Assembly: GCF_003426735.1 (NCBI RefSeq)
Contig: NZ_QVON01000001.1
Coordinates: forward strand, 868,001-932,000
DNA: 64,000 nucleotides
Source of the DNA: Arenibacter sp. P308M17
GTDB taxonomy: Bacteria; Bacteroidota; Bacteroidia; Flavobacteriales; Flavobacteriaceae
Direction of reading: 5' to 3'
Shown here: piece after piece, positions 1-64,000 of the stretch
Numbering within the stretch: position 1 is the first letter of the stretch
Layout: every line of letters begins with the position of its first letter
Notes under the pieces: model-generated
Told to the model about the DNA's origin: nothing
Databases searched by the model: none
What the model saw: only the letters and a program-made list of their open reading frames with translations
Program-made: the position numbers and the translations under genes

Positions 1-256
1 AAATTTTTTGAAAACATGTGGTTTGTCGTTTGTCCGAAGGGCGAATTTACTAATTTAAAAATATAATGGGATATATATTTCATAAACCTTTAACATGATA
101 TTAAGGTCAAGGGGGCTTTAACAGCTAGGCCAATAGGACCAAGCATTGGTAGGATTCAGTGATTGGGCAAAGGGTTTGTGGTATCGACTAAGCCCTTGCA
201 TTGCAGGAAGTACCAAATTATTTATCTATTTTTTTTGGAATATGGCTCAAAAATAT

Positions 257-286
257 TTGTGCATATTAAACTTTGTTTTAAATTTG
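257..286 (+). promoter_or_regulatory. Bacteroidota-type promoter of tRNA-Gln
   Basis: TTG at 257-259 and TAAATTTG at 279-286 are separated by 19 bases, a perfect match to the Bacteroidota consensus TTG-N19-TAnnTTTG. The mature tRNA starts 18 bases after the second box. The 1-256 stretch upstream shows no convincing gene. Confidence 0.75.
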
Positions 287-304
287 CACGCTCAAACGAG
301 GTAG

Positions 305-376
305 TGGCCTATGGTGTAATTGGTAACACAGCTGGTTTTGGTCCAGTCGTTCTAGGTTCGAGTCCTAGTAGGCCAA
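305..376 (+). tRNA. tRNA-Gln (anticodon TTG)
   Basis: The cloverleaf is complete. The 7-bp acceptor stem is TGGCCTA (305-311) with TAGGCCA (369-375), discriminator A376. The anticodon stem CTGG/CCAG encloses the loop TTTTGGT, giving anticodon TTG. The T arm is CTAGG-TTCGAGT-CCTAG. CCA is not encoded. It has its own promoter upstream and a strong terminator downstream. Its 3' part is the left attachment site of the island that follows, so the 3' end was probably supplied by the incoming element, keeping the tRNA intact. Confidence 0.95.
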
Positions 377-377
377 C
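356..377 (+). repeat. attL core (tRNA-Gln 3' end)
   Basis: This 22-bp direct repeat begins GTTCGAGTCC and ends AGGCCAAC. It is identical to 28779-28800. The identity starts inside the T loop/stem and ends one base after the discriminator. The base on each side differs between the two copies, so 22 bp is the full length. Confidence 0.88.
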
Positions 378-382
378 ACGGT

Positions 383-419
383 AATCCCTTGATTCTATTG
401 GAATCAAGGGATTTTTTAT
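383..419 (+). terminator. Rho-independent terminator after tRNA-Gln
   Basis: A perfect 13-bp stem (383-395 with 401-413, loop TATTG) is followed directly by a T tract. Confidence 0.9.
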
Positions 420-425
420 TTCTTG

Positions 426-448
426 GGTACAACATAGGTGCAACAAAT
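426..448 (+). repeat. Left subterminal repeat (putative integrase arm site)
   Basis: This 23-bp sequence matches 28655-28677 at 22 of 23 positions in the same orientation. Each copy contains two near-tandem units of the type AGGTACAACA. It lies 49 bp inside the left core repeat. The right copy lies 101 bp inside the right core and directly upstream of the integrase start. Placement at both ends suggests integrase or accessory-factor arm sites; binding is inferred. Confidence 0.55.
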
Positions 449-511
449 TAGGTTTTTCAAAAACTAATAGATTATTCATGGATCAAGAACAATTTCTGGG
501 TATTTTGATAT

Positions 512-718
512 TTATGCAAATAGTTGAGTTAATCTAAACAGGAAGAATTCTGTATTTCTAACACCTCTAAATTGTGCTCTGAATGCTTTTATTTTTGCAT
601 TGAACGATTCTGCCGATGCATTTGTGCTTCAGTTTGAAAAATAGTTCAGGATAGATCTATAGCTGAGCGATATCGTGTTTGCGATGGTGTTGAACGCCCT
701 AGCAAAATGTATAGGTTT
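512..718 (-). pseudogene. C-terminal relic of an ISL3-type (ISAon1-like) transposase
   Basis: Read on the minus strand, one frame gives a classic DDE transposase C-terminus: FNTIANTISLSYRSILNYF, an in-frame TGA, then STNASAESFNAKIKAF and an ending close to FFLFRLTQLFA before TAA at 512-514. The N-terminal catalytic part is missing. The DNA just beyond the stop (480-511) probably belongs to the IS end. Similar end sequence reappears outside the island at 28881-28960. Confidence 0.75.
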
Positions 719-775
719 TTAAAAATGGTCGTTCGTACTAAGAATTAAATCAAGGGACAAGGATACCTTATTTAT

Positions 776-820
776 CTGGCAGGCAAGAGGTCACCGGTTC
801 GACTCCGTTATTCTCCACCA
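776..820 (+). pseudogene. 3' half of tRNA-Ala(GGC), integration scar
   Basis: The match to a tRNA begins at the anticodon loop CTGGCAG (776-782, anticodon GGC). It continues with stem GCAAG, variable loop AGGTC, the T arm ACCGG-TTCGACT-CCGTT (one mismatch) and the acceptor side ending TTCTCCACCA. Everything 5' of the anticodon loop is absent (TTTAT instead of the complementary stem). It is followed by a terminator. A fragment that begins at the anticodon loop is what a tyrosine recombinase crossover at that sublocation leaves behind. Confidence 0.7.
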
Positions 821-831
821 GTAAATACAAT

Positions 832-864
832 GGTTTCAAGAGATTTACTTTTGAAACCCTTTTT
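832..864 (+). terminator. Terminator following the tRNA-Ala fragment
   Basis: GGTTTCAA (832-839) pairs with TTGAAACC (851-858), followed by a run of T. It looks like the native terminator carried along with the tRNA 3' half. Confidence 0.7.
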
Positions 865-1589
865 TATTTGCACGCATTTTTTGGTTTTTTATGGCCTTAA
901 TTGAATTGATTTAATGGACAGCTGAGAAAGGGATGTCTCAAAGCGCAAGGATTTCTAGAGCTCAATGGTATTGTCCATTTTTCTTGTTTTTTACTTAAAT
1001 TTAATGAAAAACATGGCTCACTTTATCTTACTCCCCTTTGATAACATTTGAAGATTACTAATTCCAAATTCACATAAAATACTGAAAATCCATCAGTTGT
1101 TTGGAATGAAACATACTTGGAAATTTGAGACTGAACGGCACTTGAAAACGAATTATTACTTTTAGCTAAGGAATTAAAGCCGACTTAACTTTAAAATTGG
1201 AGATCGGGAATGAAGTGTTTGGCGCTTTAGTGAGGGACTAGCGACATGGAAATCGAACTCTTTGAAGTTGTGTACAAAACTTTTTTAATCAAGCGCATTT
1301 ACTTATATGGAGTTTTTTGCGAAATGCTGGGCAATGTGCTGAGTTAAACTACTAAAATTAGAACATAATAAAACGATTTCCTGACACATAATATCGATTA
1401 TTGAATATGATGAAATAACAACTTCTATACCAAAATTACCTTTCTGGTTAACATATAGTCAACCAAAACAATAGCCTATAGCAATAACCCATTAAATACT
1501 GACCTTCAGGTTAATAGTTTGAATCCAAATGAAATCACTCAAATAGTTACACTCCAATACATCTTATGCTTTGTAGGTTTTTTTTGAGT
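865..1589. other. AT-rich decayed DNA without recognisable genes
   Basis: No open frame of useful length, no RNA gene and no clear repeat were found on either strand. Stops are frequent in all frames. The neighbours on both sides are relics, so this is probably eroded island DNA. Confidence 0.5.
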
Positions 1590-1720
1590 ATTTGGCAAGC
1601 GGAAGACACATAGCCCCCCAAATATTGAAGCACGAAGGGCGTTTATTGATAGCCTTTGCAGGGGATGCCAAACAAAAAATAGAAGTGGTGTAAGTTAAGA
1701 TTTCGGATTAGGACAATTTA
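1590..1720 (+). pseudogene. 3' relic of a propeller (BNR) lipoprotein gene
   Basis: This stretch is a diverged copy of the 3' end of the lipoprotein gene at 19793-21019. A 26-bp block is identical (1661-1686 and 20930-20955), and GGAAGACACATAG is shared further upstream. Translated, it reads ASGRHIAPQILKHEGRLLI then AFAGDAKQKIEVV and a stop, against GGRHIDYPHVLEHNGYLLV and AFAGDAKQKIEVL in the intact gene. A frameshift at the end creates the early TAA. The upstream coding part is lost. It shows that a second copy of at least the distal part of the locus once existed here. Confidence 0.75.
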
Positions 1721-1980
1721 AAGTTGAACTAAATTCATAGAGGTGAATCTCTACATGGGTATTCCTGCTATATGATAATTTTGAACCTTAACCCCATAAA
1801 TCAAATCAACCATCTCATCTGCGGAAATAGACATTTCAAAAAGGCCCTTAAAAATTAACAAAGCATACATAAAAAATGTATTTAGGGTTGTAATTTGAGA
1901 ATTATTTGGTGTTATATATTGGAATTACGCAGTAAAATACCTAATAAAATAAAATTCACACAAAACAAAGTTGTTTTAAT

Positions 1981-2022
1981 GAAATATATTTTTTAATATA
2001 GCTTAATCGATAAAGCAAAAAA
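1981..2022 (+). promoter_or_regulatory. Conserved upstream element of sigma gene (copy 1)
   Basis: The core TCGATAAAGCAAAAA (2007-2021) is repeated exactly at 25354-25368, and a weaker version, TTAATCGTTAAAGC, stands at about 5257-5270 before the second sigma copy. The surrounding 40 bp also align. It sits about 90 bp before the sigma start, so it may be an autoregulatory promoter or operator. The function is inferred from position only. Confidence 0.4.
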
Positions 2023-2110
2023 CTGTGCAAAAGTCACAAAATTACTTTGACCACATCCAATTTGAGTAATTAAATCATAGTAACCAACAAAAACTATATT
2101 CATTTTCGCA

Positions 2111-2632
2111 ATGAAACTCCAAAAGCAATCTGAAATAGAGCAGTTATTTAATAAAAACTATCGTTTTTATTGTTTGCTTTCGTATAGTTATGTCTCTCAA
2201 TGGGATATTGCCGAAGATATTGTTCAGGATGTCTTCGTAAAAGTTTTGACGAAGAAGAACAGCACCATACTTTTAAATATCCATGCTTATCTATCGATGG
2301 CCATAAAGAACAACAGCATTAAATATATTACGCGTACTAAAAAAGTAGAAACACTTGATGAGAATTGTTTGTCCATCCCACTGCCTGAAGAGCCGTTAAT
2401 TGAAGAATCCTATAGGACTTCAATACTACAAGAGTCAATAAATAACTTACCCCTGGGATGTAAGAGTGTCTTTGAACTATGTGCATTAGACGGACACAAA
2501 TACATAACTGCCGCAGACCACTTGGGAATTTCTGTGAATACTGTAAAAACCCAGATGAAAAAGGCTTACAAAATTTTGAGGCGCGACTTAAAAAATTACT
2601 ATTTAGTTGTACTCCTCTTCCTCGAAAACTAG
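2111..2632 (+). CDS. ECF RNA polymerase sigma factor (RpoE/FecI-like)
   Basis: A 173-residue sigma-70 family protein of the small extracytoplasmic-function type used in Bacteroidota to switch on SusCD operons. Region 2 covers about residues 8-75, with the hallmark DIAEDIVQDVFVKVL. Region 4 covers about 105-160, with a helix-turn-helix around AADHLGISVNTVKTQMKKA. Length and composition are normal and the frame is open throughout. It is followed by only a stub of an anti-sigma gene. The intact anti-sigma lies 3.4 kb downstream, next to a broken copy of this sigma gene. This protein is therefore the only complete sigma in the island and presumably works with that distant anti-sigma and the SusC at 7308. 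Orientation and order (sigma, anti-sigma, SusC) are the usual ones. The assignment to the family is firm; the partner choice is inference. Confidence 0.9.
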   Translation: MKLQKQSEIEQLFNKNYRFYCLLSYSYVSQWDIAEDIVQDVFVKVLTKKNSTILLNIHAYLSMAIKNNSIKYITRTKKVETLDENCLSIPLPEEPLIEESYRTSILQESINNLPLGCKSVFELCALDGHKYITAADHLGISVNTVKTQMKKAYKILRRDLKNYYLVVLLFLEN

Positions 2633-2670
2633 ATATTTCCATCTATTTTAATTGATTTTCTTGTTATAAC

Positions 2671-2715
2671 GTCACCCTATTTCCTTATTTCGGATTCTAT
2701 TATTAGGCCGTCATA
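2671..2715 (+). promoter_or_regulatory. Conserved sigma/anti-sigma intergenic motif (copy 1)
   Basis: This copy begins GTCACCCTATTT, continues TTATTTCGG, and ends near CCGTCATA. The same block precedes each of the three anti-sigma starts in this island (2671, 3028 and 5922), although the flanking genes have decayed differently. A promoter for the anti-sigma/SusC transcript or a translational control element would explain the conservation; this is inferred. Confidence 0.45.
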
Positions 2716-2746
2716 ATATTTAACCTGGCAACCCAAAAGAAAAACA

Positions 2747-2938
2747 ATGGAAATAGGCCACATACTTGTAAAGAAGCTTGATGGAACACTTTCTGTTGAA
2801 GAACAGAAATTTTTTGATAATTGGATCCAAGAATCTGATGATCACAGATTTATGTTTTTGCGTTTAAAGATATTTTACAATAATGGTCACAACATTTCAA
2901 AAATGGATTCTCCCATTATAAAAAAATACCGTTCATAA
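2747..2938 (+). pseudogene. Truncated anti-sigma factor (FecR-type), N-terminal stub
   Basis: The 63 codons start MEIGHILVKKLDGTLSVEEQ and align with the first part of the intact anti-sigma at 5998 (MQIALIIVKKLNGTLSITEQ, then FDNWIQESD). The frame ends right after NISKMDS, before the transmembrane segment and the FecR domain. Only the cytoplasmic sigma-binding piece could be made. It might still bind sigma as a soluble fragment, but the simplest reading is a broken gene. It lies 114 bp after the intact sigma gene. Confidence 0.8.
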
Positions 2939-3027
2939 ATATAATTCAAAAATTATAGCGCCATAACTAATTAATCCCTCTCCTTATAAAACAGATTCCC
3001 ATATTTATTTATTTTTTTTAATTAATC

Positions 3028-3072
3028 GTCACCCTATGCCATTTTTTTGGTTCTTAATAGTAAGAGGCAAAT
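3028..3072 (+). promoter_or_regulatory. Conserved intergenic motif (copy 2, decayed)
   Basis: This copy begins GTCACCCTAT like the other two and keeps TTTTTTGG and a GAGGCAAATA end. It precedes another anti-sigma start codon by about 30 bp. No sigma gene is attached to this copy. Confidence 0.35.
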
Positions 3073-3101
3073 AATTTGGCCCCAAATACAATAGAATGAA
3101 T

Positions 3102-3175
3102 ATGGAAATTACCCATATGCTTGTTAAAAAATTAAAGGGAACTTCTCTTCTGAAGCGAAAATTTTTCCCTTTAAT
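3102..3175 (+). pseudogene. Second anti-sigma N-terminal relic
   Basis: ATG at 3102 is followed by MEITHMLVKKLKGTSLL, clearly the anti-sigma N-terminus again. A frameshift after the GT codons (the SSEAK continuation is in the next frame) and immediate loss of similarity show decay. It is the third copy of this gene start in the island. Confidence 0.65.
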
Positions 3176-3193
3176 TTTTTTCAATTTCTTAGT

Positions 3194-3442
3194 TAATATA
3201 TGGTAGTTATAAATCGGATTTTGAAGGTGAAAAAACGGTAGATCTAATAAGCCGTAGTTTATACAAAACACTTAATAGCACTTACAGATTTGGTAATAAC
3301 ATTCTTTTGATGACAACCTTTGATGCCCTTAACCCAGCCTCTGAAATTTTGGATGATAGGAAATTAATCGAACCAGGTATTTTAGAAGGCAGTATCGATT
3401 TAAATCCCACGCCTATTTACATACCTATATTGGCACAAAGTT
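3194..3442 (+). pseudogene. C-terminal fragment of an unrecognised protein
   Basis: An open frame without a start codon reads from about 3194 to TAA at 3440-3442. It includes SYKSDFEGEKTVDLISR and later NPASEILDDRKLIEPGILEG, ending IYIPILAQS. The composition looks like real protein, and it sits between anti-sigma relics and the NagX-like gene. I do not recognise the family. It could be the tail of a secreted enzyme or SusCD-associated protein from the lost copy of the locus. Confidence 0.4.
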
Positions 3443-3966
3443 AAGAAGTTTAGAACGCTTTGGAGGGGTTGATGTCGATGACGGTCCATTCAATAATTTG
3501 GATAACTATTATTTTTTTGATATTCCATAGGGGATGAATAAAATAAAAATCCAATCTTGGAGTAAACCCATGAATGGCTAGGAGAAAGTTTTGATCCATT
3601 GCAGTAACTGGAAGAATTGATTGTAAAGTTGTAGTAGTTTTTGAGTTAGTTAGTTTGAAAAGGGGCTGCATTTTAGGAGCCTCTTTTTGAAATTAATTTC
3701 TTTTTATTGAAAAAGGGCTATTATAAAGGAGTTGGAGTAGGTAGCTATTGGAGCATAAATAATGATGATCTTCTGGATATCGATTTTAATACAAAATGAG
3801 ATTAAACCCAATTTATAGTGTCCACTGCCGAGAAATTAATTTTATATACATCAATGGGTCCGATTAATAGGTTACCTATAATAAGTAAAGTTGTATTTAG
3901 AATGTCAGTTTTTGAAGGGACTAGTAAAATCCGATAGAAAGTATTTGATTTCAAAAACACAAAATT
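3443..3966. other. Non-coding, decayed stretch
   Basis: No supported gene was found. Short frames on either strand lack family resemblance. It separates the relic zone from the NagX-like gene and presumably contains that gene's promoter, which I could not pinpoint. Confidence 0.4.
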
Positions 3967-5088
3967 ATGAGGCTAATGAATTCTCGACTTAATTCCTTGG
4001 ATTTTTTCCGTGGAGCGACGGTGATTGCAATGATTATTGCCAATGACCCGGGTAGTAGCAAATTCCGATACCAACAATTATCTCATGCTGCTTGGGAAGG
4101 ATGTACTGTAACAGATCTGATTTTTCCATTATTCCTTTTTATAGTTGGGATTTCAATATCACTCTCATTTAATAAGGCCATTACCAAAGGTAAAACAAAA
4201 AAAGACTTACTACTAAAATCCTTTAAACGGGGGACGATTATTTTTATATTGGGGGTATTATTAAATTTGTTCCCAGGATTTGATTTCACATCTTTAAGAA
4301 TACCTGGTGTACTTCAACGAATCGCGTTGGTTTATGTATTTTGTTCCGTAATCTATTTATATGTCGGCCCAAAAAGTCAATATATTTGGTTTATATCACT
4401 TCTAATAGGTTATTATATTATCATGTCTTTCGTCCCAGTACCGGGGATAGGTCCGCCAAATTTGGATCCAACAAATAACTTTTCTGCATGGTTCGACAGG
4501 CTAATTCTCAATGGGAATATTGGCCCTATGGGAAGGGGGTTGTATGATTCAACAGGAATTTTTACTACAATTCCAGCAATAGCCTCAGGCCTTTCTGGCA
4601 TTTTCATTGGACGCCTACTTAATTCAAATAAAATGCACAATGAGGTGAAATTAATATGGATGTTTATTATAGGATGTACACTATTAATAATCGGATGGAT
4701 TTGGAGTTTTGATTTTCCAATGATAAAACGACTTTGGACGTCATCTTACGTATTACATACTTCTGGTGTGGCTATTCTATTTTTTACAACTTCATATTGG
4801 TTTATTGATGTTTTAAAGTTAAAGAAAGGGATCAAGCCAGTATTAGCCTTTGGTTCAAATGCCCTTGCAGCATATTTTCTGGCCAGCGTTTTTGGAAAAT
4901 GTACATCTGCAAAAATTCTCAATGATAATAATTCATTCTATAGTATTAAGGATTGGATATATATAAATATCTTAACAAAAATATTTAATCCTTATAATGC
5001 TTCCTTCGCCTACTCCATTTTAAGTTTATCAATAATATTTATTCTTGTATGGTGGCTTTATAAACGGAATATTATAATTAAAGTTTAA
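3967..5088 (+). CDS. NagX-like acetyltransferase family membrane protein (DUF5009/HGSNAT-like)
   Basis: A 373-residue inner-membrane protein with about ten hydrophobic segments. The N-terminus carries the family hallmark LDFFRGATVIAMIIANDPGS followed by HAAWEGCTVTDLIFPLFLF, which includes the conserved His and the Asp-Leu-hydrophobic stretch. The family is related to heparan-alpha-glucosaminide N-acetyltransferase and the bacterial NagX proteins of N-acetylglucosamine pathways, which are thought to move acetyl groups on amino sugars across or at the membrane. Two closely spaced ATGs exist (3967 and 3976); either gives the full domain. It is flanked by broken regulators on both sides, so it may be a survivor of the older copy of the locus. 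Its presence hints that the substrate contains an amino or N-acetyl sugar; that is inference. Confidence 0.8.
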   Translation: MRLMNSRLNSLDFFRGATVIAMIIANDPGSSKFRYQQLSHAAWEGCTVTDLIFPLFLFIVGISISLSFNKAITKGKTKKDLLLKSFKRGTIIFILGVLLNLFPGFDFTSLRIPGVLQRIALVYVFCSVIYLYVGPKSQYIWFISLLIGYYIIMSFVPVPGIGPPNLDPTNNFSAWFDRLILNGNIGPMGRGLYDSTGIFTTIPAIASGLSGIFIGRLLNSNKMHNEVKLIWMFIIGCTLLIIGWIWSFDFPMIKRLWTSSYVLHTSGVAILFFTTSYWFIDVLKLKKGIKPVLAFGSNALAAYFLASVFGKCTSAKILNDNNSFYSIKDWIYINILTKIFNPYNASFAYSILSLSIIFILVWWLYKRNIIIKV

Positions 5089-5390
5089 AATTATAGAGAT
5101 GTAAGTTCATATTCAGCAATTGCACCACGTTCGTTCTGTTGAATTCACAGCAAACAATACAATACAATAAAATTAAAATCACTCCAAATAAATTTGTTTT
5201 ATTAAATTGATTGTATAATACAGCTTTAAGGATTAAGCCGTATAGTTTATCTCATATTAATCGTTAAAGCGACTAAGCGCCATAACTCAATAATTAATAA
5301 GAATACAATTAGGACCCTTCTGTAGATTCTTAAATTGCGATCTACAAGCCACTTGGTAAGATTTATTCTTTTTAAATAAATAATCATAGA

Positions 5391-5862
5391 CCAAAAAAAT
5401 AGAACATTGATTCAAAATACAATATCGTGTTTATTACTTACTGTCCTACAGTTACGTTTCTCCATGGGGCATTGCAGAAGATATAGTTCAGGATGTCTTC
5501 TTAAAGGTGCTAACTAAGTACAATATTTCATACATTGTAAATATTATGCCTACATATATAAATCGATAAAAGATTCCAGCCTTACGTATATTGAATGTAC
5601 CTTAGAATTGGAATCCATTGATAAAAACTGTTGGGATATACCTCATCCCGAAGAGCTACAAATGGCAGAAAACAATAGCGCCACCAATCTTCATGAATCC
5701 ATAAAAAAATCACCCATTGGATGTAAAAACGTCTTTAAACTTTGCGCACTGGAAGGACATAAATACAACAGTGCCGCTGATCACTTGGGAATCTCTGTAA
5801 ACATAGTATGAACTCAGATGAAAAAGGCTTATAAAATTTTAAAATACGTCTTAAAAAATTAA
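5391..5862 (+). pseudogene. Decayed ECF sigma factor (second copy)
   Basis: This is a paralogue of the sigma gene at 2111. The DNA from TCCTACAGTTACGTTTC through GAAGATATAGTTCAGGATG matches region 2 but is frameshifted and interrupted. Region 4 survives as one open frame (5608-5811), with CKNVFKLCALEGHKY and AADHLGISVNIV. It is then cut by an in-frame TGA where the intact copy reads KTQMKKAYKIL; the remaining codons follow after the stop. It lies directly upstream of the intact anti-sigma, where the functional sigma partner should be. Confidence 0.8.
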
Positions 5863-5921
5863 TGCTTATTTATACTCTTCTTCCTCGAAAACTAAATATT
5901 CCCAATTATTTACTTTTTAAA

Positions 5922-5966
5922 GTCACCCTATTTTCTTATTTCGGGTCTTATAATAGAGCGGTCATA
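5922..5966 (+). promoter_or_regulatory. Conserved intergenic motif (copy 3)
   Basis: It begins GTCACCCTATTT, continues CTTATTTCGGG and ends near GCGGTCATA, some 30 bp before the intact anti-sigma start. It is the best match to copy 1. Conservation despite the dead sigma gene in front suggests it still drives or controls the anti-sigma/SusC unit; that is inferred. Confidence 0.45.
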
Positions 5967-5997
5967 CTTGTTTGACTGAGAACAAGGAAAGAGAAAT

Positions 5998-7179
5998 ATG
6001 CAAATTGCCCTAATTATTGTTAAAAAATTAAATGGAACACTCTCAATTACAGAACAGAAGTGTTTTGATAATTGGATTCAAGAATCTGATGAGAATAAAT
6101 TCCTATTTTCACGACTACATACATTGCACAATAATGGACACAATATTTCCAAAGTTGATGACATAAACATTGAATCGGCATGGAACAATGTATTGAGCAA
6201 TGTTAAAGTAAACGAAAATAAAAGTATTAGATCCAAACTTGCCCAAATTTGTAAATACGCCGCCATTTTTATTGGACTTTTTATTACAGCTTTCCTATAC
6301 TGGCAAACTACAATTCCCCTATCGCAACAACTTATCCTTGACGATTCAATAACTTTGGAATTAGAAAATGGCGAAATCCAGCAGATATCTACAGAAAACA
6401 TTCAAACCATTACCAATAACAAAGGGAAAGTTCTTGGTGTACAAAATGGAATTCAAATTAATTACTTTGATAATTCCGACATAGATAAACTCACCTATAA
6501 TGTTTTAAAAGTTCCCCATGGAAAAACATTTAAACTAATCCTTTCAGACAGCACCATAGTCTATTTAAATGCGGGGTCATCTTTGAAATATCCTGTAAAA
6601 TTTATTAAAGATCAAAACCGACAGGTTTTCTTGACGGGCGAAGCCTACTTTGATGTTAACAAGGATAAAGCACATGCTTTTATAGTCACGAATGGCACTA
6701 TGGATGTAAGAGTTCTAGGAACAAAATTCAATATTTCGGCTTATCCTGAAGACCAAGAAATAAACACCGTTTTGGTTGAAGGTTCTGTTAGTCTTTACAA
6801 CAATGAGAACGATTATAATACCCAAACATCCAATCTATTAAAGCCAAATCACAAAGCTTCATGGAACCGAACAAATGATAATGTTATCATAGAAACCGTA
6901 GATACGGATATATATACTAGTTGGATCGCTGGCAAACTGGTAATAAAGAAAATGCCTTTCAAAAATATAATACAAAAACTGCAGCGCCATTATAAGGTTA
7001 CCATAAACAACAATTACGAACAGTTGGATAACCAAATTTTCACAGCAAATTTTGACACGGAATCTATTGAGGATGTACTATCAACCTTTATCTTGGAAAC
7101 CCATTTTGAGTACTCCATAAAAGACAATACTATTGAAATCTATAAACCAACAAAATTTAATACAACGCCTATGGAATAA
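5998..7179 (+). CDS. Anti-sigma factor, FecR/DUF4974 type
   Basis: A 393-residue membrane-spanning regulator. Residues 1-80 form the cytoplasmic sigma-binding part. A single transmembrane helix follows (about 86-102, YAAIFIGLFITAFLYW). The periplasmic FecR domain covers about 165-270, with VPHGKTFKLILSDSTIVYLN, and a DUF4974 domain ends the protein (about 320-390). The family holds an ECF sigma at the membrane until the STN domain of the partner SusC reports substrate. The next gene is exactly such a SusC. Its adjacent sigma (5391-5862) is dead, so the only available partner in the window is the sigma at 2111. Length is typical and the frame is intact. Confidence 0.9.
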   Translation: MQIALIIVKKLNGTLSITEQKCFDNWIQESDENKFLFSRLHTLHNNGHNISKVDDINIESAWNNVLSNVKVNENKSIRSKLAQICKYAAIFIGLFITAFLYWQTTIPLSQQLILDDSITLELENGEIQQISTENIQTITNNKGKVLGVQNGIQINYFDNSDIDKLTYNVLKVPHGKTFKLILSDSTIVYLNAGSSLKYPVKFIKDQNRQVFLTGEAYFDVNKDKAHAFIVTNGTMDVRVLGTKFNISAYPEDQEINTVLVEGSVSLYNNENDYNTQTSNLLKPNHKASWNRTNDNVIIETVDTDIYTSWIAGKLVIKKMPFKNIIQKLQRHYKVTINNNYEQLDNQIFTANFDTESIEDVLSTFILETHFEYSIKDNTIEIYKPTKFNTTPME

Positions 7180-7232
7180 CTTATTATTAAATGATTTAAT
7201 AACTTAAGAAAGGTTGAAAACTGCATAAAAAA

Positions 7233-7262
7233 AATCGGAAAATGTTGCACCATTTCCCGATT
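7233..7262 (+). terminator. Stem-loop between anti-sigma and SusC genes
   Basis: AATCGGAAAATG (7233-7244) and CATTTCCCGATT (7251-7262) pair with one mismatch around the loop TTGCAC. No T tract follows, so it may be an attenuator or processing site rather than a full terminator. It would let susC be expressed at a level different from its regulator. Confidence 0.4.
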
Positions 7263-7307
7263 AACTTTAATCAACTATTACTAGTCAACTAAAAACATTA
7301 CAAAATT

Positions 7308-10300
7308 ATGGAAAAAAATAATAGGGTAGGCTATACTAGGCCTTATTCGTTCAATCTTAGTTTAGCCATGAAACTAACGACAATCCTTTTAATTCTTTCA
7401 ATTTTTACCGTACAGGCCAATTCCTATGCGCAAAAAGCCAAGGTCACCTTAGATCTGCGACAAGTGAAAATGTATAAGGTATTTGAGGAAATAGAATCGC
7501 TTACAGATTTCAAATTTTTATATGACAATACAAAAATTGATACAGCGGAACTAGTTTCTATAAAGGCAAGCAACATGCCAGTATCCGAAGTTCTCAATAT
7601 TTTGTTCAAGAATACTTCAATCTATTATGTGGTTAGAAAGAAACAAATTGTACTTAAATCACAAAAAGCTACACTTCCAGCTCCAATCAAAGAAGAGAGT
7701 GAAGTTATTGAAGAGGAAAAATTTGTTCAAAATATCATTTCTGGAACCATAACCGATGATATAGGACAACCCTTGCCTGGAGCGAATGTAGTAGAAAAAG
7801 GAACCACTAATGGCGTTACCGCCGATTTTGATGGTAATTTCTCAATTACCCTTACCAATGAATCTCCAATATTGATTATTTCGTACGTCGGTTTTTCAAC
7901 AAAAGAAATACTGGTTAGTGGTTTAACAAACCTAGAAATAATATTACAGGAAGACGCTGCAGGGCTGGAAGAAGTAGTAGTGGTCGGGTATGGTACCCAG
8001 AAAAAGGCAACTCTCACCGGTGCAGTTGTTGCTGTTAAAGGAGAAGAATTGGAGAAAATCCCAACGAACAATCTTTCCAATACCTTGGTTGGTAGAACGC
8101 CTGGGGTAATTGGACTAAATCGAAGTGGACAACCTGGTGATAACGGTTCGCAACTCTTTATTCGAGGGACAAGTACGTTAGGAGTTAATGGTCCATTGTT
8201 CGTTATTGATGGTGTCCCAGGAAGAGAGGGTTTTGATCAAATAGATCCACGTGATATTCAAAGTATATCTGTTTTGAAAGATGCCTCGGCCGCTATATAT
8301 GGAGCTAGGGCAGCTAATGGTGTAATATTGGTTACTACGAAAAGGGGGGCAATTGGAAAACCACAAGTGAGTTTTACTTATAATCAAGGGATTGTTGAGC
8401 CAACCCGACTTCCTGATTATGCAAATTCAGCAGCATTGGCCGAATTTCAAAACGAACAGCTTTCACTAAGTGGACAGCCTCTGAAATTTACTCCTGAAGA
8501 AATCGAGAAATTTCGTAATCAAAGTGACCCAATTAATTATCCAGATACGGATTGGATTGAATCTACTATGAAGGATTTTAGTATTCAAAGTCGACAAAGT
8601 CTTTCAATTCGTGGAGGTTCGGATTTTGTAAAATACTATTTGGCTAGTAATTTCTCCACAGAGGAAGGAATGTTCAAAAATGGAATCACAAATTCAAAAT
8701 CGTTTGGAGTTCGGTCAAACATTGATGTTAACTTAACAGATAATATTAAATTATCACTTGATTTATCATTTCAAGAAAAAAACAATCATTATCCTGCCAA
8801 AGAATTTGAATACATTGTACAACAAACGTATAGAAATTATCCTTATTTAATTGATTACTACCCAAATGGGCTTCCCGGGCCTGGATATATAGAAAATCAG
8901 AATCCACGAGTTATGGTTACAGGTGATCAAGGTTATAGAGATGGCACATATAATCTGTATCAAACCAAATTCAACTATGACATCAAAATTCCAGCGGTTC
9001 AGGGATTAGGTGTTGATGGATTTATTTCTTATGACAAGAATCAAAACACAACTAAGGTGTTTGAAAAGCCATCTTATGTTTACCAGTTTGATTCGAATAC
9101 GGATGAATACACCAAATTGTTAGCTGGACAGATTACATCTCCACAATTATCTCAAGGCTACGAGTTTGATTCCCCATTCATTATTAATGCGAGACTTAAA
9201 TATGAAAGGTCGTTTGGAAATCACAACATTAATACTTTTGCTGCTTATGAACAAGGCAAGTATAAATCTAACTACTTTTCGGCATTCAGACAAGATTTTG
9301 TGTCTCCTGAAATAGATGAGTTATTTGCAGGTGGCGGGGCCAATCAAAGGACTGATGGAGGTGCGGCAGAATATACTCGAAGAAATTATTTTGGACGAGC
9401 CTCTTACCAATTTAAGGAGCGATACCTCGTGGATGTAAATCTTCGCTATGATGGTTCTTCAGTCTTTCCTAAAGATAATCGATGGGGGTTCTTTCCTGGA
9501 ATATCAGCAGGTTGGAGACTTTCGGAGGAACCATTTTTCAAAAACTCCGTCGATTTTGTAAGCAATTTAAAGCTTCGGGGCTCATGGGGGAAAATGGGCA
9601 ATGATGCCATATTACCATTCCAATATTTAGCACTTTATTCTTTTACTCCCGGTTATATTTTTGGTGAGTCAAACCAGTTAAATACAGGTCTTACCCAGGG
9701 GGTTGAAGCCAACCCTTACATTACTTGGGAAGTAGCCAAAACAACAAACCTTGGGTTTGATATGGGGCTTTGGGACAACTCATTTAGCCTAACATTTGAA
9801 CTTTTCAAAAGTGTAAGAAGCAACATTCTTACACAAAGAAATGCATCCATTCCGGTCTATACTGGACTGAGGCTACCACTCGAGAATATTGGAGAAGTGG
9901 AGAACAAAGGTTTTGAGCTGTCATTAAATTATAATAGTTCTAATGGCGAAAATAGTCTGAATTACTATATTGGTGGTAACGTTTCGTATGCAGATAATAC
10001 AGTTTTAAATATTGACGAGCCAGCTACAGTTGTAGACTGGCAGAGATCAACCGGTCGTTCAATGAATACAGGATTGTACTATGACGCTATAGGTATTTAC
10101 AGGGAACAGTCAGAAATTGACAATTCACCTCATCCCTCAGGCACGATTGTAGGTGATTTACAATATAGGGATGTGGATAATAATGGCGAAATTGATGCTA
10201 ATGATAGAATTCGTCCTAATAAAACTAATATCCCCGAATACACTTACGGTGTTAACTTTGGATTACAATATAAAAATTGGAGCTTAGATGCTTTACTTCA

Positions 10301-10694
10301 AGGACAAGCCGGCGTATGGGGCTATTATTACATTCCTCAAGGATTATTTGGTAATGTGTTATCCGAAATGCTGGAAAATAGGCCAACACCTAATAACCCA
10401 AATTCTAAATATCCTAATTTAACTTATGATGAATCTCAAGTAAGTGCATTCGTATCAGATTATTGGTTAATGAATTCTAGCTTCCTTCGACTCAAAAGTA
10501 TGGAAATCGCCTATGATTTTCCGAGTGACATAGTCAATAAAATAGGTCTTGACGGATTTAAATTGTATATCAATGGCTTCAATTTATTGACATTTGATAA
10601 TTTGAAGATTTTTGATCCTGAAGGAGATGCGGATCGGGCCTCCTTTTACCCACAAAATAAAGTATATAACTTAGGTATTAACATAACTTTTTAA
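7308..10694 (+). CDS. susC: SusC-family TonB-dependent outer-membrane transporter with STN domain
   Basis: A 1,128-residue outer-membrane importer for oligosaccharides too large for porins. The first 20 residues are a leader before the signal peptide (about 21-41, MKLTTILLILSIFTVQANSYA). Then follow an STN signalling domain (about 45-110), a carboxypeptidase-D-regulatory-like domain (about 145-225, ISGTITDDIGQPLPGANVVE), the plug (about 230-345, EEVVVVGYGTQKK and DASAAIYGARAANGVILVTT), and the beta barrel ending in an aromatic residue (NITF). The STN domain is the part that talks to the FecR anti-sigma just upstream, so this transporter is both importer and substrate sensor. The SusD partner follows after 10 bp. 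Substrate specificity cannot be read from the sequence. Confidence 0.95.
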   Translation: MEKNNRVGYTRPYSFNLSLAMKLTTILLILSIFTVQANSYAQKAKVTLDLRQVKMYKVFEEIESLTDFKFLYDNTKIDTAELVSIKASNMPVSEVLNILFKNTSIYYVVRKKQIVLKSQKATLPAPIKEESEVIEEEKFVQNIISGTITDDIGQPLPGANVVEKGTTNGVTADFDGNFSITLTNESPILIISYVGFSTKEILVSGLTNLEIILQEDAAGLEEVVVVGYGTQKKATLTGAVVAVKGEELEKIPTNNLSNTLVGRTPGVIGLNRSGQPGDNGSQLFIRGTSTLGVNGPLFVIDGVPGREGFDQIDPRDIQSISVLKDASAAIYGARAANGVILVTTKRGAIGKPQVSFTYNQGIVEPTRLPDYANSAALAEFQNEQLSLSGQPLKFTPEEIEKFRNQSDPINYPDTDWIESTMKDFSIQSRQSLSIRGGSDFVKYYLASNFSTEEGMFKNGITNSKSFGVRSNIDVNLTDNIKLSLDLSFQEKNNHYPAKEFEYIVQQTYRNYPYLIDYYPNGLPGPGYIENQNPRVMVTGDQGYRDGTYNLYQTKFNYDIKIPAVQGLGVDGFISYDKNQNTTKVFEKPSYVYQFDSNTDEYTKLLAGQITSPQLSQGYEFDSPFIINARLKYERSFGNHNINTFAAYEQGKYKSNYFSAFRQDFVSPEIDELFAGGGANQRTDGGAAEYTRRNYFGRASYQFKERYLVDVNLRYDGSSVFPKDNRWGFFPGISAGWRLSEEPFFKNSVDFVSNLKLRGSWGKMGNDAILPFQYLALYSFTPGYIFGESNQLNTGLTQGVEANPYITWEVAKTTNLGFDMGLWDNSFSLTFELFKSVRSNILTQRNASIPVYTGLRLPLENIGEVENKGFELSLNYNSSNGENSLNYYIGGNVSYADNTVLNIDEPATVVDWQRSTGRSMNTGLYYDAIGIYREQSEIDNSPHPSGTIVGDLQYRDVDNNGEIDANDRIRPNKTNIPEYTYGVNFGLQYKNWSLDALLQGQAGVWGYYYIPQGLFGNVLSEMLENRPTPNNPNSKYPNLTYDESQVSAFVSDYWLMNSSFLRLKSMEIAYDFPSDIVNKIGLDGFKLYINGFNLLTFDNLKIFDPEGDADRASFYPQNKVYNLGINITF

Positions 10695-10704
10695 TACATA
10701 AATC

Positions 10705-12348
10705 ATGAAATTAAAACTCAAATTTAAGTACGCACTTGTCTTGATATTCATCTTTTTTGGAGTAGGATTTCAATCGTGTGATAGTGAATATCTTGAAGGA
10801 CAACCACTGAATGCAATTTCGGAAGCAAATGTCTGGGTAGACTTGGCTCTAGTTGAATCATTTGTTAACCAAACCTATGGTACCTTGAGGGCCGGCTATT
10901 ATGCAAATACTCGCATGGTAACAATGACCGATGACGGTTATGGCATTGAGAAAAATTCTGCCCAATTAGTTCAGAGGGGAGAGGTTACTCCCTCCAATAT
11001 GGGTCTTCTTGGAGCAATGTGGTCGGAATATTATACAACAATTAGTAACTGTAATAAATTTCTATCGAATGTTCAAGGAGATAATTTGGAAATCCTAATG
11101 CAACAGGATGAAGTTAGAACTAACAGAATGATTGGGGAGATAAAATTTTTCAGAGCATATTCATATTTTAGATTGATAGCTTTCTTTGGAGGTGTACCAC
11201 TTATTACTGAACCATTTATTTTGGGAGATGATTATTTACTTCCCAGAAATCAGTATGATGAGATACTTGAATTTATATTAAACGAATTTGATGAAGCAGC
11301 AGAATTGCTTCCTCCTTCATTTGACGCGAAGAATAAAGGTCGTGTTACTAGCGGTGCTGCATTGGCCATTAAATCAAGAGCTCTATTGTATGCTGCAAGT
11401 CCTTGGCATAATCCTGGGAATGAAAAAGTAAAATGGCAGAGAGCTGCTGATGCTGCTAAGGCAGTGATAGATTTAGGAAGATATTCGTTGTACCCCGATT
11501 ATAAGGAGTCATTTATGGAAAAGGGTAATTTTAATCAAGAAAGAATTTGGGAGTATGTCCTTAATCAACAAATGCTTTATAGTGGAGAATATCGTGTAGA
11601 GAGAAAAATGTTTCCGAATGGATCGAGGGGATGGAGCCAGCCAAGTCCAACTCAAAACTTTGTAGATTGCTACGAAACAACAAATGGATTACTACCTGAT
11701 AATGATCCATCTTTTGACCCTAATTATCCATATACCAACAGAGATCCACGTTTCTATGCGACTGTTCTTTATGATGGTGCACCGTTTCAAGGACGTGAAA
11801 TTGAAGTGTTTCCTGGAGGCATAGATTCTCCGGATGGAAACGAAGGATGGAATGCCACATGGACTGGCTATAACATTAATAAATTTATTGATGAATCTAT
11901 TCTATCTCCCACCAATACCAATTCTTCAAACCCCAACTGGGTATTCTGTCGATATGGTGAAATTTTGCTTAACTATGCTGAAGCTCAGTATTACCTAGGA
12001 AATGAGGAAGTAGCTAGAGAATATCTGAATATGATTAGAGACAGACCCAGTGTTTCAATGCCACATATATTGGACAGTGGTGTGGAATTAGAGAAACGGA
12101 TTAGAAACGAACGTCGAATAGAATTATTTGCCGAAGAACATCGCTTTTTTGATTTACGGCGATGGAAAATAACAGCCGATAGTAACTTATACAGAGTGAA
12201 TGTAACAAAGAATGCGACTACTGGAGTTAAGTCCTATACCTACACTCCATTCCAATCTTTTATTTTACCAGAAAAAATGCATTTGTCTCCAATTCCATTT
12301 GATGAAATTAACAGGGACCCTCTATTGGAACAAAATCCTGGTTACTAA
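10705..12348 (+). CDS. susD: SusD-family surface glycan-binding lipoprotein (RagB/SusD)
   Basis: A 547-residue lipoprotein that forms the lid of the SusC barrel and binds glycan at the cell surface. The signal peptide ends in a lipobox-like GFQSC with the acylated Cys at residue 25, followed by DSE, as expected for surface export. The N-terminal SusD-like TPR region contains IGEIKFFRAYSYFRLIAFFGGVPLI. The RagB C-terminal region contains ICRYGEILLNYAEAQ-type sequence (WVFCRYGEILLNYAEAQYYLG) and RRIELFAEEHRFFDLRRWK. It is 10 bp after susC and certainly co-transcribed. A stem-loop follows it. Confidence 0.95.
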   Translation: MKLKLKFKYALVLIFIFFGVGFQSCDSEYLEGQPLNAISEANVWVDLALVESFVNQTYGTLRAGYYANTRMVTMTDDGYGIEKNSAQLVQRGEVTPSNMGLLGAMWSEYYTTISNCNKFLSNVQGDNLEILMQQDEVRTNRMIGEIKFFRAYSYFRLIAFFGGVPLITEPFILGDDYLLPRNQYDEILEFILNEFDEAAELLPPSFDAKNKGRVTSGAALAIKSRALLYAASPWHNPGNEKVKWQRAADAAKAVIDLGRYSLYPDYKESFMEKGNFNQERIWEYVLNQQMLYSGEYRVERKMFPNGSRGWSQPSPTQNFVDCYETTNGLLPDNDPSFDPNYPYTNRDPRFYATVLYDGAPFQGREIEVFPGGIDSPDGNEGWNATWTGYNINKFIDESILSPTNTNSSNPNWVFCRYGEILLNYAEAQYYLGNEEVAREYLNMIRDRPSVSMPHILDSGVELEKRIRNERRIELFAEEHRFFDLRRWKITADSNLYRVNVTKNATTGVKSYTYTPFQSFILPEKMHLSPIPFDEINRDPLLEQNPGY

Positions 12349-12372
12349 ATATTTCAGTAAAATACAAAAATA

Positions 12373-12417
12373 ATTCTCTTGACACTTTAATGGTTTATTT
12401 ATAAGTGTCAAGGGAAT
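12373..12417 (+). terminator. Long stem-loop between susD and the enzyme genes
   Basis: A 15-bp stem (12373-12387 with 12403-12417, one G-U pair) encloses a 15-base loop. It is not followed by a T tract. Such structures after susCD often separate high expression of the transporter from lower expression of the enzymes by partial termination or RNA processing; that role here is inferred. Confidence 0.5.
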
Positions 12418-12451
12418 ATTATGATCAACATTAAGGTAAAAATATGATGTC

Positions 12452-14923
12452 ATGGAAGGTGAAAATATAAATAGGTCTAAATCATTTTTATTGGCATTTA
12501 TTCTTGCGATGACGCATGGTTTTATTTTAGGTTTTTATGACCATGCTCCAACATATACGGACTTTTCTTCTGCAAAAATAGTAGTTGCTAAGGAGTTAAC
12601 GGAAACTCAAAAAGCAGCCATAGAAATGTTGGTGGATGAAGTGGAGACACGTACTTTAATCAATCTACCTGTTTCATGGGAATGGACACAGTCGGATCCT
12701 GCAATTATGGTAGGCACTAGAGCATCTTTTAAAACAGAAGATGAACTTCTTGATTCTATTATGTTGCCTTCAGAAGATTTTAAAGAAGGATTCACGGTGA
12801 AATTTTTGGAAAGGAAAGGAAAAGCTCCTGTAGTGCTAATCATTGGTGTAGATGACCGAGGAATGCTTTACGGAATTGGATACTTCTTACGTAAAGTAAG
12901 TATGAAGCGAGGGAATGTTCTAATCCCTAGCAACCTAAATACAACAACACATCCTAAAATTGCCTTAAGGGGCCATCAACTTGGTTATCGTCCCAAAACT
13001 AATTCATATGATGGATTCAGCGTTAAAATGTGGGAACAGTATATACGTGATTTAGTAGTGTTTGGAGCTAATGCCATTGAGCTTCTCCCGCCTTTTACTG
13101 ATGACGAATCTACAAGTCCTATGTTTACTCTACCTCCATCAGAAATGCTGCTTGAGATGGTTAAGCTACTTGCAAAATATGATTTAGAAGCATGGATTTG
13201 GTATCCACTTATGCACGGGGATTACACCATTGAGGAAAATATTGAAAAATCTTTGAAAGAGAATTCCAGGATTTTTAAAATGCTTCCAAAAATTGATGCC
13301 ATTTTTATACCTGGTGGCGATCCTGGACATACTCACCCAAAGGTTTTGTTTGACTATTTAGAGAAAGAGGCTAAGATTCTTCGTCAATTTCATCCTAATG
13401 CTGAAATGTGGTTGTCACCACAAGGATTTAATAAAGAATGGATGGATGAGTTTCTTCAACTTCTTCAAAAAGGCCCCGAATGGCTAACAGGAGTCGTGCA
13501 CGGTCCTCAAGTAAGAATGAGTGTTGATGAGTTTCGCAAAGCCGTCCCAATTAATTACCCCATAAGAAGATATCCTGACATAACTCATAATTATGATGCT
13601 CAGTACCCTGTAGATGAATGGGACTATACGTTCGCAGCCACAGAAAATCGTGAAAGTATAAACCCAAGGCCTATAAGTGAAACAGCTATTTTTCGTTCTC
13701 CGAAACTTGGCAGCTATAAGGGTTTTATAACATATTCTGAAGGTGTTAACGATGACGTCAACAAATCTATTTGGAGTGCCTTAGGTTGGAATCCTGATTC
13801 AGACTATATGGAGACCTTGAGAGACTACGGCCGATATTTTATAGGTCCCGATTATACCTATAATTTCGCACAGGCAATCATAAACTTGGAAAATAATTGG
13901 ACTGGCCCCTTAATGACTAATAATCAGGTATTAGTTAGCCATAGCATATTTCAGGAAATGGAAAAGAATGCTCCGCCTTCAGTTCGATTAAATTGGAGGT
14001 TCCAATTAGCCTTATACCGTTCTTACTATGATGCCTATAATAAAAGTAGGTTGCTCTATGAAACTTTTTTGGAAAGTGAGGCAATGGGAATATTGCGGAA
14101 GGCTAATGTTATTGGGTCATTGGAGGCTATGCGTCTAGCGACTGACAAACTAGACGAAGTGGTATCCCAAAGTTCCAGCCGTGGAGCTGAGGATTGGAGT
14201 CAAAGGCTTTCTGAACTGGCAGAGGCTCTATTCCATTCCATTAGAATGCAAAAAAGTGTAAACAAGTATTATGCTGCTGGGATAAGAAGAGGAGCCAATC
14301 TGGATTTGTTGCAATACCCCCTGAATAATAGATTTTGGTTTAAAGAACAATTTTCCAGAATTTCAGTAATAAATAATGAAAAGGATCGAATAGAGGAAAT
14401 TGATAAAATATTAAACTGGACAAATCCTGGACCTGGGGGTTTTTACGATGATTTAGGAGACTTAGGAAATCAAAATCATTTAGTCAAAGATAATGATTAT
14501 GGCAGCGACCCTTCATTTTATACGACACCTTTTATTGGATATACTATAGGAGGAAAGAGTAAAAAATGGAGAATATCATGGGCAAGATATGCTCAAACTT
14601 TATATGACCAACCTCTTAAAATGTTCTATACTGACCTTGATGATACAGCTTCCTACCAGATTAAAGTTACATATACATCTGACTTGTATGGAAGTGATAG
14701 GAAAGTGCGCCTCGTGGCTAACGTTGGAAATGAGGATTTTGAAGTTCATTCTTATATGTCTAAACCAAAAGATATGCAACCTGTGATATTTGATATTCCT
14801 AGAGAAGCAACTGAAAATGGACAATTGAATCTAGAATGGACTTCAGAACTTGGACAAGGAGGAACAGGTCGTGGTTGTCAGATAGCTGAGGTATGGCTAT
14901 TGAAGAAAGGAAATATTAATTAA
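12452..14923 (+). CDS. Putative secreted glycoside hydrolase, GH20/GH67-like N-terminal fold, family unassigned
   Basis: An 823-residue protein with an N-terminal hydrophobic export segment (about residues 11-30). Residues about 38-165 resemble the zincin-like N-terminal domain of hexosaminidase/glucuronidase families (AKIVVAKELTETQKAAIEML; then DDRGMLYGIGYFLRKV). A probable TIM barrel follows (about 170-480). It contains RGHQLGYRPKTNSYDG, YIRDLVVFGANAIELLPP, a PGGDPGHTHP loop and ITYSEGVNDDVNKSIWSALGW, whose acidic residues are candidates for catalysis. A helical region (about 490-640) and a C-terminal beta domain (about 690-820) complete it. It starts the enzyme block after susD. I cannot assign it to a numbered CAZy family; an exo-acting enzyme on an acidic or amino sugar is the best guess. 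Confidence 0.65.
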   Translation: MEGENINRSKSFLLAFILAMTHGFILGFYDHAPTYTDFSSAKIVVAKELTETQKAAIEMLVDEVETRTLINLPVSWEWTQSDPAIMVGTRASFKTEDELLDSIMLPSEDFKEGFTVKFLERKGKAPVVLIIGVDDRGMLYGIGYFLRKVSMKRGNVLIPSNLNTTTHPKIALRGHQLGYRPKTNSYDGFSVKMWEQYIRDLVVFGANAIELLPPFTDDESTSPMFTLPPSEMLLEMVKLLAKYDLEAWIWYPLMHGDYTIEENIEKSLKENSRIFKMLPKIDAIFIPGGDPGHTHPKVLFDYLEKEAKILRQFHPNAEMWLSPQGFNKEWMDEFLQLLQKGPEWLTGVVHGPQVRMSVDEFRKAVPINYPIRRYPDITHNYDAQYPVDEWDYTFAATENRESINPRPISETAIFRSPKLGSYKGFITYSEGVNDDVNKSIWSALGWNPDSDYMETLRDYGRYFIGPDYTYNFAQAIINLENNWTGPLMTNNQVLVSHSIFQEMEKNAPPSVRLNWRFQLALYRSYYDAYNKSRLLYETFLESEAMGILRKANVIGSLEAMRLATDKLDEVVSQSSSRGAEDWSQRLSELAEALFHSIRMQKSVNKYYAAGIRRGANLDLLQYPLNNRFWFKEQFSRISVINNEKDRIEEIDKILNWTNPGPGGFYDDLGDLGNQNHLVKDNDYGSDPSFYTTPFIGYTIGGKSKKWRISWARYAQTLYDQPLKMFYTDLDDTASYQIKVTYTSDLYGSDRKVRLVANVGNEDFEVHSYMSKPKDMQPVIFDIPREATENGQLNLEWTSELGQGGTGRGCQIAEVWLLKKGNIN

Positions 14924-14934
14924 ATCTACTTTAT

Positions 14935-16251
14935 ATGCAATTTCTAACTCAAAATTTAATGTTTGTATTGACAATGTCAATTATTAATATCTATGGGCAA
15001 GGTCCAATATTAAAAAAGGAAATGATATTCCCTATACAAGGCGATCATGTACATAGTTCGACGATTTTGGAACTGAAAAACGGGGATGTTCTAATCGGAT
15101 GGTTCCAGGGTAGTGGAGAGCGTTGGGCAGACGATGTCCAAATAATGGGAGCACGTAAAAGAAAGGGAAGCGATTATTGGAGTAAGCCATTTTTACTTGC
15201 AGATGTAAAAGGATTTCCAGATTGCAACCCCCAACTTTTCATTGATGGGAAAGACCGATTATGGCTTATGTGGTACACAGTCCTTGCAAATCAGTGGGAG
15301 ACCTCGCTTCTTAAGTATAGAATAAGCGATAATTATTTAAACATGGAGGGCTCGCCTGAGTGGATTTGGCAGGCTGATCTTCATATTAAACCAGGTGACA
15401 AAGCGGAACGAGGTATCTTACCGGATGACTCTTTTGTTAAATCTGTTGAATCCCAAACTAAAACTTATTTGGATTATATAATATCCACCTCCAATGATAC
15501 GATAATCAGCAATAGATGGGAAAAATGGGCTGATAAACTAGTTTCTAAAGCACGTGGTGATAACATGGTTCGTCAAGGTCGAATTTATAACACAAAAGGT
15601 GAGTATGATAACGCTTCTCTTGGTTATCCATACTTTCGACGGTTGGGATGGCAAACACAAAACAAACCATTTATAACTAACTCAGGCAGAATGATTGTTC
15701 CATTGTATTCAGATGGTTTCGGGTTTTCATTGATGGCATTCACGGACGATTGGGGCGAAAATTGGGACTTTAGCAATCCACTTGTAGGTTCAGGGAACAT
15801 TCAGCCAGCCATTGCTCAAGGTAAATCTGGGGAGCTGGTTGCCTATATGCGAGACAATGGTCCTGCCCCTAAGCGGTTACAAATTAGTAGGTCATTCGAC
15901 AATGGGAAAAGTTGGTCGGATGTAAGAGACACGGAAATTCCCAATCCAGGATCCGGGGCGGATATAGTAACCTTGGAAAATGGAAATTGGGTAATGGTAT
16001 ACAATGATGCCGAAAACAATCGGAATTCGTTAGCTGTGGCGCTTTCCGAAGACAACGGCAAATCCTGGCCATGGCATAAACGCATAGAAGATCGTCAACC
16101 ACCGATAAGGTCACATTATCCTGCAATAATTGTAGGGACAGACGGAATGTTACATGTTTCATATAGTTACTTCGAAACCGATACTGACGTTTCAGTTCAT
16201 AGAAAAACCATAAAACATGCTGTGTTCAATGTTGACTGGATTAAAAATTAA
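14935..16251 (+). CDS. Secreted sialidase-fold (BNR_2) enzyme
   Basis: A 438-residue protein with an N-terminal signal peptide ending near IYGQG. The beta-propeller signature is clear: an opening HSSTILELKNGDVLIGWFQG and Asp-boxes at about residues 270-278 (TDDWGENW), 320-327 (SFDNGKSW) and 370-378 (SEDNGKSW). The BNR_2 family includes exo-sialidases and some polysaccharide lyases and rhamnosidases built on the same fold. No clear arginine triad typical of GH33 could be confirmed by eye, so the reaction is open. It starts 11 bp after the glycosidase gene and is followed by an aldolase, which suits release of a 2-oxo or uronic sugar acid. Confidence 0.75.
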   Translation: MQFLTQNLMFVLTMSIINIYGQGPILKKEMIFPIQGDHVHSSTILELKNGDVLIGWFQGSGERWADDVQIMGARKRKGSDYWSKPFLLADVKGFPDCNPQLFIDGKDRLWLMWYTVLANQWETSLLKYRISDNYLNMEGSPEWIWQADLHIKPGDKAERGILPDDSFVKSVESQTKTYLDYIISTSNDTIISNRWEKWADKLVSKARGDNMVRQGRIYNTKGEYDNASLGYPYFRRLGWQTQNKPFITNSGRMIVPLYSDGFGFSLMAFTDDWGENWDFSNPLVGSGNIQPAIAQGKSGELVAYMRDNGPAPKRLQISRSFDNGKSWSDVRDTEIPNPGSGADIVTLENGNWVMVYNDAENNRNSLAVALSEDNGKSWPWHKRIEDRQPPIRSHYPAIIVGTDGMLHVSYSYFETDTDVSVHRKTIKHAVFNVDWIKN

Positions 16252-16281
16252 TTATTTGAAATTAGTAAGTAATTTTAGAAT

Positions 16282-17034
16282 ATGACAAAAGTACTATCAC
16301 ATGGCGACCTGTTAGAGTTAAAACGCTGGAATACTCCCACTATCTATAATGGATGGGAGCAAATAACGAAATACAATACAGCTCGGGATGGTTTTAATCT
16401 AGAGCCTTTAACAGATTATATGCCTCAAATGGGACCAATGATCGGTTATGCGGTTACTGTGGAAATTCAGCCAGGGAATGAGGATAAATCTCATACTCAT
16501 GGAACTTGGGAACAATATTTTGAATACATAGCTAGTATTCGCGGTCCGAAAATAGTAGTCGTTCAAGATTTGGATAAACCTAATTTGTTTGGGGCTTTCT
16601 GGGGAGAGGTTAACAGCAATTCTCATAAAGCACTTGGCTGTGTGGGGACTATAATAGACGGGGGCATTAGAGACATTGATGAAATGCAAAATGCTGGTTT
16701 TAAAGCTTTGGCGCGCGGTCTTTGTGTTGGCCATGCATATAGCCATCCTATAAGGTGGAATTGTGATATTAAAGTATTTGGCTGTAAGATTAAGCCTGGC
16801 CAGTTGATTCATGCCGATAAACATGGTTTTTTGGTAATTCCAGAAAACGACCAATTACAATTGTTAGATGCCGTTCGTTTTATGGATTCCAACGAATGTA
16901 AAACGGTTATTCCTGCATCAAGAAATTCTTATGGTTTGACTACCCCGGACATTTTAAAATCCATAAATGAAGCTACAAACTTATTTAGGAATAATGCTAA
17001 AGGTAAATTCAATAGATGCACTGAATTTGAATAG
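16282..17034 (+). CDS. RraA-family aldolase (4-hydroxy-4-methyl-2-oxoglutarate aldolase-like)
   Basis: A 250-residue cytoplasmic protein with no signal peptide. It carries the RraA-family core: AFWGEVNSNSHKALGCVGTIIDGGIRDIDEM (about residues 107-137), with the conserved Gly-X-Arg-Asp element that binds metal and substrate, and a later HADKHGFLVIPEN (about 179-191). The enzyme members of this family are divalent-metal (class II type) pyruvate aldolases/decarboxylases acting on 2-oxo acids. Lying between sialidase-fold genes, it probably cleaves a sugar-derived 2-oxo acid or carries out a related decarboxylation. A second aldolase of a different fold closes the operon (24337), which suggests two consecutive or alternative cleavage steps. 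The RNase-E regulator role of E. coli RraA is unlikely here. Confidence 0.75.
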   Translation: MTKVLSHGDLLELKRWNTPTIYNGWEQITKYNTARDGFNLEPLTDYMPQMGPMIGYAVTVEIQPGNEDKSHTHGTWEQYFEYIASIRGPKIVVVQDLDKPNLFGAFWGEVNSNSHKALGCVGTIIDGGIRDIDEMQNAGFKALARGLCVGHAYSHPIRWNCDIKVFGCKIKPGQLIHADKHGFLVIPENDQLQLLDAVRFMDSNECKTVIPASRNSYGLTTPDILKSINEATNLFRNNAKGKFNRCTEFE

Positions 17035-17074
17035 TTCCCCAATTAAAATCAGAAAATAATATAAACTAATACTC

Positions 17075-18268
17075 ATGAGAAATAAAATTTTTTCACTTTT
17101 AGTATTTTCTTTTTGCATTTCCATAGTAAACTTACTCCATGCCCAGGGACAACCTGAAGATGTTCAGAATGTCAAAGTTTATTATGAACCTGGAATGTAC
17201 GGTGGATGGCCCGCAAATTTTGGTATTTGGAACTGGGGAGATGAAATACTTGTTGGATTTTCTAAAGGATATTATAAAGACTTAGGGGCCCATAGGCATA
17301 ATTTTGACAGGGAAAAAACAGAATACCATATGCTTGCACGAAGTCTGGATGGTGGTAGTATTTGGAATATTGAAGATCCCGGAAGAATAGGAAACGGAGA
17401 TTTGGTTATACCGAATAAGGGAAGCTATCATGGGGTAATCAGAACAGATGTTGAGGTACAGGAGCCAGTTAAAGCGAGTTCTATTAATTTTGAAGATCCA
17501 AATTTAGCCTTTACCGTTCGAATGACTGATTCAGATGGTGGAGAAGCATGGTATTGGTATTCTTATGATAGAGGGCATAATTGGGAAGGCCCTGTAGAGC
17601 TTCCGGATTTAGGGACACCAGGAATAGCGGCGAGAACAGATTATGTTGTCGAAAGCAAAAAAAAATGCATGCTTTTTCTTACGGCCGGAAAATCGAATGG
17701 TAAAGAAGGAAGAGTCATGAATGTAAAAACAAATGATGGAGGAATAAACTGGTCCTTTGTTTCATGGATAGGTCCGGAACCAGATGGGTTTTCAATTATG
17801 CCGGCTTCAGTTCGTTTGTCAAAAAAGGAAATTTTGGTTACAACGCGAAGAAGAGAGGGTCCTAAAAGGTTCATTGGTGCTTACAGTACAAAAGACAATG
17901 GTATTACCTGGAATAAATTGGAAAACCCAGTTGATGATACGGGAGAAGGTAACCCGCCAGCCATGGTAAAAATGAAAGATGGTAGAATATGTCTTGTATA
18001 TGGCTATAGAGCACAAGATGGTGATATTGAAAATGGTTTAGCTACAAGCGATATTAGGGCTAAAATTAGCAGTGATAATGGCAAAACATGGAGTAAGGCC
18101 TACATATTACGTAATGATGGTTCCGGTCGTGATATCGGTTATCCTAGGGTAGTACAGCGCTCTGATGGTAAAATTGTGGCTTTATATTATTTTATGGACA
18201 AAAAAACGGGTCCAGAAAGGTACATTGCCGCTACAATATGGAATCCACCTACAATTGGGAATGAATAA
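17075..18268 (+). CDS. Secreted sialidase-fold protein, tandem paralogue 1
   Basis: A 397-residue exported protein (signal peptide about 1-24, ending LLHAQG). Five Asp-boxes mark a six-bladed propeller: SLDGGSIW (about 89), SYDRGHNW (about 163), a NDGGINW box (about 219), KDNGITW (about 273) and SDNGKTW (about 332). The mature N-terminus YYEPGMYGGWPANFGIWNWG is shared with the next gene, as are LGTPGIAARTDY, GFSIMPASVRLS and the C-terminal ERYIAATIW. Databases usually call this family exo-alpha-sialidase. The shared conserved blocks are not the classic GH33 motifs, so a lyase or another exo-activity is possible. It is 34 bp from its paralogue. Confidence 0.75.
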   Translation: MRNKIFSLLVFSFCISIVNLLHAQGQPEDVQNVKVYYEPGMYGGWPANFGIWNWGDEILVGFSKGYYKDLGAHRHNFDREKTEYHMLARSLDGGSIWNIEDPGRIGNGDLVIPNKGSYHGVIRTDVEVQEPVKASSINFEDPNLAFTVRMTDSDGGEAWYWYSYDRGHNWEGPVELPDLGTPGIAARTDYVVESKKKCMLFLTAGKSNGKEGRVMNVKTNDGGINWSFVSWIGPEPDGFSIMPASVRLSKKEILVTTRRREGPKRFIGAYSTKDNGITWNKLENPVDDTGEGNPPAMVKMKDGRICLVYGYRAQDGDIENGLATSDIRAKISSDNGKTWSKAYILRNDGSGRDIGYPRVVQRSDGKIVALYYFMDKKTGPERYIAATIWNPPTIGNE

Positions 18269-18302
18269 AATTTATTTACGGAAACATTTTAATTTATATA
18301 GT

Positions 18303-19466
18303 ATGAAAAATATAATTATTTTATTATTTGCGGTGATTTTTATTCAATCATCAACGGACGTGGTATATGGTCAATCGAACGGTAAAGGCGTCGAGCATAT
18401 TAAAGTCTTTTATGAGCCAGGTATGTACGCCGGATGGCCAGCCAATCATGGAATTTGGACTTGGAATAACGAAATCTTAATAGGTTTTGTTGAAGCGTCG
18501 TATAAATCAACAAATAGGGGTTTACATACTTATGATGTTTCCACTGCGAAGAATAAATATGCCCGAAGTTTAAACGGAGGTGCCACTTGGAAAATTACGG
18601 ATGCATATGAAATAGGTCAAAAAGCCTGGGGTCATGATAATAATATTCCTCCCAAAGAGGCAATAAAACCTATACTCATGGCTGAACCAATTGAGGATTT
18701 TACAGATCCAGGTTTTCTGTTAACGTTTCTTAGACATAACAACAATGACGGTCCATCCCACTACTATTATTCCTCAGATAAAGGGACGTCATGGAAAGGG
18801 GCATTCGAATTTCCAAACTTGGGAACTCCCGGAATAGCAAACCGAACTGATTATATTGTAGATGGAAAACAGTCATTAAGTGTTTTTGTAACCACGGCTA
18901 AATCCAACAAAAAGGAAGGAAGGGTGGCCTTGGTCAGAACCAACAATGGGGGGCTTGCTTGGGAACTTGTTTCTTGGATTACTCCTGAACATGGGGGCTT
19001 TGATATTATGCCTTCTTCAATTCGAATATCGGAAACAGAATTACTGACAACAATCCGAACTCGCACAGAAGACGGCCTTGATTTGATATGCAGTTATCGA
19101 TCTAATGATAATGGGAAAACCTGGAGAAGACTCAAAGATCCTGCTCCTTATACCGGAAGTGCTGGTTCACCACCAGCGCTAATTAAACTTAAAGACGGTA
19201 GGTTGGCATTAGGTTATATATACCGAAGTAAATATGGTTCTAGGGTACATGTAAGATTTAGTAAGGATAATGGAGAAACGTGGGATGATGAAATTACACT
19301 TCGCAGTGGAGATGGAGCAAATAGGGATGCTGGATATCCTAAAATAACACAAAGGTCCGATGGAAAATTGGTACTGGTATATTATTGGAATAATGTCCTT
19401 AATGAAAATGCGGAACCATATAGATATATTGCTGCGACAATTTTTGATCCTGCAGAATTTGAGTAG
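18303..19466 (+). CDS. Secreted sialidase-fold protein, tandem paralogue 2
   Basis: 387 residues if translation starts at ATG 18303, which gives a proper signal peptide (MKNIIILLFAVIFIQSS, cut near VYGQS). A longer frame reaches back into the previous gene but adds no sensible leader. It is a clear duplicate of the gene at 17075: FYEPGMYAGWPANHGIWTWN, LGTPGIANRTDY, GFDIMPSSIRIS and PYRYIAATIFDP align. The Asp-boxes are LNGGATW, SDKGTSW, NNGGLAW, NDNGKTW and KDNGETW. The two differ around residues 50-130, suggesting different substrate loops. The family reaction is not certain (sialidase-like or lyase). Confidence 0.75.
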   Translation: MKNIIILLFAVIFIQSSTDVVYGQSNGKGVEHIKVFYEPGMYAGWPANHGIWTWNNEILIGFVEASYKSTNRGLHTYDVSTAKNKYARSLNGGATWKITDAYEIGQKAWGHDNNIPPKEAIKPILMAEPIEDFTDPGFLLTFLRHNNNDGPSHYYYSSDKGTSWKGAFEFPNLGTPGIANRTDYIVDGKQSLSVFVTTAKSNKKEGRVALVRTNNGGLAWELVSWITPEHGGFDIMPSSIRISETELLTTIRTRTEDGLDLICSYRSNDNGKTWRRLKDPAPYTGSAGSPPALIKLKDGRLALGYIYRSKYGSRVHVRFSKDNGETWDDEITLRSGDGANRDAGYPKITQRSDGKLVLVYYWNNVLNENAEPYRYIAATIFDPAEFE

Positions 19467-19792
19467 TAAAAATGAGATGATGATACTTTTAAGATTACAA
19501 ATAAAAAACCATGATAATTTTAATCATAACAACAACATAATAAAGTAAATGATTTTGAAACGATTATTTTCCCACATGTCAAGTCCGTGCTGACCTTCAT
19601 AGTTTTTTAATATAAGAGTGGGAATGCAAAAAATATATCAATAGTTTATATAAGTAATCTAAGAATAGAAAAACTTGAAAATCCAATGACTTTACTGTTA
19701 ATTTCACCTTACCCTAATGGCCCCATCTGGGTCAAGAAACTTAACGTATTGGGGTGTTGATTTGCCATTTGGTTTTCAAAAACTGTCACAAA
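19467..19792. other. Intergenic gap inside the operon
   Basis: The 326 bp between two propeller genes hold no supported gene. An open stretch runs into the next gene in another frame but has no family resemblance. It is the longest gap in the plus-strand enzyme block and could hold an internal promoter or the trace of a deletion. Confidence 0.4.
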
Positions 19793-21019
19793 ATGAAAGC
19801 ATTGATAAAATTGGACTACATGTCTATTTCAATAGTGTTTATTGCACTAACAAGCCTGTTTTTCGGATGTAAATCCATTAAAAAGGCGGATTACCCCGAC
19901 CCAATAACAAATCCAACCTCTAAATTGATGTTACAAGGGGATTGGCTCCAGGACCCGCATGAAATAGATTTTAATACAATCCCTAAAATCCCTGTGGAGC
20001 ATTCAGTGGTAAGCGATGTTACCCCGGATGGAGTAAACCAACATAATTATTTGGCCTTCTATGACAATCGATATTGGATCATGTGGAGCGATGGTCCCGG
20101 AGTTGAAGATAGAGTAGGACAGGTTGTTAAATATTCGACCAGCACAGATGGCCTACACTGGGATGACCCAAAATTCCTTACCACTTATCCTGAAGGATCA
20201 GGCCCGGAGTCGCCCAATTACAATAAAAGAACGGAACAAGGCCTCAGATGGATTTCAAGAGGGTTTTGGGAATATAAAGGTGAATTTCTTGCGCTAGCCT
20301 CTTTGGACGAGGCAAAAGGCTTTTTTGGTCCGTCATTGGTCCTACATGCTTTTATATGGGACAAGGAAACCCAAAGTTGGGAACACCATGGAATAGTAAA
20401 GGATAATGCAATCAATAATTTTCCTCCAAAGCAATTACCATCAGGAGAATGGTTAATGTCCCGTAGGTCTTATGATTATGTCGAAAAAGGGGTCGATTTT
20501 ATGGTGGGTGCAGAAGATAATTTCGACCAATGGGAAGTCTACCCTGTTTTTGGCACAAATACGGAACTGGATGCCGAAGAACCCTATTGGTGGATACTAC
20601 CGGACAATAAAAACTTGATGGCACTATTTCGGGACAATCGCAAAAGTGGGTACTTGTACCGCTCCTTTTCAACAGACAATGGTCGGAACTGGAGTCCACC
20701 TGTGCAAACCAACTTTCCCGATGCCCGATCCAAATTTCACGGCATCCGACTTAAGAATGGAAAATATGTTCTAGTCTCCAATTCGAATTATAAAAAAAGG
20801 GACCCTTTAACCTTGGCCATTAGTGATGATGGTTTGGTATTTTCCAAAATGGGCTATTTGGTAGGAGGAAGACACATAGATTACCCTCATGTGTTGGAGC
20901 ATAATGGATATTTATTGGTGGCCTTCGCTGGGGATGCCAAACAAAAAATAGAAGTCTTAAAAATTAAAATTTCGGATTTAGACCTATTAGATATGTCCGA
21001 TTATAATCCAAAGCAATAG
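19793..21019 (+). CDS. Surface lipoprotein with sialidase-fold propeller
   Basis: 408 residues from ATG 19793, chosen because it gives a lipoprotein signal (SIVFIALTSLFFGC, acylated Cys at residue 26); the frame extends upstream but without a leader. The mature part is a propeller: HNYLAFYDNRYWIMWSDGPG, VGQVVKYSTSTDGLHWDDP, FSTDNGRNWSPP and LAISDDGLVFSKMG are blade motifs. This is a different subfamily from the other three propeller proteins. Lipid anchoring, probably at the outer surface, fits a first-contact exo-enzyme. The following symporter starts 83 bp later. A decayed copy of its 3' end lies at 1590-1720, so this gene was duplicated with part of the locus. Enzymatic activity is unproven. 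Confidence 0.75.
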   Translation: MKALIKLDYMSISIVFIALTSLFFGCKSIKKADYPDPITNPTSKLMLQGDWLQDPHEIDFNTIPKIPVEHSVVSDVTPDGVNQHNYLAFYDNRYWIMWSDGPGVEDRVGQVVKYSTSTDGLHWDDPKFLTTYPEGSGPESPNYNKRTEQGLRWISRGFWEYKGEFLALASLDEAKGFFGPSLVLHAFIWDKETQSWEHHGIVKDNAINNFPPKQLPSGEWLMSRRSYDYVEKGVDFMVGAEDNFDQWEVYPVFGTNTELDAEEPYWWILPDNKNLMALFRDNRKSGYLYRSFSTDNGRNWSPPVQTNFPDARSKFHGIRLKNGKYVLVSNSNYKKRDPLTLAISDDGLVFSKMGYLVGGRHIDYPHVLEHNGYLLVAFAGDAKQKIEVLKIKISDLDLLDMSDYNPKQ

Positions 21020-21102
21020 AAATGAATGCCCTTAAATACATTCTTCTTGTTTCTTACTCCCAACATTCTTCGACACAGCTGCAGGGCCAAAACAATTAAT
21101 AA

Positions 21103-22635
21103 ATGGACGTCTCTGTACGAACCGCGGATATTATTACGATTCTCCTCTATCTACTAGGGCTAATGGGGGTTGGTATATATTTTTCAAAAAGAAACAAGAC
21201 CACAGAAGATTATTTTTTGGGAAGCAGATCTTTCTCAGGCTGGGTTTTAGGGCTTTCCATGCTTGGAACAATTGTCAGTTCAGCTACTTTTTTGGCCCTT
21301 CCCGCTGCCGCCTACATATTGGACTGGCGACAGTTAACCATAAGTTTAGCGGTACCTTTTGTTACCGTACTTGCCGTTTTGATATTTATCCCCTTTTTTC
21401 GTCGCGGAAAACTCGTTTCTGCCTTTGAGTACTTAGGGGAAAGATATGGCAAGGTACCTAGAATCTATGGCACGGTGAGTTTTATTATCCTACAGCTCAT
21501 AAGAATGGCTCAAATTCTATTTTTGGTGTCGCTGGTCATTCAATTTTTAACAGGAGCTCCTATAAGTATAGTCATAATCGGAACAGGAATATTCATAGGA
21601 ATATATACTATTTTGGGAGGTTTTGAAGCTGTCATTTGGACCGATGTTGTGCAGGCTATAATATTAATTGTGGGGGGAATCCTTTGTTGTGTTTGGGTGG
21701 TAATGGATCTGCCCGGAGGGTTAGAACAAATTTTTGAGGTCGGTTCAGCTAATAATAAATTTAGTTTGGGTGAAATGGATTTTGATTTGGGCAGGCGTAC
21801 ATTTTACACCGTAGCAATTTTAGGGGTTATCAATTGGTTGGGCATCTATGCCGGGGATCAAAATATGGTACAGCGCTACGCTTCGGCAAAATCTACCCGT
21901 GAAGCCAAAAAAGCAACTATAGTGTATTCAGCAATTGCAGTTCCAATGTGGATTATGTTCTTTTTTATAGGCACGGCCCTTTTCGTGTACTACCAGGAAT
22001 TTCCCAATACGTTAATAAACAGCCTCGAAGCAGACCAGATTCTTCCCTATTTTATACTTTCCGAGATTCCTCCGGTGATTACAGGGATAGTTATTTCGGC
22101 CGTTATTGCCGCCGCCATGAGTACGATGGATTCTGGTATAAACTCGATATCAACAGTCACTGTTATCGATTTGATGAAGCCTTGGTTGAGCAAAGGAAAA
22201 TCTGATCGGTTCTACTTAAAATCAGCTCATATAATCGCATGTACCGTAACGGTTTTAGTCATTTCCGGAGCCGTTGTTTTCAGCATTATGGAAAAAGAAA
22301 GTATGAATGATATTAGTTTGATGGTCGCCAGCATATTTGGGGGTTGTCTTATGGCCTTGTTTATGATGGGTTTTTTTACCAAACGTATTGATGGTTTCTC
22401 TGCCACTGTAGCCTTGGGTGTCGCCGTCGCTTTAAACATCTACCTCGGATTGGGGGCACTCGGAGTTTTGCCGGATTCCATTACAATTCCCATACATAGT
22501 TATTGGGTAGGCGCTATGGTCAACGGCACATTCATGATCGTGGCCTATGCAATAAGTATGTTTAGAAAAAACAATTTTAATGATCTATCAGGACTTACCG
22601 TTTGGACAATGAAGAAAATTAATAAAAATGAATAA
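21103..22635 (+). CDS. Sodium:solute symporter (SSS/SLC5 family)
   Basis: A 510-residue inner-membrane protein with about 13 hydrophobic helices. The SSF hallmarks are present: RNKTTEDYFLGSRSFSGW (about residues 30-47), GLSMLGTIVSSATFLALPA, and AAAMSTMDSGINSISTV (about 339-355), which includes the sodium-site region. The family imports sugars, sialic acids, proline or other small solutes with sodium. In this operon it is the only inner-membrane transporter, so it should carry the monosaccharide or sugar acid released outside to the cytoplasmic enzymes. Sialic-acid transporters of this family exist, but specificity cannot be read here. Confidence 0.9.
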   Translation: MDVSVRTADIITILLYLLGLMGVGIYFSKRNKTTEDYFLGSRSFSGWVLGLSMLGTIVSSATFLALPAAAYILDWRQLTISLAVPFVTVLAVLIFIPFFRRGKLVSAFEYLGERYGKVPRIYGTVSFIILQLIRMAQILFLVSLVIQFLTGAPISIVIIGTGIFIGIYTILGGFEAVIWTDVVQAIILIVGGILCCVWVVMDLPGGLEQIFEVGSANNKFSLGEMDFDLGRRTFYTVAILGVINWLGIYAGDQNMVQRYASAKSTREAKKATIVYSAIAVPMWIMFFFIGTALFVYYQEFPNTLINSLEADQILPYFILSEIPPVITGIVISAVIAAAMSTMDSGINSISTVTVIDLMKPWLSKGKSDRFYLKSAHIIACTVTVLVISGAVVFSIMEKESMNDISLMVASIFGGCLMALFMMGFFTKRIDGFSATVALGVAVALNIYLGLGALGVLPDSITIPIHSYWVGAMVNGTFMIVAYAISMFRKNNFNDLSGLTVWTMKKINKNE

Positions 22636-22672
22636 GGTTGCTCATTTATTAATGTTGAAAATATAAATAGAA

Positions 22673-24241
22673 ATGACATTGGACAAAGAAGAACAATTTG
22701 AGATAATTATAATGGGAGGAACCCCGGGAGGTATTGCCACAGCAATAACTGCTGCAAGATTAGGACACGAAGTAGCATTGATTGAACCACATGACCATAT
22801 TGGGGGTATGACAGCCAGCGGTTTGGGCAAAAGCGATGTAGAACAGAAGGAATTTATAGGGGGACTATTTAAAGAGTTTACGCAAAATGTTTTTGAATTT
22901 TATAAAAATAAATACGGTCCAAACTCCAAGGATGTAAAGCTTTGCCGTGAAGGATATTATTTTGAACCTTCCGTTGCGGAGAACATACTAATGGAAATGT
23001 TAAAGGAAACAGGCAAAATAACAATTTTCAAGGGGCATGTACTTAAAGAGACCTTGGTTGAAGAAAATAAACTAACAAGCATTATTACTATACAAAAATC
23101 TACAAATGAACCGAAGCAGTTGGATGGAAGTATTTTTGTAGATGCTACATATGAGGGTGATCTTTATGCCGCGGCTGGAGCGGAATACTCCCTAGGGCGG
23201 GAAGGCAAGGATGAATATAAGGAGCCGCATGCTGGAGTAATCTATTTTGATTATGACAAGGGGGTATTTCTTCCGGGCAGTACGGGGGCTGCAGATGATG
23301 GTCTGCCAGCGTACACTTACCGTTATTGCATGACCACTGACATCCATAACAGTAGGATTTTAGAGAAAGAACCTGATAATTACAACCGTAATATATATAC
23401 GCCATATTTTGATGATCTAAAATCAGGAAGATTAAGTGCACCTACAACTTTCCATGAAGGTTGGGGATACTATCCGGAACATTTTGATACTATGGTTAGG
23501 GCATTGTCAATAACCGATCTTCCAAATTCAAAAGTTGATGGCAACACCAACCCTAGACCATTGGCCTTTCCCTTTCCTGAAGAAAACAAAGGCTATATAG
23601 AAGGAAATATAGAAACACGAAATCGCATTTGTGATAGGCATAGGGACATTGCTTTAGGCCTTATTTGGTTCTTACAAAACGATACCGAAATATCGGAGGA
23701 ACACAGAAAAATGGCCCGAAAGTACAATCTCCCATTAGACGAATTCACAGATAACAACAATTTTCCCTTTCAATTATATGTAAGGGAAGGTCGCAGGTTG
23801 AAGGGTGAATATACCATCACTGAACACGATGTGGCAATTACGGAAAATACACCTGAATTTTTTTCCCACCGCGATACTATTGCCATGGGTGAATTTCCAA
23901 TAGATAGTTTCCCAGTACATAAAATACCCAGTAAGGACAATATTGTTCTTGAGGGATATTTGGGAATGTTAGCCCATTTAACCCGCCCTTACGAAATTCC
24001 GTATCGGGCCATGATTCCAAAAAAAATTGACGGTCTAATTGTTCCCGTTGCCCTATCTGCAACACATGTTGCATTTTGTTCCATTAGAATGGAGCCTACC
24101 TGGATGTCCCTAGGGCAAGCTGCAGGAGTAGCTGCCCATGTATGCCTTAAAAACAATGAAACGCCAAGAAATGTGAAAATTTCTGAAGTCAGGAATATAT
24201 TAAAAAAACAAGGTCAAGTATTAAAAAATGAATTGGTTTAA
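22673..24241 (+). CDS. FAD-dependent oxidoreductase (FAD_oxidored family)
   Basis: A 522-residue protein without a signal peptide, so cytoplasmic. The N-terminal Rossmann dinucleotide-binding motif is IIIMGGTPGGIATAITAARL (about residues 11-30), followed by the acidic end of strand 2 (IEPHDHIGG). A second FAD motif, IFVDATYEGDLYAAAGAEYS, covers about 149-168. A C-terminal FAD-contact region lies around SLGQAAGVAAHVC (about 476-488). The family is widespread in polysaccharide loci and often poorly annotated; oxidation of a sugar, or of a sugar acid before aldolase cleavage, is plausible. It lies 37 bp after the symporter and 95 bp before the aldolase. Confidence 0.8.
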   Translation: MTLDKEEQFEIIIMGGTPGGIATAITAARLGHEVALIEPHDHIGGMTASGLGKSDVEQKEFIGGLFKEFTQNVFEFYKNKYGPNSKDVKLCREGYYFEPSVAENILMEMLKETGKITIFKGHVLKETLVEENKLTSIITIQKSTNEPKQLDGSIFVDATYEGDLYAAAGAEYSLGREGKDEYKEPHAGVIYFDYDKGVFLPGSTGAADDGLPAYTYRYCMTTDIHNSRILEKEPDNYNRNIYTPYFDDLKSGRLSAPTTFHEGWGYYPEHFDTMVRALSITDLPNSKVDGNTNPRPLAFPFPEENKGYIEGNIETRNRICDRHRDIALGLIWFLQNDTEISEEHRKMARKYNLPLDEFTDNNNFPFQLYVREGRRLKGEYTITEHDVAITENTPEFFSHRDTIAMGEFPIDSFPVHKIPSKDNIVLEGYLGMLAHLTRPYEIPYRAMIPKKIDGLIVPVALSATHVAFCSIRMEPTWMSLGQAAGVAAHVCLKNNETPRNVKISEVRNILKKQGQVLKNELV

Positions 24242-24336
24242 TCTAATAATACAATAGAAGCATAATTATACCTGCCTAAATCAAGAAAACAAATAGTCTT
24301 AAACCCAAATAAACTTTAATTTAAAAAAAAACAAAA

Positions 24337-25281
24337 ATGGAACAAAAACTAAAAGGAATTATACCTCCATTAATAACCCCTTTAACAGAGGAATACAATT
24401 TGGATGTACCAGCGGTACACAGATTAACTGAACATTTAATACAAGGCGGAGTACATGGCCTATTTATCTTGGGAACTACTGGCGAGGCCACCGGCCTCAA
24501 GTACGATGTAAGACAGAAGATGATAATCGAAACATGTTTGGCTTCAAAGGATAAAATACCGATAATGGTCGGCATCACAGATACATCACTCGGAGAAAGC
24601 CTTAAACTAGCCAATTTAGCAAAAGAACACGGAGCAATGGCAGTTGTAGCAGCACCGCCCTACTATTTTAATTTGGGTCAACAAGAATTGCTAGAGTATT
24701 ACGAAGATTTGGCGAACAATCTGCCACTGCCCCTATATCTATATAATATGCCCGGATTAACAAAGGTGCATATTAATACCGATACTGCTATTGTGCTTTC
24801 TAAACACCCAAATATTATTGGGTTAAAGGATAGCTCTGCCAACACCGTCTACTTTCAATCACTAATTCATGGAATTGAAAGAGAAGATTTTGGATTGTTT
24901 GTAGGACCAGAAGAAATTACAGCCGAAACGGTACTTATGGGTGGCGATGGTGGTGTTAATGGTGGGGCCAACTTGTTTCCCCGCTTATATGTTGAACTTT
25001 ATCAGGCTTCTCTAAACAAAGATTTTCAAAGAATGGCTCAGTTACAAAGCCAAGTTATGGAAGTGGCCAGAATGCTTTACAATGTTGGTAAATATGGTTC
25101 AAGTTATCTAAAGGGTTTAAAGGGAGCAGCTTCGTTATTAGGTTTGTGCCGCCCATATCTTGCCCCGCCTCTCAAACAATTCAAACATTTGGAAATGGAA
25201 ATAATTGGGAAAAATTTAAAAGCAATCCAAACTAATATTGAAGAAATAGGGTTATCAAGTTTTACAAAGCAATATAAATAA
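24337..25281 (+). CDS. Dihydrodipicolinate synthase/N-acetylneuraminate lyase family aldolase
   Basis: A 314-residue class I aldolase of the DapA/NanA superfamily with a TIM barrel. The GxxGE-type pyruvate-binding loop is GTTGEATGL (about residues 47-55). The catalytic tyrosine is Tyr136 in YNMPG, and the Schiff-base lysine is Lys164 in IGLKDSS. The family joins or splits pyruvate and an aldehyde: sialic acid lyase, 2-keto-3-deoxygluconate aldolase, dihydrodipicolinate synthase and others. Context (symporter, sialidase-fold enzymes, no lysine genes) argues for a catabolic sugar-acid aldolase rather than DapA. Family membership is firm, substrate is not. Confidence 0.85.
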   Translation: MEQKLKGIIPPLITPLTEEYNLDVPAVHRLTEHLIQGGVHGLFILGTTGEATGLKYDVRQKMIIETCLASKDKIPIMVGITDTSLGESLKLANLAKEHGAMAVVAAPPYYFNLGQQELLEYYEDLANNLPLPLYLYNMPGLTKVHINTDTAIVLSKHPNIIGLKDSSANTVYFQSLIHGIEREDFGLFVGPEEITAETVLMGGDGGVNGGANLFPRLYVELYQASLNKDFQRMAQLQSQVMEVARMLYNVGKYGSSYLKGLKGAASLLGLCRPYLAPPLKQFKHLEMEIIGKNLKAIQTNIEEIGLSSFTKQYK

Positions 25282-25301
25282 ATCGCATTTGGATAGCATA
25301 A

Positions 25302-25370
25302 TATTTAACAACGACCTTTAAATATTACGAAATATTGGTTTATCGGTGTTTAGTCGATAAAGCAAAAACT
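25302..25370 (+). repeat. Copy of the sigma-gene upstream element after the last operon gene
   Basis: TCGATAAAGCAAAAA (25354-25368) is identical to 2007-2021 before the intact sigma gene, and the preceding 40 bp (GAAATATT and a T-rich stretch) also align loosely. No sigma gene follows here. It also contains an AATATTTAA/TTTAAATATT inverted repeat. It may mark the end of a duplicated unit. Confidence 0.4.
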
Positions 25371-25667
25371 TAAATACTTGTCATTCATTATTTCATCTTA
25401 TTGTTAAATAATAGGTATTTAAAACCCATTAATTAAGTACGTGGAATGACTTACTTATAAAAAAGAATGAATGTTGTTTTTGTGAAATCATAATAAGGTA
25501 GGGGAAGTCGCGGTTCTGTAAGGGTAATGAAGTGCAACGCAAAAAAGTGGTAATGTGCTGAACGCAACATGAAAAGGGATTATTCGCTCGAGGTAGGAGC
25601 TAAAGCACATTTATTTCCCTTTAGTTTTTCTCACGGTTTGAAATTAGGATACAACCAGTTCATTGGC

Positions 25668-26064
25668 CTAGTCCAACACTGTATTTGTAAAGCTTTTCAA
25701 ATAAATTTCTGTTGTACGTAAAAAATTGTGGGCTAATCCTTCACTCATGATTTCAGTGGGTATCCCAATGAACTTGGCGATGGTGGCCTGGGAATGACGG
25801 ATAGTATAAGTAGTAAATGCCTCCCCTATACGCGCATCATCGGCGATGATTTTAAGGTAACCGTTCATTCTTCTTCGTAAGGATTTGTATTTTTCATAAC
25901 TCTTTGTACTTCCATCATAATTCGCAGGGAATAAGTAATCATATCCCGTTTTGTACTAGATATAGAAACCTAAAATTTTTCCAAGCTCATCCGTAATACG
26001 AACAGAGAGCTGGTCTCCCGTTTTACTCCTTCCATAGAATATACTGTGCCGCGCAAAAGTCCAA
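25668..26064 (-). pseudogene. Decayed tyrosine recombinase (C-terminal part)
   Basis: On the minus strand one frame reads from SPWTFARHSIFYGRSKTGDQ through ELGKILGFYI, an in-frame TAG, KTGYDYLFPANYDG, and finally TYTIRHSQATIAKFIGIPTE, GLAHNFLRTTEIYL and a normal end. The catalytic-domain boxes with Arg-His and the final Tyr are visible. The in-frame stop and the lost N-terminal half make it a pseudogene. It differs clearly from the intact integrase at 27395, so it came with another element. Confidence 0.8.
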
Positions 26065-26196
26065 GGGGAGAAAACCTTTTTTTATCTTTTTCTCCCTAAC
26101 CACATCCATTTTTATCCGTTGAAATGTTCAATTACCTTCAGGTTGCACTTGGAACGGTTAATTATAATAAATAATATATGGATTGCTACGGTCACG

Positions 26197-26262
26197 ATAT
26201 ATGAATATATTTAAATATGCAAATATAAATATATGGAAATATGTATATAGGTAAATATGATT
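26197..26262. repeat. AT-rich run of ATATATG/AAATATG-like heptamers
   Basis: Seven-base units of the type AAATATG and ATATATG recur imperfectly through this stretch, which has almost no G or C beyond the unit's last base. It could be a low-complexity relic or a protein-binding AT tract near the old integrase; nothing more can be said. Confidence 0.4.
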
Positions 26263-26999
26263 TACGTAATCTGATGGTTTTATTGTTTTAAAATAGGAAC
26301 AAATCCGACCCGCCCGTTTTGAGAAAAAACCATTAATAAAATTCTATAAATATTAATCTTCGGAGAAGATAGCAAGTTATGTTTTAAGCATCTTAAAACT
26401 ACTACTACTAGCGAAGTGAAAACCCTGCCTACGGCTGGAGGCTGATATATATAGAAGGAGAAAATAGTAAATTAAACAGAAATTTTTAAAGAAATCAGGA
26501 CCACGGTCGGGACAATTTTGAAAATCTCTGGCCCAGGTATTTGATAGAGAGAGGGCAATATAAGAAGGTAGCCTATCTGTTAGTGTTAGAAAAGTTAATG
26601 CTCGATTTTCCTTTATTGTAATAAGATCATCAAATGGAAAACAGATTAAAGGAAAGCTAATATACCGTTTCCAAAAAAAAAGACCGATGCCGAACAGACC
26701 TATTTCCTTCGCCATGGTATTTATTACAGGGCAATCTGTTTGGAAGTAAATATACCAAGGAGGAGGCGGATTTTTAACAGGTTTACGGCTAAACTGACCA
26801 ATCACTCCAAGTACTAGGGTAAGTGACTTTCGGTTTAGGGTTTTGATACAGTGATCGCTTATAGAATCTGGCTCTCAATGGCTGATTTTTTTTAATAGGG
26901 GAAAGAAGAAAATGGTTAATGTCCCGTCTCCTCTTATACAGATAAATCCCGACAAAATTTAGAAGAAATCTATTATTACATGCTTTAGTGCCAAACTTA
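26263..26999. other. No supported gene
   Basis: Frames of up to 142 codons exist on the minus strand but have no recognisable motifs, a biased composition and no start context. Treated as eroded island DNA between integrase relics. Confidence 0.4.
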
Positions 27000-27262
27000 A
27001 ATTTCCAATCTTTCGTGATATTCATCTATTATATGCGTAGGGAGATTTTTAATATATATTTCAGTTGTACTGACATCACTTGTCCGAGCATTTTGCTCAG
27101 AGCATTTATTGGAACATTATTGAGAATTAGGTTTGTTCCCATGGAATGACGACTCACATAACTAGTTAAATTTTCTTCAATTTCAAAAAGTTGAGCAATC
27201 TCTTTTAGACGTTTGTTATATCGCTTTCTTGCACATCTCTACCGGGTGCTTTTTTATAGATA
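27000..27262 (-). pseudogene. Second decayed tyrosine recombinase relic
   Basis: The minus strand reads RYNKRLKEIAQLFEIEENLT, SYVSRHSMGTNLILNNVPIN, ALSKMLGQ, then a frameshift, and in the next frame DVSTTEIYIKNLPTHIIDEY. These are the Arg-His box and the catalytic Tyr box of a phage-type integrase C-terminus. The upstream domains are missing. It is the third integrase-derived sequence within 3 kb. Confidence 0.75.
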
Positions 27263-27394
27263 GGGAGAAGAAATAATTTTTTTTGATTTCCATAATTCAA
27301 TGCCACTAATACGACTGTAAAATGACGATGTGAAACTACTGGCAATTACTGTGATTGTTTAAGGCCAAAAAAGTTGGGATAGACAAGCAATAAA

Positions 27395-28618
27395 TCAAAA
27401 ATTTATCACCGCATCCAAAGCCTCATCAGCTTCTTTATGGATAAAATTAGCTTGGTAGTTTATAGTCGTTTTTAAATCACTGTGTCGATAGAGCTTTTGT
27501 AACATTAACGGATGAATCTTATCTCCTGCAATATTGCCAAACGAATGACGCGCAATGTGCATAGTTAATTTTTTGCTGATCTCGGCCTTTACAGCGATTT
27601 TCTTTAAATGTTTATTGAATTTTAAGGTGGCATTTTTAGTGCTTCGCAACATTCGGTCCGCATTATTATGATCAATACCTCTTAATTCTGGAAAGATATA
27701 CTCATTCGTGCCAAGATCAGAGTCAGCGTATAGGTTAATAATATTATGGAGCTTGTCTGATATTTTTAATGAGATTACCTTACTGTTTTTGTTCATCTGA
27801 TAAAAGAGACGACCCTCATGAATATCGGTCCATTTTATTTTTAAAACATCAGCAATACGCATTCCTGCCAAGTAAAAGCTGAATAACCAAACATTCCGTG
27901 CATGATTTTGCGGGGCATGAACTGAAAGGTTAAGATTTTCAATACGGGAAATTTCTTCACTGGTTAGACCTATTTTGACAGATTGTGGTATTTTAATTTT
28001 AATCTTGCCCTTTTCGGAGCCAAAAGGATAAAATTCAGGTTTCACCAGTTTTTCCTGTATAGCTCTATTGTATAACGTGCGAATAAACATTAGAACATTG
28101 GCAATACTTCTATCACCAAGTGTGCCCAGGGCTCTCAAATAACTCTGTAGACCTCGAAGAAAGGGAACAGTTATCTGGTCAAAACTTAATGATTTACCTC
28201 CCATATAATCTTTGATGCGATTGAGTAGGGGGCGTTCACTATCGATACGGGATAATTTTTTGCTTTCTTTCAATTGCTTAAAGTGTTTTTCAGCGTAATC
28301 AAAAAAGGAATGTACAGTTAGCGTTGTAGTTAATTGTGATTTCAATTCTTGAACGGAAAAATGGTCACCATCTTTTGCAGCCGTATCCAATAAAATGGCA
28401 TTGGCCTCCGCCTGCTTAATTGCAATTAGATTGTTTAAACGTGCAGAATTAGGGTGTGATTTTTTAACTTTTTGTTTTGTTACGTCCCAAAATTTGGGAT
28501 CAAGATATTGACCTGTGTAGAGAAAAGTTGATTTTCTATCCTTAGTGACTCGAACTGCGATTGGAAAAAGTCCTTGTTTATTACTTTTTTTTCTTAATAT
28601 AGTGTTGATTGTTGCCAT
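27395..28618 (-). CDS. Tyrosine recombinase/integrase of the island
   Basis: 407 residues when started at ATG 28618 (MATINTILRKKSNKQG), the usual start of this Bacteroidota integrase family; a frame ten codons longer exists but adds an unlikely leader. The arm-binding domain is at about 1-85, the SAM-like core-binding domain at about 100-195 and the catalytic domain at about 215-400. Catalytic residues are visible: Arg in LAGMRIADVLKIKW, Lys in the NKNSKVISLK strand, His-x-x-Arg in MHIARHSFGN, His in LYRHSDLKTT and Tyr in INYQANF. It reads inwards from the right end, with its start 161 bp from the right core repeat. It is intact and is the obvious enzyme for integration at tRNA-Gln. Confidence 0.92.
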   Translation of the reverse strand: MATINTILRKKSNKQGLFPIAVRVTKDRKSTFLYTGQYLDPKFWDVTKQKVKKSHPNSARLNNLIAIKQAEANAILLDTAAKDGDHFSVQELKSQLTTTLTVHSFFDYAEKHFKQLKESKKLSRIDSERPLLNRIKDYMGGKSLSFDQITVPFLRGLQSYLRALGTLGDRSIANVLMFIRTLYNRAIQEKLVKPEFYPFGSEKGKIKIKIPQSVKIGLTSEEISRIENLNLSVHAPQNHARNVWLFSFYLAGMRIADVLKIKWTDIHEGRLFYQMNKNSKVISLKISDKLHNIINLYADSDLGTNEYIFPELRGIDHNNADRMLRSTKNATLKFNKHLKKIAVKAEISKKLTMHIARHSFGNIAGDKIHPLMLQKLYRHSDLKTTINYQANFIHKEADEALDAVINF

Positions 28619-28654
28619 TTTTTTCGAACATATGTAGTAAAGATACAAAATTCA

Positions 28655-28677
28655 GGTACAACATAGGTACAACAAAT
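28655..28677 (+). repeat. Right subterminal repeat (putative arm site/integrase promoter region)
   Basis: It matches 426-448 at 22 of 23 positions and contains two tandem units close to AGGTACAACA. It lies 37 bp upstream of the integrase start, so a protein bound here could affect both recombination and integrase expression. This is inferred from position. Confidence 0.55.
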
Positions 28678-28778
28678 GATGGTTTTTCTTGGTTTCTTGT
28701 GGTCTTATGTGATTTTTGGCATAGGTTAAAGTACATATTTTCAGTTAAATAGAAACATTTAAGTTTAAAAGTATATAA

Positions 28779-28800
28779 GTTCGAGTCCTAGTAGGCCAAC
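28779..28800 (+). repeat. attR core (partial tRNA-Gln 3' end)
   Basis: An exact 22-bp copy of 356-377. It has no tRNA 5' part in front, but a terminator follows, as expected if this is the original chromosomal 3' end displaced by the island. Confidence 0.88.
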
Positions 28801-28817
28801 GTAAAGTTTAGAAGTAA

Positions 28818-28852
28818 AATCCCGATTTCGAAAGAGGTCGGGATTTTTATTT
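28818..28852 (+). terminator. Original tRNA-Gln terminator, now outside attR
   Basis: AAATCCCGA (28818-28826) pairs with TCGGGATTT (28838-28846), followed by T-rich sequence. It lies at the same distance from the core repeat as the terminator at 383 lies from the left core. Confidence 0.75.
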
Positions 28853-28880
28853 TGTAAAAAAAATTGGACAGGGAATTAGG

Positions 28881-28960
28881 GCATCAAGAACAATTCTGGA
28901 TCAAGTCCAAAATCTGGGTTTTTACGGATCAGGAACAATTACTGTGTTTGTGCAAATATT
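28881..28960. other. Possible IS-end relic outside the island
   Basis: ATCAAGAACAATTCTGGATC (from 28883) and GGATCAGGAACAATTACTG (from 28926), followed by TGCAAATA, resemble GGATCAAGAACAATTTCTGG and TGCAAATA beside the transposase relic at 480-522. No transposase coding sequence remains here. The rest of 28853-29120 shows nothing. Confidence 0.4.
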
Positions 28961-29124
28961 TCTATGGAAAAAATAGCTTCATAAAGACACTGCTTTTTGG
29001 CTTCGTTTTCCGCAAGGGATCCCGGAGCGTATTATGTCGTCCATGAAAGGTAAAAAGGGACTTTAAACGGAGCTATTTTATCGCGCCAAAAAGGGGTGGA
29101 TCCAGCCTATTTGCATTTACGACC

Positions 29125-29190
29125 TATCTATGGACTATCTATGGAGTATCTATGGAGTATCTATGGAGTATCTATGGAGTATCTATGGAG
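29125..29190. repeat. 11-bp tandem repeat, six units
   Basis: Six consecutive head-to-tail units of TATCTATGGAG are present; the first ends in GAC, the other five are identical. The unit length is close to one helical turn. No gene overlaps it. 29191-29345 contains nothing else I can support. Confidence 0.9.
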
Positions 29191-29345
29191 TTGACCCGTC
29201 CTTAAAATAGCTATATGACTTTGAACACGAACTTTGGGATAGTTTATCCTATCTTATTCCAATTCACACACAACTTTTGGGATTGATCCCTTCAATTACT
29301 GCTGTCCTAATTTTTTGGGGAATCATAAAAGATCAGGAAGTTTGT

Positions 29346-29747
29346 TCAGTAGGAAAACGTTTTTATAAGAAAATCTTTGTTTATTGGCTTCTCAATAAAA
29401 TCGAGTACAAGTGGATTTAGTTGTGCACATTGAATATCGGCAGGATCAATGGAAGAGGAGAGTATGTAGATGTTGAATTGATTTTTTATCGGCTTTTTGA
29501 AAGTTTCAAATTTTTCAAGAAATTCCCATCCCGTTAAGGTGGGCATATTGATATCCAAAAAAAGGGTTATTTTTTCTTCAAACGGGTGATGCTCCAAGTC
29601 GGTTTCAATATAATCCAATGCTATTTCGGGAATATTGAAATCCTTCACTTCCGCCCCTTCAAGATTTTTTTCTATTACTTTTTTTAAGAGTAAATTGCTG
29701 AGGGGATCATCATCTACGAGTATAAATAGTTTATATAGGTTTGTCAT
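29346..29747 (-). CDS. Single-domain response regulator (CheY-like receiver)
   Basis: 133 residues forming one receiver domain with no output domain. The acidic pocket is LVDDDP (about residues 10-15), the phospho-acceptor Asp lies in FLDINMPTLTGWEFL (about residue 66), the switch Ser in YILSSSID, and the conserved Lys in FIEKPIN (about 117). Single-domain receivers pass the signal by protein contact or phosphorelay. It lies 124 bp downstream of a large sensor kinase in the same direction, so the two are probably partners. Confidence 0.9.
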   Translation of the reverse strand: MTNLYKLFILVDDDPLSNLLLKKVIEKNLEGAEVKDFNIPEIALDYIETDLEHHPFEEKITLFLDINMPTLTGWEFLEKFETFKKPIKNQFNIYILSSSIDPADIQCAQLNPLVLDFIEKPINKDFLIKTFSY

Positions 29748-29871
29748 TTTTGGTTTGCTTTATTGTAATCCAAATATTTGCTAGAAGCCCGCCCGGATGG
29801 CGCCCTAGCTTGTAAGGCCGGTCCATTTGTGTAGGCCCTAACTCGAGCACGGTTTGTTTCTATGACATCGT

Positions 29872-32800
29872 TTATTCGAAAATTATGGTAAATTCTGTTC
29901 CTTTATCGGGTTCGCTTGCCACGGTTATTTTTCCGCCCATTGCCTCTACTTGTGTCTTGACCATGAACAAGCCCATGCCTTTGCCTTCTACATGGGAGTG
30001 AAACCGTGCATAAAGGCCGAATATTTTATGGCCTTTTGTTTTTAGGTCGATGCCCAATCCGTTATCCTTAAATATAAGAACTATTTTTCCGTTTTCTTTT
30101 TTGCTCATTATTTCAATGAACGGTTGCTCGTTTGGCCTACAATATTTTATGCTATTGCTTATTAAATTGTAAAATATACTGTGCATATAAACTTTGAAGG
30201 AAAAAATTTCATCAACCTCGGAAAAATCAGATTGGATATGAACGGGATGTTTTTCATTAAGATTACCGTAACTGGTAGATATATCGTTCACCAATTTTGA
30301 AAAGGAAATGGGTTCCTTTCTTTCCTTAACTTCCAGTTTTACTTGCAGTATGTAATTGATATCCTTAATAATGTTGTCCAGGCCCAGGGCAGATGTAGCA
30401 AGTGCCTGCAAAAATTCTGTTCGCTCCTGTTGTGTGAGCGATTCAGTTTGCAAGTATTCGGATATACCGATAATGTTTGCTGTTGGTGCGCGCAGATTGT
30501 GGGAAATAATAAAGGTAAACTGCTCCAGGGCGCGATTCCGGTGAAGCAAGTCGTTCGTTATTTTTATCCGTTCCAATTCTGCATTTTTTCTTTTAGTTAT
30601 ATCCCTGGAATGGCATGCAATACCGGCAATATATTTGTTCACAATAATAGGGTTGAAGCTTGCCTCAATCCATGATTCGTCCCTTCCGGAAGAATGGGGG
30701 GTGTAAATTTCTGTTTTAAAAGCCTCTCCCAAAAGTGCTCTGCGATAAAGTTCCTCCCAATTTTTTATGGACTCATCCGGGATCATATCAAAACTCATTA
30801 AATCATCCCCCTGTTGAATTTCAAGGCCGGTAAATTCTTTCATTTCCTTGACGAATGCATCGTTGGCAGCTATTAATTTATAATCAGTTGAAATGCTCCA
30901 AATGAAATCATCCGTACTGTTAATAAGCGCCTCCTTATCCCTTCTTTCAAACTCTTTTTGCTCTTCTGCCTTCTTCTTCTCCGTAATATCAATGGCTGTT
31001 ACAAAAGCGCCAAAGATAGTGCCGGATTCATCCTTGGCGGGACTGTATTTGAGGGAAAAGTAAGTGTTTGAATTGTTGGAATCGGGGACGATAATTTCAG
31101 CTTGTTCAACATACCCTTCCAATACTTTTTTATATATGGCAGCGGCGATCTCCTTTCTTTCCGGTTGTACATAATTTAAAATGGAATCCCCTTTGCGCAC
31201 TTCCAGATTGAAATATTTTCTGTATAAATTTCTAAATTGATTATTGAAGGATACAATCTGCAGCTCACTGTTGAGCAATATAAACGACTCTTCGGTGTTA
31301 TTGATGAGCAATAACATTTCCGCCTCAGTTTTTTTGCGTTCGGAAATGTCGATATGCATCACCACTGCACCTGTCAGAAAATGGCTTTTAAAGGGCCTCA
31401 CCTCTACTTTATACCATCTTTTTTCGGTAGGTGAATTGCAGGGGTATTCCATCGTAAAATAGGCTCTGGTCCCACTCAATATATCCTTTAGACCCTGTGC
31501 CATGCGCCTGCCATCTTCTGCATCAATACCTTTAGAATTTTCGGATATTGCAATATAGTCTTTACCAAGATGCTGATAGGCATCGTCCAACCCGTTTAAT
31601 TTTCCAAAATGAATCCATTCGTCATTAACTTTTAGTATGCTTCCGTCATTCTCAAGTAAAGCTATGCTAGCAGGCAAGGTGTTTAGAATGGCTGATTGCT
31701 GGTTCGAGACCGCTTCCAATTCAGCGAAGTTTTTTTGTAATTCTATTTCCGCTTCCTGATGCCTTTCTGCATTTTCAAACATTTCAAGGGCAAAGGATAT
31801 ATCCCCTGTTACTTCTTTTAGCAATGCAATATCGTCCTGGTCAAAATAATTACGTTCTTTTGCGTAGAGGTTGAACGTACCGACGATGTTGTCCCATTTT
31901 TTTATTGGCAATACGATTAAGGATCCAATGTTATGTTTATTGGCATAATGTTTCCAGCTTTTTACTTTAAGGGTCTTCCCAATATCGTTGCAGAGAAAAT
32001 ACTTGCCTGTTCTCAATACGTAATTCTCCGGTCCATTAATTTCATAAGGGGAATCGGTAAATGCTCTGATATCCTGTTCCGGAATGCCGCATGAATCAAG
32101 AAGGTCTATTTTATTTTCTGCCGGGTTAAACCTGCCTATCCAGGCTATTTGGTATTTGCCGAACTCAAGGGCAATGTCGCACGATTTTCTAAAAAGTGTG
32201 TTCGCATCTTTTACATGTACAATGGTTTGGTTGATCTGGCTTATGAACTGGTAAAGCCGATTGGCCCTCTCCAGTTTTTCCTCCGAAATTTTATTTTCCT
32301 CCAACGATGTTGTCAGCCCGGCTAGGAGCAGGTCCAAACATTTGGAAAATGCAAAACTTAATAGAACCAAATTGGATGATATGGCGACCCATGAGCCAAA
32401 ACCATATACAGAGGAAATAGGGCTTTCCATTCCGAAATAAATAAGTAGGGCAAAGAAAAGGCAGACAAGGGTGTTTGCCCAAGCTGATAAATAGGCGGCC
32501 TTGGAAGAGTAGATAAGGGAAGAGAGAATGGTAACCGCAAGGGCAAACAAAAGTCCCGGTGCGGGTAACGGTAAAAAATAGAGGAGCGTTACCGATAAAC
32601 AGAAAAGTATTCCAATAAAGATGGCCTTCCGTATTTCGAGTTTTATATCGGGACCAATGGTTATGAGGACTATTGTGGAAAAGGCAAATAAATCTGCAAG
32701 GCCGATAACGGCAACCCCGTTCACAAAGGCCATTGTAACGCTTGGAACGAGTGCTATTAAACTTAAGGGCGTAAGGTAGGTAAGGATATTGCAGAAAACG

Positions 32801-32919
32801 GCATTTCGCCAATAGGAAACTTCTCCCGGGCTGCTGGTTTCATTCTTCAAAACTACGTCCTGAACATGCTTTTTATAGATGGCCCACCCGCCGATATAAT
32901 TTTTACTTAAATGTTGCAT
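29872..32919 (-). CDS. Membrane-anchored GAF/PAS sensor histidine kinase
   Basis: A 1,015-residue kinase. Residues about 35-200 hold several transmembrane helices. A GAF domain follows (about 220-375), then three PAS domains (about 400-525, 535-650 and 665-785), the dimerisation/phospho-acceptor helix with FIISHNLRAPTANIIG (about 795-860), and the ATPase domain with NLISNSIKYCRPN (N box), DNGLGIDL (G1) and GKGMGLFMVKTQ (G2), ending the protein. The His in SHNLRAP is the expected phosphorylation site. No receiver domain is fused, so the receiver gene next to it should serve. The signal is unknown; many PAS domains suggest redox, light or small-ligand sensing. It lies just outside the island. 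Confidence 0.92.
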   Translation of the reverse strand: MQHLSKNYIGGWAIYKKHVQDVVLKNETSSPGEVSYWRNAVFCNILTYLTPLSLIALVPSVTMAFVNGVAVIGLADLFAFSTIVLITIGPDIKLEIRKAIFIGILFCLSVTLLYFLPLPAPGLLFALAVTILSSLIYSSKAAYLSAWANTLVCLFFALLIYFGMESPISSVYGFGSWVAISSNLVLLSFAFSKCLDLLLAGLTTSLEENKISEEKLERANRLYQFISQINQTIVHVKDANTLFRKSCDIALEFGKYQIAWIGRFNPAENKIDLLDSCGIPEQDIRAFTDSPYEINGPENYVLRTGKYFLCNDIGKTLKVKSWKHYANKHNIGSLIVLPIKKWDNIVGTFNLYAKERNYFDQDDIALLKEVTGDISFALEMFENAERHQEAEIELQKNFAELEAVSNQQSAILNTLPASIALLENDGSILKVNDEWIHFGKLNGLDDAYQHLGKDYIAISENSKGIDAEDGRRMAQGLKDILSGTRAYFTMEYPCNSPTEKRWYKVEVRPFKSHFLTGAVVMHIDISERKKTEAEMLLLINNTEESFILLNSELQIVSFNNQFRNLYRKYFNLEVRKGDSILNYVQPERKEIAAAIYKKVLEGYVEQAEIIVPDSNNSNTYFSLKYSPAKDESGTIFGAFVTAIDITEKKKAEEQKEFERRDKEALINSTDDFIWSISTDYKLIAANDAFVKEMKEFTGLEIQQGDDLMSFDMIPDESIKNWEELYRRALLGEAFKTEIYTPHSSGRDESWIEASFNPIIVNKYIAGIACHSRDITKRKNAELERIKITNDLLHRNRALEQFTFIISHNLRAPTANIIGISEYLQTESLTQQERTEFLQALATSALGLDNIIKDINYILQVKLEVKERKEPISFSKLVNDISTSYGNLNEKHPVHIQSDFSEVDEIFSFKVYMHSIFYNLISNSIKYCRPNEQPFIEIMSKKENGKIVLIFKDNGLGIDLKTKGHKIFGLYARFHSHVEGKGMGLFMVKTQVEAMGGKITVASEPDKGTEFTIIFE

Positions 32920-33652
32920 AAATTACTAATATTTCGGACCTGTTCCGTTGCAAGTATCAACTTGGAATATTATGAGTTTGCTTTTAGCGGGGGCTTTTCT
33001 GTTTTTTTTCTGAATTTGAAAGATAAAGGCTTTTAGGGAAATAACAGTTATGTTGGCGTTTTTTGCCATTTATATTTCTGAAAAATCAATTTTATGGGCA
33101 ACGTTAAAACGCGCTGCTTGCGTAAATTCCCTTAACTAATTTGGAAAACGATTATTTGGGCAATGTTGAAGGGATAGTTTTTATTGTGGCAATTCATACT
33201 ACTTTTTAGAAAAGGTTTAGATGGTTGGAACAAACGATTCTTTGTAGAACACGCTGGTGCAAAGGTACTTAATAAAATTAATAATAGATTTTATAACTTT
33301 AGGCTTTACCAAAAATATCCTTCACTCAATATAGTCTCCGACCCTTGGGACGGGACTACCTTTTAAGTAGCCCCGAAAACTTTTAGGGTGGTTTATGGTC
33401 CCGTTGGCCAATATTCGGCCCTGGTCGATTTTTATATATCGGTTGCTCCATTGTTATTTATTGGTATTCTTGCAATCGATGATTAGCTGCCAAATCGAGG
33501 TTCGGCCAAGCCAATGCCGTGCGTTTGGACGATAGAGGGGACAAACAGGAACAGAGCAATTTTTTGGCCGGTAGATCATGACTTTTTCAAATTCGAACAA
33601 AACTTTAGGGATTGGTCCATTGGTCTTTCTATATAATAAATAACATAGATTC
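32920..33652. other. Divergent intergenic region, no supported gene
   Basis: It lies between the minus-strand kinase and the plus-strand rimP operon. A 60-codon frame at 33184-33366 has no family features. The kinase promoter should lie near 32930-33000, but I see no clear consensus. Confidence 0.5.
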
Positions 33653-33681
33653 TTGTAGAATCTAAAAATTATGTATATTTG
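33653..33681 (+). promoter_or_regulatory. Promoter of the rimP-nusA-infB operon
   Basis: TTG at 33653-33655 and TATATTTG at 33674-33681 are spaced 18 bp apart, close to the Bacteroidota consensus. It is followed by a 160-bp leader before the rimP start. Confidence 0.65.
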
Positions 33682-33840
33682 CGGTGCTGAAAGAATATAA
33701 AGTATTCATGAGGGGACATTTTGTCCCCTCTTTTATTACTATACTTAATTGGACGGCACGGTAAGAAAACAGCTTTACCTTATATTCCGAGAGGGTCGAT
33801 TTTTGGATTTGGGGGTGTGTGTTCAATAAAACCGAAGTAT

Positions 33841-34302
33841 ATGTTGAAGGATAAAGTTACTGCACTTTTAGAAGAAGCGTTAAAGGGGAATCAATCACTT
33901 TTTTTATTGGATTTCTCTATTTCGGCGGATAATAAAATAAAGATTACTTTGGACGGTGACCAAGGTGTTACCCTGCAGGATTGCATGGATGTAAGTAGGG
34001 CCATAGAGCATAATTTGGACAGGGAAGAAGAAGACTTTTCCCTGGAAGTTGCTTCTTCGGGAGCGGCTTCCCCGATTAAATTGCCCAGACAGTATACAAA
34101 AAATATAGGTAGAAAGCTTGAAGTCAAGACCCGGGACGGGGAATTTGTAGGCAAGTTAACAGAGGCCTCGGGGGATAGTATCACCCTGGAGTGGAAAGAT
34201 AGGGAACCCAAACCCGTAGGAAAAGGGAAAATTACGGTTCAGAAAAAGCAGCAAATTGCAATTTCTGATATTAAGGAAGCTAAAGTTGTATTAAAATTTT
34301 AA
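33841..34302 (+). CDS. rimP: Ribosome maturation factor RimP
   Basis: 153 residues from ATG 33841; a frame open further upstream adds 40 residues unlike the family, so the shorter start is chosen. The N-terminal alpha/beta domain (about 1-75) contains FLLDFSISADNKIKITLDGD and DCMDVSRAIEHNLD. The C-terminal SH3-like domain (about 80-150) contains EVASSGAASPIKLPRQY and KNIGRKLEVKT. The protein acts in late 30S assembly. Gene order rimP-nusA-infB is conserved in bacteria, and nusA follows after 13 bp. Confidence 0.95.
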   Translation: MLKDKVTALLEEALKGNQSLFLLDFSISADNKIKITLDGDQGVTLQDCMDVSRAIEHNLDREEEDFSLEVASSGAASPIKLPRQYTKNIGRKLEVKTRDGEFVGKLTEASGDSITLEWKDREPKPVGKGKITVQKKQQIAISDIKEAKVVLKF

Positions 34303-34315
34303 TTGTAGTTCAAAA

Positions 34316-35548
34316 ATGGAAAATATTGCGCTAATCGAATCTTTTTCGGAATTTAAAGATGATAAATTCATAGATAGGGTAACGCTAATGGCGATTTTGG
34401 AGGATGTTTTTAGGAATGCGTTAAAGAAGAAGTTTGGTTCCGATGACAATTTCGATATCATTATAAACCCGGATAAAGGGGATTTGGAGATTTGGAGAAA
34501 CAGGGTTGTGGTAGAAGATGGGGAAGTGGAAGATCCAAACGAAGAGATATCGCTTTCCGCAGCTAGAAAAATTGAACCTGATTTTGAGGTTGGTGAAGAT
34601 GTATCCGAGGAGGTAAAATTGATAGATCTGGGAAGAAGGGCTATTTTGGCCTTACGGCAAAATCTTATTTCTAAGATCCATGAGCACGATAACACCACTA
34701 TCTACAAGCAATTTAAGGATCTTGAAGGAGAGATTTATACCGCAGAGGTACATCATATAAGGCATAAGGCCATTATTCTTTTGGATGATGAGGGGAATGA
34801 GATTATTTTGCCGAAGGATAAGCAGATACCGTCCGATTTCTTCAGAAAAGGGGATAATGTACGTGGAATAATAGAGAGCGTGGAGCTTAAGGGCAACAAG
34901 CCTACCATAATTATGAGCAGAAGCTCTCCCCTGTTTTTGGAGCAACTGTTCTTTCAGGAAATCCCTGAAGTGTTCGATGGTTTGATAACCATTAAGAAGG
35001 CGGTAAGGATTCCAGGGGAAAAGGCCAAGGTAGCCGTTGATTCCTATGATGATCGTATTGATCCGGTAGGGGCCTGTGTGGGAATGAAGGGATCCAGGAT
35101 CCATGGAATTGTCCGTGAATTGGGCAATGAAAATATAGATGTAATAAATTGGACCAGTAATCCACAGTTATTGGTTACCAGGGCCTTGAGCCCAGCACGG
35201 GTGTCTTCGGTCAAATTGAACGACGAAAAAATGACCGCCCAAGTGTATCTAAGGCCAGAGGAAGTTTCCAAGGCCATTGGCAGGGGAGGGCACAACATTC
35301 GTTTGGCAGGACAATTGACCGGTTATGAGATCGATGTGTTCCGTGAAGGTGTGGAAGAAGATGTTGAGCTTACCGAGTTCTCCGATGAAATAGAAGCATG
35401 GGTGATTGAGGAATTTAAGAAAATAGGTATGGATACCGCCAGAAGTGTTTTGGAACAGGATGTGGATGATCTGGTGAAAAGAACCGATTTGGAAGAGGAG
35501 ACAATTTTGGAAGTTGTGCGAATTCTTAAGGAAGAATTAGAAGATTAA
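34316..35548 (+). CDS. nusA: Transcription termination/antitermination factor NusA
   Basis: A 410-residue RNA-polymerase-binding factor. The N-terminal domain (about 1-125) starts ALIESFSEFKDDKFIDR. An S1 RNA-binding domain lies at about 130-200 and two KH domains at about 205-345, with GACVGMKGSRIHGIVRELG and AIGRGGHNIRLAGQLTG. The C-terminal acidic repeats of the E. coli protein are absent; a short acidic tail (TDLEEETILEVVRILKEE) ends it, usual for this phylum. It is co-transcribed with rimP and infB. Confidence 0.97.
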   Translation: MENIALIESFSEFKDDKFIDRVTLMAILEDVFRNALKKKFGSDDNFDIIINPDKGDLEIWRNRVVVEDGEVEDPNEEISLSAARKIEPDFEVGEDVSEEVKLIDLGRRAILALRQNLISKIHEHDNTTIYKQFKDLEGEIYTAEVHHIRHKAIILLDDEGNEIILPKDKQIPSDFFRKGDNVRGIIESVELKGNKPTIIMSRSSPLFLEQLFFQEIPEVFDGLITIKKAVRIPGEKAKVAVDSYDDRIDPVGACVGMKGSRIHGIVRELGNENIDVINWTSNPQLLVTRALSPARVSSVKLNDEKMTAQVYLRPEEVSKAIGRGGHNIRLAGQLTGYEIDVFREGVEEDVELTEFSDEIEAWVIEEFKKIGMDTARSVLEQDVDDLVKRTDLEEETILEVVRILKEELED

Positions 35549-35591
35549 ACTATATATTAGCAGTAAATTACAAGAATAGGAATTTTTTTTT

Positions 35592-38423
35592 ATGGCGGAT
35601 AATGCAACGATAAGGCTTAATAAAGTCCTAAGAGAACTTAATATTTCATTGGACCGTGCGGTAGACTATCTCGGGTCCAAAGGGCACGATATAGATGCAC
35701 GGCCTACCACTAAAATATCCAATGAGGTATACCAGGTTCTATTGGACGAGTTCCAAACGGACATGAGCAAGAAAGTTGCGTCCAAAGAGGTGGGTGAAGA
35801 AAAGAGGAAGGAAAAGGAAGCTATACGGTTACAGCTGGAGCAGGAGCAGGAAGAAAAGAAGCTTGCAAGGGAAAAGAGGGCCGAGAAAGATAATATTATC
35901 AAGGGTAGGGTAGAACTTGCCGGTCCAAAGACCGTTGGAAAGATAGATTTGGACGCCGGCAAAAAAACAGTGCCTGCACAACCAATTAAATCGGAAGAAG
36001 AGGTCCCTGAAAAAACTGTAGAAAAGGCTCCTGAAAAAACGCCGGAAAAAGTAGAGGAAAAAACCCCTGAAAAAGTAGTAAAGGAAGAGCCTAAAGTAGC
36101 TGTTCCCGAAAAAGTGGAAGTTCCCGAGGCCAAGAAGGAAGAGGTGGTTCCAAAACAGGAAACTGTAAGATTTGAAGAGGTTAAGGCGGTGAAGGAAGAG
36201 AAGAAGGACGAGGCTCCTGCCGAACAGGATGCATCGGGGGAAAATGAGGTCATTGCTACCAAATATCAAAAACTGAGCGGGCCAAAAATTATGGGGGACA
36301 AAATAGATCTCACCAAATTTGAAAAGCCCAAAAAGAAAAAAGAAGCACCAAAATCCGGGGATACCTCCGATAGAAAAAAAAGAAGGAAACGTATAGTTTC
36401 CAAGCCCGGTACCACTAGTGCCGAATCCACGGGCAGACCACCGGCAGCCAAAGGAAGGGGACCTGTCGTAAGAAGGGCTCCCGGACAGCGGTTCGTATCC
36501 AATGCCAAGGTAGAGCCTACGGAGGAAGATGTACAAAAACAGGTAAGGGAAACCTTGGAAAAACTTCAAGGAAAATCCAAAAAAGGAAAAGGGGCCAAAT
36601 ATAGGCGGGATAAGCGGGATCAGCACCGACAACAAACCGAAAAGGACCTGGAACAACAGGAACTGGAAAGTAAAATCTTAAAGGTCACCGAGTTTGTTAC
36701 CGCCAGCGAAGTGGCTACTATGATGGATGTACCGACTACGAAGATCATATCCGCCTGTATGTCGCTTGGGATCATGGTTACCATGAACCAACGACTGGAT
36801 GCGGAGACTTTGTCCATTGTAGCCGATGAATTTGGTTATGAAGTGGAATTTGTAACGGCCGATTTGGAGGAAAGTATTGTTGAGGAAGCGGATGCCGCGG
36901 AAGATTTGGAGCCAAGGGCTCCAATAGTAACCGTAATGGGGCATGTGGATCACGGTAAAACCTCGTTGTTGGATTACATAAGAAAGGAAAATGTTATTGC
37001 AGGGGAGAGCGGGGGAATTACCCAGCATATTGGTGCGTATGGGGTGACTTTGGAAAATGGTCAAATGATATCCTTTTTGGATACTCCCGGGCACGAGGCC
37101 TTTACGGCAATGCGTGCCCGTGGAGCACAGGTTACGGATATAGCGATCATTGTAGTTGCGGCGGATGATGATATTATGCCCCAGACCAAGGAGGCCATAA
37201 GCCATGCGCAAGCGGCAGGGGTTCCCATAATTTTTGCAATCAACAAAATTGATAAGCCTACGGCCAATCCTGAAAAGATAAAGGATGGCCTGGCGCAAAT
37301 GAACCTATTGGTGGAGGATTGGGGCGGTAAGATCCAGTCCCATGATATTTCGGCCAAAACAGGGCTAGGGGTCAAGGAATTGTTGGAGAAAGTGCTTTTG
37401 GAAGCGGAGCTTCTGGAACTGAAGGCCAATCCTAATAAACTGGCTTCGGGTACCGTAGTGGAAGCCTTTTTGGATAAGGGTAGGGGCTATGTGTCCACTA
37501 TCCTGGTACAGGCCGGTACTTTGAGGATCGGTGATTATGTCCTGGCCGGAACCTGCAGTGGTAAGGTTAAGGCCATGCAAGATGAGCGTGGCAATATCAT
37601 TAAGGAGGTGGGACCCTCAAGACCAATATCCATATTAGGGTTGGATGGAGCCCCCCAAGCAGGGGATAAGTTCAATGTTCTGGAGGATGAGCGCGAGGCA
37701 AGACAAATCGCTACCAAAAGATCCCAATTGTTGCGTGAGCAATCGGTTAGGACACAAAGACATATTACTTTGGATGAGATCGGACGTCGTATTGCGTTGG
37801 GCGACTTTAAAGAATTGAACATCATCCTTAAGGGTGATGTAGATGGTTCTGTGGAGGCCTTGACGGATTCGTTCCAGAAATTGTCTACAGACGAAATACA
37901 GGTCAATATAATTCATAAAGCGGTAGGTCCCATTACTGAATCGGACGTATTGTTGGCCTCTGCTTCCGATGCGGTCATTATCGGATTTAATGTAAGGCCA
38001 ATGGGCAATGCCAGGCAGGTGGCCGAAAAAGAAGAAATAGATATTAGGATGTACTCTATTATTTATGATGCCATCAATGACCTTAAGGATGCCATGGAGG
38101 GTATGTTGTCCCCTGAAATGAAAGAAGAGATCACAGGGACCGCGGAGATACGTGAAACCTTTAAAATATCCAAGGTGGGCACTATTGCAGGTTGTATGGT
38201 GACCAGTGGTAAGATTTTTAGAAATTCAAGTATTAGATTGATCCGTGACGGTGTGGTCATATACACTGGGGAGCTATCCTCGCTGAAGAGGTTTAAGGAC
38301 GATGTAAAAGAGGTAGCCAAAGGTTATGACTGCGGGTTGCAGGTCAAAAATTACAATGATATACAGGAATTGGATATCGTGGAAGCTTTTCAGGAAGTAG
38401 CTGTTAAGAAGAAATTGAAATAG
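35592..38423 (+). CDS. infB: Translation initiation factor IF-2
   Basis: A 943-residue GTPase that brings initiator tRNA to the 30S subunit. An N-terminal IF2_N module (about 1-55, [20 protein letters not shown]) precedes a long charged region (about 60-350) rich in repeats of the type [11 protein letters not shown]. The G domain begins at about 445 with [12 protein letters not shown] (G1), then [15 protein letters not shown] (G3) and NKIDKP (G4). Domains II-IV follow to the C-terminus. Length variation among species lies in the charged linker. It is the last gene of the operon and ends at a bidirectional terminator. Confidence 0.98.
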
Positions 38424-38451
38424 CCGTTTTTCCGTTATTTAAATAATTGAA

Positions 38452-38480
38452 GAAAAAACGACCTAATTGGTCGTTTTTTC
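38452..38480. terminator. Bidirectional terminator between infB and the SPOR gene
   Basis: GAAAAAACGACC (38452-38463) and GGTCGTTTTTTC (38469-38480) form a perfect 12-bp stem around TAATT. A-rich on the left and T-rich on the right, it can stop transcripts from both sides. The stop region of the minus-strand gene lies in the stem. Confidence 0.88.
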
Positions 38481-38834
38481 TGGTTTTAAGAGCATGGCAC
38501 TCGGATATTTTTGCCTTACCTCTATAAGTTTGCGTTCCCCTTCCAATTGGGTCTTGAATCTCCCTATCCTGACCCTGTAACTTGGGGATTCAAAATCTAT
38601 TTTAGTGGGCCAATCTGGAAAATCCTTGTCTACGTTTGCCTTCAGGGTTTCTGCTTCCTGAAAGGAGCCAAATCCGACCTGAATTCTGTAATGGCTGCTG
38701 TTTTCATTTACGGATTTATAGATCCCCAATAGCTTGGTTATATTTTCATCCTGCTGAATGTTTATATGGCCTTGTTGCCCATGGCAATAAAAAATGGAAC
38801 TGGCTAGAATAAGGGTAAAAGAAAGGGTTTTCAT
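38463..38834 (-). CDS. Secreted SPOR-domain protein
   Basis: 123 residues with an N-terminal signal peptide (MKTLSFTLILASSIFYCHG). The rest is essentially one SPOR-like repeat pair (about 50-115): YRIQVGFGSFQEAETLKAN and YRVRIGRFKTQLEGERKLIE. SPOR domains bind denuded peptidoglycan glycan strands, so the protein probably sits in the periplasm at division or remodelling sites. It is monocistronic, convergent with infB, and has its own promoter. Confidence 0.85.
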   Translation of the reverse strand: MKTLSFTLILASSIFYCHGQQGHINIQQDENITKLLGIYKSVNENSSHYRIQVGFGSFQEAETLKANVDKDFPDWPTKIDFESPSYRVRIGRFKTQLEGERKLIEVRQKYPSAMLLKPEKTTN

Positions 38835-38865
38835 AGGGCATTTATTTTGTAATATTTAGACGTTG

Positions 38866-38893
38866 CAAATGTAAAATATTCAGAATCAATCAA
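38866..38893 (-). promoter_or_regulatory. Promoter of the SPOR gene
   Basis: On the minus strand TACATTTG (38866-38873) is preceded by TTG (38891-38893) with 17 bp between. It fits TAnnTTTG with a slightly short spacer and lies about 30 bp before the start codon. Confidence 0.5.
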
Positions 38894-38972
38894 AAGATTT
38901 TATTATTATTTAGAATTGGTATAAATTATAAATTATCAAGACCTTAACATTTCCCAAATAAAGTCTAATGCG

Positions 38973-38980
38973 TATTTTTG
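38973..38980 (+). promoter_or_regulatory. Probable -7 box of the act/cox operon promoter
   Basis: TATTTTTG matches TAnnTTTG about 84 bp before actA. I do not find a clean TTG at the expected distance (the sequence there is TTTCCC), so this is tentative. Confidence 0.4.
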
Positions 38981-39063
38981 CCATCAATTTGAGCATGGTC
39001 AATTTGTTTGTTATTGTGAATATATAAATATCATGCCAAACTTTCGATAGAAATATTTTTAAT

Positions 39064-40392
39064 ATGAAAAAGGTTCCATACCGCAATCTAATTTCTAAAG
39101 TTTTAGGTGTAAGTCTGGTAGTAGCATTACTGCTTTCAAATTCCCTTCTTGCTCAAGAATCTACAGCGGCCCCATCGGGGGAAGGCGATGCTGTAAAAGG
39201 TAAACAGTTGTTTAACCAAAATTGTGCCGCATGTCATGCTTTGAACAAAAAGATGACCGGTCCGGCTTTGGCGGGGGTCTCTGAAAAGTATGATAGGGAG
39301 TGGCTTCACCAGTGGGTTAAGAACAGTCCTGCGATGATCAAATCCGGGGATCCCGATGCCTTAAAAATTTACAATGAGTACAATCAGGCGGCAATGACCC
39401 CTTTTCCATTATTGTCCGATCAGGATATAGATGATATATTGGCCTATACCGATGCGCCTCCCGTGGTGGCTGCAACTCCTGTTGCTGTATCGGAAGGCGT
39501 CCAGGGTGCAGGGGATGCCTCCGGTATTTCCAATGAAATTATATTGGGGGCGCTGGCATTGGTTTTTGCCCTGTTGGTGATGATGTTGGTTTTGGTGAAC
39601 AAAACCTTAAGGCGTATTGCGGAAGCCAACGGAGTGGTCTTGGAAAAGGAATCGGCGGAAAAAAGGCTGCCCATTTGGAAAGCCTTCGCTAAAAATCAGT
39701 TTTTGGTCCTGGTGTTTTCTATTTTTCTTTTATTGAGCGCCGCTTACTTTGCCTATGGGTGGATGATGCAGGTGGGGGTGGATCAGGGGTATGCCCCGAT
39801 TCAGCCTATTCATTATTCCCATAAGATCCACGCTGGCGATAATGCTATAGAATGTAAGTATTGCCATTCTTCGGCCAGGGTTTCCAAGACTTCCGGAATA
39901 CCATCGCTCAATGTGTGTATGAACTGTCACAAGTCCATATATGAATACAAAGGAAACCCTGAGGGGCCAAGCAAGGAGGATTTGGCCAATGGGTATACCA
40001 ATGAGTTCTATACCGGTGAAATCAAAAAATTGTACAAGGCTGTGGGATGGGATGAGGAAAATCAGAAATATACCGGGGAGTCCAAACCGGTGGAATGGGT
40101 AAGGATCCATAATCTTCCTGATTTTGCCTACTTCAATCACTCCCAGCACGTATCCGTTGCGGGAATAGAGTGCCAGACCTGCCACGGTCCCGTTCAGGAG
40201 ATGGAAATTATGTATCAATATTCCCCGCTTACCATGGGATGGTGTATTAATTGTCATCGCGAAACAAATGTTAAGGTGGAGGGTAATGAATATTATGAAA
40301 AGATTCATGCCGAACTTTCCAAAAAGTATGGGGTAGATAAGCTTACGGCCGCTCAGATGGGTGGATTGGAATGCGGTAAGTGCCACTATTAA
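39064..40392 (+). CDS. actA: Alternative complex III subunit ActA (multihaem cytochrome c) with fused monohaem domain
   Basis: A 442-residue periplasmic multihaem cytochrome of the quinol:electron-acceptor oxidoreductase that replaces the bc1 complex in this phylum. It has a signal peptide (about 1-31), then a monohaem cytochrome c domain with CAACH (residue about 55). A hydrophobic segment (ILGALALVFALLVMMLVLV, about 160-180) and a second one (about 213-232) follow. Then comes the ActA core with five CxxCH sites: CKYCH, CMNCH, CQTCH, CINCH and CGKCH. That makes six haem sites in all. It opens the actABCDEF-coxBA operon; actB follows 35 bp later. Electrons pass from the ActB/C quinol side through these haems towards the cytochrome oxidase. 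Confidence 0.93.
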   Translation: MKKVPYRNLISKVLGVSLVVALLLSNSLLAQESTAAPSGEGDAVKGKQLFNQNCAACHALNKKMTGPALAGVSEKYDREWLHQWVKNSPAMIKSGDPDALKIYNEYNQAAMTPFPLLSDQDIDDILAYTDAPPVVAATPVAVSEGVQGAGDASGISNEIILGALALVFALLVMMLVLVNKTLRRIAEANGVVLEKESAEKRLPIWKAFAKNQFLVLVFSIFLLLSAAYFAYGWMMQVGVDQGYAPIQPIHYSHKIHAGDNAIECKYCHSSARVSKTSGIPSLNVCMNCHKSIYEYKGNPEGPSKEDLANGYTNEFYTGEIKKLYKAVGWDEENQKYTGESKPVEWVRIHNLPDFAYFNHSQHVSVAGIECQTCHGPVQEMEIMYQYSPLTMGWCINCHRETNVKVEGNEYYEKIHAELSKKYGVDKLTAAQMGGLECGKCHY

Positions 40393-40427
40393 TCAAATTA
40401 ACCAGAAGATAATTTCAGATATATAAT

Positions 40428-43400
40428 ATGTCATCAAACAAAAAATACTGGAAAAGCGAGGCGGAATTGAACCCCAACGATTCCATTGTTGAGACGCTAA
40501 GACAAAATGAATTTGTTCAAGAGATTCCTGTAGATGATTTCTTGGGCGATAAGGAAACATTGGCGGCATCTTCCACTAACAGAAGGGATTTTCTTAAGTA
40601 TGTCGGATTTAGTACGGCTGCGGCTTCATTGGCGGCATGTGAGGGACCGGTGACCAAGTCTATTCCCTATGTGGTGAAACCGGATAACATTATTCCCGGG
40701 GTGGCCAATTTTTATGCCACTACTATTGCCAATGGTTTTGATTTTGCCAGTATTTTGGTGAAAACCCGTGAGGGAAGACCTATTAAGATTGAAAATAATA
40801 CGGATGCAAAAGTTGCCGGTAGTGCCAATGCCCGTGTTCAGGCATCGGTACTGTCATTGTATGATAGTACCCGCTTGCAAGGGCCAACCTTTAACGGGGA
40901 GCCTATTGCTTGGAGCGATTTGGATACAGCGGTAAAGTCCAAGCTATTAGGGTTAAAGAATTCAACGAAAAGAATCGCGATATTATCGCAGACATATGCA
41001 AGTCCTTCCACTGCTGCATTGATTGCAGAATTCAAGGAAGCCTACGGAGATGTGGATCATGTTACTTATGATGCCATATCCGAGGATGCGGCGCTTTCTG
41101 CCTTTGAGGCCAGGTATGGTGAAAGGGCTTTGGCCGATTACAATTTTGCGAATGCCGAGGTCATAGTTTCCTTCGGTGCCGATTTCCTAGGGGACTGGCA
41201 AGGTGGTGGTTATGATAGCGGGTATGCCAAGGGCAGGGTTCCTGTAAATGGAAAAATGTCCAGGCATGTGCAGTTCGAGGCCAATATGTCCTTGACCGGT
41301 GCCAATGCGGATAAAAGGGTTCCATTGACCCCATCCGAACAAAAGGTGGCCTTGGCCTATTTCTACGGAAAACTTAATGGTACTGCCGTAAGCGCAAGTC
41401 TTCCCGAAAGCGCAAAAGCAGCACTGGATGCTGTGGCCGCCCAAGTATTAAAAAATAGATCAAATGCCGTAGTGGTTACGGGGATCGAGGATGTTCATGC
41501 CCAGACAGTGGTTTTGGCCATTAATGAAATGTTGGGAAGCATGGCTTTTGATGTTACGGCTCCCAAGTACGTAAGGCAGGGCAATGTTAAGGCGGTCAAT
41601 GCCCTTTTGTCCGATATGAAAGCGGGTAAAATTGGGGCTTTGTTGATGGACGGTGTTAATCCGGCATACTCCTTGCCCAATGCCGCAGATTTTGTGGAGG
41701 GAATCAAGAATGTTGATTTAACGGTGGCATTTTCCACCAATAGAAACGAGACTACGGAATTGGTGCAGTACGTTGGTGCTTCCAACCACTATCTGGAATC
41801 TTGGGGCGATGCCCAAATGAAGAAAGGGCATTTTAGCCTTATGCAGCCTACCATAAAGGAATTGTTCGATACAAGGCAGATCCAATCGGCCCTATTGAAA
41901 TGGTTGGATAGCGATAAAACCTATTACGATTATATAAAGGAAACTTGGAACGCCGGAATATTGGCGGGGAGTGACTGGAATCAGGCATTGCACGATGGTG
42001 TTTTTGAGGCTGTTCCGGTTGTTGCGGAAGATGTGGTTACCGTTGCTGCTCCTGTAGTTGCGGAATCGGAAGAAGTTGTTACAGAGGTGCCCTTGGCATC
42101 TGCCATTAGAAGTTTGTCCGGAGCTACTGCAGAAGGGATGGAGCTTACCTTGTATTCCAAGGTGGGTATGGGTGACGGACAGCAGGCAAGCAACCCTTGG
42201 CTGCAAGAGTTTCCGGATCCTATTACCAGGGTTTCTTGGGATAATTATGTTACCGTTTCCAAAGCCGATGCAGAAAAATTGGCCTTGGTCAATGAAAATG
42301 TGGCAGATGGCGGTTTAAACGGTAGCTATGTAAAACTTACGGTAGACGGAGCAGTAATTGATGGTGTTCCCGTTATTATACAGCCTGGTCAGGCTCCCGG
42401 TTCTATAGGGCTTTCTTTTGGGTACGGGAAAACCGTAGGAATGAAAAGTGAAATGCAGACCGGGGTAAATGCCTATACGTTGTATAAGGATTTTTCCAAT
42501 ATCCAATCGGTAACCTTGGAAAAGTCGGCCGGAATGCACGAGTTTGCTTGTGTCCAATTGCACAAGACCTTAATGGGCAGGGGCGATATTATTAAGGAAA
42601 CTACCTTGGAGATATTTAATACAAAGGATGCCAAGGAATGGAACGTTGTTCCTGTAGTGTCCTTGGACCATCAGGAAGTTCCTGCTACTTCCGTAGATTT
42701 ATGGGATAGCTTTGACCGTTCCATAGGACACCATTTTAATCTGTCCATAGATTTGAATGCCTGTACAGGTTGTGGGGCCTGTGTTATAGCGTGTCATGCA
42801 GAGAACAATGTGCCGGTCGTAGGGAAGGCAGAAGTAAGAAAATCAAGGGATATGCACTGGTTGCGTATAGATAGGTATTACTCTTCGGAAGATACCTTTG
42901 CCCAGGATGATACCAAAAAAGAAGAATTTGACGGCTTGTTCGGGGATAAGGGATCTTTGGGCGGATTTGGTGAGATGGAAGATCCATCGGCCAATCCCCA
43001 AGTGGCATTCCAGCCTGTAATGTGCCAGCATTGCAACCATGCACCATGTGAGACTGTCTGTCCGGTTGCCGCAACTTCCCATGGGCGTCAGGGCCAAAAC
43101 CATATGGCCTATAACAGATGTGTTGGAACAAGGTACTGTGCCAACAACTGTCCATACAAAGTGAGGAGATTCAACTGGTTCCTGTATAATGAAAACGATG
43201 AGTTTGATTACCACATGAACAATGACCTGGGCAAGATGGTCATTAATCCTGACGTTACCGTAAGGTCTAGAGGGGTTATGGAAAAATGCTCTATGTGTAT
43301 CCAAAAAACCCAGAAAACAATTTTGGATGCCAAACGGGATGGCCGTGTCGTTAAGGACGGAGAGTTTCAAACCGCTTGTTCCGCAGCATGTAGTAGCGGT

Positions 43401-43547
43401 GCTATGAAGTTTGGGGACGTAAATGATGCCGAGAGTGAAATTGTAAAATTAAAGGAAAGTAACCGCATGTATCACTTGTTGGAGCATGTTGGGACCAAAC
43501 CCAATGTTTTTTATCACGTGAAAGTGAGGAATACGAACGAAGCTTAA
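40428..43547 (+). CDS. actB: Alternative complex III subunit ActB (molybdopterin-oxidoreductase-like, iron-sulphur)
   Basis: A 1,039-residue protein fusing a large molybdopterin-oxidoreductase-like domain (about 60-760, without obvious cofactor ligands) to a C-terminal ferredoxin domain. The N-terminus carries a twin-arginine-type signal, NRRDFLKYVGFSTAAASLAAC (starting about residue 52), with a lipobox Cys. The cluster motifs are CTGCGACVIACH (about 778), CQHCNHAPCETVC (about 866), CVGTRYCANNCP (about 903) and CSMC...CSAAC (about 955-990), enough for several FeS clusters. In the known ActB structures the Mo domain carries no cofactor; the same is expected here. It faces the periplasm and sits between ActA and the membrane subunits. 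Confidence 0.95.
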   Translation: MSSNKKYWKSEAELNPNDSIVETLRQNEFVQEIPVDDFLGDKETLAASSTNRRDFLKYVGFSTAAASLAACEGPVTKSIPYVVKPDNIIPGVANFYATTIANGFDFASILVKTREGRPIKIENNTDAKVAGSANARVQASVLSLYDSTRLQGPTFNGEPIAWSDLDTAVKSKLLGLKNSTKRIAILSQTYASPSTAALIAEFKEAYGDVDHVTYDAISEDAALSAFEARYGERALADYNFANAEVIVSFGADFLGDWQGGGYDSGYAKGRVPVNGKMSRHVQFEANMSLTGANADKRVPLTPSEQKVALAYFYGKLNGTAVSASLPESAKAALDAVAAQVLKNRSNAVVVTGIEDVHAQTVVLAINEMLGSMAFDVTAPKYVRQGNVKAVNALLSDMKAGKIGALLMDGVNPAYSLPNAADFVEGIKNVDLTVAFSTNRNETTELVQYVGASNHYLESWGDAQMKKGHFSLMQPTIKELFDTRQIQSALLKWLDSDKTYYDYIKETWNAGILAGSDWNQALHDGVFEAVPVVAEDVVTVAAPVVAESEEVVTEVPLASAIRSLSGATAEGMELTLYSKVGMGDGQQASNPWLQEFPDPITRVSWDNYVTVSKADAEKLALVNENVADGGLNGSYVKLTVDGAVIDGVPVIIQPGQAPGSIGLSFGYGKTVGMKSEMQTGVNAYTLYKDFSNIQSVTLEKSAGMHEFACVQLHKTLMGRGDIIKETTLEIFNTKDAKEWNVVPVVSLDHQEVPATSVDLWDSFDRSIGHHFNLSIDLNACTGCGACVIACHAENNVPVVGKAEVRKSRDMHWLRIDRYYSSEDTFAQDDTKKEEFDGLFGDKGSLGGFGEMEDPSANPQVAFQPVMCQHCNHAPCETVCPVAATSHGRQGQNHMAYNRCVGTRYCANNCPYKVRRFNWFLYNENDEFDYHMNNDLGKMVINPDVTVRSRGVMEKCSMCIQKTQKTILDAKRDGRVVKDGEFQTACSAACSSGAMKFGDVNDAESEIVKLKESNRMYHLLEHVGTKPNVFYHVKVRNTNEA

Positions 43548-43580
43548 TCAAATTAAAGGAACGTAACTATATATTAAATT

Positions 43581-45329
43581 ATGGCGTCGCATTACGAAGC
43601 ACCTATACGAAAACCCTTAGTTCTTGGAGATAAAGGATACCACGATGTAACTGTGGACATTGCCGCTCCGGTTGAAGGGAAGGCCAATAAGCATTGGTGG
43701 ATTGTATTTTCCATTGCATTAGCGGCATTCCTATGGGGTGTTGGCTGTATAATTTACACGGTATCAACAGGTATCGGTACTTGGGGATTGAACAAAACTG
43801 TAGGCTGGGCCTGGGATATTACCAACTTCGTTTGGTGGGTAGGTATCGGACATGCAGGAACCCTGATCTCTGCGGTACTATTGCTATTTAGGCAGAAATG
43901 GAGGATGGCCATTAACCGTTCCGCGGAGGCCATGACCATTTTTTCGGTGGTCCAGGCCGGATTGTTCCCTATCATCCACATGGGCCGTCCATGGTTGGCG
44001 TACTGGGTATTGCCTATCCCCAATCAGTTTGGGTCGCTTTGGGTAAACTTTAATTCACCATTGCTTTGGGACGTATTTGCCATCTCGACCTATCTCTCCG
44101 TGTCCTTGGTTTTTTGGTGGACCGGATTGCTTCCGGATTTTGCGATGATCCGTGATAGGGCGGTGAGGCCTTTTCAGAAGAAAATATACAGTTTGATAAG
44201 TTTTGGATGGACAGGGCGCGCCAAGGATTGGCAGCGTTTTGAGGAAGTGTCCCTGGTCTTGGCCGGTTTGGCCACGCCTTTGGTACTTTCCGTACATACC
44301 ATTGTATCATTTGACTTTGCTACCTCGGTAATACCCGGATGGCATACTACCATCTTTCCCCCATACTTCGTTGCAGGGGCTATTTTCTCCGGTTTCGCCA
44401 TGGTGAACACCTTGTTGATCATTATGAGAAAGGTTTGCCATTTGGAGGCCTATATTACCGTACAGCATATAGAGTTGATGAACATCGTAATCATGTTGAC
44501 CGGTTCCATTGTAGGGTGTGCCTATATTACGGAATTGTTCATGGCTTGGTACTCCGGTGTTGAATACGAGCAGTACGCTTTCTTGAACAGGGCAACCGGA
44601 CCTTACTGGTGGGCATATTGGGCAATGATGACCTGTAACGTGTTCTCGCCACAGTTTATGTGGTTCAAAAAATTAAGGACCAGTATTATGTTCTCATTCT
44701 TTATCTCTATTGTGGTAAACATAGGAATGTGGTTCGAGCGTTTTGTAATTATCGTAACTTCATTGCACAGGGATTACCTTCCATCTTCATGGACCATGTT
44801 CTCCCCAACATTTGTGGATATAGGGATATTCATCGGAACCATTGGGTTCTTCTTCGTACTCTTTTTATTGTATGCAAGGACCTTCCCTGTTATTGCCCAG
44901 GCCGAGGTAAAGTCCATTTTAAAATCTTCGGGTGAGAAATATAAAAAATTAAGGGATGCGGGCAAGCCTTTGTACGAAATTTCCAAAAGCAGAACTGTGG
45001 TGAAAGAAAGGGAACCCATAACCGATGATGTGTTGATGGGGGAAGTAGTGCCACAGATGGGCGATAAAGTAGGGGTTTCCGAGCTTTTAGGCACCCTTGG
45101 GACCTTCGATGCTACTACGGAAACAGCGGATGACCTTAAGAAGATAAAAGGTATTGGGCCTCAAATGGAAGCTACTTTGAATCAAATAGGGATATATACC
45201 TTCGCGCAGGTGGGGCGTATGACGGATAGGGAGTATGATCTGTTGGACTCCATTACGGAATCGTTCCCAGGTAGGGCACAGAGAGATGATTGGGCAGGAC
45301 AAGCAAAGATTTTAAATAATAAGAAATAA
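43581..45329 (+). CDS. actC: Alternative complex III subunit ActC (NrfD-like quinol-binding membrane protein) with C-terminal helix-hairpin-helix domain
   Basis: A 582-residue membrane protein. About ten transmembrane helices of the NrfD/PsrC type cover residues 35-445 and form one of the quinol-facing subunits. Motifs include WWVGIGHAGTLISAVLLLFR and FAISTYLSVSLVFWW. After a cytoplasmic linker (about 450-510) comes an unexpected domain (about 517-580): DDLKKIKGIGPQMEATLNQI, GIYTFAQVGRMTDREYDLL and a closing GRAQRDDWAGQAKIL. This is the helix-hairpin-helix fold otherwise found in DNA-associated and ribosomal proteins. The frame is continuous, so it is a true fusion. It overlaps neither neighbour and is followed by actD after 2 bp. 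Confidence 0.93.
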   Translation: MASHYEAPIRKPLVLGDKGYHDVTVDIAAPVEGKANKHWWIVFSIALAAFLWGVGCIIYTVSTGIGTWGLNKTVGWAWDITNFVWWVGIGHAGTLISAVLLLFRQKWRMAINRSAEAMTIFSVVQAGLFPIIHMGRPWLAYWVLPIPNQFGSLWVNFNSPLLWDVFAISTYLSVSLVFWWTGLLPDFAMIRDRAVRPFQKKIYSLISFGWTGRAKDWQRFEEVSLVLAGLATPLVLSVHTIVSFDFATSVIPGWHTTIFPPYFVAGAIFSGFAMVNTLLIIMRKVCHLEAYITVQHIELMNIVIMLTGSIVGCAYITELFMAWYSGVEYEQYAFLNRATGPYWWAYWAMMTCNVFSPQFMWFKKLRTSIMFSFFISIVVNIGMWFERFVIIVTSLHRDYLPSSWTMFSPTFVDIGIFIGTIGFFFVLFLLYARTFPVIAQAEVKSILKSSGEKYKKLRDAGKPLYEISKSRTVVKEREPITDDVLMGEVVPQMGDKVGVSELLGTLGTFDATTETADDLKKIKGIGPQMEATLNQIGIYTFAQVGRMTDREYDLLDSITESFPGRAQRDDWAGQAKILNNKK

Positions 45330-45331
45330 TT

Positions 45332-45853
45332 ATGGCGTCGAAAGTTATACATGCTTTTTATAATGATGACGATGTGCTAATGCATGCTGTTAAGAAGGTA
45401 AAAGCCGCAAAGCATCATATTGAAGAAGTTTATTGTCCTTTTCCGGTACATGGTTTGGACAAGGCGATGGGGCTTGCCCCTACCAGAATTGCCATAACGT
45501 CCTTTATGTATGGTTGTGTTGGTCTTACGGTGGCCATTGTAATGATGAATTTCATCATGATCCAGGATTGGCCACAGGATATTGGGGGTAAGCCCAGTTT
45601 CAGTTATTTGGAGAACATGCCGGCCTTTGTGCCAATCATGTTTGAGCTGACCGTGTTTTTTGCGGCGCATCTAATGGTAATTACTTTTTACCTGAGAAGT
45701 AGGTTGTGGCCTTTTAAAGAAGCCGAAAATCCTGATGTAAGAACAACGGATGATCATTTTTTAATGGAAATCGAAATTCATGATAACGAACAGGAATTGA
45801 TGGATCTGTTGATGGATACCGGAGCAGTCGAAATTAATATTACAGAAAAGTAG
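45332..45853 (+). CDS. actD: Alternative complex III subunit ActD (DUF3341)
   Basis: 173 residues with two transmembrane helices (about 55-77 and 98-117) and a soluble N-terminus containing HHIEEVYCPFPVHGLDKAMG, the DUF3341 hallmark. ActD is a small structural subunit that packs against the NrfD-like subunits on the cytoplasmic side. It starts 2 bp after actC and ends 11 bp before actE, so translation is probably coupled. Confidence 0.93.
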   Translation: MASKVIHAFYNDDDVLMHAVKKVKAAKHHIEEVYCPFPVHGLDKAMGLAPTRIAITSFMYGCVGLTVAIVMMNFIMIQDWPQDIGGKPSFSYLENMPAFVPIMFELTVFFAAHLMVITFYLRSRLWPFKEAENPDVRTTDDHFLMEIEIHDNEQELMDLLMDTGAVEINITEK

Positions 45854-45864
45854 TCATAGATATT

Positions 45865-46425
45865 ATGAACAGTTTTAGCAAAATAGGGGTCTTGTTTGGT
45901 TTGGTATTATTAGTTGCTTCTTGTGCAGACAAAAATAGCAGAAACTATCAATACATGCCCAATATGTACAAGTCCGTAGGTTATGAGACCTACCAGAAAG
46001 TAGATTTTCTTCCAGATGGGATGGAGGCCGGACTTCCGGCCGAAAATACGGTGCCAAGGGGGTGGATACCTTACGGTATTGAAAATACCATAGAAGGAAA
46101 GGAAATGGCAAGACTCAATCCAAGTCCGTTGGATTCCCTAAATAGTGAGGCCAATCTGGCAGAAGGCATGGAACTGTACACTATTTATTGTGCAATTTGT
46201 CACGGGGACAAAGGAGACGGACAAGGCAACTTGGTGAAGAGGGAAAAGATATTGGGCGTACCCAGCTATGCCGATGTAGCGAGAAACATAACTGTAGGAA
46301 CTACATATCATACCATTTATTACGGATTGAATTCCATGGGTTCCTATGCAGGGCAATTGGATACCGAAGAGCGTTGGAAGGTTTCTGAATACGTAATGAA
46401 ATTGAAACATGATTTAACAAAATAA
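45865..46425 (+). CDS. actE: Alternative complex III subunit ActE (monohaem cytochrome c lipoprotein)
   Basis: 186 residues. The signal peptide ends in a lipobox (LVASC, Cys20), so the protein is membrane-anchored by lipid on the periplasmic side. One haem site, CAICHGDKGDG (about residue 110), lies in a class I cytochrome c fold, with a probable axial Met in the YGLNSMGSYAGQLD stretch. It hands electrons on towards the oxidase together with ActA. Confidence 0.93.
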   Translation: MNSFSKIGVLFGLVLLVASCADKNSRNYQYMPNMYKSVGYETYQKVDFLPDGMEAGLPAENTVPRGWIPYGIENTIEGKEMARLNPSPLDSLNSEANLAEGMELYTIYCAICHGDKGDGQGNLVKREKILGVPSYADVARNITVGTTYHTIYYGLNSMGSYAGQLDTEERWKVSEYVMKLKHDLTK

Positions 46426-46443
46426 GACCTAGATATTAGCAAT

Positions 46444-47757
46444 ATGTACACTTTTTCAAATAGATTAAAAATTGCTTCCTTCATTTTAATGGCTGTAGGC
46501 GTTTTGGGAATTGGTATTGGTTTTATGGCTGCACCAAGTACTGTAGAGGAGGCAAAGGCGATTGTGGCCGGACATGGTGATGGTCACGGGGATGCCCATG
46601 CGGTTACGGAGGGTCATGGTGCCGAAATGGAACATGGGGAAGCCCATGATGCATCACATGATGAGCATTTACTGCATCAGTTACAGAACAAACCTTGGGC
46701 GTCCTTATACGTAGCTGCACTTTTCTTTATGATGATTGCACTCGGAACACTCGCTTTTTACGCTGTACAGCGTGCTGCCCAGGCAGGGTGGTCACCATTG
46801 CTATTTAGGGTAATGGAGGGGATTACGGCCTATTTGGTACCCGGAGGTATCATAGTCTTGGTAATATTGGCCCTGTCGGTTGCCCATATGAATCACTTGT
46901 TTGTGTGGATGGATCCCGAGGTGGTTGCGCATGATGCCCTATTGCAAGGGAAATCCGGGTATCTTAACGGTACTTTTTTCTTGATCAGGGCAGCGGTCTT
47001 CTTGGGAGGCTGGATATTATATAGGGAGTATTCCCGTAAATTGTCCTTGGCCCAGGACGAATCCAATGATGATTCCAATTTTAAATTGAATTTTAGGATT
47101 TCGGCCGGTTTTCTTGTGTTTTATTTGATAACGGAATCCATGATGTCCTGGGATTGGATTATGAGTGTGGACCCCCATTGGTTCAGTACTCTTTTTGGAT
47201 GGTATATCTTCGCAAGTATGTTTCTTATGGGGATAACCGTTATAGCTTTGATAACCATTTACCTTAAATTTAAAGGATATCTGAAGGATGTAAATGATAG
47301 TCATATACACGATCTGGCCAAATTTATGTTCGGGATGAGTATTTTCTGGACCTATTTATGGTTTTCCCAATTTATGTTGATTTGGTATTCCAATATTCCT
47401 GAAGAGGTAACCTACTTCGTTACCAGGATAGCGGATTTCAATTTGCCATTTTTCGGTATGGTGGCAATGAACTTTTTGTTTCCGGTGCTTTTGCTTATGA
47501 ACAGTGATTTTAAAAGGGTAAATTGGTTTGTAGTGATGACTGGTATCGTTATTCTAGTAGGTCATTATCTGAATATTTACGTGGCTATTATGCCTGCTAC
47601 AGTGGGTGATCAATGGTTTATTGGTATCCCCGAAATTGGATCTATTTTGTTCTTTGCAGGATTGTTTATCTTTTTTGTATTCAGGGCGTTGACCAAGGCT
47701 CCGTTGCAGCCAAAGCGCAATCCGTTTATTGAAGAGAGCAAACATTTTCATTATTAG
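46444..47757 (+). CDS. actF: Alternative complex III subunit ActF (NrfD-like) with His-rich loop
   Basis: A 437-residue polytopic membrane protein, about ten helices, paralogous to ActC and forming the second NrfD-like subunit. After the first helix (about 10-30) a loop at about 38-80 is very rich in His and acidic residues (HGDGHGDAHAVTEGHGAE and more), facing the periplasm. Later hallmarks are WDWIMSVDPHWFSTLFGWY and FMFGMSIFWTYLWFSQFML. It starts 19 bp after actE and coxB follows after 34 bp. Confidence 0.93.
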   Translation: MYTFSNRLKIASFILMAVGVLGIGIGFMAAPSTVEEAKAIVAGHGDGHGDAHAVTEGHGAEMEHGEAHDASHDEHLLHQLQNKPWASLYVAALFFMMIALGTLAFYAVQRAAQAGWSPLLFRVMEGITAYLVPGGIIVLVILALSVAHMNHLFVWMDPEVVAHDALLQGKSGYLNGTFFLIRAAVFLGGWILYREYSRKLSLAQDESNDDSNFKLNFRISAGFLVFYLITESMMSWDWIMSVDPHWFSTLFGWYIFASMFLMGITVIALITIYLKFKGYLKDVNDSHIHDLAKFMFGMSIFWTYLWFSQFMLIWYSNIPEEVTYFVTRIADFNLPFFGMVAMNFLFPVLLLMNSDFKRVNWFVVMTGIVILVGHYLNIYVAIMPATVGDQWFIGIPEIGSILFFAGLFIFFVFRALTKAPLQPKRNPFIEESKHFHY

Positions 47758-47791
47758 TATTTAGTATATAAGTATAATTTCAAATCATACG

Positions 47792-48850
47792 ATGACTCCA
47801 TTATTGACCATAGTTGTTTTAGTATTAGTGGCAATTGCTATTTGGCAAATGACCAAGATATTCGAATTGTCACAAATTAGAGCTAGCAATTCCCAAGTAG
47901 CAAGTGAAACGGATAATAAATACAATGGGTATTTAATGTTCGCTTTCTTGATTTTCCTTTACGGGATTACCATTTTTAGCTTCTGGAAATACTCTAAAGT
48001 ACTTTTGCCCGAAGCTGCTTCCGAGCATGGCGGTGGATATGATTCGTTAATGGCTATTTCATTTATAATCATTTTTATTGTTCAGACCTTGACCCAATTT
48101 CTACTGCACTACTTTGCTTATAAGTATAGGGGGGATAGGGAAAGAAAAGCTTTGTTCTATGCGGATAACGACCGTTTGGAATTCATATGGACCATTATTC
48201 CGGTCATCGTTTTGGCAGGATTGATTTTGTGGGGGCTGTACGCATGGACCAATATTATGGATGTCAATGATGAGGACGACCCCCTTACCATAGAACTATA
48301 TGCCCAACAGTTTAACTGGACGGCAAGATATGCCGGTAACGATAATGTTTTGGGCGATGCCAATGTTAGGATGATCGATATTGATAAGGCCAATGTTTTA
48401 GGGTTGGATAGCGCAGATCCAAATGCGGCCGACGATATTATTGTTAAGGAATTGCATTTGCCGGTGGGGCGCAAGGTAAATTTTAAAATGCGTTCCCAGG
48501 ACGTGTTGCATTCCGCTTATATGCCCCATTTTAGGGCCCAAATGAACTGCGTGCCGGGAATGATTACACAATTCTCCTTTACCCCTACCATTACCACTGA
48601 GGAAATGAGACAGAATCCGGATGTTGTTGACAAGGTAAAACGTATCAATGGTATTAGGGCAGAAAAGGCGGCAAAAGGGTTGGACAATTCCGATCCTTGG
48701 GAATTTGATTATATCCTGTTGTGCAACAAGATATGTGGGAAGTCCCATTATAATATGCAAATGAAAATTATTGTTGAAACGGAAGAGGAATACAATGCCT
48801 GGATAGCAAGTCAGCAGACGTTTGGGAAGTCAATGGCCGCAACACAATAA
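47792..48850 (+). CDS. coxB: Cytochrome c oxidase subunit II (CuA protein)
   Basis: 352 residues. An N-terminal helix is followed by the two canonical subunit II helices (about 45-70 and 85-115), then a periplasmic cupredoxin domain. CuA ligands are visible: the His in SQDVLHSAYMPHF, the Cys pair in CNKICGKSHYNMQM, with the His and Met in the same stretch. An insertion of about 35 residues (around RQNPDVVDKVKRINGIRAEK) interrupts the usual spacing between the first His and the Cys pair, as is common in this phylum. No fused cytochrome c is present; electrons come from the ACIII haems. Confidence 0.95.
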   Translation: MTPLLTIVVLVLVAIAIWQMTKIFELSQIRASNSQVASETDNKYNGYLMFAFLIFLYGITIFSFWKYSKVLLPEAASEHGGGYDSLMAISFIIIFIVQTLTQFLLHYFAYKYRGDRERKALFYADNDRLEFIWTIIPVIVLAGLILWGLYAWTNIMDVNDEDDPLTIELYAQQFNWTARYAGNDNVLGDANVRMIDIDKANVLGLDSADPNAADDIIVKELHLPVGRKVNFKMRSQDVLHSAYMPHFRAQMNCVPGMITQFSFTPTITTEEMRQNPDVVDKVKRINGIRAEKAAKGLDNSDPWEFDYILLCNKICGKSHYNMQMKIIVETEEEYNAWIASQQTFGKSMAATQ

Positions 48851-48896
48851 TTTTAGTCTTAAAAAATAACCTTATAAAAAATTTAAAAATAGAACT

Positions 48897-50717
48897 ATGT
48901 CTGTAACCGCTCACGCACACGTAGAAGACCATTCAGATGATCACGGACATCATCACAAGGAAACCTTTGTGACGAAGTATATTTTTAGTCAAGATCATAA
49001 AATGATTTCCAAGCAGTATTTGATTACTGGACTTATAATGGGATTCATTGGTATTATGATGTCACTTTTGTTTAGAATGCAATTGGCATGGCCAGGGGAA
49101 TCTTTTCCAATTTTTGAAGCTATTCTTGGCAAATGGGCACCTGGAGGTGTTATGGATGCCGATGTTTATTTGGCCTTGGTAACCATACATGGTACTATCA
49201 TGGTTTTCTTTGTTTTAACGGCAGGATTGAGTGGTACCTTCAGTAATTTATTGATTCCACTTCAGATTGGGGCCAGGGATATGGCTTCAGGATTCTTGAA
49301 TATGATTTCGTACTGGTTGTTCTTTGTGTCCAGTGTGATTATGGTAATTTCGCTTTTTGTTGAAGCGGGACCTGCGGCCGCCGGATGGACGGTATACCCA
49401 CCGCTTAGTGCCCTTCCTATGGCTCAGCCAGGATCTGGTATGGGAATGACCCTGTGGCTGGTATCTATGGCCATTTTTATTGCTTCTTCCCTATTGGGGT
49501 CATTGAACTATATTGTTACCGTAATCAATCTTAGGACCAAGGGAATGTCCATGACCAGACTGCCTTTGACTATTTGGGCGTTCTTTGTAACTGCAATTAT
49601 AGGTGTTATTTCTTTCCCGGTATTATTATCAGCTGCTTTGCTTTTGATCATGGATAGAAGCTTTGGCACTTCCTTTTTCCTATCCGATATTTTTATCCAA
49701 GGGGAGGTATTGCATTATCAAGGTGGTTCTCCGGTATTGTACGAACATTTATTCTGGTTTTTGGGACACCCCGAGGTGTATATCGTAATCTTACCCGCTA
49801 TGGGTATGGTTTCGGAAATTATGGCGGTCAACTCCCGTAAACCAATTTTTGGATATAGGGCCATGATTGCCTCTATTTTGGCAATTGCATTTTTGTCCAC
49901 AATTGTTTGGGGACACCATATGTTCATTTCCGGGATGAATCCTTTCTTGGGGTCGGTGTTTACGTTTACTACCTTATTGATCGCGATTCCATCTGCGGTA
50001 AAGGCCTTCAACTGGATTACAACCTTGTGGAAAGGGAACCTCCAATTAAACCCTGGAATGCTATTTTCCATAGGAATGGTCTCCACCTTTATTTCTGGTG
50101 GTTTAACAGGAATTATCCTTGGGGACAGTACCTTGGATATTAATGTGCACGACACCTACTTTGTGGTGGCCCACTTCCATTTGGTAATGGGTATATCCGC
50201 ACTTTACGGTTTGTTTGCCGGTGTTTATCACTGGTTTCCCAAGATGTTCGGTAAAATGATGAACAAGAACTTGGGGTATGTGCATTTTTGGGTCACGGCC
50301 GTCTGTTCCTATGGCGTTTTCTTCCCGATGCATTTTGTGGGAATGGCAGGCGTACCGCGTAGGTATTACGAGAATACGGCTTTTCCCATGTTTGATGACC
50401 TAACCGATATCCAGGTCTTAATGACGGTTTTTGCCCTTATTGCCGCCGCCGCACAGTTAGTATTTGCCTTCAATTTCATTAGAAGTATTTTCTACGGAAA
50501 TAAGGCCGTTCAGAACCCATGGAAATCAACTAGCTTGGAATGGACCACACCGGTAGAACATATTCATGGCAATTGGCCTGGAGCAATCCCGGAAGTACAT
50601 AGATGGCCATATGATTATAGTAAAACCGATGATAATGGGGAATATATAATTCCAGGTCAGGATTTCGTGCCACAAACCATGCCACTTTACGAAGGTGAGG
50701 AGGAGTTGCACCACTAA
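48897..50717 (+). CDS. coxA: Cytochrome c oxidase subunit I
   Basis: 606 residues with twelve transmembrane helices after a His-rich N-terminus (HAHVEDHSDDHGHHHKETF). It is the haem-copper catalytic subunit of an A-type oxidase. HGTIMVFFVLTAGLSG carries the low-spin haem ligand. WFLGHPEVYIVILPAMG carries the CuB His cross-linked to Tyr, and WGHHMF supplies the next two CuB ligands. HDTYFVVAHFHLVMG supplies the distal haem ligands. It ends the operon, followed by a strong terminator. Subunits III/IV are not in the window. Confidence 0.97.
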   Translation: MSVTAHAHVEDHSDDHGHHHKETFVTKYIFSQDHKMISKQYLITGLIMGFIGIMMSLLFRMQLAWPGESFPIFEAILGKWAPGGVMDADVYLALVTIHGTIMVFFVLTAGLSGTFSNLLIPLQIGARDMASGFLNMISYWLFFVSSVIMVISLFVEAGPAAAGWTVYPPLSALPMAQPGSGMGMTLWLVSMAIFIASSLLGSLNYIVTVINLRTKGMSMTRLPLTIWAFFVTAIIGVISFPVLLSAALLLIMDRSFGTSFFLSDIFIQGEVLHYQGGSPVLYEHLFWFLGHPEVYIVILPAMGMVSEIMAVNSRKPIFGYRAMIASILAIAFLSTIVWGHHMFISGMNPFLGSVFTFTTLLIAIPSAVKAFNWITTLWKGNLQLNPGMLFSIGMVSTFISGGLTGIILGDSTLDINVHDTYFVVAHFHLVMGISALYGLFAGVYHWFPKMFGKMMNKNLGYVHFWVTAVCSYGVFFPMHFVGMAGVPRRYYENTAFPMFDDLTDIQVLMTVFALIAAAAQLVFAFNFIRSIFYGNKAVQNPWKSTSLEWTTPVEHIHGNWPGAIPEVHRWPYDYSKTDDNGEYIIPGQDFVPQTMPLYEGEEELHH

Positions 50718-50740
50718 CGATTGGAAACAACAAATTTTAA

Positions 50741-50769
50741 AAGTCCATCCCTAAGATGGACTTTTTTTG
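50741..50769 (+). terminator. Terminator of the act/cox operon
   Basis: AAGTCCATC (50741-50749) pairs with GATGGACTT (50755-50763) around CCTAA, followed by TTTTTTG. Confidence 0.9.
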
Positions 50770-50894
50770 TACCTTCCATTTGCATATGGAAAATCGGCAT
50801 AGCCTTTGCTGGTTGTAGACCATATTAATTAATTGCAAATTTGTGGTGACCCAGGGTTAAGGGCTATAGCAGTTGTTTTAGATAAAGACCTATT

Positions 50895-51740
50895 ATGTAT
50901 TTTAAAATTTTGGAAGTGAGACATTTACTTTTATTTTTTATGTTATTGGTTGGCTGTATGGTGTATTCCCAACGAAAACCTAAAATTAAGGGCAATAGAA
51001 ATGTGATAGAGGTGAGGGAAGCACTGGCCCCTTTCAATGCGGTTCAACTTGATGATGATCTTGATATCAACTTACAGGCCGGTACAACCGGGGAGTACAT
51101 TATTGAAGCGGACGATAACCTAATCGATATATTAAAATTTGAAGTAGAGAATGAAACACTGATCATTAGTTCCTACTATAAAGTAACCTCCAAGAAAAAA
51201 CTGAACATTACCGTTAATTTTAGCGAATTGTTCCGTATCGATGCCAATGAGGGCAATGTAGTGGTTTCGAACCGATTTTCAACCGAATATCTTGAAGTAA
51301 ATACCAAGGGGTCCGGTAGGGTGGAAATAGATGTGGATGCCGATGCTATGGCCATTACAATGAACGATAATAGCCAGGGCAATTTTAAGGTGGACAGTGA
51401 TTCCTTAACTATTCGCCTTGCCGAAAATGCGGATTTAAGATTGTTCGGGGTTATGGAAAATACGGTGTTGTATATGCAGCGCAATTCCAGGGCCGACCTA
51501 GAGGGTTTTACCAATGTTTTCCAGTTCCAGTTATTGGATAATTCCGATCTTAAGGCAAAAAGATTGGAAGCCAATGCGGTCCAAGCAAACTTGGAAGGCA
51601 ACGCTTCTGCCGAAGTCCTATCAACGGCAACTGTGGACCTGAATTCCAAAGGCTCTTCCAAGACCTATGTATTTGGGGACAGCAAAATTAATCTGCTGGA
51701 TTTCTTGGATACCTCTGAGTTGTATCGGCGTAAAAACTAG
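50895..51740 (+). CDS. DUF2807 (head GIN domain) secreted protein
   Basis: 281 residues with a signal peptide (FFMLLVGCMVYSQ; the Cys there could be lipidated). The mature part is a repetitive beta-helix-like domain: FNAVQLDDDLDINLQAGTTG at the start, then repeated short strands such as GSGRVEIDVDADAM and NSDLKAKRLEANAVQANLEG. The family is widespread in Bacteroidota and its function is unknown; an envelope or putative adhesin role is usually assumed. The stop codon TAG lies inside a 12-bp inverted-repeat arm that begins the element at 51737. Confidence 0.85.
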   Translation: MYFKILEVRHLLLFFMLLVGCMVYSQRKPKIKGNRNVIEVREALAPFNAVQLDDDLDINLQAGTTGEYIIEADDNLIDILKFEVENETLIISSYYKVTSKKKLNITVNFSELFRIDANEGNVVVSNRFSTEYLEVNTKGSGRVEIDVDADAMAITMNDNSQGNFKVDSDSLTIRLAENADLRLFGVMENTVLYMQRNSRADLEGFTNVFQFQLLDNSDLKAKRLEANAVQANLEGNASAEVLSTATVDLNSKGSSKTYVFGDSKINLLDFLDTSELYRRKN

Positions 51741-51905
51741 TGTCAAGTGAAGCCTAAACCTACGGGTAATTTAATGTGTCTTTTGAGCCGTTCCTGCGTT
51801 GCAAAATATCCTTACGTAGCTACGGCTACGCTTGTTTTTTGAGCCTTGGCCCAACTCAAGATCCATCATTCCTTACCTGTCATTTAAACGTAGACTTGAC
51901 ACTAG
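51737..51905. repeat. 169-bp inverted-repeat element spanning both stop codons of convergent genes
   Basis: The ends CTAGTGTCAAGT (51737-51748) and ACTTGACACTAG (51894-51905) are perfect 12-bp inverted repeats. The TAG of the DUF2807 gene (51738-51740) and the TAG of the acyl-CoA oxidase-like gene (minus, 51902-51904) both lie in these arms. Inside, CGTAGC-TACG-GCTACG (51815-51830) forms a hairpin followed by a T run. No coding frame is inside. It looks like a MITE-like or other dispersed palindromic element that may now act as a bidirectional terminator. Confidence 0.7.
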
Positions 51906-54166
51906 CGACTTATCGGTGCGGTCAGGCAATGATCCGGAATTCCGAAACCATCTACCAAAACTTCGATATGGGGTCTAAATTCCGTGCTTAAACGCTCTAC
52001 TCGCTGTCTTATGGCCTTGGACTTGGTACCACCCAAATAGCCCTGTTCCAGAAACCATGATGCGTCTTCCCGTATTTCTGATAATGCAAAGAGGCAACCC
52101 AGTTTTTGAAAGAGTTCTTGGTGCTTCCTGTCTTCCATGGTTGCCGTAAACTTTAAGTAGGTGTTATAGGCCAATTCACAACTATAGGCTTTTCCCAATG
52201 CAATTAAATGTGTTTGTACTTTTAAATAGGCCTGATATGTTGGGACCCCTTTCTTGATATAGTCCCTGATTCGCATGGCCGCGGAATAGGTCAACCTTCT
52301 TGTTCGGTAATCAAAGGCGTGTTGGTGGAACTTGGGATTGTATAAGTGTTCCTTATCTACCTTGTTGGCGTACATGGGGTTTATGGTAACCAATTTGTCG
52401 CTTATTTGGCTGCCCAATAGTTTAAATACTGCAGAAAACCCCCCACTATTTAACTCGGTATTGAAATCGGACATAATTCCTTTGGCGGCCAATTGTAACA
52501 GCACCGTATTGTCCCCTTCAAAGGTGGTAAATATATCAACATCGCACTTTAGGTCGCCAATTCTATTCTCCAGTAGGTAGCCCTTACCCCCACAGGCTTC
52601 CCTACATTCCTGAATGGTTTGGTTGGCGAACCAGGTTATAATGGCCTTCAATCCGGCTACCTGGGTCTCTATTTTTCGTTTGTCCGTAATACTGTCATCG
52701 CTGTAGGTTTCCATCAAGGAATCCAAGGTTACCTGGTATACGTAAGTTTTGGCAATGGCGGGGGTCAGCCTCAGTTGGTGTGATGGATAATCCATGATCA
52801 AATCCTCTTGGATTTTAAGGTTGTCGTTGAATTGTCTTCTTTGTAGGGCATATTTCACGGCAATGGCGATGGCCATTTTTGCTCCGCCCAATGCTCCCTT
52901 GGCTACACAGATCCGTCCGCCGACCAAGGTGCCGAGCATGGTAAAAAAGCGTTTGTTCGCATTTTTTATTTCGGAATAATAAGTACCGTCAGGTTTAATA
53001 TCCCCGTATTTGTTCAAAAGATTTTCCCTCGGTACTTTAACCTGATCAAACCAAATTTTACCATTGTCCACCCCATTGAGCCCTAATTTGTAGCCGTTAT
53101 CTTCAATGCGTACGCCTGGCATTGGACGATTTTCACTGTCCCTTAAAGGCACTAAAATGGCATGTACCCCATGGTTTTTACCGTCCACGATCAATTGTGC
53201 AAATACCGATGCCATTGTACCGTGCAGTGCATTTCCAATGTATTCTTTATTATCGTTCTTCCCTGGGGTGTGTATGGTAATATTATCTTCCTCCATATTG
53301 TAAGTGGCGGTCGTTTTTATACCCCTTACATTGGATCCATGGCCCGTTTCGGTCATGGCGAAACATCCCAGTAATTTGGCTTCCCCAACGGCCTTTAGAT
53401 AGAGATCGTGGTGTTTTTTGGTTCCCAACTTCTGAATGCTGCCTCCAAAAAGTCCAAATTGTACCCCAAACTTTACCGTTAGGCTACCGTCTATGTACAT
53501 CAGGTTTTCAAAAATGCTGGCATACAAGGGCATATTGCCTATCCCCCCGTAAGTATCGGGGTAGGCCATGGCCCCATATCCTTTCTTTGCCAAATATTGT
53601 ACTTGGGACAACACTTTTAGCCTAAATTGCTCTTTATTCTTTATTATTCTCCAAGTAAAAACAGCATCATTTAATGTATCCCTAAATTTATTTATTTCTA
53701 TGTGGTACTTACCTTTGAAGATTTTGTCAATCTCCTTAGAGTTATAGAAATGGGAGGTTTTGTCCAAAATAACTTCTATTTCGAACAAGTGTTGATAATG
53801 GTTGGGTTGTATCCCTAAATTGATTTCAATGGCCGATAAATTCTCATTGAATAAATGCTCCGAACCATTTTGTGATAATAATTTCTTACTAAAGGACGAC
53901 AATGGATGGTTGTCGCTTTCCGTCAATTTGACGCCGGAATTGGATATGGCCCGTTGCCAGGATTTTATTACAGAATTCAAAGGGGGTTTGGAGGTATTGA
54001 GCCAACTGTTCAAGGTTTCCCTGTTTTCTTTGGATAGGTTTTGATCTTCGTCGATTATCCTTTTAATAATAGAAATCTCTGAAATAGTCAAAAGATCATC
54101 GGACCAAATAACAAAAAAGAAAGGTATGTACTGCAGAATACTGGGAGGATATGTTGTCTTTGTCAT
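51902..54166 (-). CDS. Acyl-CoA dehydrogenase/oxidase family protein (ACOX-like)
   Basis: A 754-residue flavoprotein, about twice the size of classical acyl-CoA dehydrogenases and close to acyl-CoA oxidases. A helical N-terminal extension (about 1-150) precedes the acyl-CoA_dh core. The FAD/substrate region contains LLGCFAMTETGHGSNVRGIK (about 270-290), and the helical domain contains TLVGGRICVAKGALGGAKMA (about 410-430) and ECREACGGKGYLLENRIGDL (about 521-541), followed by DIFTTFEGDNTVLLQLAAKG. It should introduce the trans-2 double bond in fatty acyl-CoA during beta-oxidation. Single gene, convergent with DUF2807. Whether oxygen or an electron-transfer protein is the acceptor cannot be told. 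Confidence 0.9.
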   Translation of the reverse strand: MTKTTYPPSILQYIPFFFVIWSDDLLTISEISIIKRIIDEDQNLSKENRETLNSWLNTSKPPLNSVIKSWQRAISNSGVKLTESDNHPLSSFSKKLLSQNGSEHLFNENLSAIEINLGIQPNHYQHLFEIEVILDKTSHFYNSKEIDKIFKGKYHIEINKFRDTLNDAVFTWRIIKNKEQFRLKVLSQVQYLAKKGYGAMAYPDTYGGIGNMPLYASIFENLMYIDGSLTVKFGVQFGLFGGSIQKLGTKKHHDLYLKAVGEAKLLGCFAMTETGHGSNVRGIKTTATYNMEEDNITIHTPGKNDNKEYIGNALHGTMASVFAQLIVDGKNHGVHAILVPLRDSENRPMPGVRIEDNGYKLGLNGVDNGKIWFDQVKVPRENLLNKYGDIKPDGTYYSEIKNANKRFFTMLGTLVGGRICVAKGALGGAKMAIAIAVKYALQRRQFNDNLKIQEDLIMDYPSHQLRLTPAIAKTYVYQVTLDSLMETYSDDSITDKRKIETQVAGLKAIITWFANQTIQECREACGGKGYLLENRIGDLKCDVDIFTTFEGDNTVLLQLAAKGIMSDFNTELNSGGFSAVFKLLGSQISDKLVTINPMYANKVDKEHLYNPKFHQHAFDYRTRRLTYSAAMRIRDYIKKGVPTYQAYLKVQTHLIALGKAYSCELAYNTYLKFTATMEDRKHQELFQKLGCLFALSEIREDASWFLEQGYLGGTKSKAIRQRVERLSTEFRPHIEVLVDGFGIPDHCLTAPISR

Positions 54167-54309
54167 AAGATGAATTTACATTATTTTTTAGAAAAACCAT
54201 ATTTCTAAGGTAGAAAGAAAGGGTACAATTCTTGAAAGCTGGAAGTATCCCTGTCCTTATAATTGTTTCATGGAAAAACTATTTCAATTTCCTTTATCTT
54301 TGTTGGTGT

Positions 54310-55332
54310 ATGAATGAGAATCTAGATCCTACGGCCGGTAATTTCTCCAGTGAGGAGTTCGATATAGAAAGGGCATTGCGCCCTATTTCCTTTGATGACT
54401 TTACCGGGCAGGAACAAGTATTGGAAAACTTGAAAATATTTGTTCAGGCCGCCAATTTGAGGGGGGAAGCCCTGGACCATACCTTGTTCCATGGTCCGCC
54501 AGGTCTTGGAAAGACTACTTTGGCCCATATTTTGGCCAACGAATTGGGAGTGGGTATTAAAATGACTTCTGGACCCGTATTGGATAAACCGGGGGATTTG
54601 GCGGGATTGTTGACCAATCTGGACGAGCGGGATGTGTTGTTCATTGATGAGATCCATAGATTGAGTCCCATAGTAGAGGAATATTTATATTCTGCCATGG
54701 AGGATTACAAGATAGATATCATGATAGAATCCGGTCCCAATGCCAGATCGGTACAGATTAATTTAAACCCCTTTACCTTGATAGGTGCCACTACCCGCTC
54801 CGGGCTGTTAACGGCTCCCATGAGGGCACGCTTTGGTATTCAGAGCAGACTGCAATATTATTCAACGGAACTCTTGTCTACCATAGTGGAGCGCAGCGCC
54901 GAAATATTAAAGACCCCTATTACGCAACAGGCCGCTATTGAAATAGCTGGAAGAAGTAGGGGTACGCCCAGAATATGTAATGCTTTGCTAAGGCGGGTGC
55001 GCGATTTTGCCCAAATTAAGGGAAATGGAAAGATCGATATAGAAATCTCACAGTTTGGTCTAAAGGCTTTAAATGTGGATGCCCACGGATTGGACGAAAT
55101 GGACAATAAGATCTTGACGACCATAATAGACAAGTTTAAGGGAGGCCCCGTAGGGATTACTACCTTGGCTACCGCCGTCTCCGAAAGTGCAGAAACCATA
55201 GAGGAGGTGTATGAGCCTTTTTTGATCCAGCAAGGATTTATTATGAGGACTCCCCGAGGCAGGGAGGTTACAGAGTTGGCCTATAGGCACTTGGGAAGGA
55301 TAAAAGGAAATATCCAAGGAGGGCTATTTTAG
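54310..55332 (+). CDS. ruvB: Holliday junction branch-migration ATPase RuvB
   Basis: 340 residues from ATG 54310, chosen because [20 protein letters not shown] is the usual RuvB start; 26 codons upstream in frame do not fit. The Walker A is [20 protein letters not shown] (about residues 61-80), Walker B is [10 protein letters not shown], sensor 1 lies in [10 protein letters not shown], and the C-terminal winged-helix ends in [14 protein letters not shown]. RuvB hexamers drive branch migration with RuvA, whose gene is 3.6 kb downstream; ruvC is not in the window. Confidence 0.97.
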
Positions 55333-55398
55333 TTATCGCCCTTAAAATGTGCAGTGGCCTTGTACATCATGATCAAATCCCATTTACTCGATAATCGA

Positions 55399-55432
55399 GA
55401 TTTAAATGCTCCGACGCTTGCGTCGAAATCTA
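55399..55432 (+). terminator. Hairpin after ruvB
   Basis: CGACGC-TT-GCGTCG (55412-55425) inside an AGATTT/AAATCT outer stem (about 55398-55403 and 55426-55431). No strong T run follows, so it is a possible terminator or dispersed palindrome between ruvB and queG. Confidence 0.4.
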
Positions 55433-55524
55433 AAAATAAAGTTCCTTTCAATGCCCCGAGGTAGTTTATTATATATTCAGAAGTTGGTGACAAGGTTCCA
55501 GCTCTTAAAAAACGATAATCCTTT

Positions 55525-56445
55525 TTGAACAGTATTCATGAACATACCCAACTTATAAAAACCGAAGCCAAACGCCTCGGGTTTTTGTCCTGCGGTATCT
55601 CCAAGGCCGAATTTATGGAAGAGGAGGCCCCCAGGTTGGAAAAGTGGCTCAATAACAATATGCATGGGGAAATGGGATATATGGAAAACCATTTCGATCT
55701 GCGCCTGGATCCCACTAAATTGGTGGAAGGTTCAAAATCGGTCATTTCCCTGCTTCTCAATTACTTTCCCGAAGCTACCCAGAAAGAAGACACTTTTAAG
55801 GTTTCAAAATATGCCTACGGACAGGATTATCATCATGTGATAAAGTCCAAGCTTAGAGAACTTCAAAATTTTATTTCAGAGGAGATCGGGGAGGTGTACG
55901 GCAGGGCTTTTGTAGATTCTGCCCCCGTTCTGGATAAGGCCTGGGCAGCAAAAAGTGGTCTTGGTTGGATTGGGAAACACAGTAATCTCTTGACCCGGCA
56001 GGTAGGTTCCTTTTATTTTATTGCCGAACTGATCGTGGACCTGGAACTGGAGTATGATCATAGGGTAACCGATCATTGCGGTAGCTGTACCGCCTGTATG
56101 GACGCCTGCCCCACCCAAGCTATTGTGGAGCCCTATGTGGTAGATGGCAGTAAGTGCATTTCTTACCTCACCATCGAATTAAAAAATGAGATTCCCTCGG
56201 AATTTAAGGGAAAAATGGACGATTGGATGTTTGGCTGTGATGTATGCCAGGATGTATGCCCATGGAACCGCTTCTCCAAACCCCATCGCGAACCTTTGTT
56301 CAATGCAACCCCAGAATTACTTTCCTTTACCAAAAAGGATTGGGAGGAGATTACGGAGGATGTCTTTAGGAAGGTATTCCAGAAATCGGCCGTAAAGCGC
56401 ACCAAATTCTCCGGTCTAAAACGGAACATAGAATTTTTGGAGTAG
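55525..56445 (+). CDS. queG: Epoxyqueuosine reductase QueG
   Basis: A 306-residue cobalamin- and iron-sulphur-dependent enzyme that makes the last step of queuosine synthesis on tRNA. The start is a TTG at 55525: it gives the family N-terminus ([19 protein letters not shown]), whereas the first in-frame ATG is 30 codons later and would cut the domain. The B12 domain is at about 20-165, with [20 protein letters not shown]. Two 4Fe-4S clusters follow: [15 protein letters not shown] (about 191) and [10 protein letters not shown] (about 238). The C-terminal HEAT-like extension of some homologues is missing, as is common in this phylum. Confidence 0.95.
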
Positions 56446-56491
56446 GATGGAATTTCAAAAGTTGGCGGTCTAAAGTAGATAACGGAACCGT

Positions 56492-56540
56492 TCCCCTCCT
56501 TGGGAGAGCCTGTCCCGCCTTTTGGCGGGAGGTTAGGGGA
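56492..56540. repeat. Nested palindromic repeat (REP-like)
   Basis: An inner perfect stem TCCCGCC-TTTT-GGCGGGA (56513-56530) is flanked by the outer complementary hexamers TCCCCT (56492) and AGGGGA (56535). GC-rich in an otherwise AT-rich gap, it has the look of a dispersed intergenic palindrome; it may also stop transcripts from queG. Confidence 0.55.
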
Positions 56541-56628
56541 GGTATGGATAATATTTAGGTGATTGAAAAAGTTTAAACCTCTTAATTTAAAGAATACTGT
56601 TAACTTTGTTTTCCTAAGACAACACTAT

Positions 56629-58923
56629 ATGAGCAAGCAAAAGACAAGAAGGGAAGCATTGGTATATCATGCCAAGCCGCAACCCGGGAAGATAAAAATA
56701 GTTCCTACCAAACCCTATGCTACCCAAAGGGATCTGGGTCTTGCCTATTCGCCAGGTGTGGCGGAGCCCTGTCTTGAAATTGCCAAGAATAAGGATAATG
56801 TATACAAATATACCGCCAAAGGAAATATAGTGGCCGTAATATCCAATGGAACTGCAGTACTGGGGTTGGGAGATATTGGTCCCGAGGCTTCCAAGCCGGT
56901 AATGGAAGGCAAGTGTCTTCTGTTTAAGATTTTTGCTGATATAGACGGAATAGATATTGAATTGGATACCACCGATGTGGAAAAGTTTATAGAAACCGTA
57001 AAGATAATTGCCCCAACTTTTGGAGGTATCAATTTGGAGGACATCAAGGCTCCTGAAGCCTTTGAGATTGAAAGGCGTTTAAAGGAAGAGCTGGACATTC
57101 CGGTAATGCACGACGATCAGCACGGAACGGCCATAATTTCGGCCGCGGCCCTTTTGAACGCTTTGGTGCTAACCAATAAGAAAATTAACGATGTCCGTAT
57201 TGTAGTAAGTGGAGCAGGTGCAGCTGCCGTTTCCTGTACCCGTTTGTACAAGGCCTTCGGGGCAAGTGACAAAAATATAGTAATGCTGGATAGCAAAGGG
57301 GTTATCCGCAGCGACAGGGAGAACCTGTCTAAGGAGAAATTGGAGTTTGCCACAGATAGGAAGATCAATACCCTGGAAGAGGCCATGAAGGAGGCCGATG
57401 TTTTTATTGGTCTTTCGGTGAAAGATATCGTTTCTGCAGAGATGCTGTTGTCCATGGCCAATGATCCTATAGTGTTTGCCATGGCCAATCCAGATCCGGA
57501 AATAGATTATGACCTGGCCATAAAGACCAGAAAGGATATCATCATGGCCACAGGAAGATCCGATCATCCCAACCAAGTGAACAATGTTCTGGGATTCCCC
57601 TTTATTTTTAGAGGAGCATTGGATGTCCGGGCCACCAAGATAAATGAAGCTATGAAAATGGCTGCTGTAAAGGCTTTGGCCGAGCTTACCAAGGAACCGG
57701 TTCCAGAACAGGTGAATATTGCCTACGGGCAAACAAGGCTGACCTTTGGGCGGGATTATATAATTCCAAAACCCTTTGACCCCAGATTGATATCCGAAAT
57801 ACCCCCTGCGGTTGCCAAGGCGGCCATGGAAAGTGGGGTGGCCAAAATGCCTATTGATGATTGGGATAAATATAGGGAGGAATTATTGCAACGCTCCGGG
57901 AACGATAATAAAATAGTTCGTTTGTTGCACGATCGTGCCCGAATAAGCCCTAAAAAAATTGTTTATGCGGAGGCCGATCATCTGGACGTACTCAAAGCGG
58001 CCCAAATTGCCTATGAAGAAGGATTGGCAACACCAATTTTATTGGGAAATAAGGTAGTTATTGCCGAATTGATGAAGGAACTGGAATTCGATGCCGATAT
58101 TCTCGTTATAGATTCCCATGCAGAAGAAGCCAATGACAAAAGAAATTATTACGCCTCCAAGTATTTTGAAAACAGACAGCGTAACGGAGTAAGTCTCTTT
58201 GGTGCCCGTGCAAAGATGAGGGAGCGTAATTATTTTGCTGCAATGATGGTCTTGGAAGGGGATGCCGATGGTATGATCTCCGGATATTCCAGGGCATACC
58301 CCACAGTGGTGAAACCGGTTTTTGAGGTAATAGGAAGGGCGGCCAATGTTAAGAAAGTGTCCACCGTAAACATTATGATCACCGAAAGGGGCCCCTTGTT
58401 TTTAGCCGATACCTCCATTAATATAGATCCCAATGCCGAGGAAATTGCCGAAATAGCTAAGATGACGGCCAATGTAGCCGTAACTTTTGGCTTTAGTCCC
58501 GTTATGGCCCTATTGTCCTATGCCAATTTTGGGTCGTCCACACATCCGAATGCTACCAAGGTAAAGGAAGCGGTAAAAATATTACATGCAACCAACCCGG
58601 AATTGGTAGTGGACGGAGAACTACAGGTAGACTTTGCCCTGAACAAAGAATTGCACCAAGGTAAATTTCCCTTTTCCAAATTGTCCGGTAAAAAGGTAAA
58701 TACACTTATTTTTCCCAATTTGGAGTCGGCCAATATTACCTATAAGCTGCTCAAGGAACTGAATAAGGCGGATTCCATAGGTCCAATAATGGTAGGTTTA
58801 AGACGTTCCGTTCACATTCTTCAATTGGGTGCCAGTGTAGACGAGATGGTAAATATGACTGCAGTGGCAGTTATCGATGCCCAGGAAAGGGAGAAAAGGA
58901 AATTGGCAAAAATACAAAAATAA
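56629..58923 (+). CDS. maeB: NADP-dependent malic enzyme fused to a phosphotransacetylase-like domain
   Basis: 764 residues from ATG 56629 ([20 protein letters not shown]); an earlier in-frame start adds 22 atypical residues. The malic enzyme N-terminal domain (about 15-155) contains [19 protein letters not shown] and [15 protein letters not shown]. The catalytic Lys/Asp region is [13 protein letters not shown] then [10 protein letters not shown]. An NAD(P)-binding domain (about 160-400) has [16 protein letters not shown]. The C-terminal PTA/PTB domain (about 430-755) in this architecture is regulatory (acetyl-CoA sensing) rather than catalytic. The enzyme converts malate to pyruvate, CO2 and NADPH. 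No operon partner upstream; ruvA follows 56 bp later. Confidence 0.95.
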
Positions 58924-58979
58924 TAGTTCAAATAATTCCCGTTTCAAGAAGGTTTGAAACATGAAACCTGCAAAAGCCA

Positions 58980-59561
58980 ATGATTACCCATTTAAAAGGA
59001 AAACTTGTTGAAAAAAATCCGACCCACATTGTGATCGAATGTGCAGGAGTGGGATATTTTGTAAATATTTCATTGCACACCTTTTCGAAGATCAGGGATA
59101 CCGAAAGCATTCAACTGTACACCCACCTACAGGTAAAGGAGGATTCACATACTTTGTTCGGCTTCTGCGAAAAGTCCGAAAGGGAGATATTTAGATTGCT
59201 GTTGTCCGTATCGGGAATAGGCTCCAGTACCGCCAGAACGATGTTGTCATCCCTGTCCCCTGCTCAAATAAGGGATGCCATTGCAACCGGAGATGTTCCT
59301 ACAATTCAGGGAATCAAGGGCATCGGTGCCAAAACGGCACAACGGGTAATTCTGGACCTGAAGGACAAGGTTTTAAAAGTCTATGATATTGATGAACTTT
59401 CCGCCCCATCAAACAATACAAATAAAGATGAAGCGTTATCTGCATTAGAGGTTCTTGGTTTTGTCCGCAAGCAAGCTGAAAAGGTTGTGGATAAGGTAGT
59501 TGGCCAAGATCCTGGACTAAGCGTAGAGAACATTATAAAACTTGCGCTTAAAAATTTATAA
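58980..59561 (+). CDS. ruvA: Holliday junction DNA-binding protein RuvA
   Basis: 193 residues starting MITHLKGKLVEKNPTHIVIE. The OB-fold domain is at about 1-62. Helix-hairpin-helix motifs follow (about 70-130): LLSVSGIGSSTARTMLSSL and IQGIKGIGAKTAQRVILDLK. The C-terminal RuvB-interacting domain (about 148-193) ends SVENIIKLALKNL. It forms tetramers on the four-way junction and positions RuvB. The stop codon lies 5 bp before the sprA start, a gene order conserved in gliding Bacteroidota. Confidence 0.97.
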   Translation: MITHLKGKLVEKNPTHIVIECAGVGYFVNISLHTFSKIRDTESIQLYTHLQVKEDSHTLFGFCEKSEREIFRLLLSVSGIGSSTARTMLSSLSPAQIRDAIATGDVPTIQGIKGIGAKTAQRVILDLKDKVLKVYDIDELSAPSNNTNKDEALSALEVLGFVRKQAEKVVDKVVGQDPGLSVENIIKLALKNL

Positions 59562-59566
59562 CAAGT

Positions 59567-62500
59567 TTGAAAAAAGGGGCAAAATTTTATCTTAAATCAT
59601 CATTTAAGCTTACTATCCTACTGTTTATTTTCTTGAGTGCAACAGGTATTTCCCTGGCCCAGGAAGTAGAAGGGGAAGATGCAGTTGGGCAGGAAGTGGA
59701 TTCCTTAAAAACAGGTGTTGCTCTGGGGAAATTGAAAATGGAGAACCCGGACAGCATAGTTTCAAAATATACTTATGACCCCAATCTGGACCGATATATC
59801 TATACGGTAAGTGTTGGGGATTTTGATATCAATTATCCCGTTATCCTGACTCCCGATCAATATATGGAACTTGTGCGCCGGGAGGGTATGAAATCCTATT
59901 TTAAGGAAAAAATCGATGCCTTTTCCGGTAAAAAGGATGGTAGTGAGGCGGCCCGTAAAAATTTACTTCCCAATTTCTATGTAAATAACAGCTTTTTTGA
60001 AAGTGTCTTTGGGGGCAATACCATTGAGGTAATTCCACAGGGATCGGTCGCGATGGATCTTGGGGTTATATGGCAAAAAAATGATAACCCATCCCTATCA
60101 CCCCGGAACCGGACCAATCTTTCCTTTGATTTTGACCAACGGATCAGCCTAAGTATGTTGGGTAAAATAGGGGAGCGACTTCAGGTAACGGCAAACTATG
60201 ATACCGAGGCTACTTTTGATTTCCAGAATTTGGTCAAGTTGGACTATACCCCATCCGAGGATGATATACTTCAAAAGATTGAGGTAGGTAATGTTAGTAT
60301 GCCCCTCAACAGTTCCCTGATTACTGGAGCGCAGAGCCTGTTCGGTGTAAAGACCGAACTGCAATTTGGGAAAACCAGGGTTACGGCCGTATTTTCGGAA
60401 CAACGGTCCCAAAGCAATACGGTGGTGGCTCAAGGTGGGGGCACAGTGAATAACTTTGAACTTAGGGCGCAGGACTACGACGCCGACAAGCACTTTTTTT
60501 TAGCCCATTATTTTAGGGACAACTATGATGCCGCACTGGTCAACTATCCGTACATAAGGAGCCAGGTCCAAATTACAAGGTTGGAGGTATGGATAACCAA
60601 TAGGAGCCAGCAAACAGTGAATATTAGAAACGTTGTTGCCATCCAGGATTTGGGGGAGGTACAAGCGGATAAGACCAGGATAGGACAAAACAACGGGGAT
60701 CCTGCCGGATTTTTCAATAGTTCCGCCGCCGGTAATCTGCCAAGGAACGCTGCCAACGATTTTGATCCCCTCCAAATTGGTTCCGGTGGGGCCCTTACAA
60801 GCAGTATTAGGGATATAGCTACGGTACAGGCGGGTTTTAATGTGCCCGGATATACCGTAAACCAGGGGTTTGATTATGCTATTTTGGAAAATGCCAGAAA
60901 GCTGGAGCAGGGCAGGGATTTTACCTTTAATTCCCAATTGGGGTATATCTCCCTAAACCAGAGATTGAGCAATGATGAAGTACTTGGGGTTGCCTTCCAA
61001 TATACCTATAACGGGGAGGTCTATCAGGTAGGGGAGTTTGCCAATGGGGGCGTGGATGCCACAACGGTGACTCCAGGGGCGGAAATACCGGTAAACAACA
61101 ATACCTTGATCCTTAAGTTGTTAAAAAGCAATATTACCAATGTTGTGGATCCCATTTGGGATCTGATGATGAAGAATATTTACGCTACCGGCGCTTATCA
61201 ATTAAGTCAGGAAGATTTTAAGTTGAACATTTTATATGCGGAAACAACACCAAGAAATTATATTACACCCGTAGAATCCGGTGTAGGTTCGGGTTGGCCA
61301 ACTTCTCCAAAACCATTGGAAGATAGGATTCTATTGGACGTGTTCAATCTGGATAGGTTAAACGCGTATAATGATCTCCAAAATGGAGGGGACGGTTTTT
61401 TTGATTACGTGGAAGGTATTACCATAAACTCCCAGACAGGAAGTATAATATTTACCAAAGTTGAACCTTTTGGGGAATACTTATTTGACCTTCTGGGCGG
61501 TGGAACCTATGATGTGGCCGATGATCAAGGTTATAATGCCAACCAGCAGAAATACGTCTTCAGGAATATGTACTCGCTTCCTACGGCAGCTGCCCAACAG
61601 GATGCGGATAAAAATAGGTTTATTCTTAAAGGAACCTACAAATCGCAGGGGGCCAATGGAATTCCTATAGGCGCCTTCAACGTTCCCCAAGGATCCGTAA
61701 GGGTTACTGCAGGAGGGAGACAATTACAGGAAGGTATAGATTACACTGTAAATTATCAGGCGGGTACGGTGCAGATCCTGGACCCAAGTTTGGAGGCTTC
61801 CAATACGCCCATAAATATTTCAGTTGAGAACAATGCCGTCTTCGGACAGCAGACAAGACGTTTTACAGGGGTAAATGTAGAGCATCAATTCAACAAAAAT
61901 TTTGTGCTGGGAGGTACTTTGCTGAACCTTAATGAAAAACCGTTGACACAGAAATCCAACTATGGTATAGAACCTGTAAACAATACCATCTTTGGACTGA
62001 ACAGTAATTTTTCCACTGAAGTTCCATTTTTGACCAGATTGGTCAATAAATTGCCAAATATTGATACGGATGTCCCTTCCAACCTGTCTGTTCGCGGGGA
62101 AGTTGCCTTTTTAAGTCCAAGTTCTCCCAAGAATGCGGATTTTAATGGGGAAACCACCACCTATTTGGATGATTTTGAGGGGGCACAGTCACTGATCGAT
62201 ATCCGCTCCTTTCTTGGGTGGTCTATGGCGAGTCCGCCTGCAGAATTTGCTACCACCACAAATAGTGTGGAGTCCGGATATGGTAGGGCAAAAATGGCCT
62301 GGTATACGGTAGATCCCATATTTTATTCCAATCAGCGGCCTACGGCATTGAACGATGATGATATTTCCACAAATGAGACCCGAAGAATCTACATACAGGA
62401 TGTATTTAACCAAGATGTTGCCCAAGGGCAGACTTTGGCCCAAAATACTTTGGACATAGCTTATTATCCGGATATGAAAGGCCCCTATAATGCCAATCCA

Positions 62501-64000
62501 AATTTTACTTCGGAACAACCGCAGGATAAATGGGCGGGGATAATGCGGTCTTTGAGCAGTACCAACTTTGAGCAGTCCAATGTGGAATATGTTCAATTTT
62601 GGGTTTTGGATCCTTATGTGGACGGCATTGCAACGAGTGCCGGTGATTTGGTGATCAACCTTGGTAATATTTCCGAGGACATTCTTCCCGATGGAAGGAA
62701 GCAATATGAAAATGGGTTGCCTGTAGATCCTGTATCCAATGATCTTACCTATAAAACAAATTGGGGCAAGGTTCCTGCAACCCAATCCTTAATTTATGCC
62801 TTTGATGCCGATGTGAACAATAGAGGTTTGCAGGATATTGGTTTTGATGGTTTAACCGATGCGGAGGAGGCTACTTATACCTTTGAAGGGGGAGTTACCT
62901 ACAATGGCCCGGCAGAAGATCCTGCATTGGATAATTACGAGTATTTTCTGAATAGTGAAGGGAGCATTTTGGAACGATACCTTAATTATAACAATCCGGA
63001 TGGAAACTCTCCTGTACAATTGAGCAATTCGGACAGGGGATCCACTACATTGCCAGATGTGGAGGATATAGACAGGGATGGAACCATGAATACGGTAAAC
63101 AGTTATTACGAATACCGTATCAATATTAAGCCGGGGACGACGGTCAATGATAAATATGTAACGGATATTAAGGAAGGGGTTACCAGGTCTTTGCCCAATG
63201 GCAATACCCTTAACGAACGTTGGATACAATACAAGATACCATTGTCCGATTTTACCGATGCCATTGGTGGTATAAGCGATTTTAGGTCCATAAGTTTTAT
63301 GAGGATGTACCTAACAGGCTTTTCAAGCAATATGGTATTGCGTTTTGCTACCTTGGATTTAGTGCGGGGAGATTGGCGTACTTATGCCAAATCGTTACAG
63401 CCGGATGTGGACGGGGATCCTACCGATGATGGTACTTTGGTGGATGTTAACGCTGTAAACGTGGAGGAAAATGCCAATAGGACCCCAATACCTTATGTTT
63501 TGCCTCCAGGGGTAATACGTGAAAGGCTTAACAACAACAATACCATTATTAGGCAGAACGAACAGTCATTGTCCTTTGTTGTGGATAATTTGGAACCTCA
63601 GGATTCCAGGGGAGTCTTTAAAAATTTGGATATTGATGTAAGGCAATATAAACGCTTAAAAATGTTTATGCACGCCGAAGAAATTATAGCATCCGATTAT
63701 GCCGATGACGAGACGCCCCTAGTTGGGTTTCTTAGGATCGGTTCGGATTTTACACAGAATTATTATCAGATAGAATTGCCTCTAAAACTTACTCCCCATG
63801 GAGCAAGCTCGGATACGGAAATTTGGCCGGATGTAAATGAACTGGACCTTTCATTGGATGATTTGTCCAAGGTAAAATCTGCAGGAATCGCTGCCCAAAC
63901 CCTTAGCACTATTAATTATTACGAAATTGAGAACGGGGAGGTGGTCCAGGTAAATGAATTTGATCCACGGACATTGGGCAAGTTGCGTATAGGTATCCGG
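59567..64000 (+). CDS. sprA: Gliding motility/type IX secretion translocon protein SprA, 5' part (runs off the window)
   Basis: The window holds the first 1,478 codons; the family usually has about 2,300-2,400, so the 3' third is missing because the sequence ends. The frame is open to the last base. TTG 59567 is the chosen start, 5 bp after ruvA: it gives a signal peptide (KLTILLFIFLSATGISLAQ) and no ATG fits. SprA forms a very large outer-membrane barrel that is the pore of the type IX secretion system. Visible traits are long beta-rich repeats such as RISLSMLGKIGERLQVTANY and TRVTAVFSEQRSQSNTVVAQ, and Asp/Asn-rich turns. Its presence supports a gliding, T9SS-proficient Flavobacteriia. Confidence 0.93.
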   Translation, partial: MKKGAKFYLKSSFKLTILLFIFLSATGISLAQEVEGEDAVGQEVDSLKTGVALGKLKMENPDSIVSKYTYDPNLDRYIYTVSVGDFDINYPVILTPDQYMELVRREGMKSYFKEKIDAFSGKKDGSEAARKNLLPNFYVNNSFFESVFGGNTIEVIPQGSVAMDLGVIWQKNDNPSLSPRNRTNLSFDFDQRISLSMLGKIGERLQVTANYDTEATFDFQNLVKLDYTPSEDDILQKIEVGNVSMPLNSSLITGAQSLFGVKTELQFGKTRVTAVFSEQRSQSNTVVAQGGGTVNNFELRAQDYDADKHFFLAHYFRDNYDAALVNYPYIRSQVQITRLEVWITNRSQQTVNIRNVVAIQDLGEVQADKTRIGQNNGDPAGFFNSSAAGNLPRNAANDFDPLQIGSGGALTSSIRDIATVQAGFNVPGYTVNQGFDYAILENARKLEQGRDFTFNSQLGYISLNQRLSNDEVLGVAFQYTYNGEVYQVGEFANGGVDATTVTPGAEIPVNNNTLILKLLKSNITNVVDPIWDLMMKNIYATGAYQLSQEDFKLNILYAETTPRNYITPVESGVGSGWPTSPKPLEDRILLDVFNLDRLNAYNDLQNGGDGFFDYVEGITINSQTGSIIFTKVEPFGEYLFDLLGGGTYDVADDQGYNANQQKYVFRNMYSLPTAAAQQDADKNRFILKGTYKSQGANGIPIGAFNVPQGSVRVTAGGRQLQEGIDYTVNYQAGTVQILDPSLEASNTPINISVENNAVFGQQTRRFTGVNVEHQFNKNFVLGGTLLNLNEKPLTQKSNYGIEPVNNTIFGLNSNFSTEVPFLTRLVNKLPNIDTDVPSNLSVRGEVAFLSPSSPKNADFNGETTTYLDDFEGAQSLIDIRSFLGWSMASPPAEFATTTNSVESGYGRAKMAWYTVDPIFYSNQRPTALNDDDISTNETRRIYIQDVFNQDVAQGQTLAQNTLDIAYYPDMKGPYNANPNFTSEQPQDKWAGIMRSLSSTNFEQSNVEYVQFWVLDPYVDGIATSAGDLVINLGNISEDILPDGRKQYENGLPVDPVSNDLTYKTNWGKVPATQSLIYAFDADVNNRGLQDIGFDGLTDAEEATYTFEGGVTYNGPAEDPALDNYEYFLNSEGSILERYLNYNNPDGNSPVQLSNSDRGSTTLPDVEDIDRDGTMNTVNSYYEYRINIKPGTTVNDKYVTDIKEGVTRSLPNGNTLNERWIQYKIPLSDFTDAIGGISDFRSISFMRMYLTGFSSNMVLRFATLDLVRGDWRTYAKSLQPDVDGDPTDDGTLVDVNAVNVEENANRTPIPYVLPPGVIRERLNNNNTIIRQNEQSLSFVVDNLEPQDSRGVFKNLDIDVRQYKRLKMFMHAEEIIASDYADDETPLVGFLRIGSDFTQNYYQIELPLKLTPHGASSDTEIWPDVNELDLSLDDLSKVKSAGIAAQTLSTINYYEIENGEVVQVNEFDPRTLGKLRIGIR

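Follow-up and report, generated by a model that had tools for sequence, protein, structure and literature searches.

To our knowledge, the movement of glycan loci in marine Bacteroidota has mostly been inferred from gene comparisons. According to the available parts of the respective papers, gut Bacteroidetes have 47 loci with SusC and SusD on mobile elements (PMC6907783), the term iOriT element denotes an integrative element that possesses an oriT and lacks a relaxase (PMC11389934), and both integration and excision of the 10K island of Riemerella anatipestifer were shown by experiment (PMC6764341). Our literature searches, whose scope left out subscription papers and preprints, found no work joining polysaccharide utilization with oriT and relaxase and none joining polysaccharide utilization loci (PULs) with integrative and mobilizable elements. 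For Flavobacteriaceae, PUL, tRNA, integrase and genomic island together, nothing beyond a Tenacibaculum description was found in the text available, and Arenibacter is not mentioned among the matches listed from the mobile-element literature (the best 10 of 667). Here we describe a 28.4-kb island within a 64-kb stretch of Arenibacter DNA (the window), using a set of 18 Arenibacter genomes for comparison (labelled G0xx, where G000 is the window strain's own genome and Cn a contig). The island is probably a mosaic, integrated element of the iOriT type that can be mobilized in trans and carries a glycan locus.

The tRNA-Gln attachment site and its integrase

ARAGORN finds a single tRNA in the window, tRNA-Gln(TTG) (305..377, + strand), which is present in 18/18 genus genomes and serves as the attachment gene, kept whole by the element. 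Its end is the left 22-bp repeat (attL core, 356..377, +), and an exact copy forms the right repeat (attR core, 28779..28800, +). An earlier interpretation made from the letters of the DNA, the sequence-only reading, had claimed these identical ends and the completion of the tRNA by the left one, and both were found exactly as claimed. The repeat has two matches in the window at ≤3 mismatches, while 0/100 shuffles gave two; recurrence of 22-mers on the + strand is otherwise limited to a fragment of a BNR gene (1661/20930) and a short tract of tandem repeats (29136-29170), and 20 shuffles of the window contained none. A chance origin of the repeat was rejected, since neither set of shuffles reproduces it. 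The element's left end (378..450, +) consists of a hairpin terminator for the tRNA (fold z -6.6) followed by an arm-type repeat GGTACAACATA at 426. This motif occurs at 426 and 28655 only and is common to the left end and the integrase upstream region, where a motif scan finds the arm-type repeats GGTACAACATAGGTACAACA (28655..28680, +).

Outside the element, the native tRNA-Gln terminator lies displaced at 28801..28853 (+; fold z -3.6). When the sequences 3' of tRNA-Gln from 9 relatives were aligned, the 28801-type terminator was found directly 3' of tRNA-Gln in G013, G014 and G002, which identifies these as empty sites. The sequence-only reading had proposed both the displaced terminator and the search for such empty sites. 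The distance from tRNA-Gln to nusA is 777-874 bp in G013, G014, G009 and G012 versus 33.9 kb in the window genome; both genes lie on one contig in 12/18 genomes and on different contigs in the remaining 6/18. A tandem duplication of tRNA-Gln was seen in G009 and G012. A separate variable segment of ~4.75 kb (about 28867..33622, -), with domain matches to a response regulator and a MASE11/GAF/PAS kinase, is located outside the 22-bp repeats between the terminator and rimP and is absent in G013 and G014. It is followed by rimP-nusA (33721..35548, +), identified by domain matches and genus comparison as the conserved chromosomal flank.

Int1 (27395..28618, -) is an open tyrosine integrase with Arm-DNA-bind_5, SAM-like and Phage_integrase domains that starts 160 nt inward of the right 22-bp copy, in line with the intact recombinase claimed to begin 161 bp inside the right end. 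The residues that we take to be its R..K..H-x-x-R..H..Y set fall in invariant columns of 8 aligned sequences. Among the best 80 of 218 relatives, the exact 22 bp are located 160-173 nt before the start in 5/5 close Int1 homologues (three genera) and in 0/75 others, and an isolated 22-bp copy is found in 4/18 Arenibacter genomes, exactly those with a close integrase; the claim that integrase and site are cognate is upheld by this linkage. A PDB search with the integrase gave no match, and no excisionase was identified. The block thus has the tRNA 3' end as a direct repeat at both borders, an intact cognate integrase at one of them, and empty sites in relatives (by alignment in G013, G014 and G002, by spacing in four genomes). 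Integration of the island at tRNA-Gln is well supported by these sequence features, as is the 28.4-kb tRNA-Gln island first suggested. Int1 would recombine the 22-bp core at the tRNA-Gln 3' end, the incoming element end would restore the tRNA and supply a new terminator while pushing the old one to 28801, and on excision tRNA-Gln would remain whole while the island would form a 28.4-kb circle that keeps a single copy of the 22 bp.

Glycan utilization cargo

The cargo lies on the + strand. Domain matches identify an ECF sigma factor (2111..2632; Sigma70 r2/r4, sigma70-ECF), a NagX/HGSNAT-like acyltransferase (3967..5088; NagX below the cut-off), a FecR-type anti-sigma factor (5998..7179), a SusC-type TonB receptor with an STN domain (7308..10694) and a SusD-type lipoprotein (10705..12348). 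These are followed by a GH67 N-domain protein (12452..14923), which matches nothing else in the 18 genus genomes at above 43%, a BNR_2 sialidase-like protein with weak PDB similarity to sialidases (14935..16251), an RraA-like aldolase (16282..17034) and further BNR_2 proteins at 17075..18268 (67-69% relatives in resident loci of G004, G005, G006 and G015), 18165..19466 (start uncertain, overlapping the preceding frame) and 19754..21019. An SSF sodium:solute symporter (21103..22635; 96% to G005, 94% to G004), an FAD-dependent oxidoreductase (22673..24241; 95% to G005) and a DHDPS/N-acetylneuraminate-lyase-type aldolase (24337..25281; 83% to G015) complete the locus. With adjacent SusC and SusD, a regulator and enzymes it is organized as a PUL, and the sensing, import and degradation cargo of the sequence-only reading is recovered at the level of domains as a sigma/FecR, SusC/D, enzyme and transporter locus. 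Gain of the whole locus as a functional unit is plausible. Clues to the substrate come from the sialidase-like, SSF and aldolase domains; PDB matches are weak or generic, and PDB searches with the GH67N-like protein and with BNR4 gave no match. Judged from domains, the substrate is possibly a glycan with sialic- or other ulosonic-acid-type sugars.

In other Arenibacter, the cargo genes searched are found elsewhere or have only distant relatives, and part of the cargo is found within a resident L-fucose-type locus. At four-fold sites, the cargo genes SSF and FADox and Int1 diverge from G005 by 0.22-0.31 versus 0.44-0.58 for resident and core genes (FucP and SDR rows, on the wrong strand, excluded). 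BNR4 and BNR2, at 0.57 and 0.74, are no closer to G005 than resident genes, indicating that the cargo did not come from the G005 lineage as one block. The GH67N-like gene has no close copy in the 17 other genus genomes, so no past transfer of the whole island is demonstrated.

Mosaic ends, oriT-like site and relaxase remnant

At least three integrase systems contribute to the island, which makes it a mosaic. The earlier reading had missed this, as it had the oriT-like site, the lack of a relaxase and the occurrence of part of the cargo in a resident locus of other Arenibacter. C-terminal remnants represent a second type, Int3 (25644..26042, -; 86% to the integrase at G000:C20:557161), and a third, Int2 (26942..27238, -; 82-95% to Int2 adjoining relaxase-less oriT in G005, G006, G007, G010 and G017); three four-fold values of Int2 with G007, out of register and with 7 sites each, were excluded. 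As both are fragments, no intact recombinase besides Int1 was recognised in the island. At the left, the 3' half of a tRNA-Ala(GGC) (776..820, +) is 97.7% identical over 43 nt to the attR of G017:C103, marking a relic att site of another island, and has no second copy in the window at ≤3 mismatches. Positions 383-701 match the left ends of islands in G006 and G017 at 73-74% identity, and the C-terminal remnant of an IS transposase (512..628, -), presumably of the ISAon1 family, recurs as a frame in related left ends.

The right end contains an oriT-like region (26349..26425, +) with two intact hairpins and a third with one mispaired position. Structure model R1, built without the window copy, scores it at 73.4 bits (E 2.3e-15) as the only match in 64 kb. 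In a block that adds the window to 24 distinct copies, pairing holds in 99.1% of cells and 40 cells are changed on both sides; 0/500 shuffles reach either value, slid controls are 32-45% paired, and 2/5 measures (pairs with double change, further pair types) are no higher than in shuffles. In the third stem, the window mispairs one position at which almost all copies are paired, so its site may be impaired. A C-terminal remnant of a MobA/VirD2-type relaxase (26505..26835, +; about residues 652-760) was recognised by tblastn (identity to 47%, E 2.6e-18), whereas mobC and the rest of the relaxase were looked for in the island and not found. With the relaxase reduced to this piece, a canonical IME with its own relaxase (NBU-like) was rejected. 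Like iOriT elements, the island combines an integrase and att sites with an oriT-like site, recognised by structure and position only, and lacks a relaxase.

At least 58 oriT-like sites are present in 15/18 genus genomes, a lower bound because 150 of 2244-3306 first-look candidates per genome were scored. Of these sites, 41 are followed after 32-428 nt by an open relaxase frame (3 of these frames with 602-637 matched residues), 7, the window's included, adjoin broken or partial frames, and 10, of which 3 are at contig ends, have no match in a search with one relaxase as query. When two relaxase queries were used on the 7 relaxase-less sites off contig ends, 6 gave no match and G006:C7 gave short N-terminal pieces.

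The right-end module is 91% identical in two other Arenibacter and 82-83% identical in a third, in Kriegella and in Pseudozobellia, and the neighbouring gene on its inner side encodes a relaxase in G005, G006, G017 and Pseudozobellia. Since window positions 26091-27238 are 88% identical to and collinear with G017:C103, with the same relaxase loss, we dropped the assignment of the oriT-like site and the relaxase remnant to the tRNA-Gln element in favour of an Int2-type island. Between the window and the relaxase-less module at the tRNA-Ala of G017:C103, the dead remnant is 86.7% identical (about 13% different), while four-fold sites of nusA, the one gene used (136 sites), are 41% different in the same pair. 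As the remnant diverged less, the module probably moved after relaxase loss, an argument that sets all sites of dead DNA against four-fold sites and does not separate conjugation from other routes.

Mobility and comparison with known systems

The window genome itself is predicted from its matches to have ICE-type genes for transfer, together with a relaxase and an oriT-like site of similar kind: contig G000:C12 shows an oriT-like site and matches to TraN, TraK, TraJ, TraG and a MobB-type protein, those to TraN, TraK, TraJ and MobB being below curated cut-offs. We propose that the outer tRNA-Gln integrase module meets, near 27240, the right end of an Int2-type island that lacks a relaxase and has tRNA-Ala(GGC) as its target elsewhere, and that the glycan locus was enclosed between them; the homologies are observed, and the order of events is what we infer from them. 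A helper would then mobilize the island: a MobB-type relaxase would nick the oriT-like site in trans, transfer would proceed via the T4SS of a resident ICE such as G000:C12, and the recipient would gain genes whose domains suggest glycan sensing, import and breakdown. Because the oriT-like site was kept and the island's own relaxase lost, spread probably relies on the transfer apparatus of a second element residing in that cell. The decayed integrases, relaxase and IS indicate ongoing decay and count against this mobile reading.

That decay would also suit an ordinary integrase-type island that is now immobile, with a dead mob region, an undecayed relic for an oriT-like site and an integrase that works or not. 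The missing mobC, the loss of most of the relaxase, the two other decayed integrases, the IS remnant and the mispaired oriT position all agree with this account, which we nevertheless regard as rather unlikely: hairpins 1 and 2 are intact, and relaxase-less copies of the module adjoin different tRNA 3' ends in other species and have diverged less than their hosts, so relaxase loss did not stop the spread of the lineage. Accretion of two elements, by which a small tRNA-Gln remnant with Int1 would sit beside a tRNA-Ala-type island that carries the PUL and was never moved by Int1, deserves some weight but is unlikely. It draws on the tRNA-Ala half, the Int2 and Int3 remnants within the right end, and element-like left ends seen by eye after attR in G005, G006 and Kriegella, but no repeat pair other than that of tRNA-Gln encloses the entire block, the tRNA-Ala half lacks a partner in the window, and Int1 alone among the recombinases recognised is intact. 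An ancestral PUL, with the repeat arising by chance or as a duplicated tRNA end, is hardly credible, as relatives have tRNA-Gln beside rimP-nusA, repeat and integrase co-occur in 5/5 cases, and the cargo genes searched are elsewhere or only distantly related in other Arenibacter; nothing found favours it, though tRNA-Gln duplication does occur in G009 and G012.

The mosaic island mobilized in trans may, we tentatively suggest, belong to a class of integrative islands that spans the genus, bears an oriT without a relaxase and rides on resident ICEs/IMEs. Such islands would exchange integrases that target tRNA genes (those for Gln and Ala, and apparently Arg and Val) and would carry glycan loci time and again. 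If so, sugar niches of marine Flavobacteriaceae would be exchanged by hitchhiking islands without transfer genes of their own. SusC/SusD were found within 9 kb on the body side at 1/9 relaxase-less versus 0/20 relaxase-bearing sites (20 of 41 sampled), and over up to 17.9 kb, a range with no matching control, at 3/9 relaxase-less sites, one as a weak fragment. Enrichment of SusC/SusD beside relaxase-less oriT is not established, and the counts are lower bounds since a SusD-like_2 gene escaped the tblastn scan. In G005:C12 and G006:C7, SusC genes were dropped as island cargo because they are located beyond the integrase and are not part of the islands.

What is new here is the oriT-like site in a right end that has lost mobC and most of the relaxase, the probable movement of a relaxase-less module and the in-genome candidate helper. 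Since a single genome lets us point to an att site, an integrase, a probable transfer origin, the relaxase that was lost and a candidate helper, transfer is directly testable, and the oriT structure model offers a way to find islands that seem immobile for want of a relaxase.

As far as the available text of the sources describes them, NBU1/NBU2-type IMEs of Bacteroides resemble the island in host phylum (Bacteroidota), in their tyrosine integrase, in a MobP-type mobilization region with oriT and in dependence, presumed here, on an ICE with a Bacteroidota-type mating pore, but they have their own relaxase (PMC5704250), whereas the island has a relaxase remnant only, a tRNA-Gln target and a glycan locus. 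The Riemerella anatipestifer 10K island likewise has an integrase with an IntN1-like domain, a tRNA-associated site and direct repeats; it differs in its tRNA-Arg site, 53-bp repeat and 10-kb length, and the word polysaccharide is absent from the paper (PMC6764341). PUL-bearing elements of gut bacteria share the SusC/SusD locus on an integrated mobile element, and our island differs in its marine Flavobacteriaceae host, base-resolved tRNA-Gln site and missing relaxase (PMC6907783). The island shares with iOriT elements an integrase, att sites, an oriT-like site and the lack of a relaxase, for which a resident ICE/IME relaxase would be needed, and differs in that its mobilization is deduced from sequence and part of the lost relaxase is still present (PMC11389934). 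It fits the reductive-evolution model described for those elements (PMC11389934), and because it retains that part, the loss can be read directly.

Integration at tRNA-Gln and the ends of the island

The sequence-only reading had described a genomic island at window 356-28800, bounded by two 22-bp copies of the tRNA-Gln 3' end (attL, 356-377; attR, 28779-28800) and carrying its own integrase. Rechecking confirmed both copies, the tRNA-Gln and the integrase as it described them, and its call of a genomic island proved right, given the pairing of integrase with site and the empty sites in relatives. In our 18-genome Arenibacter set (G000, the host, with the window at C1:868001-932000; G001-G017, its relatives; C, contig; L, extracted locus), tRNA-Gln is found in 18/18 genomes, and its 3' end occurs as a separate, stand-alone copy only in G000, A. 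hampyeongensis (G005), A. catalasegens (G006) and Arenibacter sp. F20364 (G017). Int1, the open tyrosine integrase at 27395-28618 (minus strand), is 90-100% identical in exactly these four; the next best in the genus reaches 55%. In one search of named genomes, among the best 80 of 218 integrase relatives, the exact 22 bp lie 160-173 nt before the integrase start in all five at 87-96% identity (three Arenibacter, Kriegella aquimaris and Pseudozobellia sp. WGM2). Among the same 80, the 22 bp with up to two mismatches are absent anywhere in the locus examined for 75/75 relatives at 47-53%. Int1-type integrases and the 22-bp site are thus specifically paired across three genera, and we are highly confident that Int1 integrates at tRNA-Gln.

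We aligned the joined window flanks to tRNA-Gln and downstream DNA of nine relatives. An empty site, tRNA-Gln followed by the type of sequence that begins at 28801, by which the earlier reading proposed to verify the island, does exist: the alignment runs on through the post-28800 terminator in G013, G014 and G002. In the remaining six, the match through the terminator is missing or only loose. tRNA-Gln and nusA lie 777-874 bp apart in G013, G014, G009 and G012 and 2.7-35.5 kb apart in the eight other genomes with both on one contig, the window among these (12 genomes covered; six more have the two on different contigs). Since this spacing varies among genomes, the tRNA-Gln place is also a general hot spot for insertions. 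G009 and G012 (L086, L087) carry a tandem tRNA-Gln pair at the same place, with starts 206-207 bp apart and without an island. In the window, a 4.75-kb segment (28867-33622) encoding a response regulator and a MASE11/GAF/PAS kinase separates the displaced terminator from rimP; G013 and G014 are without it. The segment has a 71% DNA match over 658 nt in G030, from a different genus of the family, and contains a short tandem tract of TATCTATGGAG units (29136-29190) in a region that recurs elsewhere in the genome and genus.

Both ends of the island recur in relatives: at the left, 383-701 shares 73-74% identity with its counterparts in G006 and G017; at the right, 27246-28800 shares 91% with those in G005 and G006 and 83% with that in G017. 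The tRNA is now followed by a strong terminator hairpin (fold z -6.6) that comes with the left end and takes the place of the displaced one. Within the window, GGTACAACATA is confined to 426 and 28655, one near each end, and this pair may represent integrase arm sites. The DNA past attR in G005, G006 and Kriegella resembles, by eye, the left end of a further element of this type, which suggests tandem insertion.

Cargo and its exchange

The cargo glycan locus comprises an ECF sigma factor, FecR, SusC with an STN domain, SusD, a GH67N-like protein, four BNR_2 proteins, RraA, an SSF symporter, an FAD oxidoreductase and a DHDPS/NAL-type aldolase. Several cargo genes are found elsewhere in G004, G005, G006 and G015, in a variable segment of a resident locus whose contents include L-fucose isomerase and a LacI regulator. 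The resident locus of G000 is without this 12-kb segment, with about 119 bp between the flanks (G000:C1:306828-306947, L268). Compared with G005, it also lacks the BNR gene that separates L-fucose isomerase from the gene after it.

At four-fold sites, divergence from G005 is 0.22 for the symporter, 0.31 for the oxidoreductase and 0.24 for Int1, against 0.44-0.58 for five resident and three core genes; against G004 it is 0.29 (symporter) and 0.33 (oxidoreductase), with 0.52-0.66 for four resident genes and nusA. Because the symporter and oxidoreductase are close while two BNR_2 genes, BNR4 (19754-21019; 0.57) and BNR2 (0.74), are without this closeness to G005, parts of the cargo have moved between Arenibacter lineages, but not all together. 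SusC (7308-10694) matches G015:C4:536705-540034 at 67-87% over the N-terminal 240 residues and 19-48% over the rest; the adjoining sigma and FecR genes are 74-80% identical. The signalling part looks to have been kept and the barrel exchanged. Left of the sigma gene, a fragment (1589-1722) matches the end of BNR4 and its relatives; 26 nt of this match (1661/20930) are repeated exactly.

A lost relaxase and a retained oriT-like site

A MobA/VirD2-type relaxase gene adjoins the Int1-type integrase in G006, G017, Pseudozobellia and G005, where the contig end truncates it; the Kriegella contig stops before this position could show. G017 also has a NikA-like mobC product, slightly below the Pfam cut-off. 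In the window, only the last part of a relaxase is present (26505-26835), with the G013 relaxase as best match among 15 compared (47%, E 2.6e-18).

Upstream of mobC/relaxase lies a conserved block of two hairpins, variable in sequence and constant in shape, and a third short stem. A short motif finds it 28 times in the 32 loci scanned (24 distinct). In these 24 copies plus the window, 99.1% of cells are paired and 40 carry a change on each side. In 500 shuffles the pairing, double-change-cell and covariation-score values were never reached; two measures that count pairs or types are not above shuffles in this set. Slid-structure controls pair 32-45%, and the inner three pairs of hairpin 1 are formed in 25/25 sequences, each read by itself. 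A model from the 24 other copies matches the window block at E 2.3e-15, its sole match in 64 kb; hairpins 1 and 2 are intact there and one stem 3 pair is mispaired. Its position and structure make it a putative oriT.

Using this model, we found at least 58 sites, in 15 of the 18 genomes (a lower bound, with 150 first-look candidates scored per genome). Forty-one precede an open relaxase frame by 32-428 nt (three of these frames match only 602-637 residues), seven lie beside a broken or partial relaxase (the window included; one at a contig end) and 10 beside no relaxase match, three of them at contig ends. Rechecking the other seven with two relaxase types revealed short N-terminal pieces at G006:C7 and no match to either type at the remaining six.

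Mosaic build, apparent spread and possible mobilization

Four of the six oriT-like sites with no match on rechecking (G005:C12, G006:C43, G007:C22, G010:C18) share a layout, 307-318 nt from a second integrase type, Int2; G017:C103 has it too, with a relaxase remnant between site and Int2. The tRNA 3' end before Int2 is tRNA-Ala(GGC) in G017, identical in letters to an ARAGORN-called tRNA-Ala, and by eye tRNA-Arg-like in G005, G006 and G007 and tRNA-Val-like in G010. Beside the relaxase-less site at G007:C22 (L367:1415-17419) are SusD, SusC, sulfatase, FecR and glucuronyl-esterase-like genes; beside that at G005:C12 (L363:1551-17884) are GH20, GH5 and a hybrid two-component regulator, plus a SusD-like_2 gene that the tblastn scan had not picked up.

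Window 26091-27238 is collinear with G017:C103 at 88% identity; this stretch takes in the oriT-like site and the Int2 end, and the relaxase loss is the same in both. A tRNA-Ala(GGC) 3' half lies at 776-820, with no second copy in the window, and 25644-26042 is the end of a third integrase, Int3, 86% identical to the integrase at G000:C20:557161. A relaxase-less tRNA-Ala-type island carrying the glycan locus may have fused into, or been overgrown by, a tRNA-Gln element, which would be the simplest order of events. Between G000 and G017, the dead relaxase remnant shows 86.7% identity; among the four Int2 islands, the 305-316-nt spacers show 86-90%. At nusA four-fold sites, G000 and G017 differ at 56/136 (0.41) and the Int2-island genome pairs by 0.31-0.52. 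Since remnant and spacers are closer than these sites, the module appears to have passed from species to species when it had already lost its relaxase, by whatever route.

The only full-length relaxase of this family in G000 is at C12:28758 (46%); the other matches in this genome are three distant ones at 21-22% and two fragments, at C25 and in the window. An oriT-like site lies 404 nt upstream of the C12 relaxase, its second hairpin identical to that of the window. Among 10 proteins scanned there, TraG is above the cut-off and TraN, TraK, TraJ and MobB matches are below; TraG-type ATPases above the cut-off occur in 18/18 genomes. Relaxase, site and Tra matches thus place a candidate helper for transfer in trans at hand in G000, and we lean towards the island being trans-mobilizable in nature. 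Directly after the C12 relaxase is a Fic-type adenylyltransferase gene (L329:11215-12300), below the family cut-off.

The island resembles NBU-type IMEs in its integration but is without the intact relaxase that defines an IME; it fits the iOriT definition (PMC11389934), provided that it is indeed mobilized. Shared att sites are known to accumulate accreted and decayed elements (PMC5704250), polysaccharide utilization loci are known on mobile elements of gut Bacteroidetes (PMC6907783), and Riemerella has an island at tRNA-Arg with an IntN1-like domain in its integrase (PMC6764341); among the papers searched, none joins polysaccharide utilization, oriT and relaxase. What is added here to the island already recognized from sequence is its relaxase-less build with a retained putative oriT, together with a named candidate helper.
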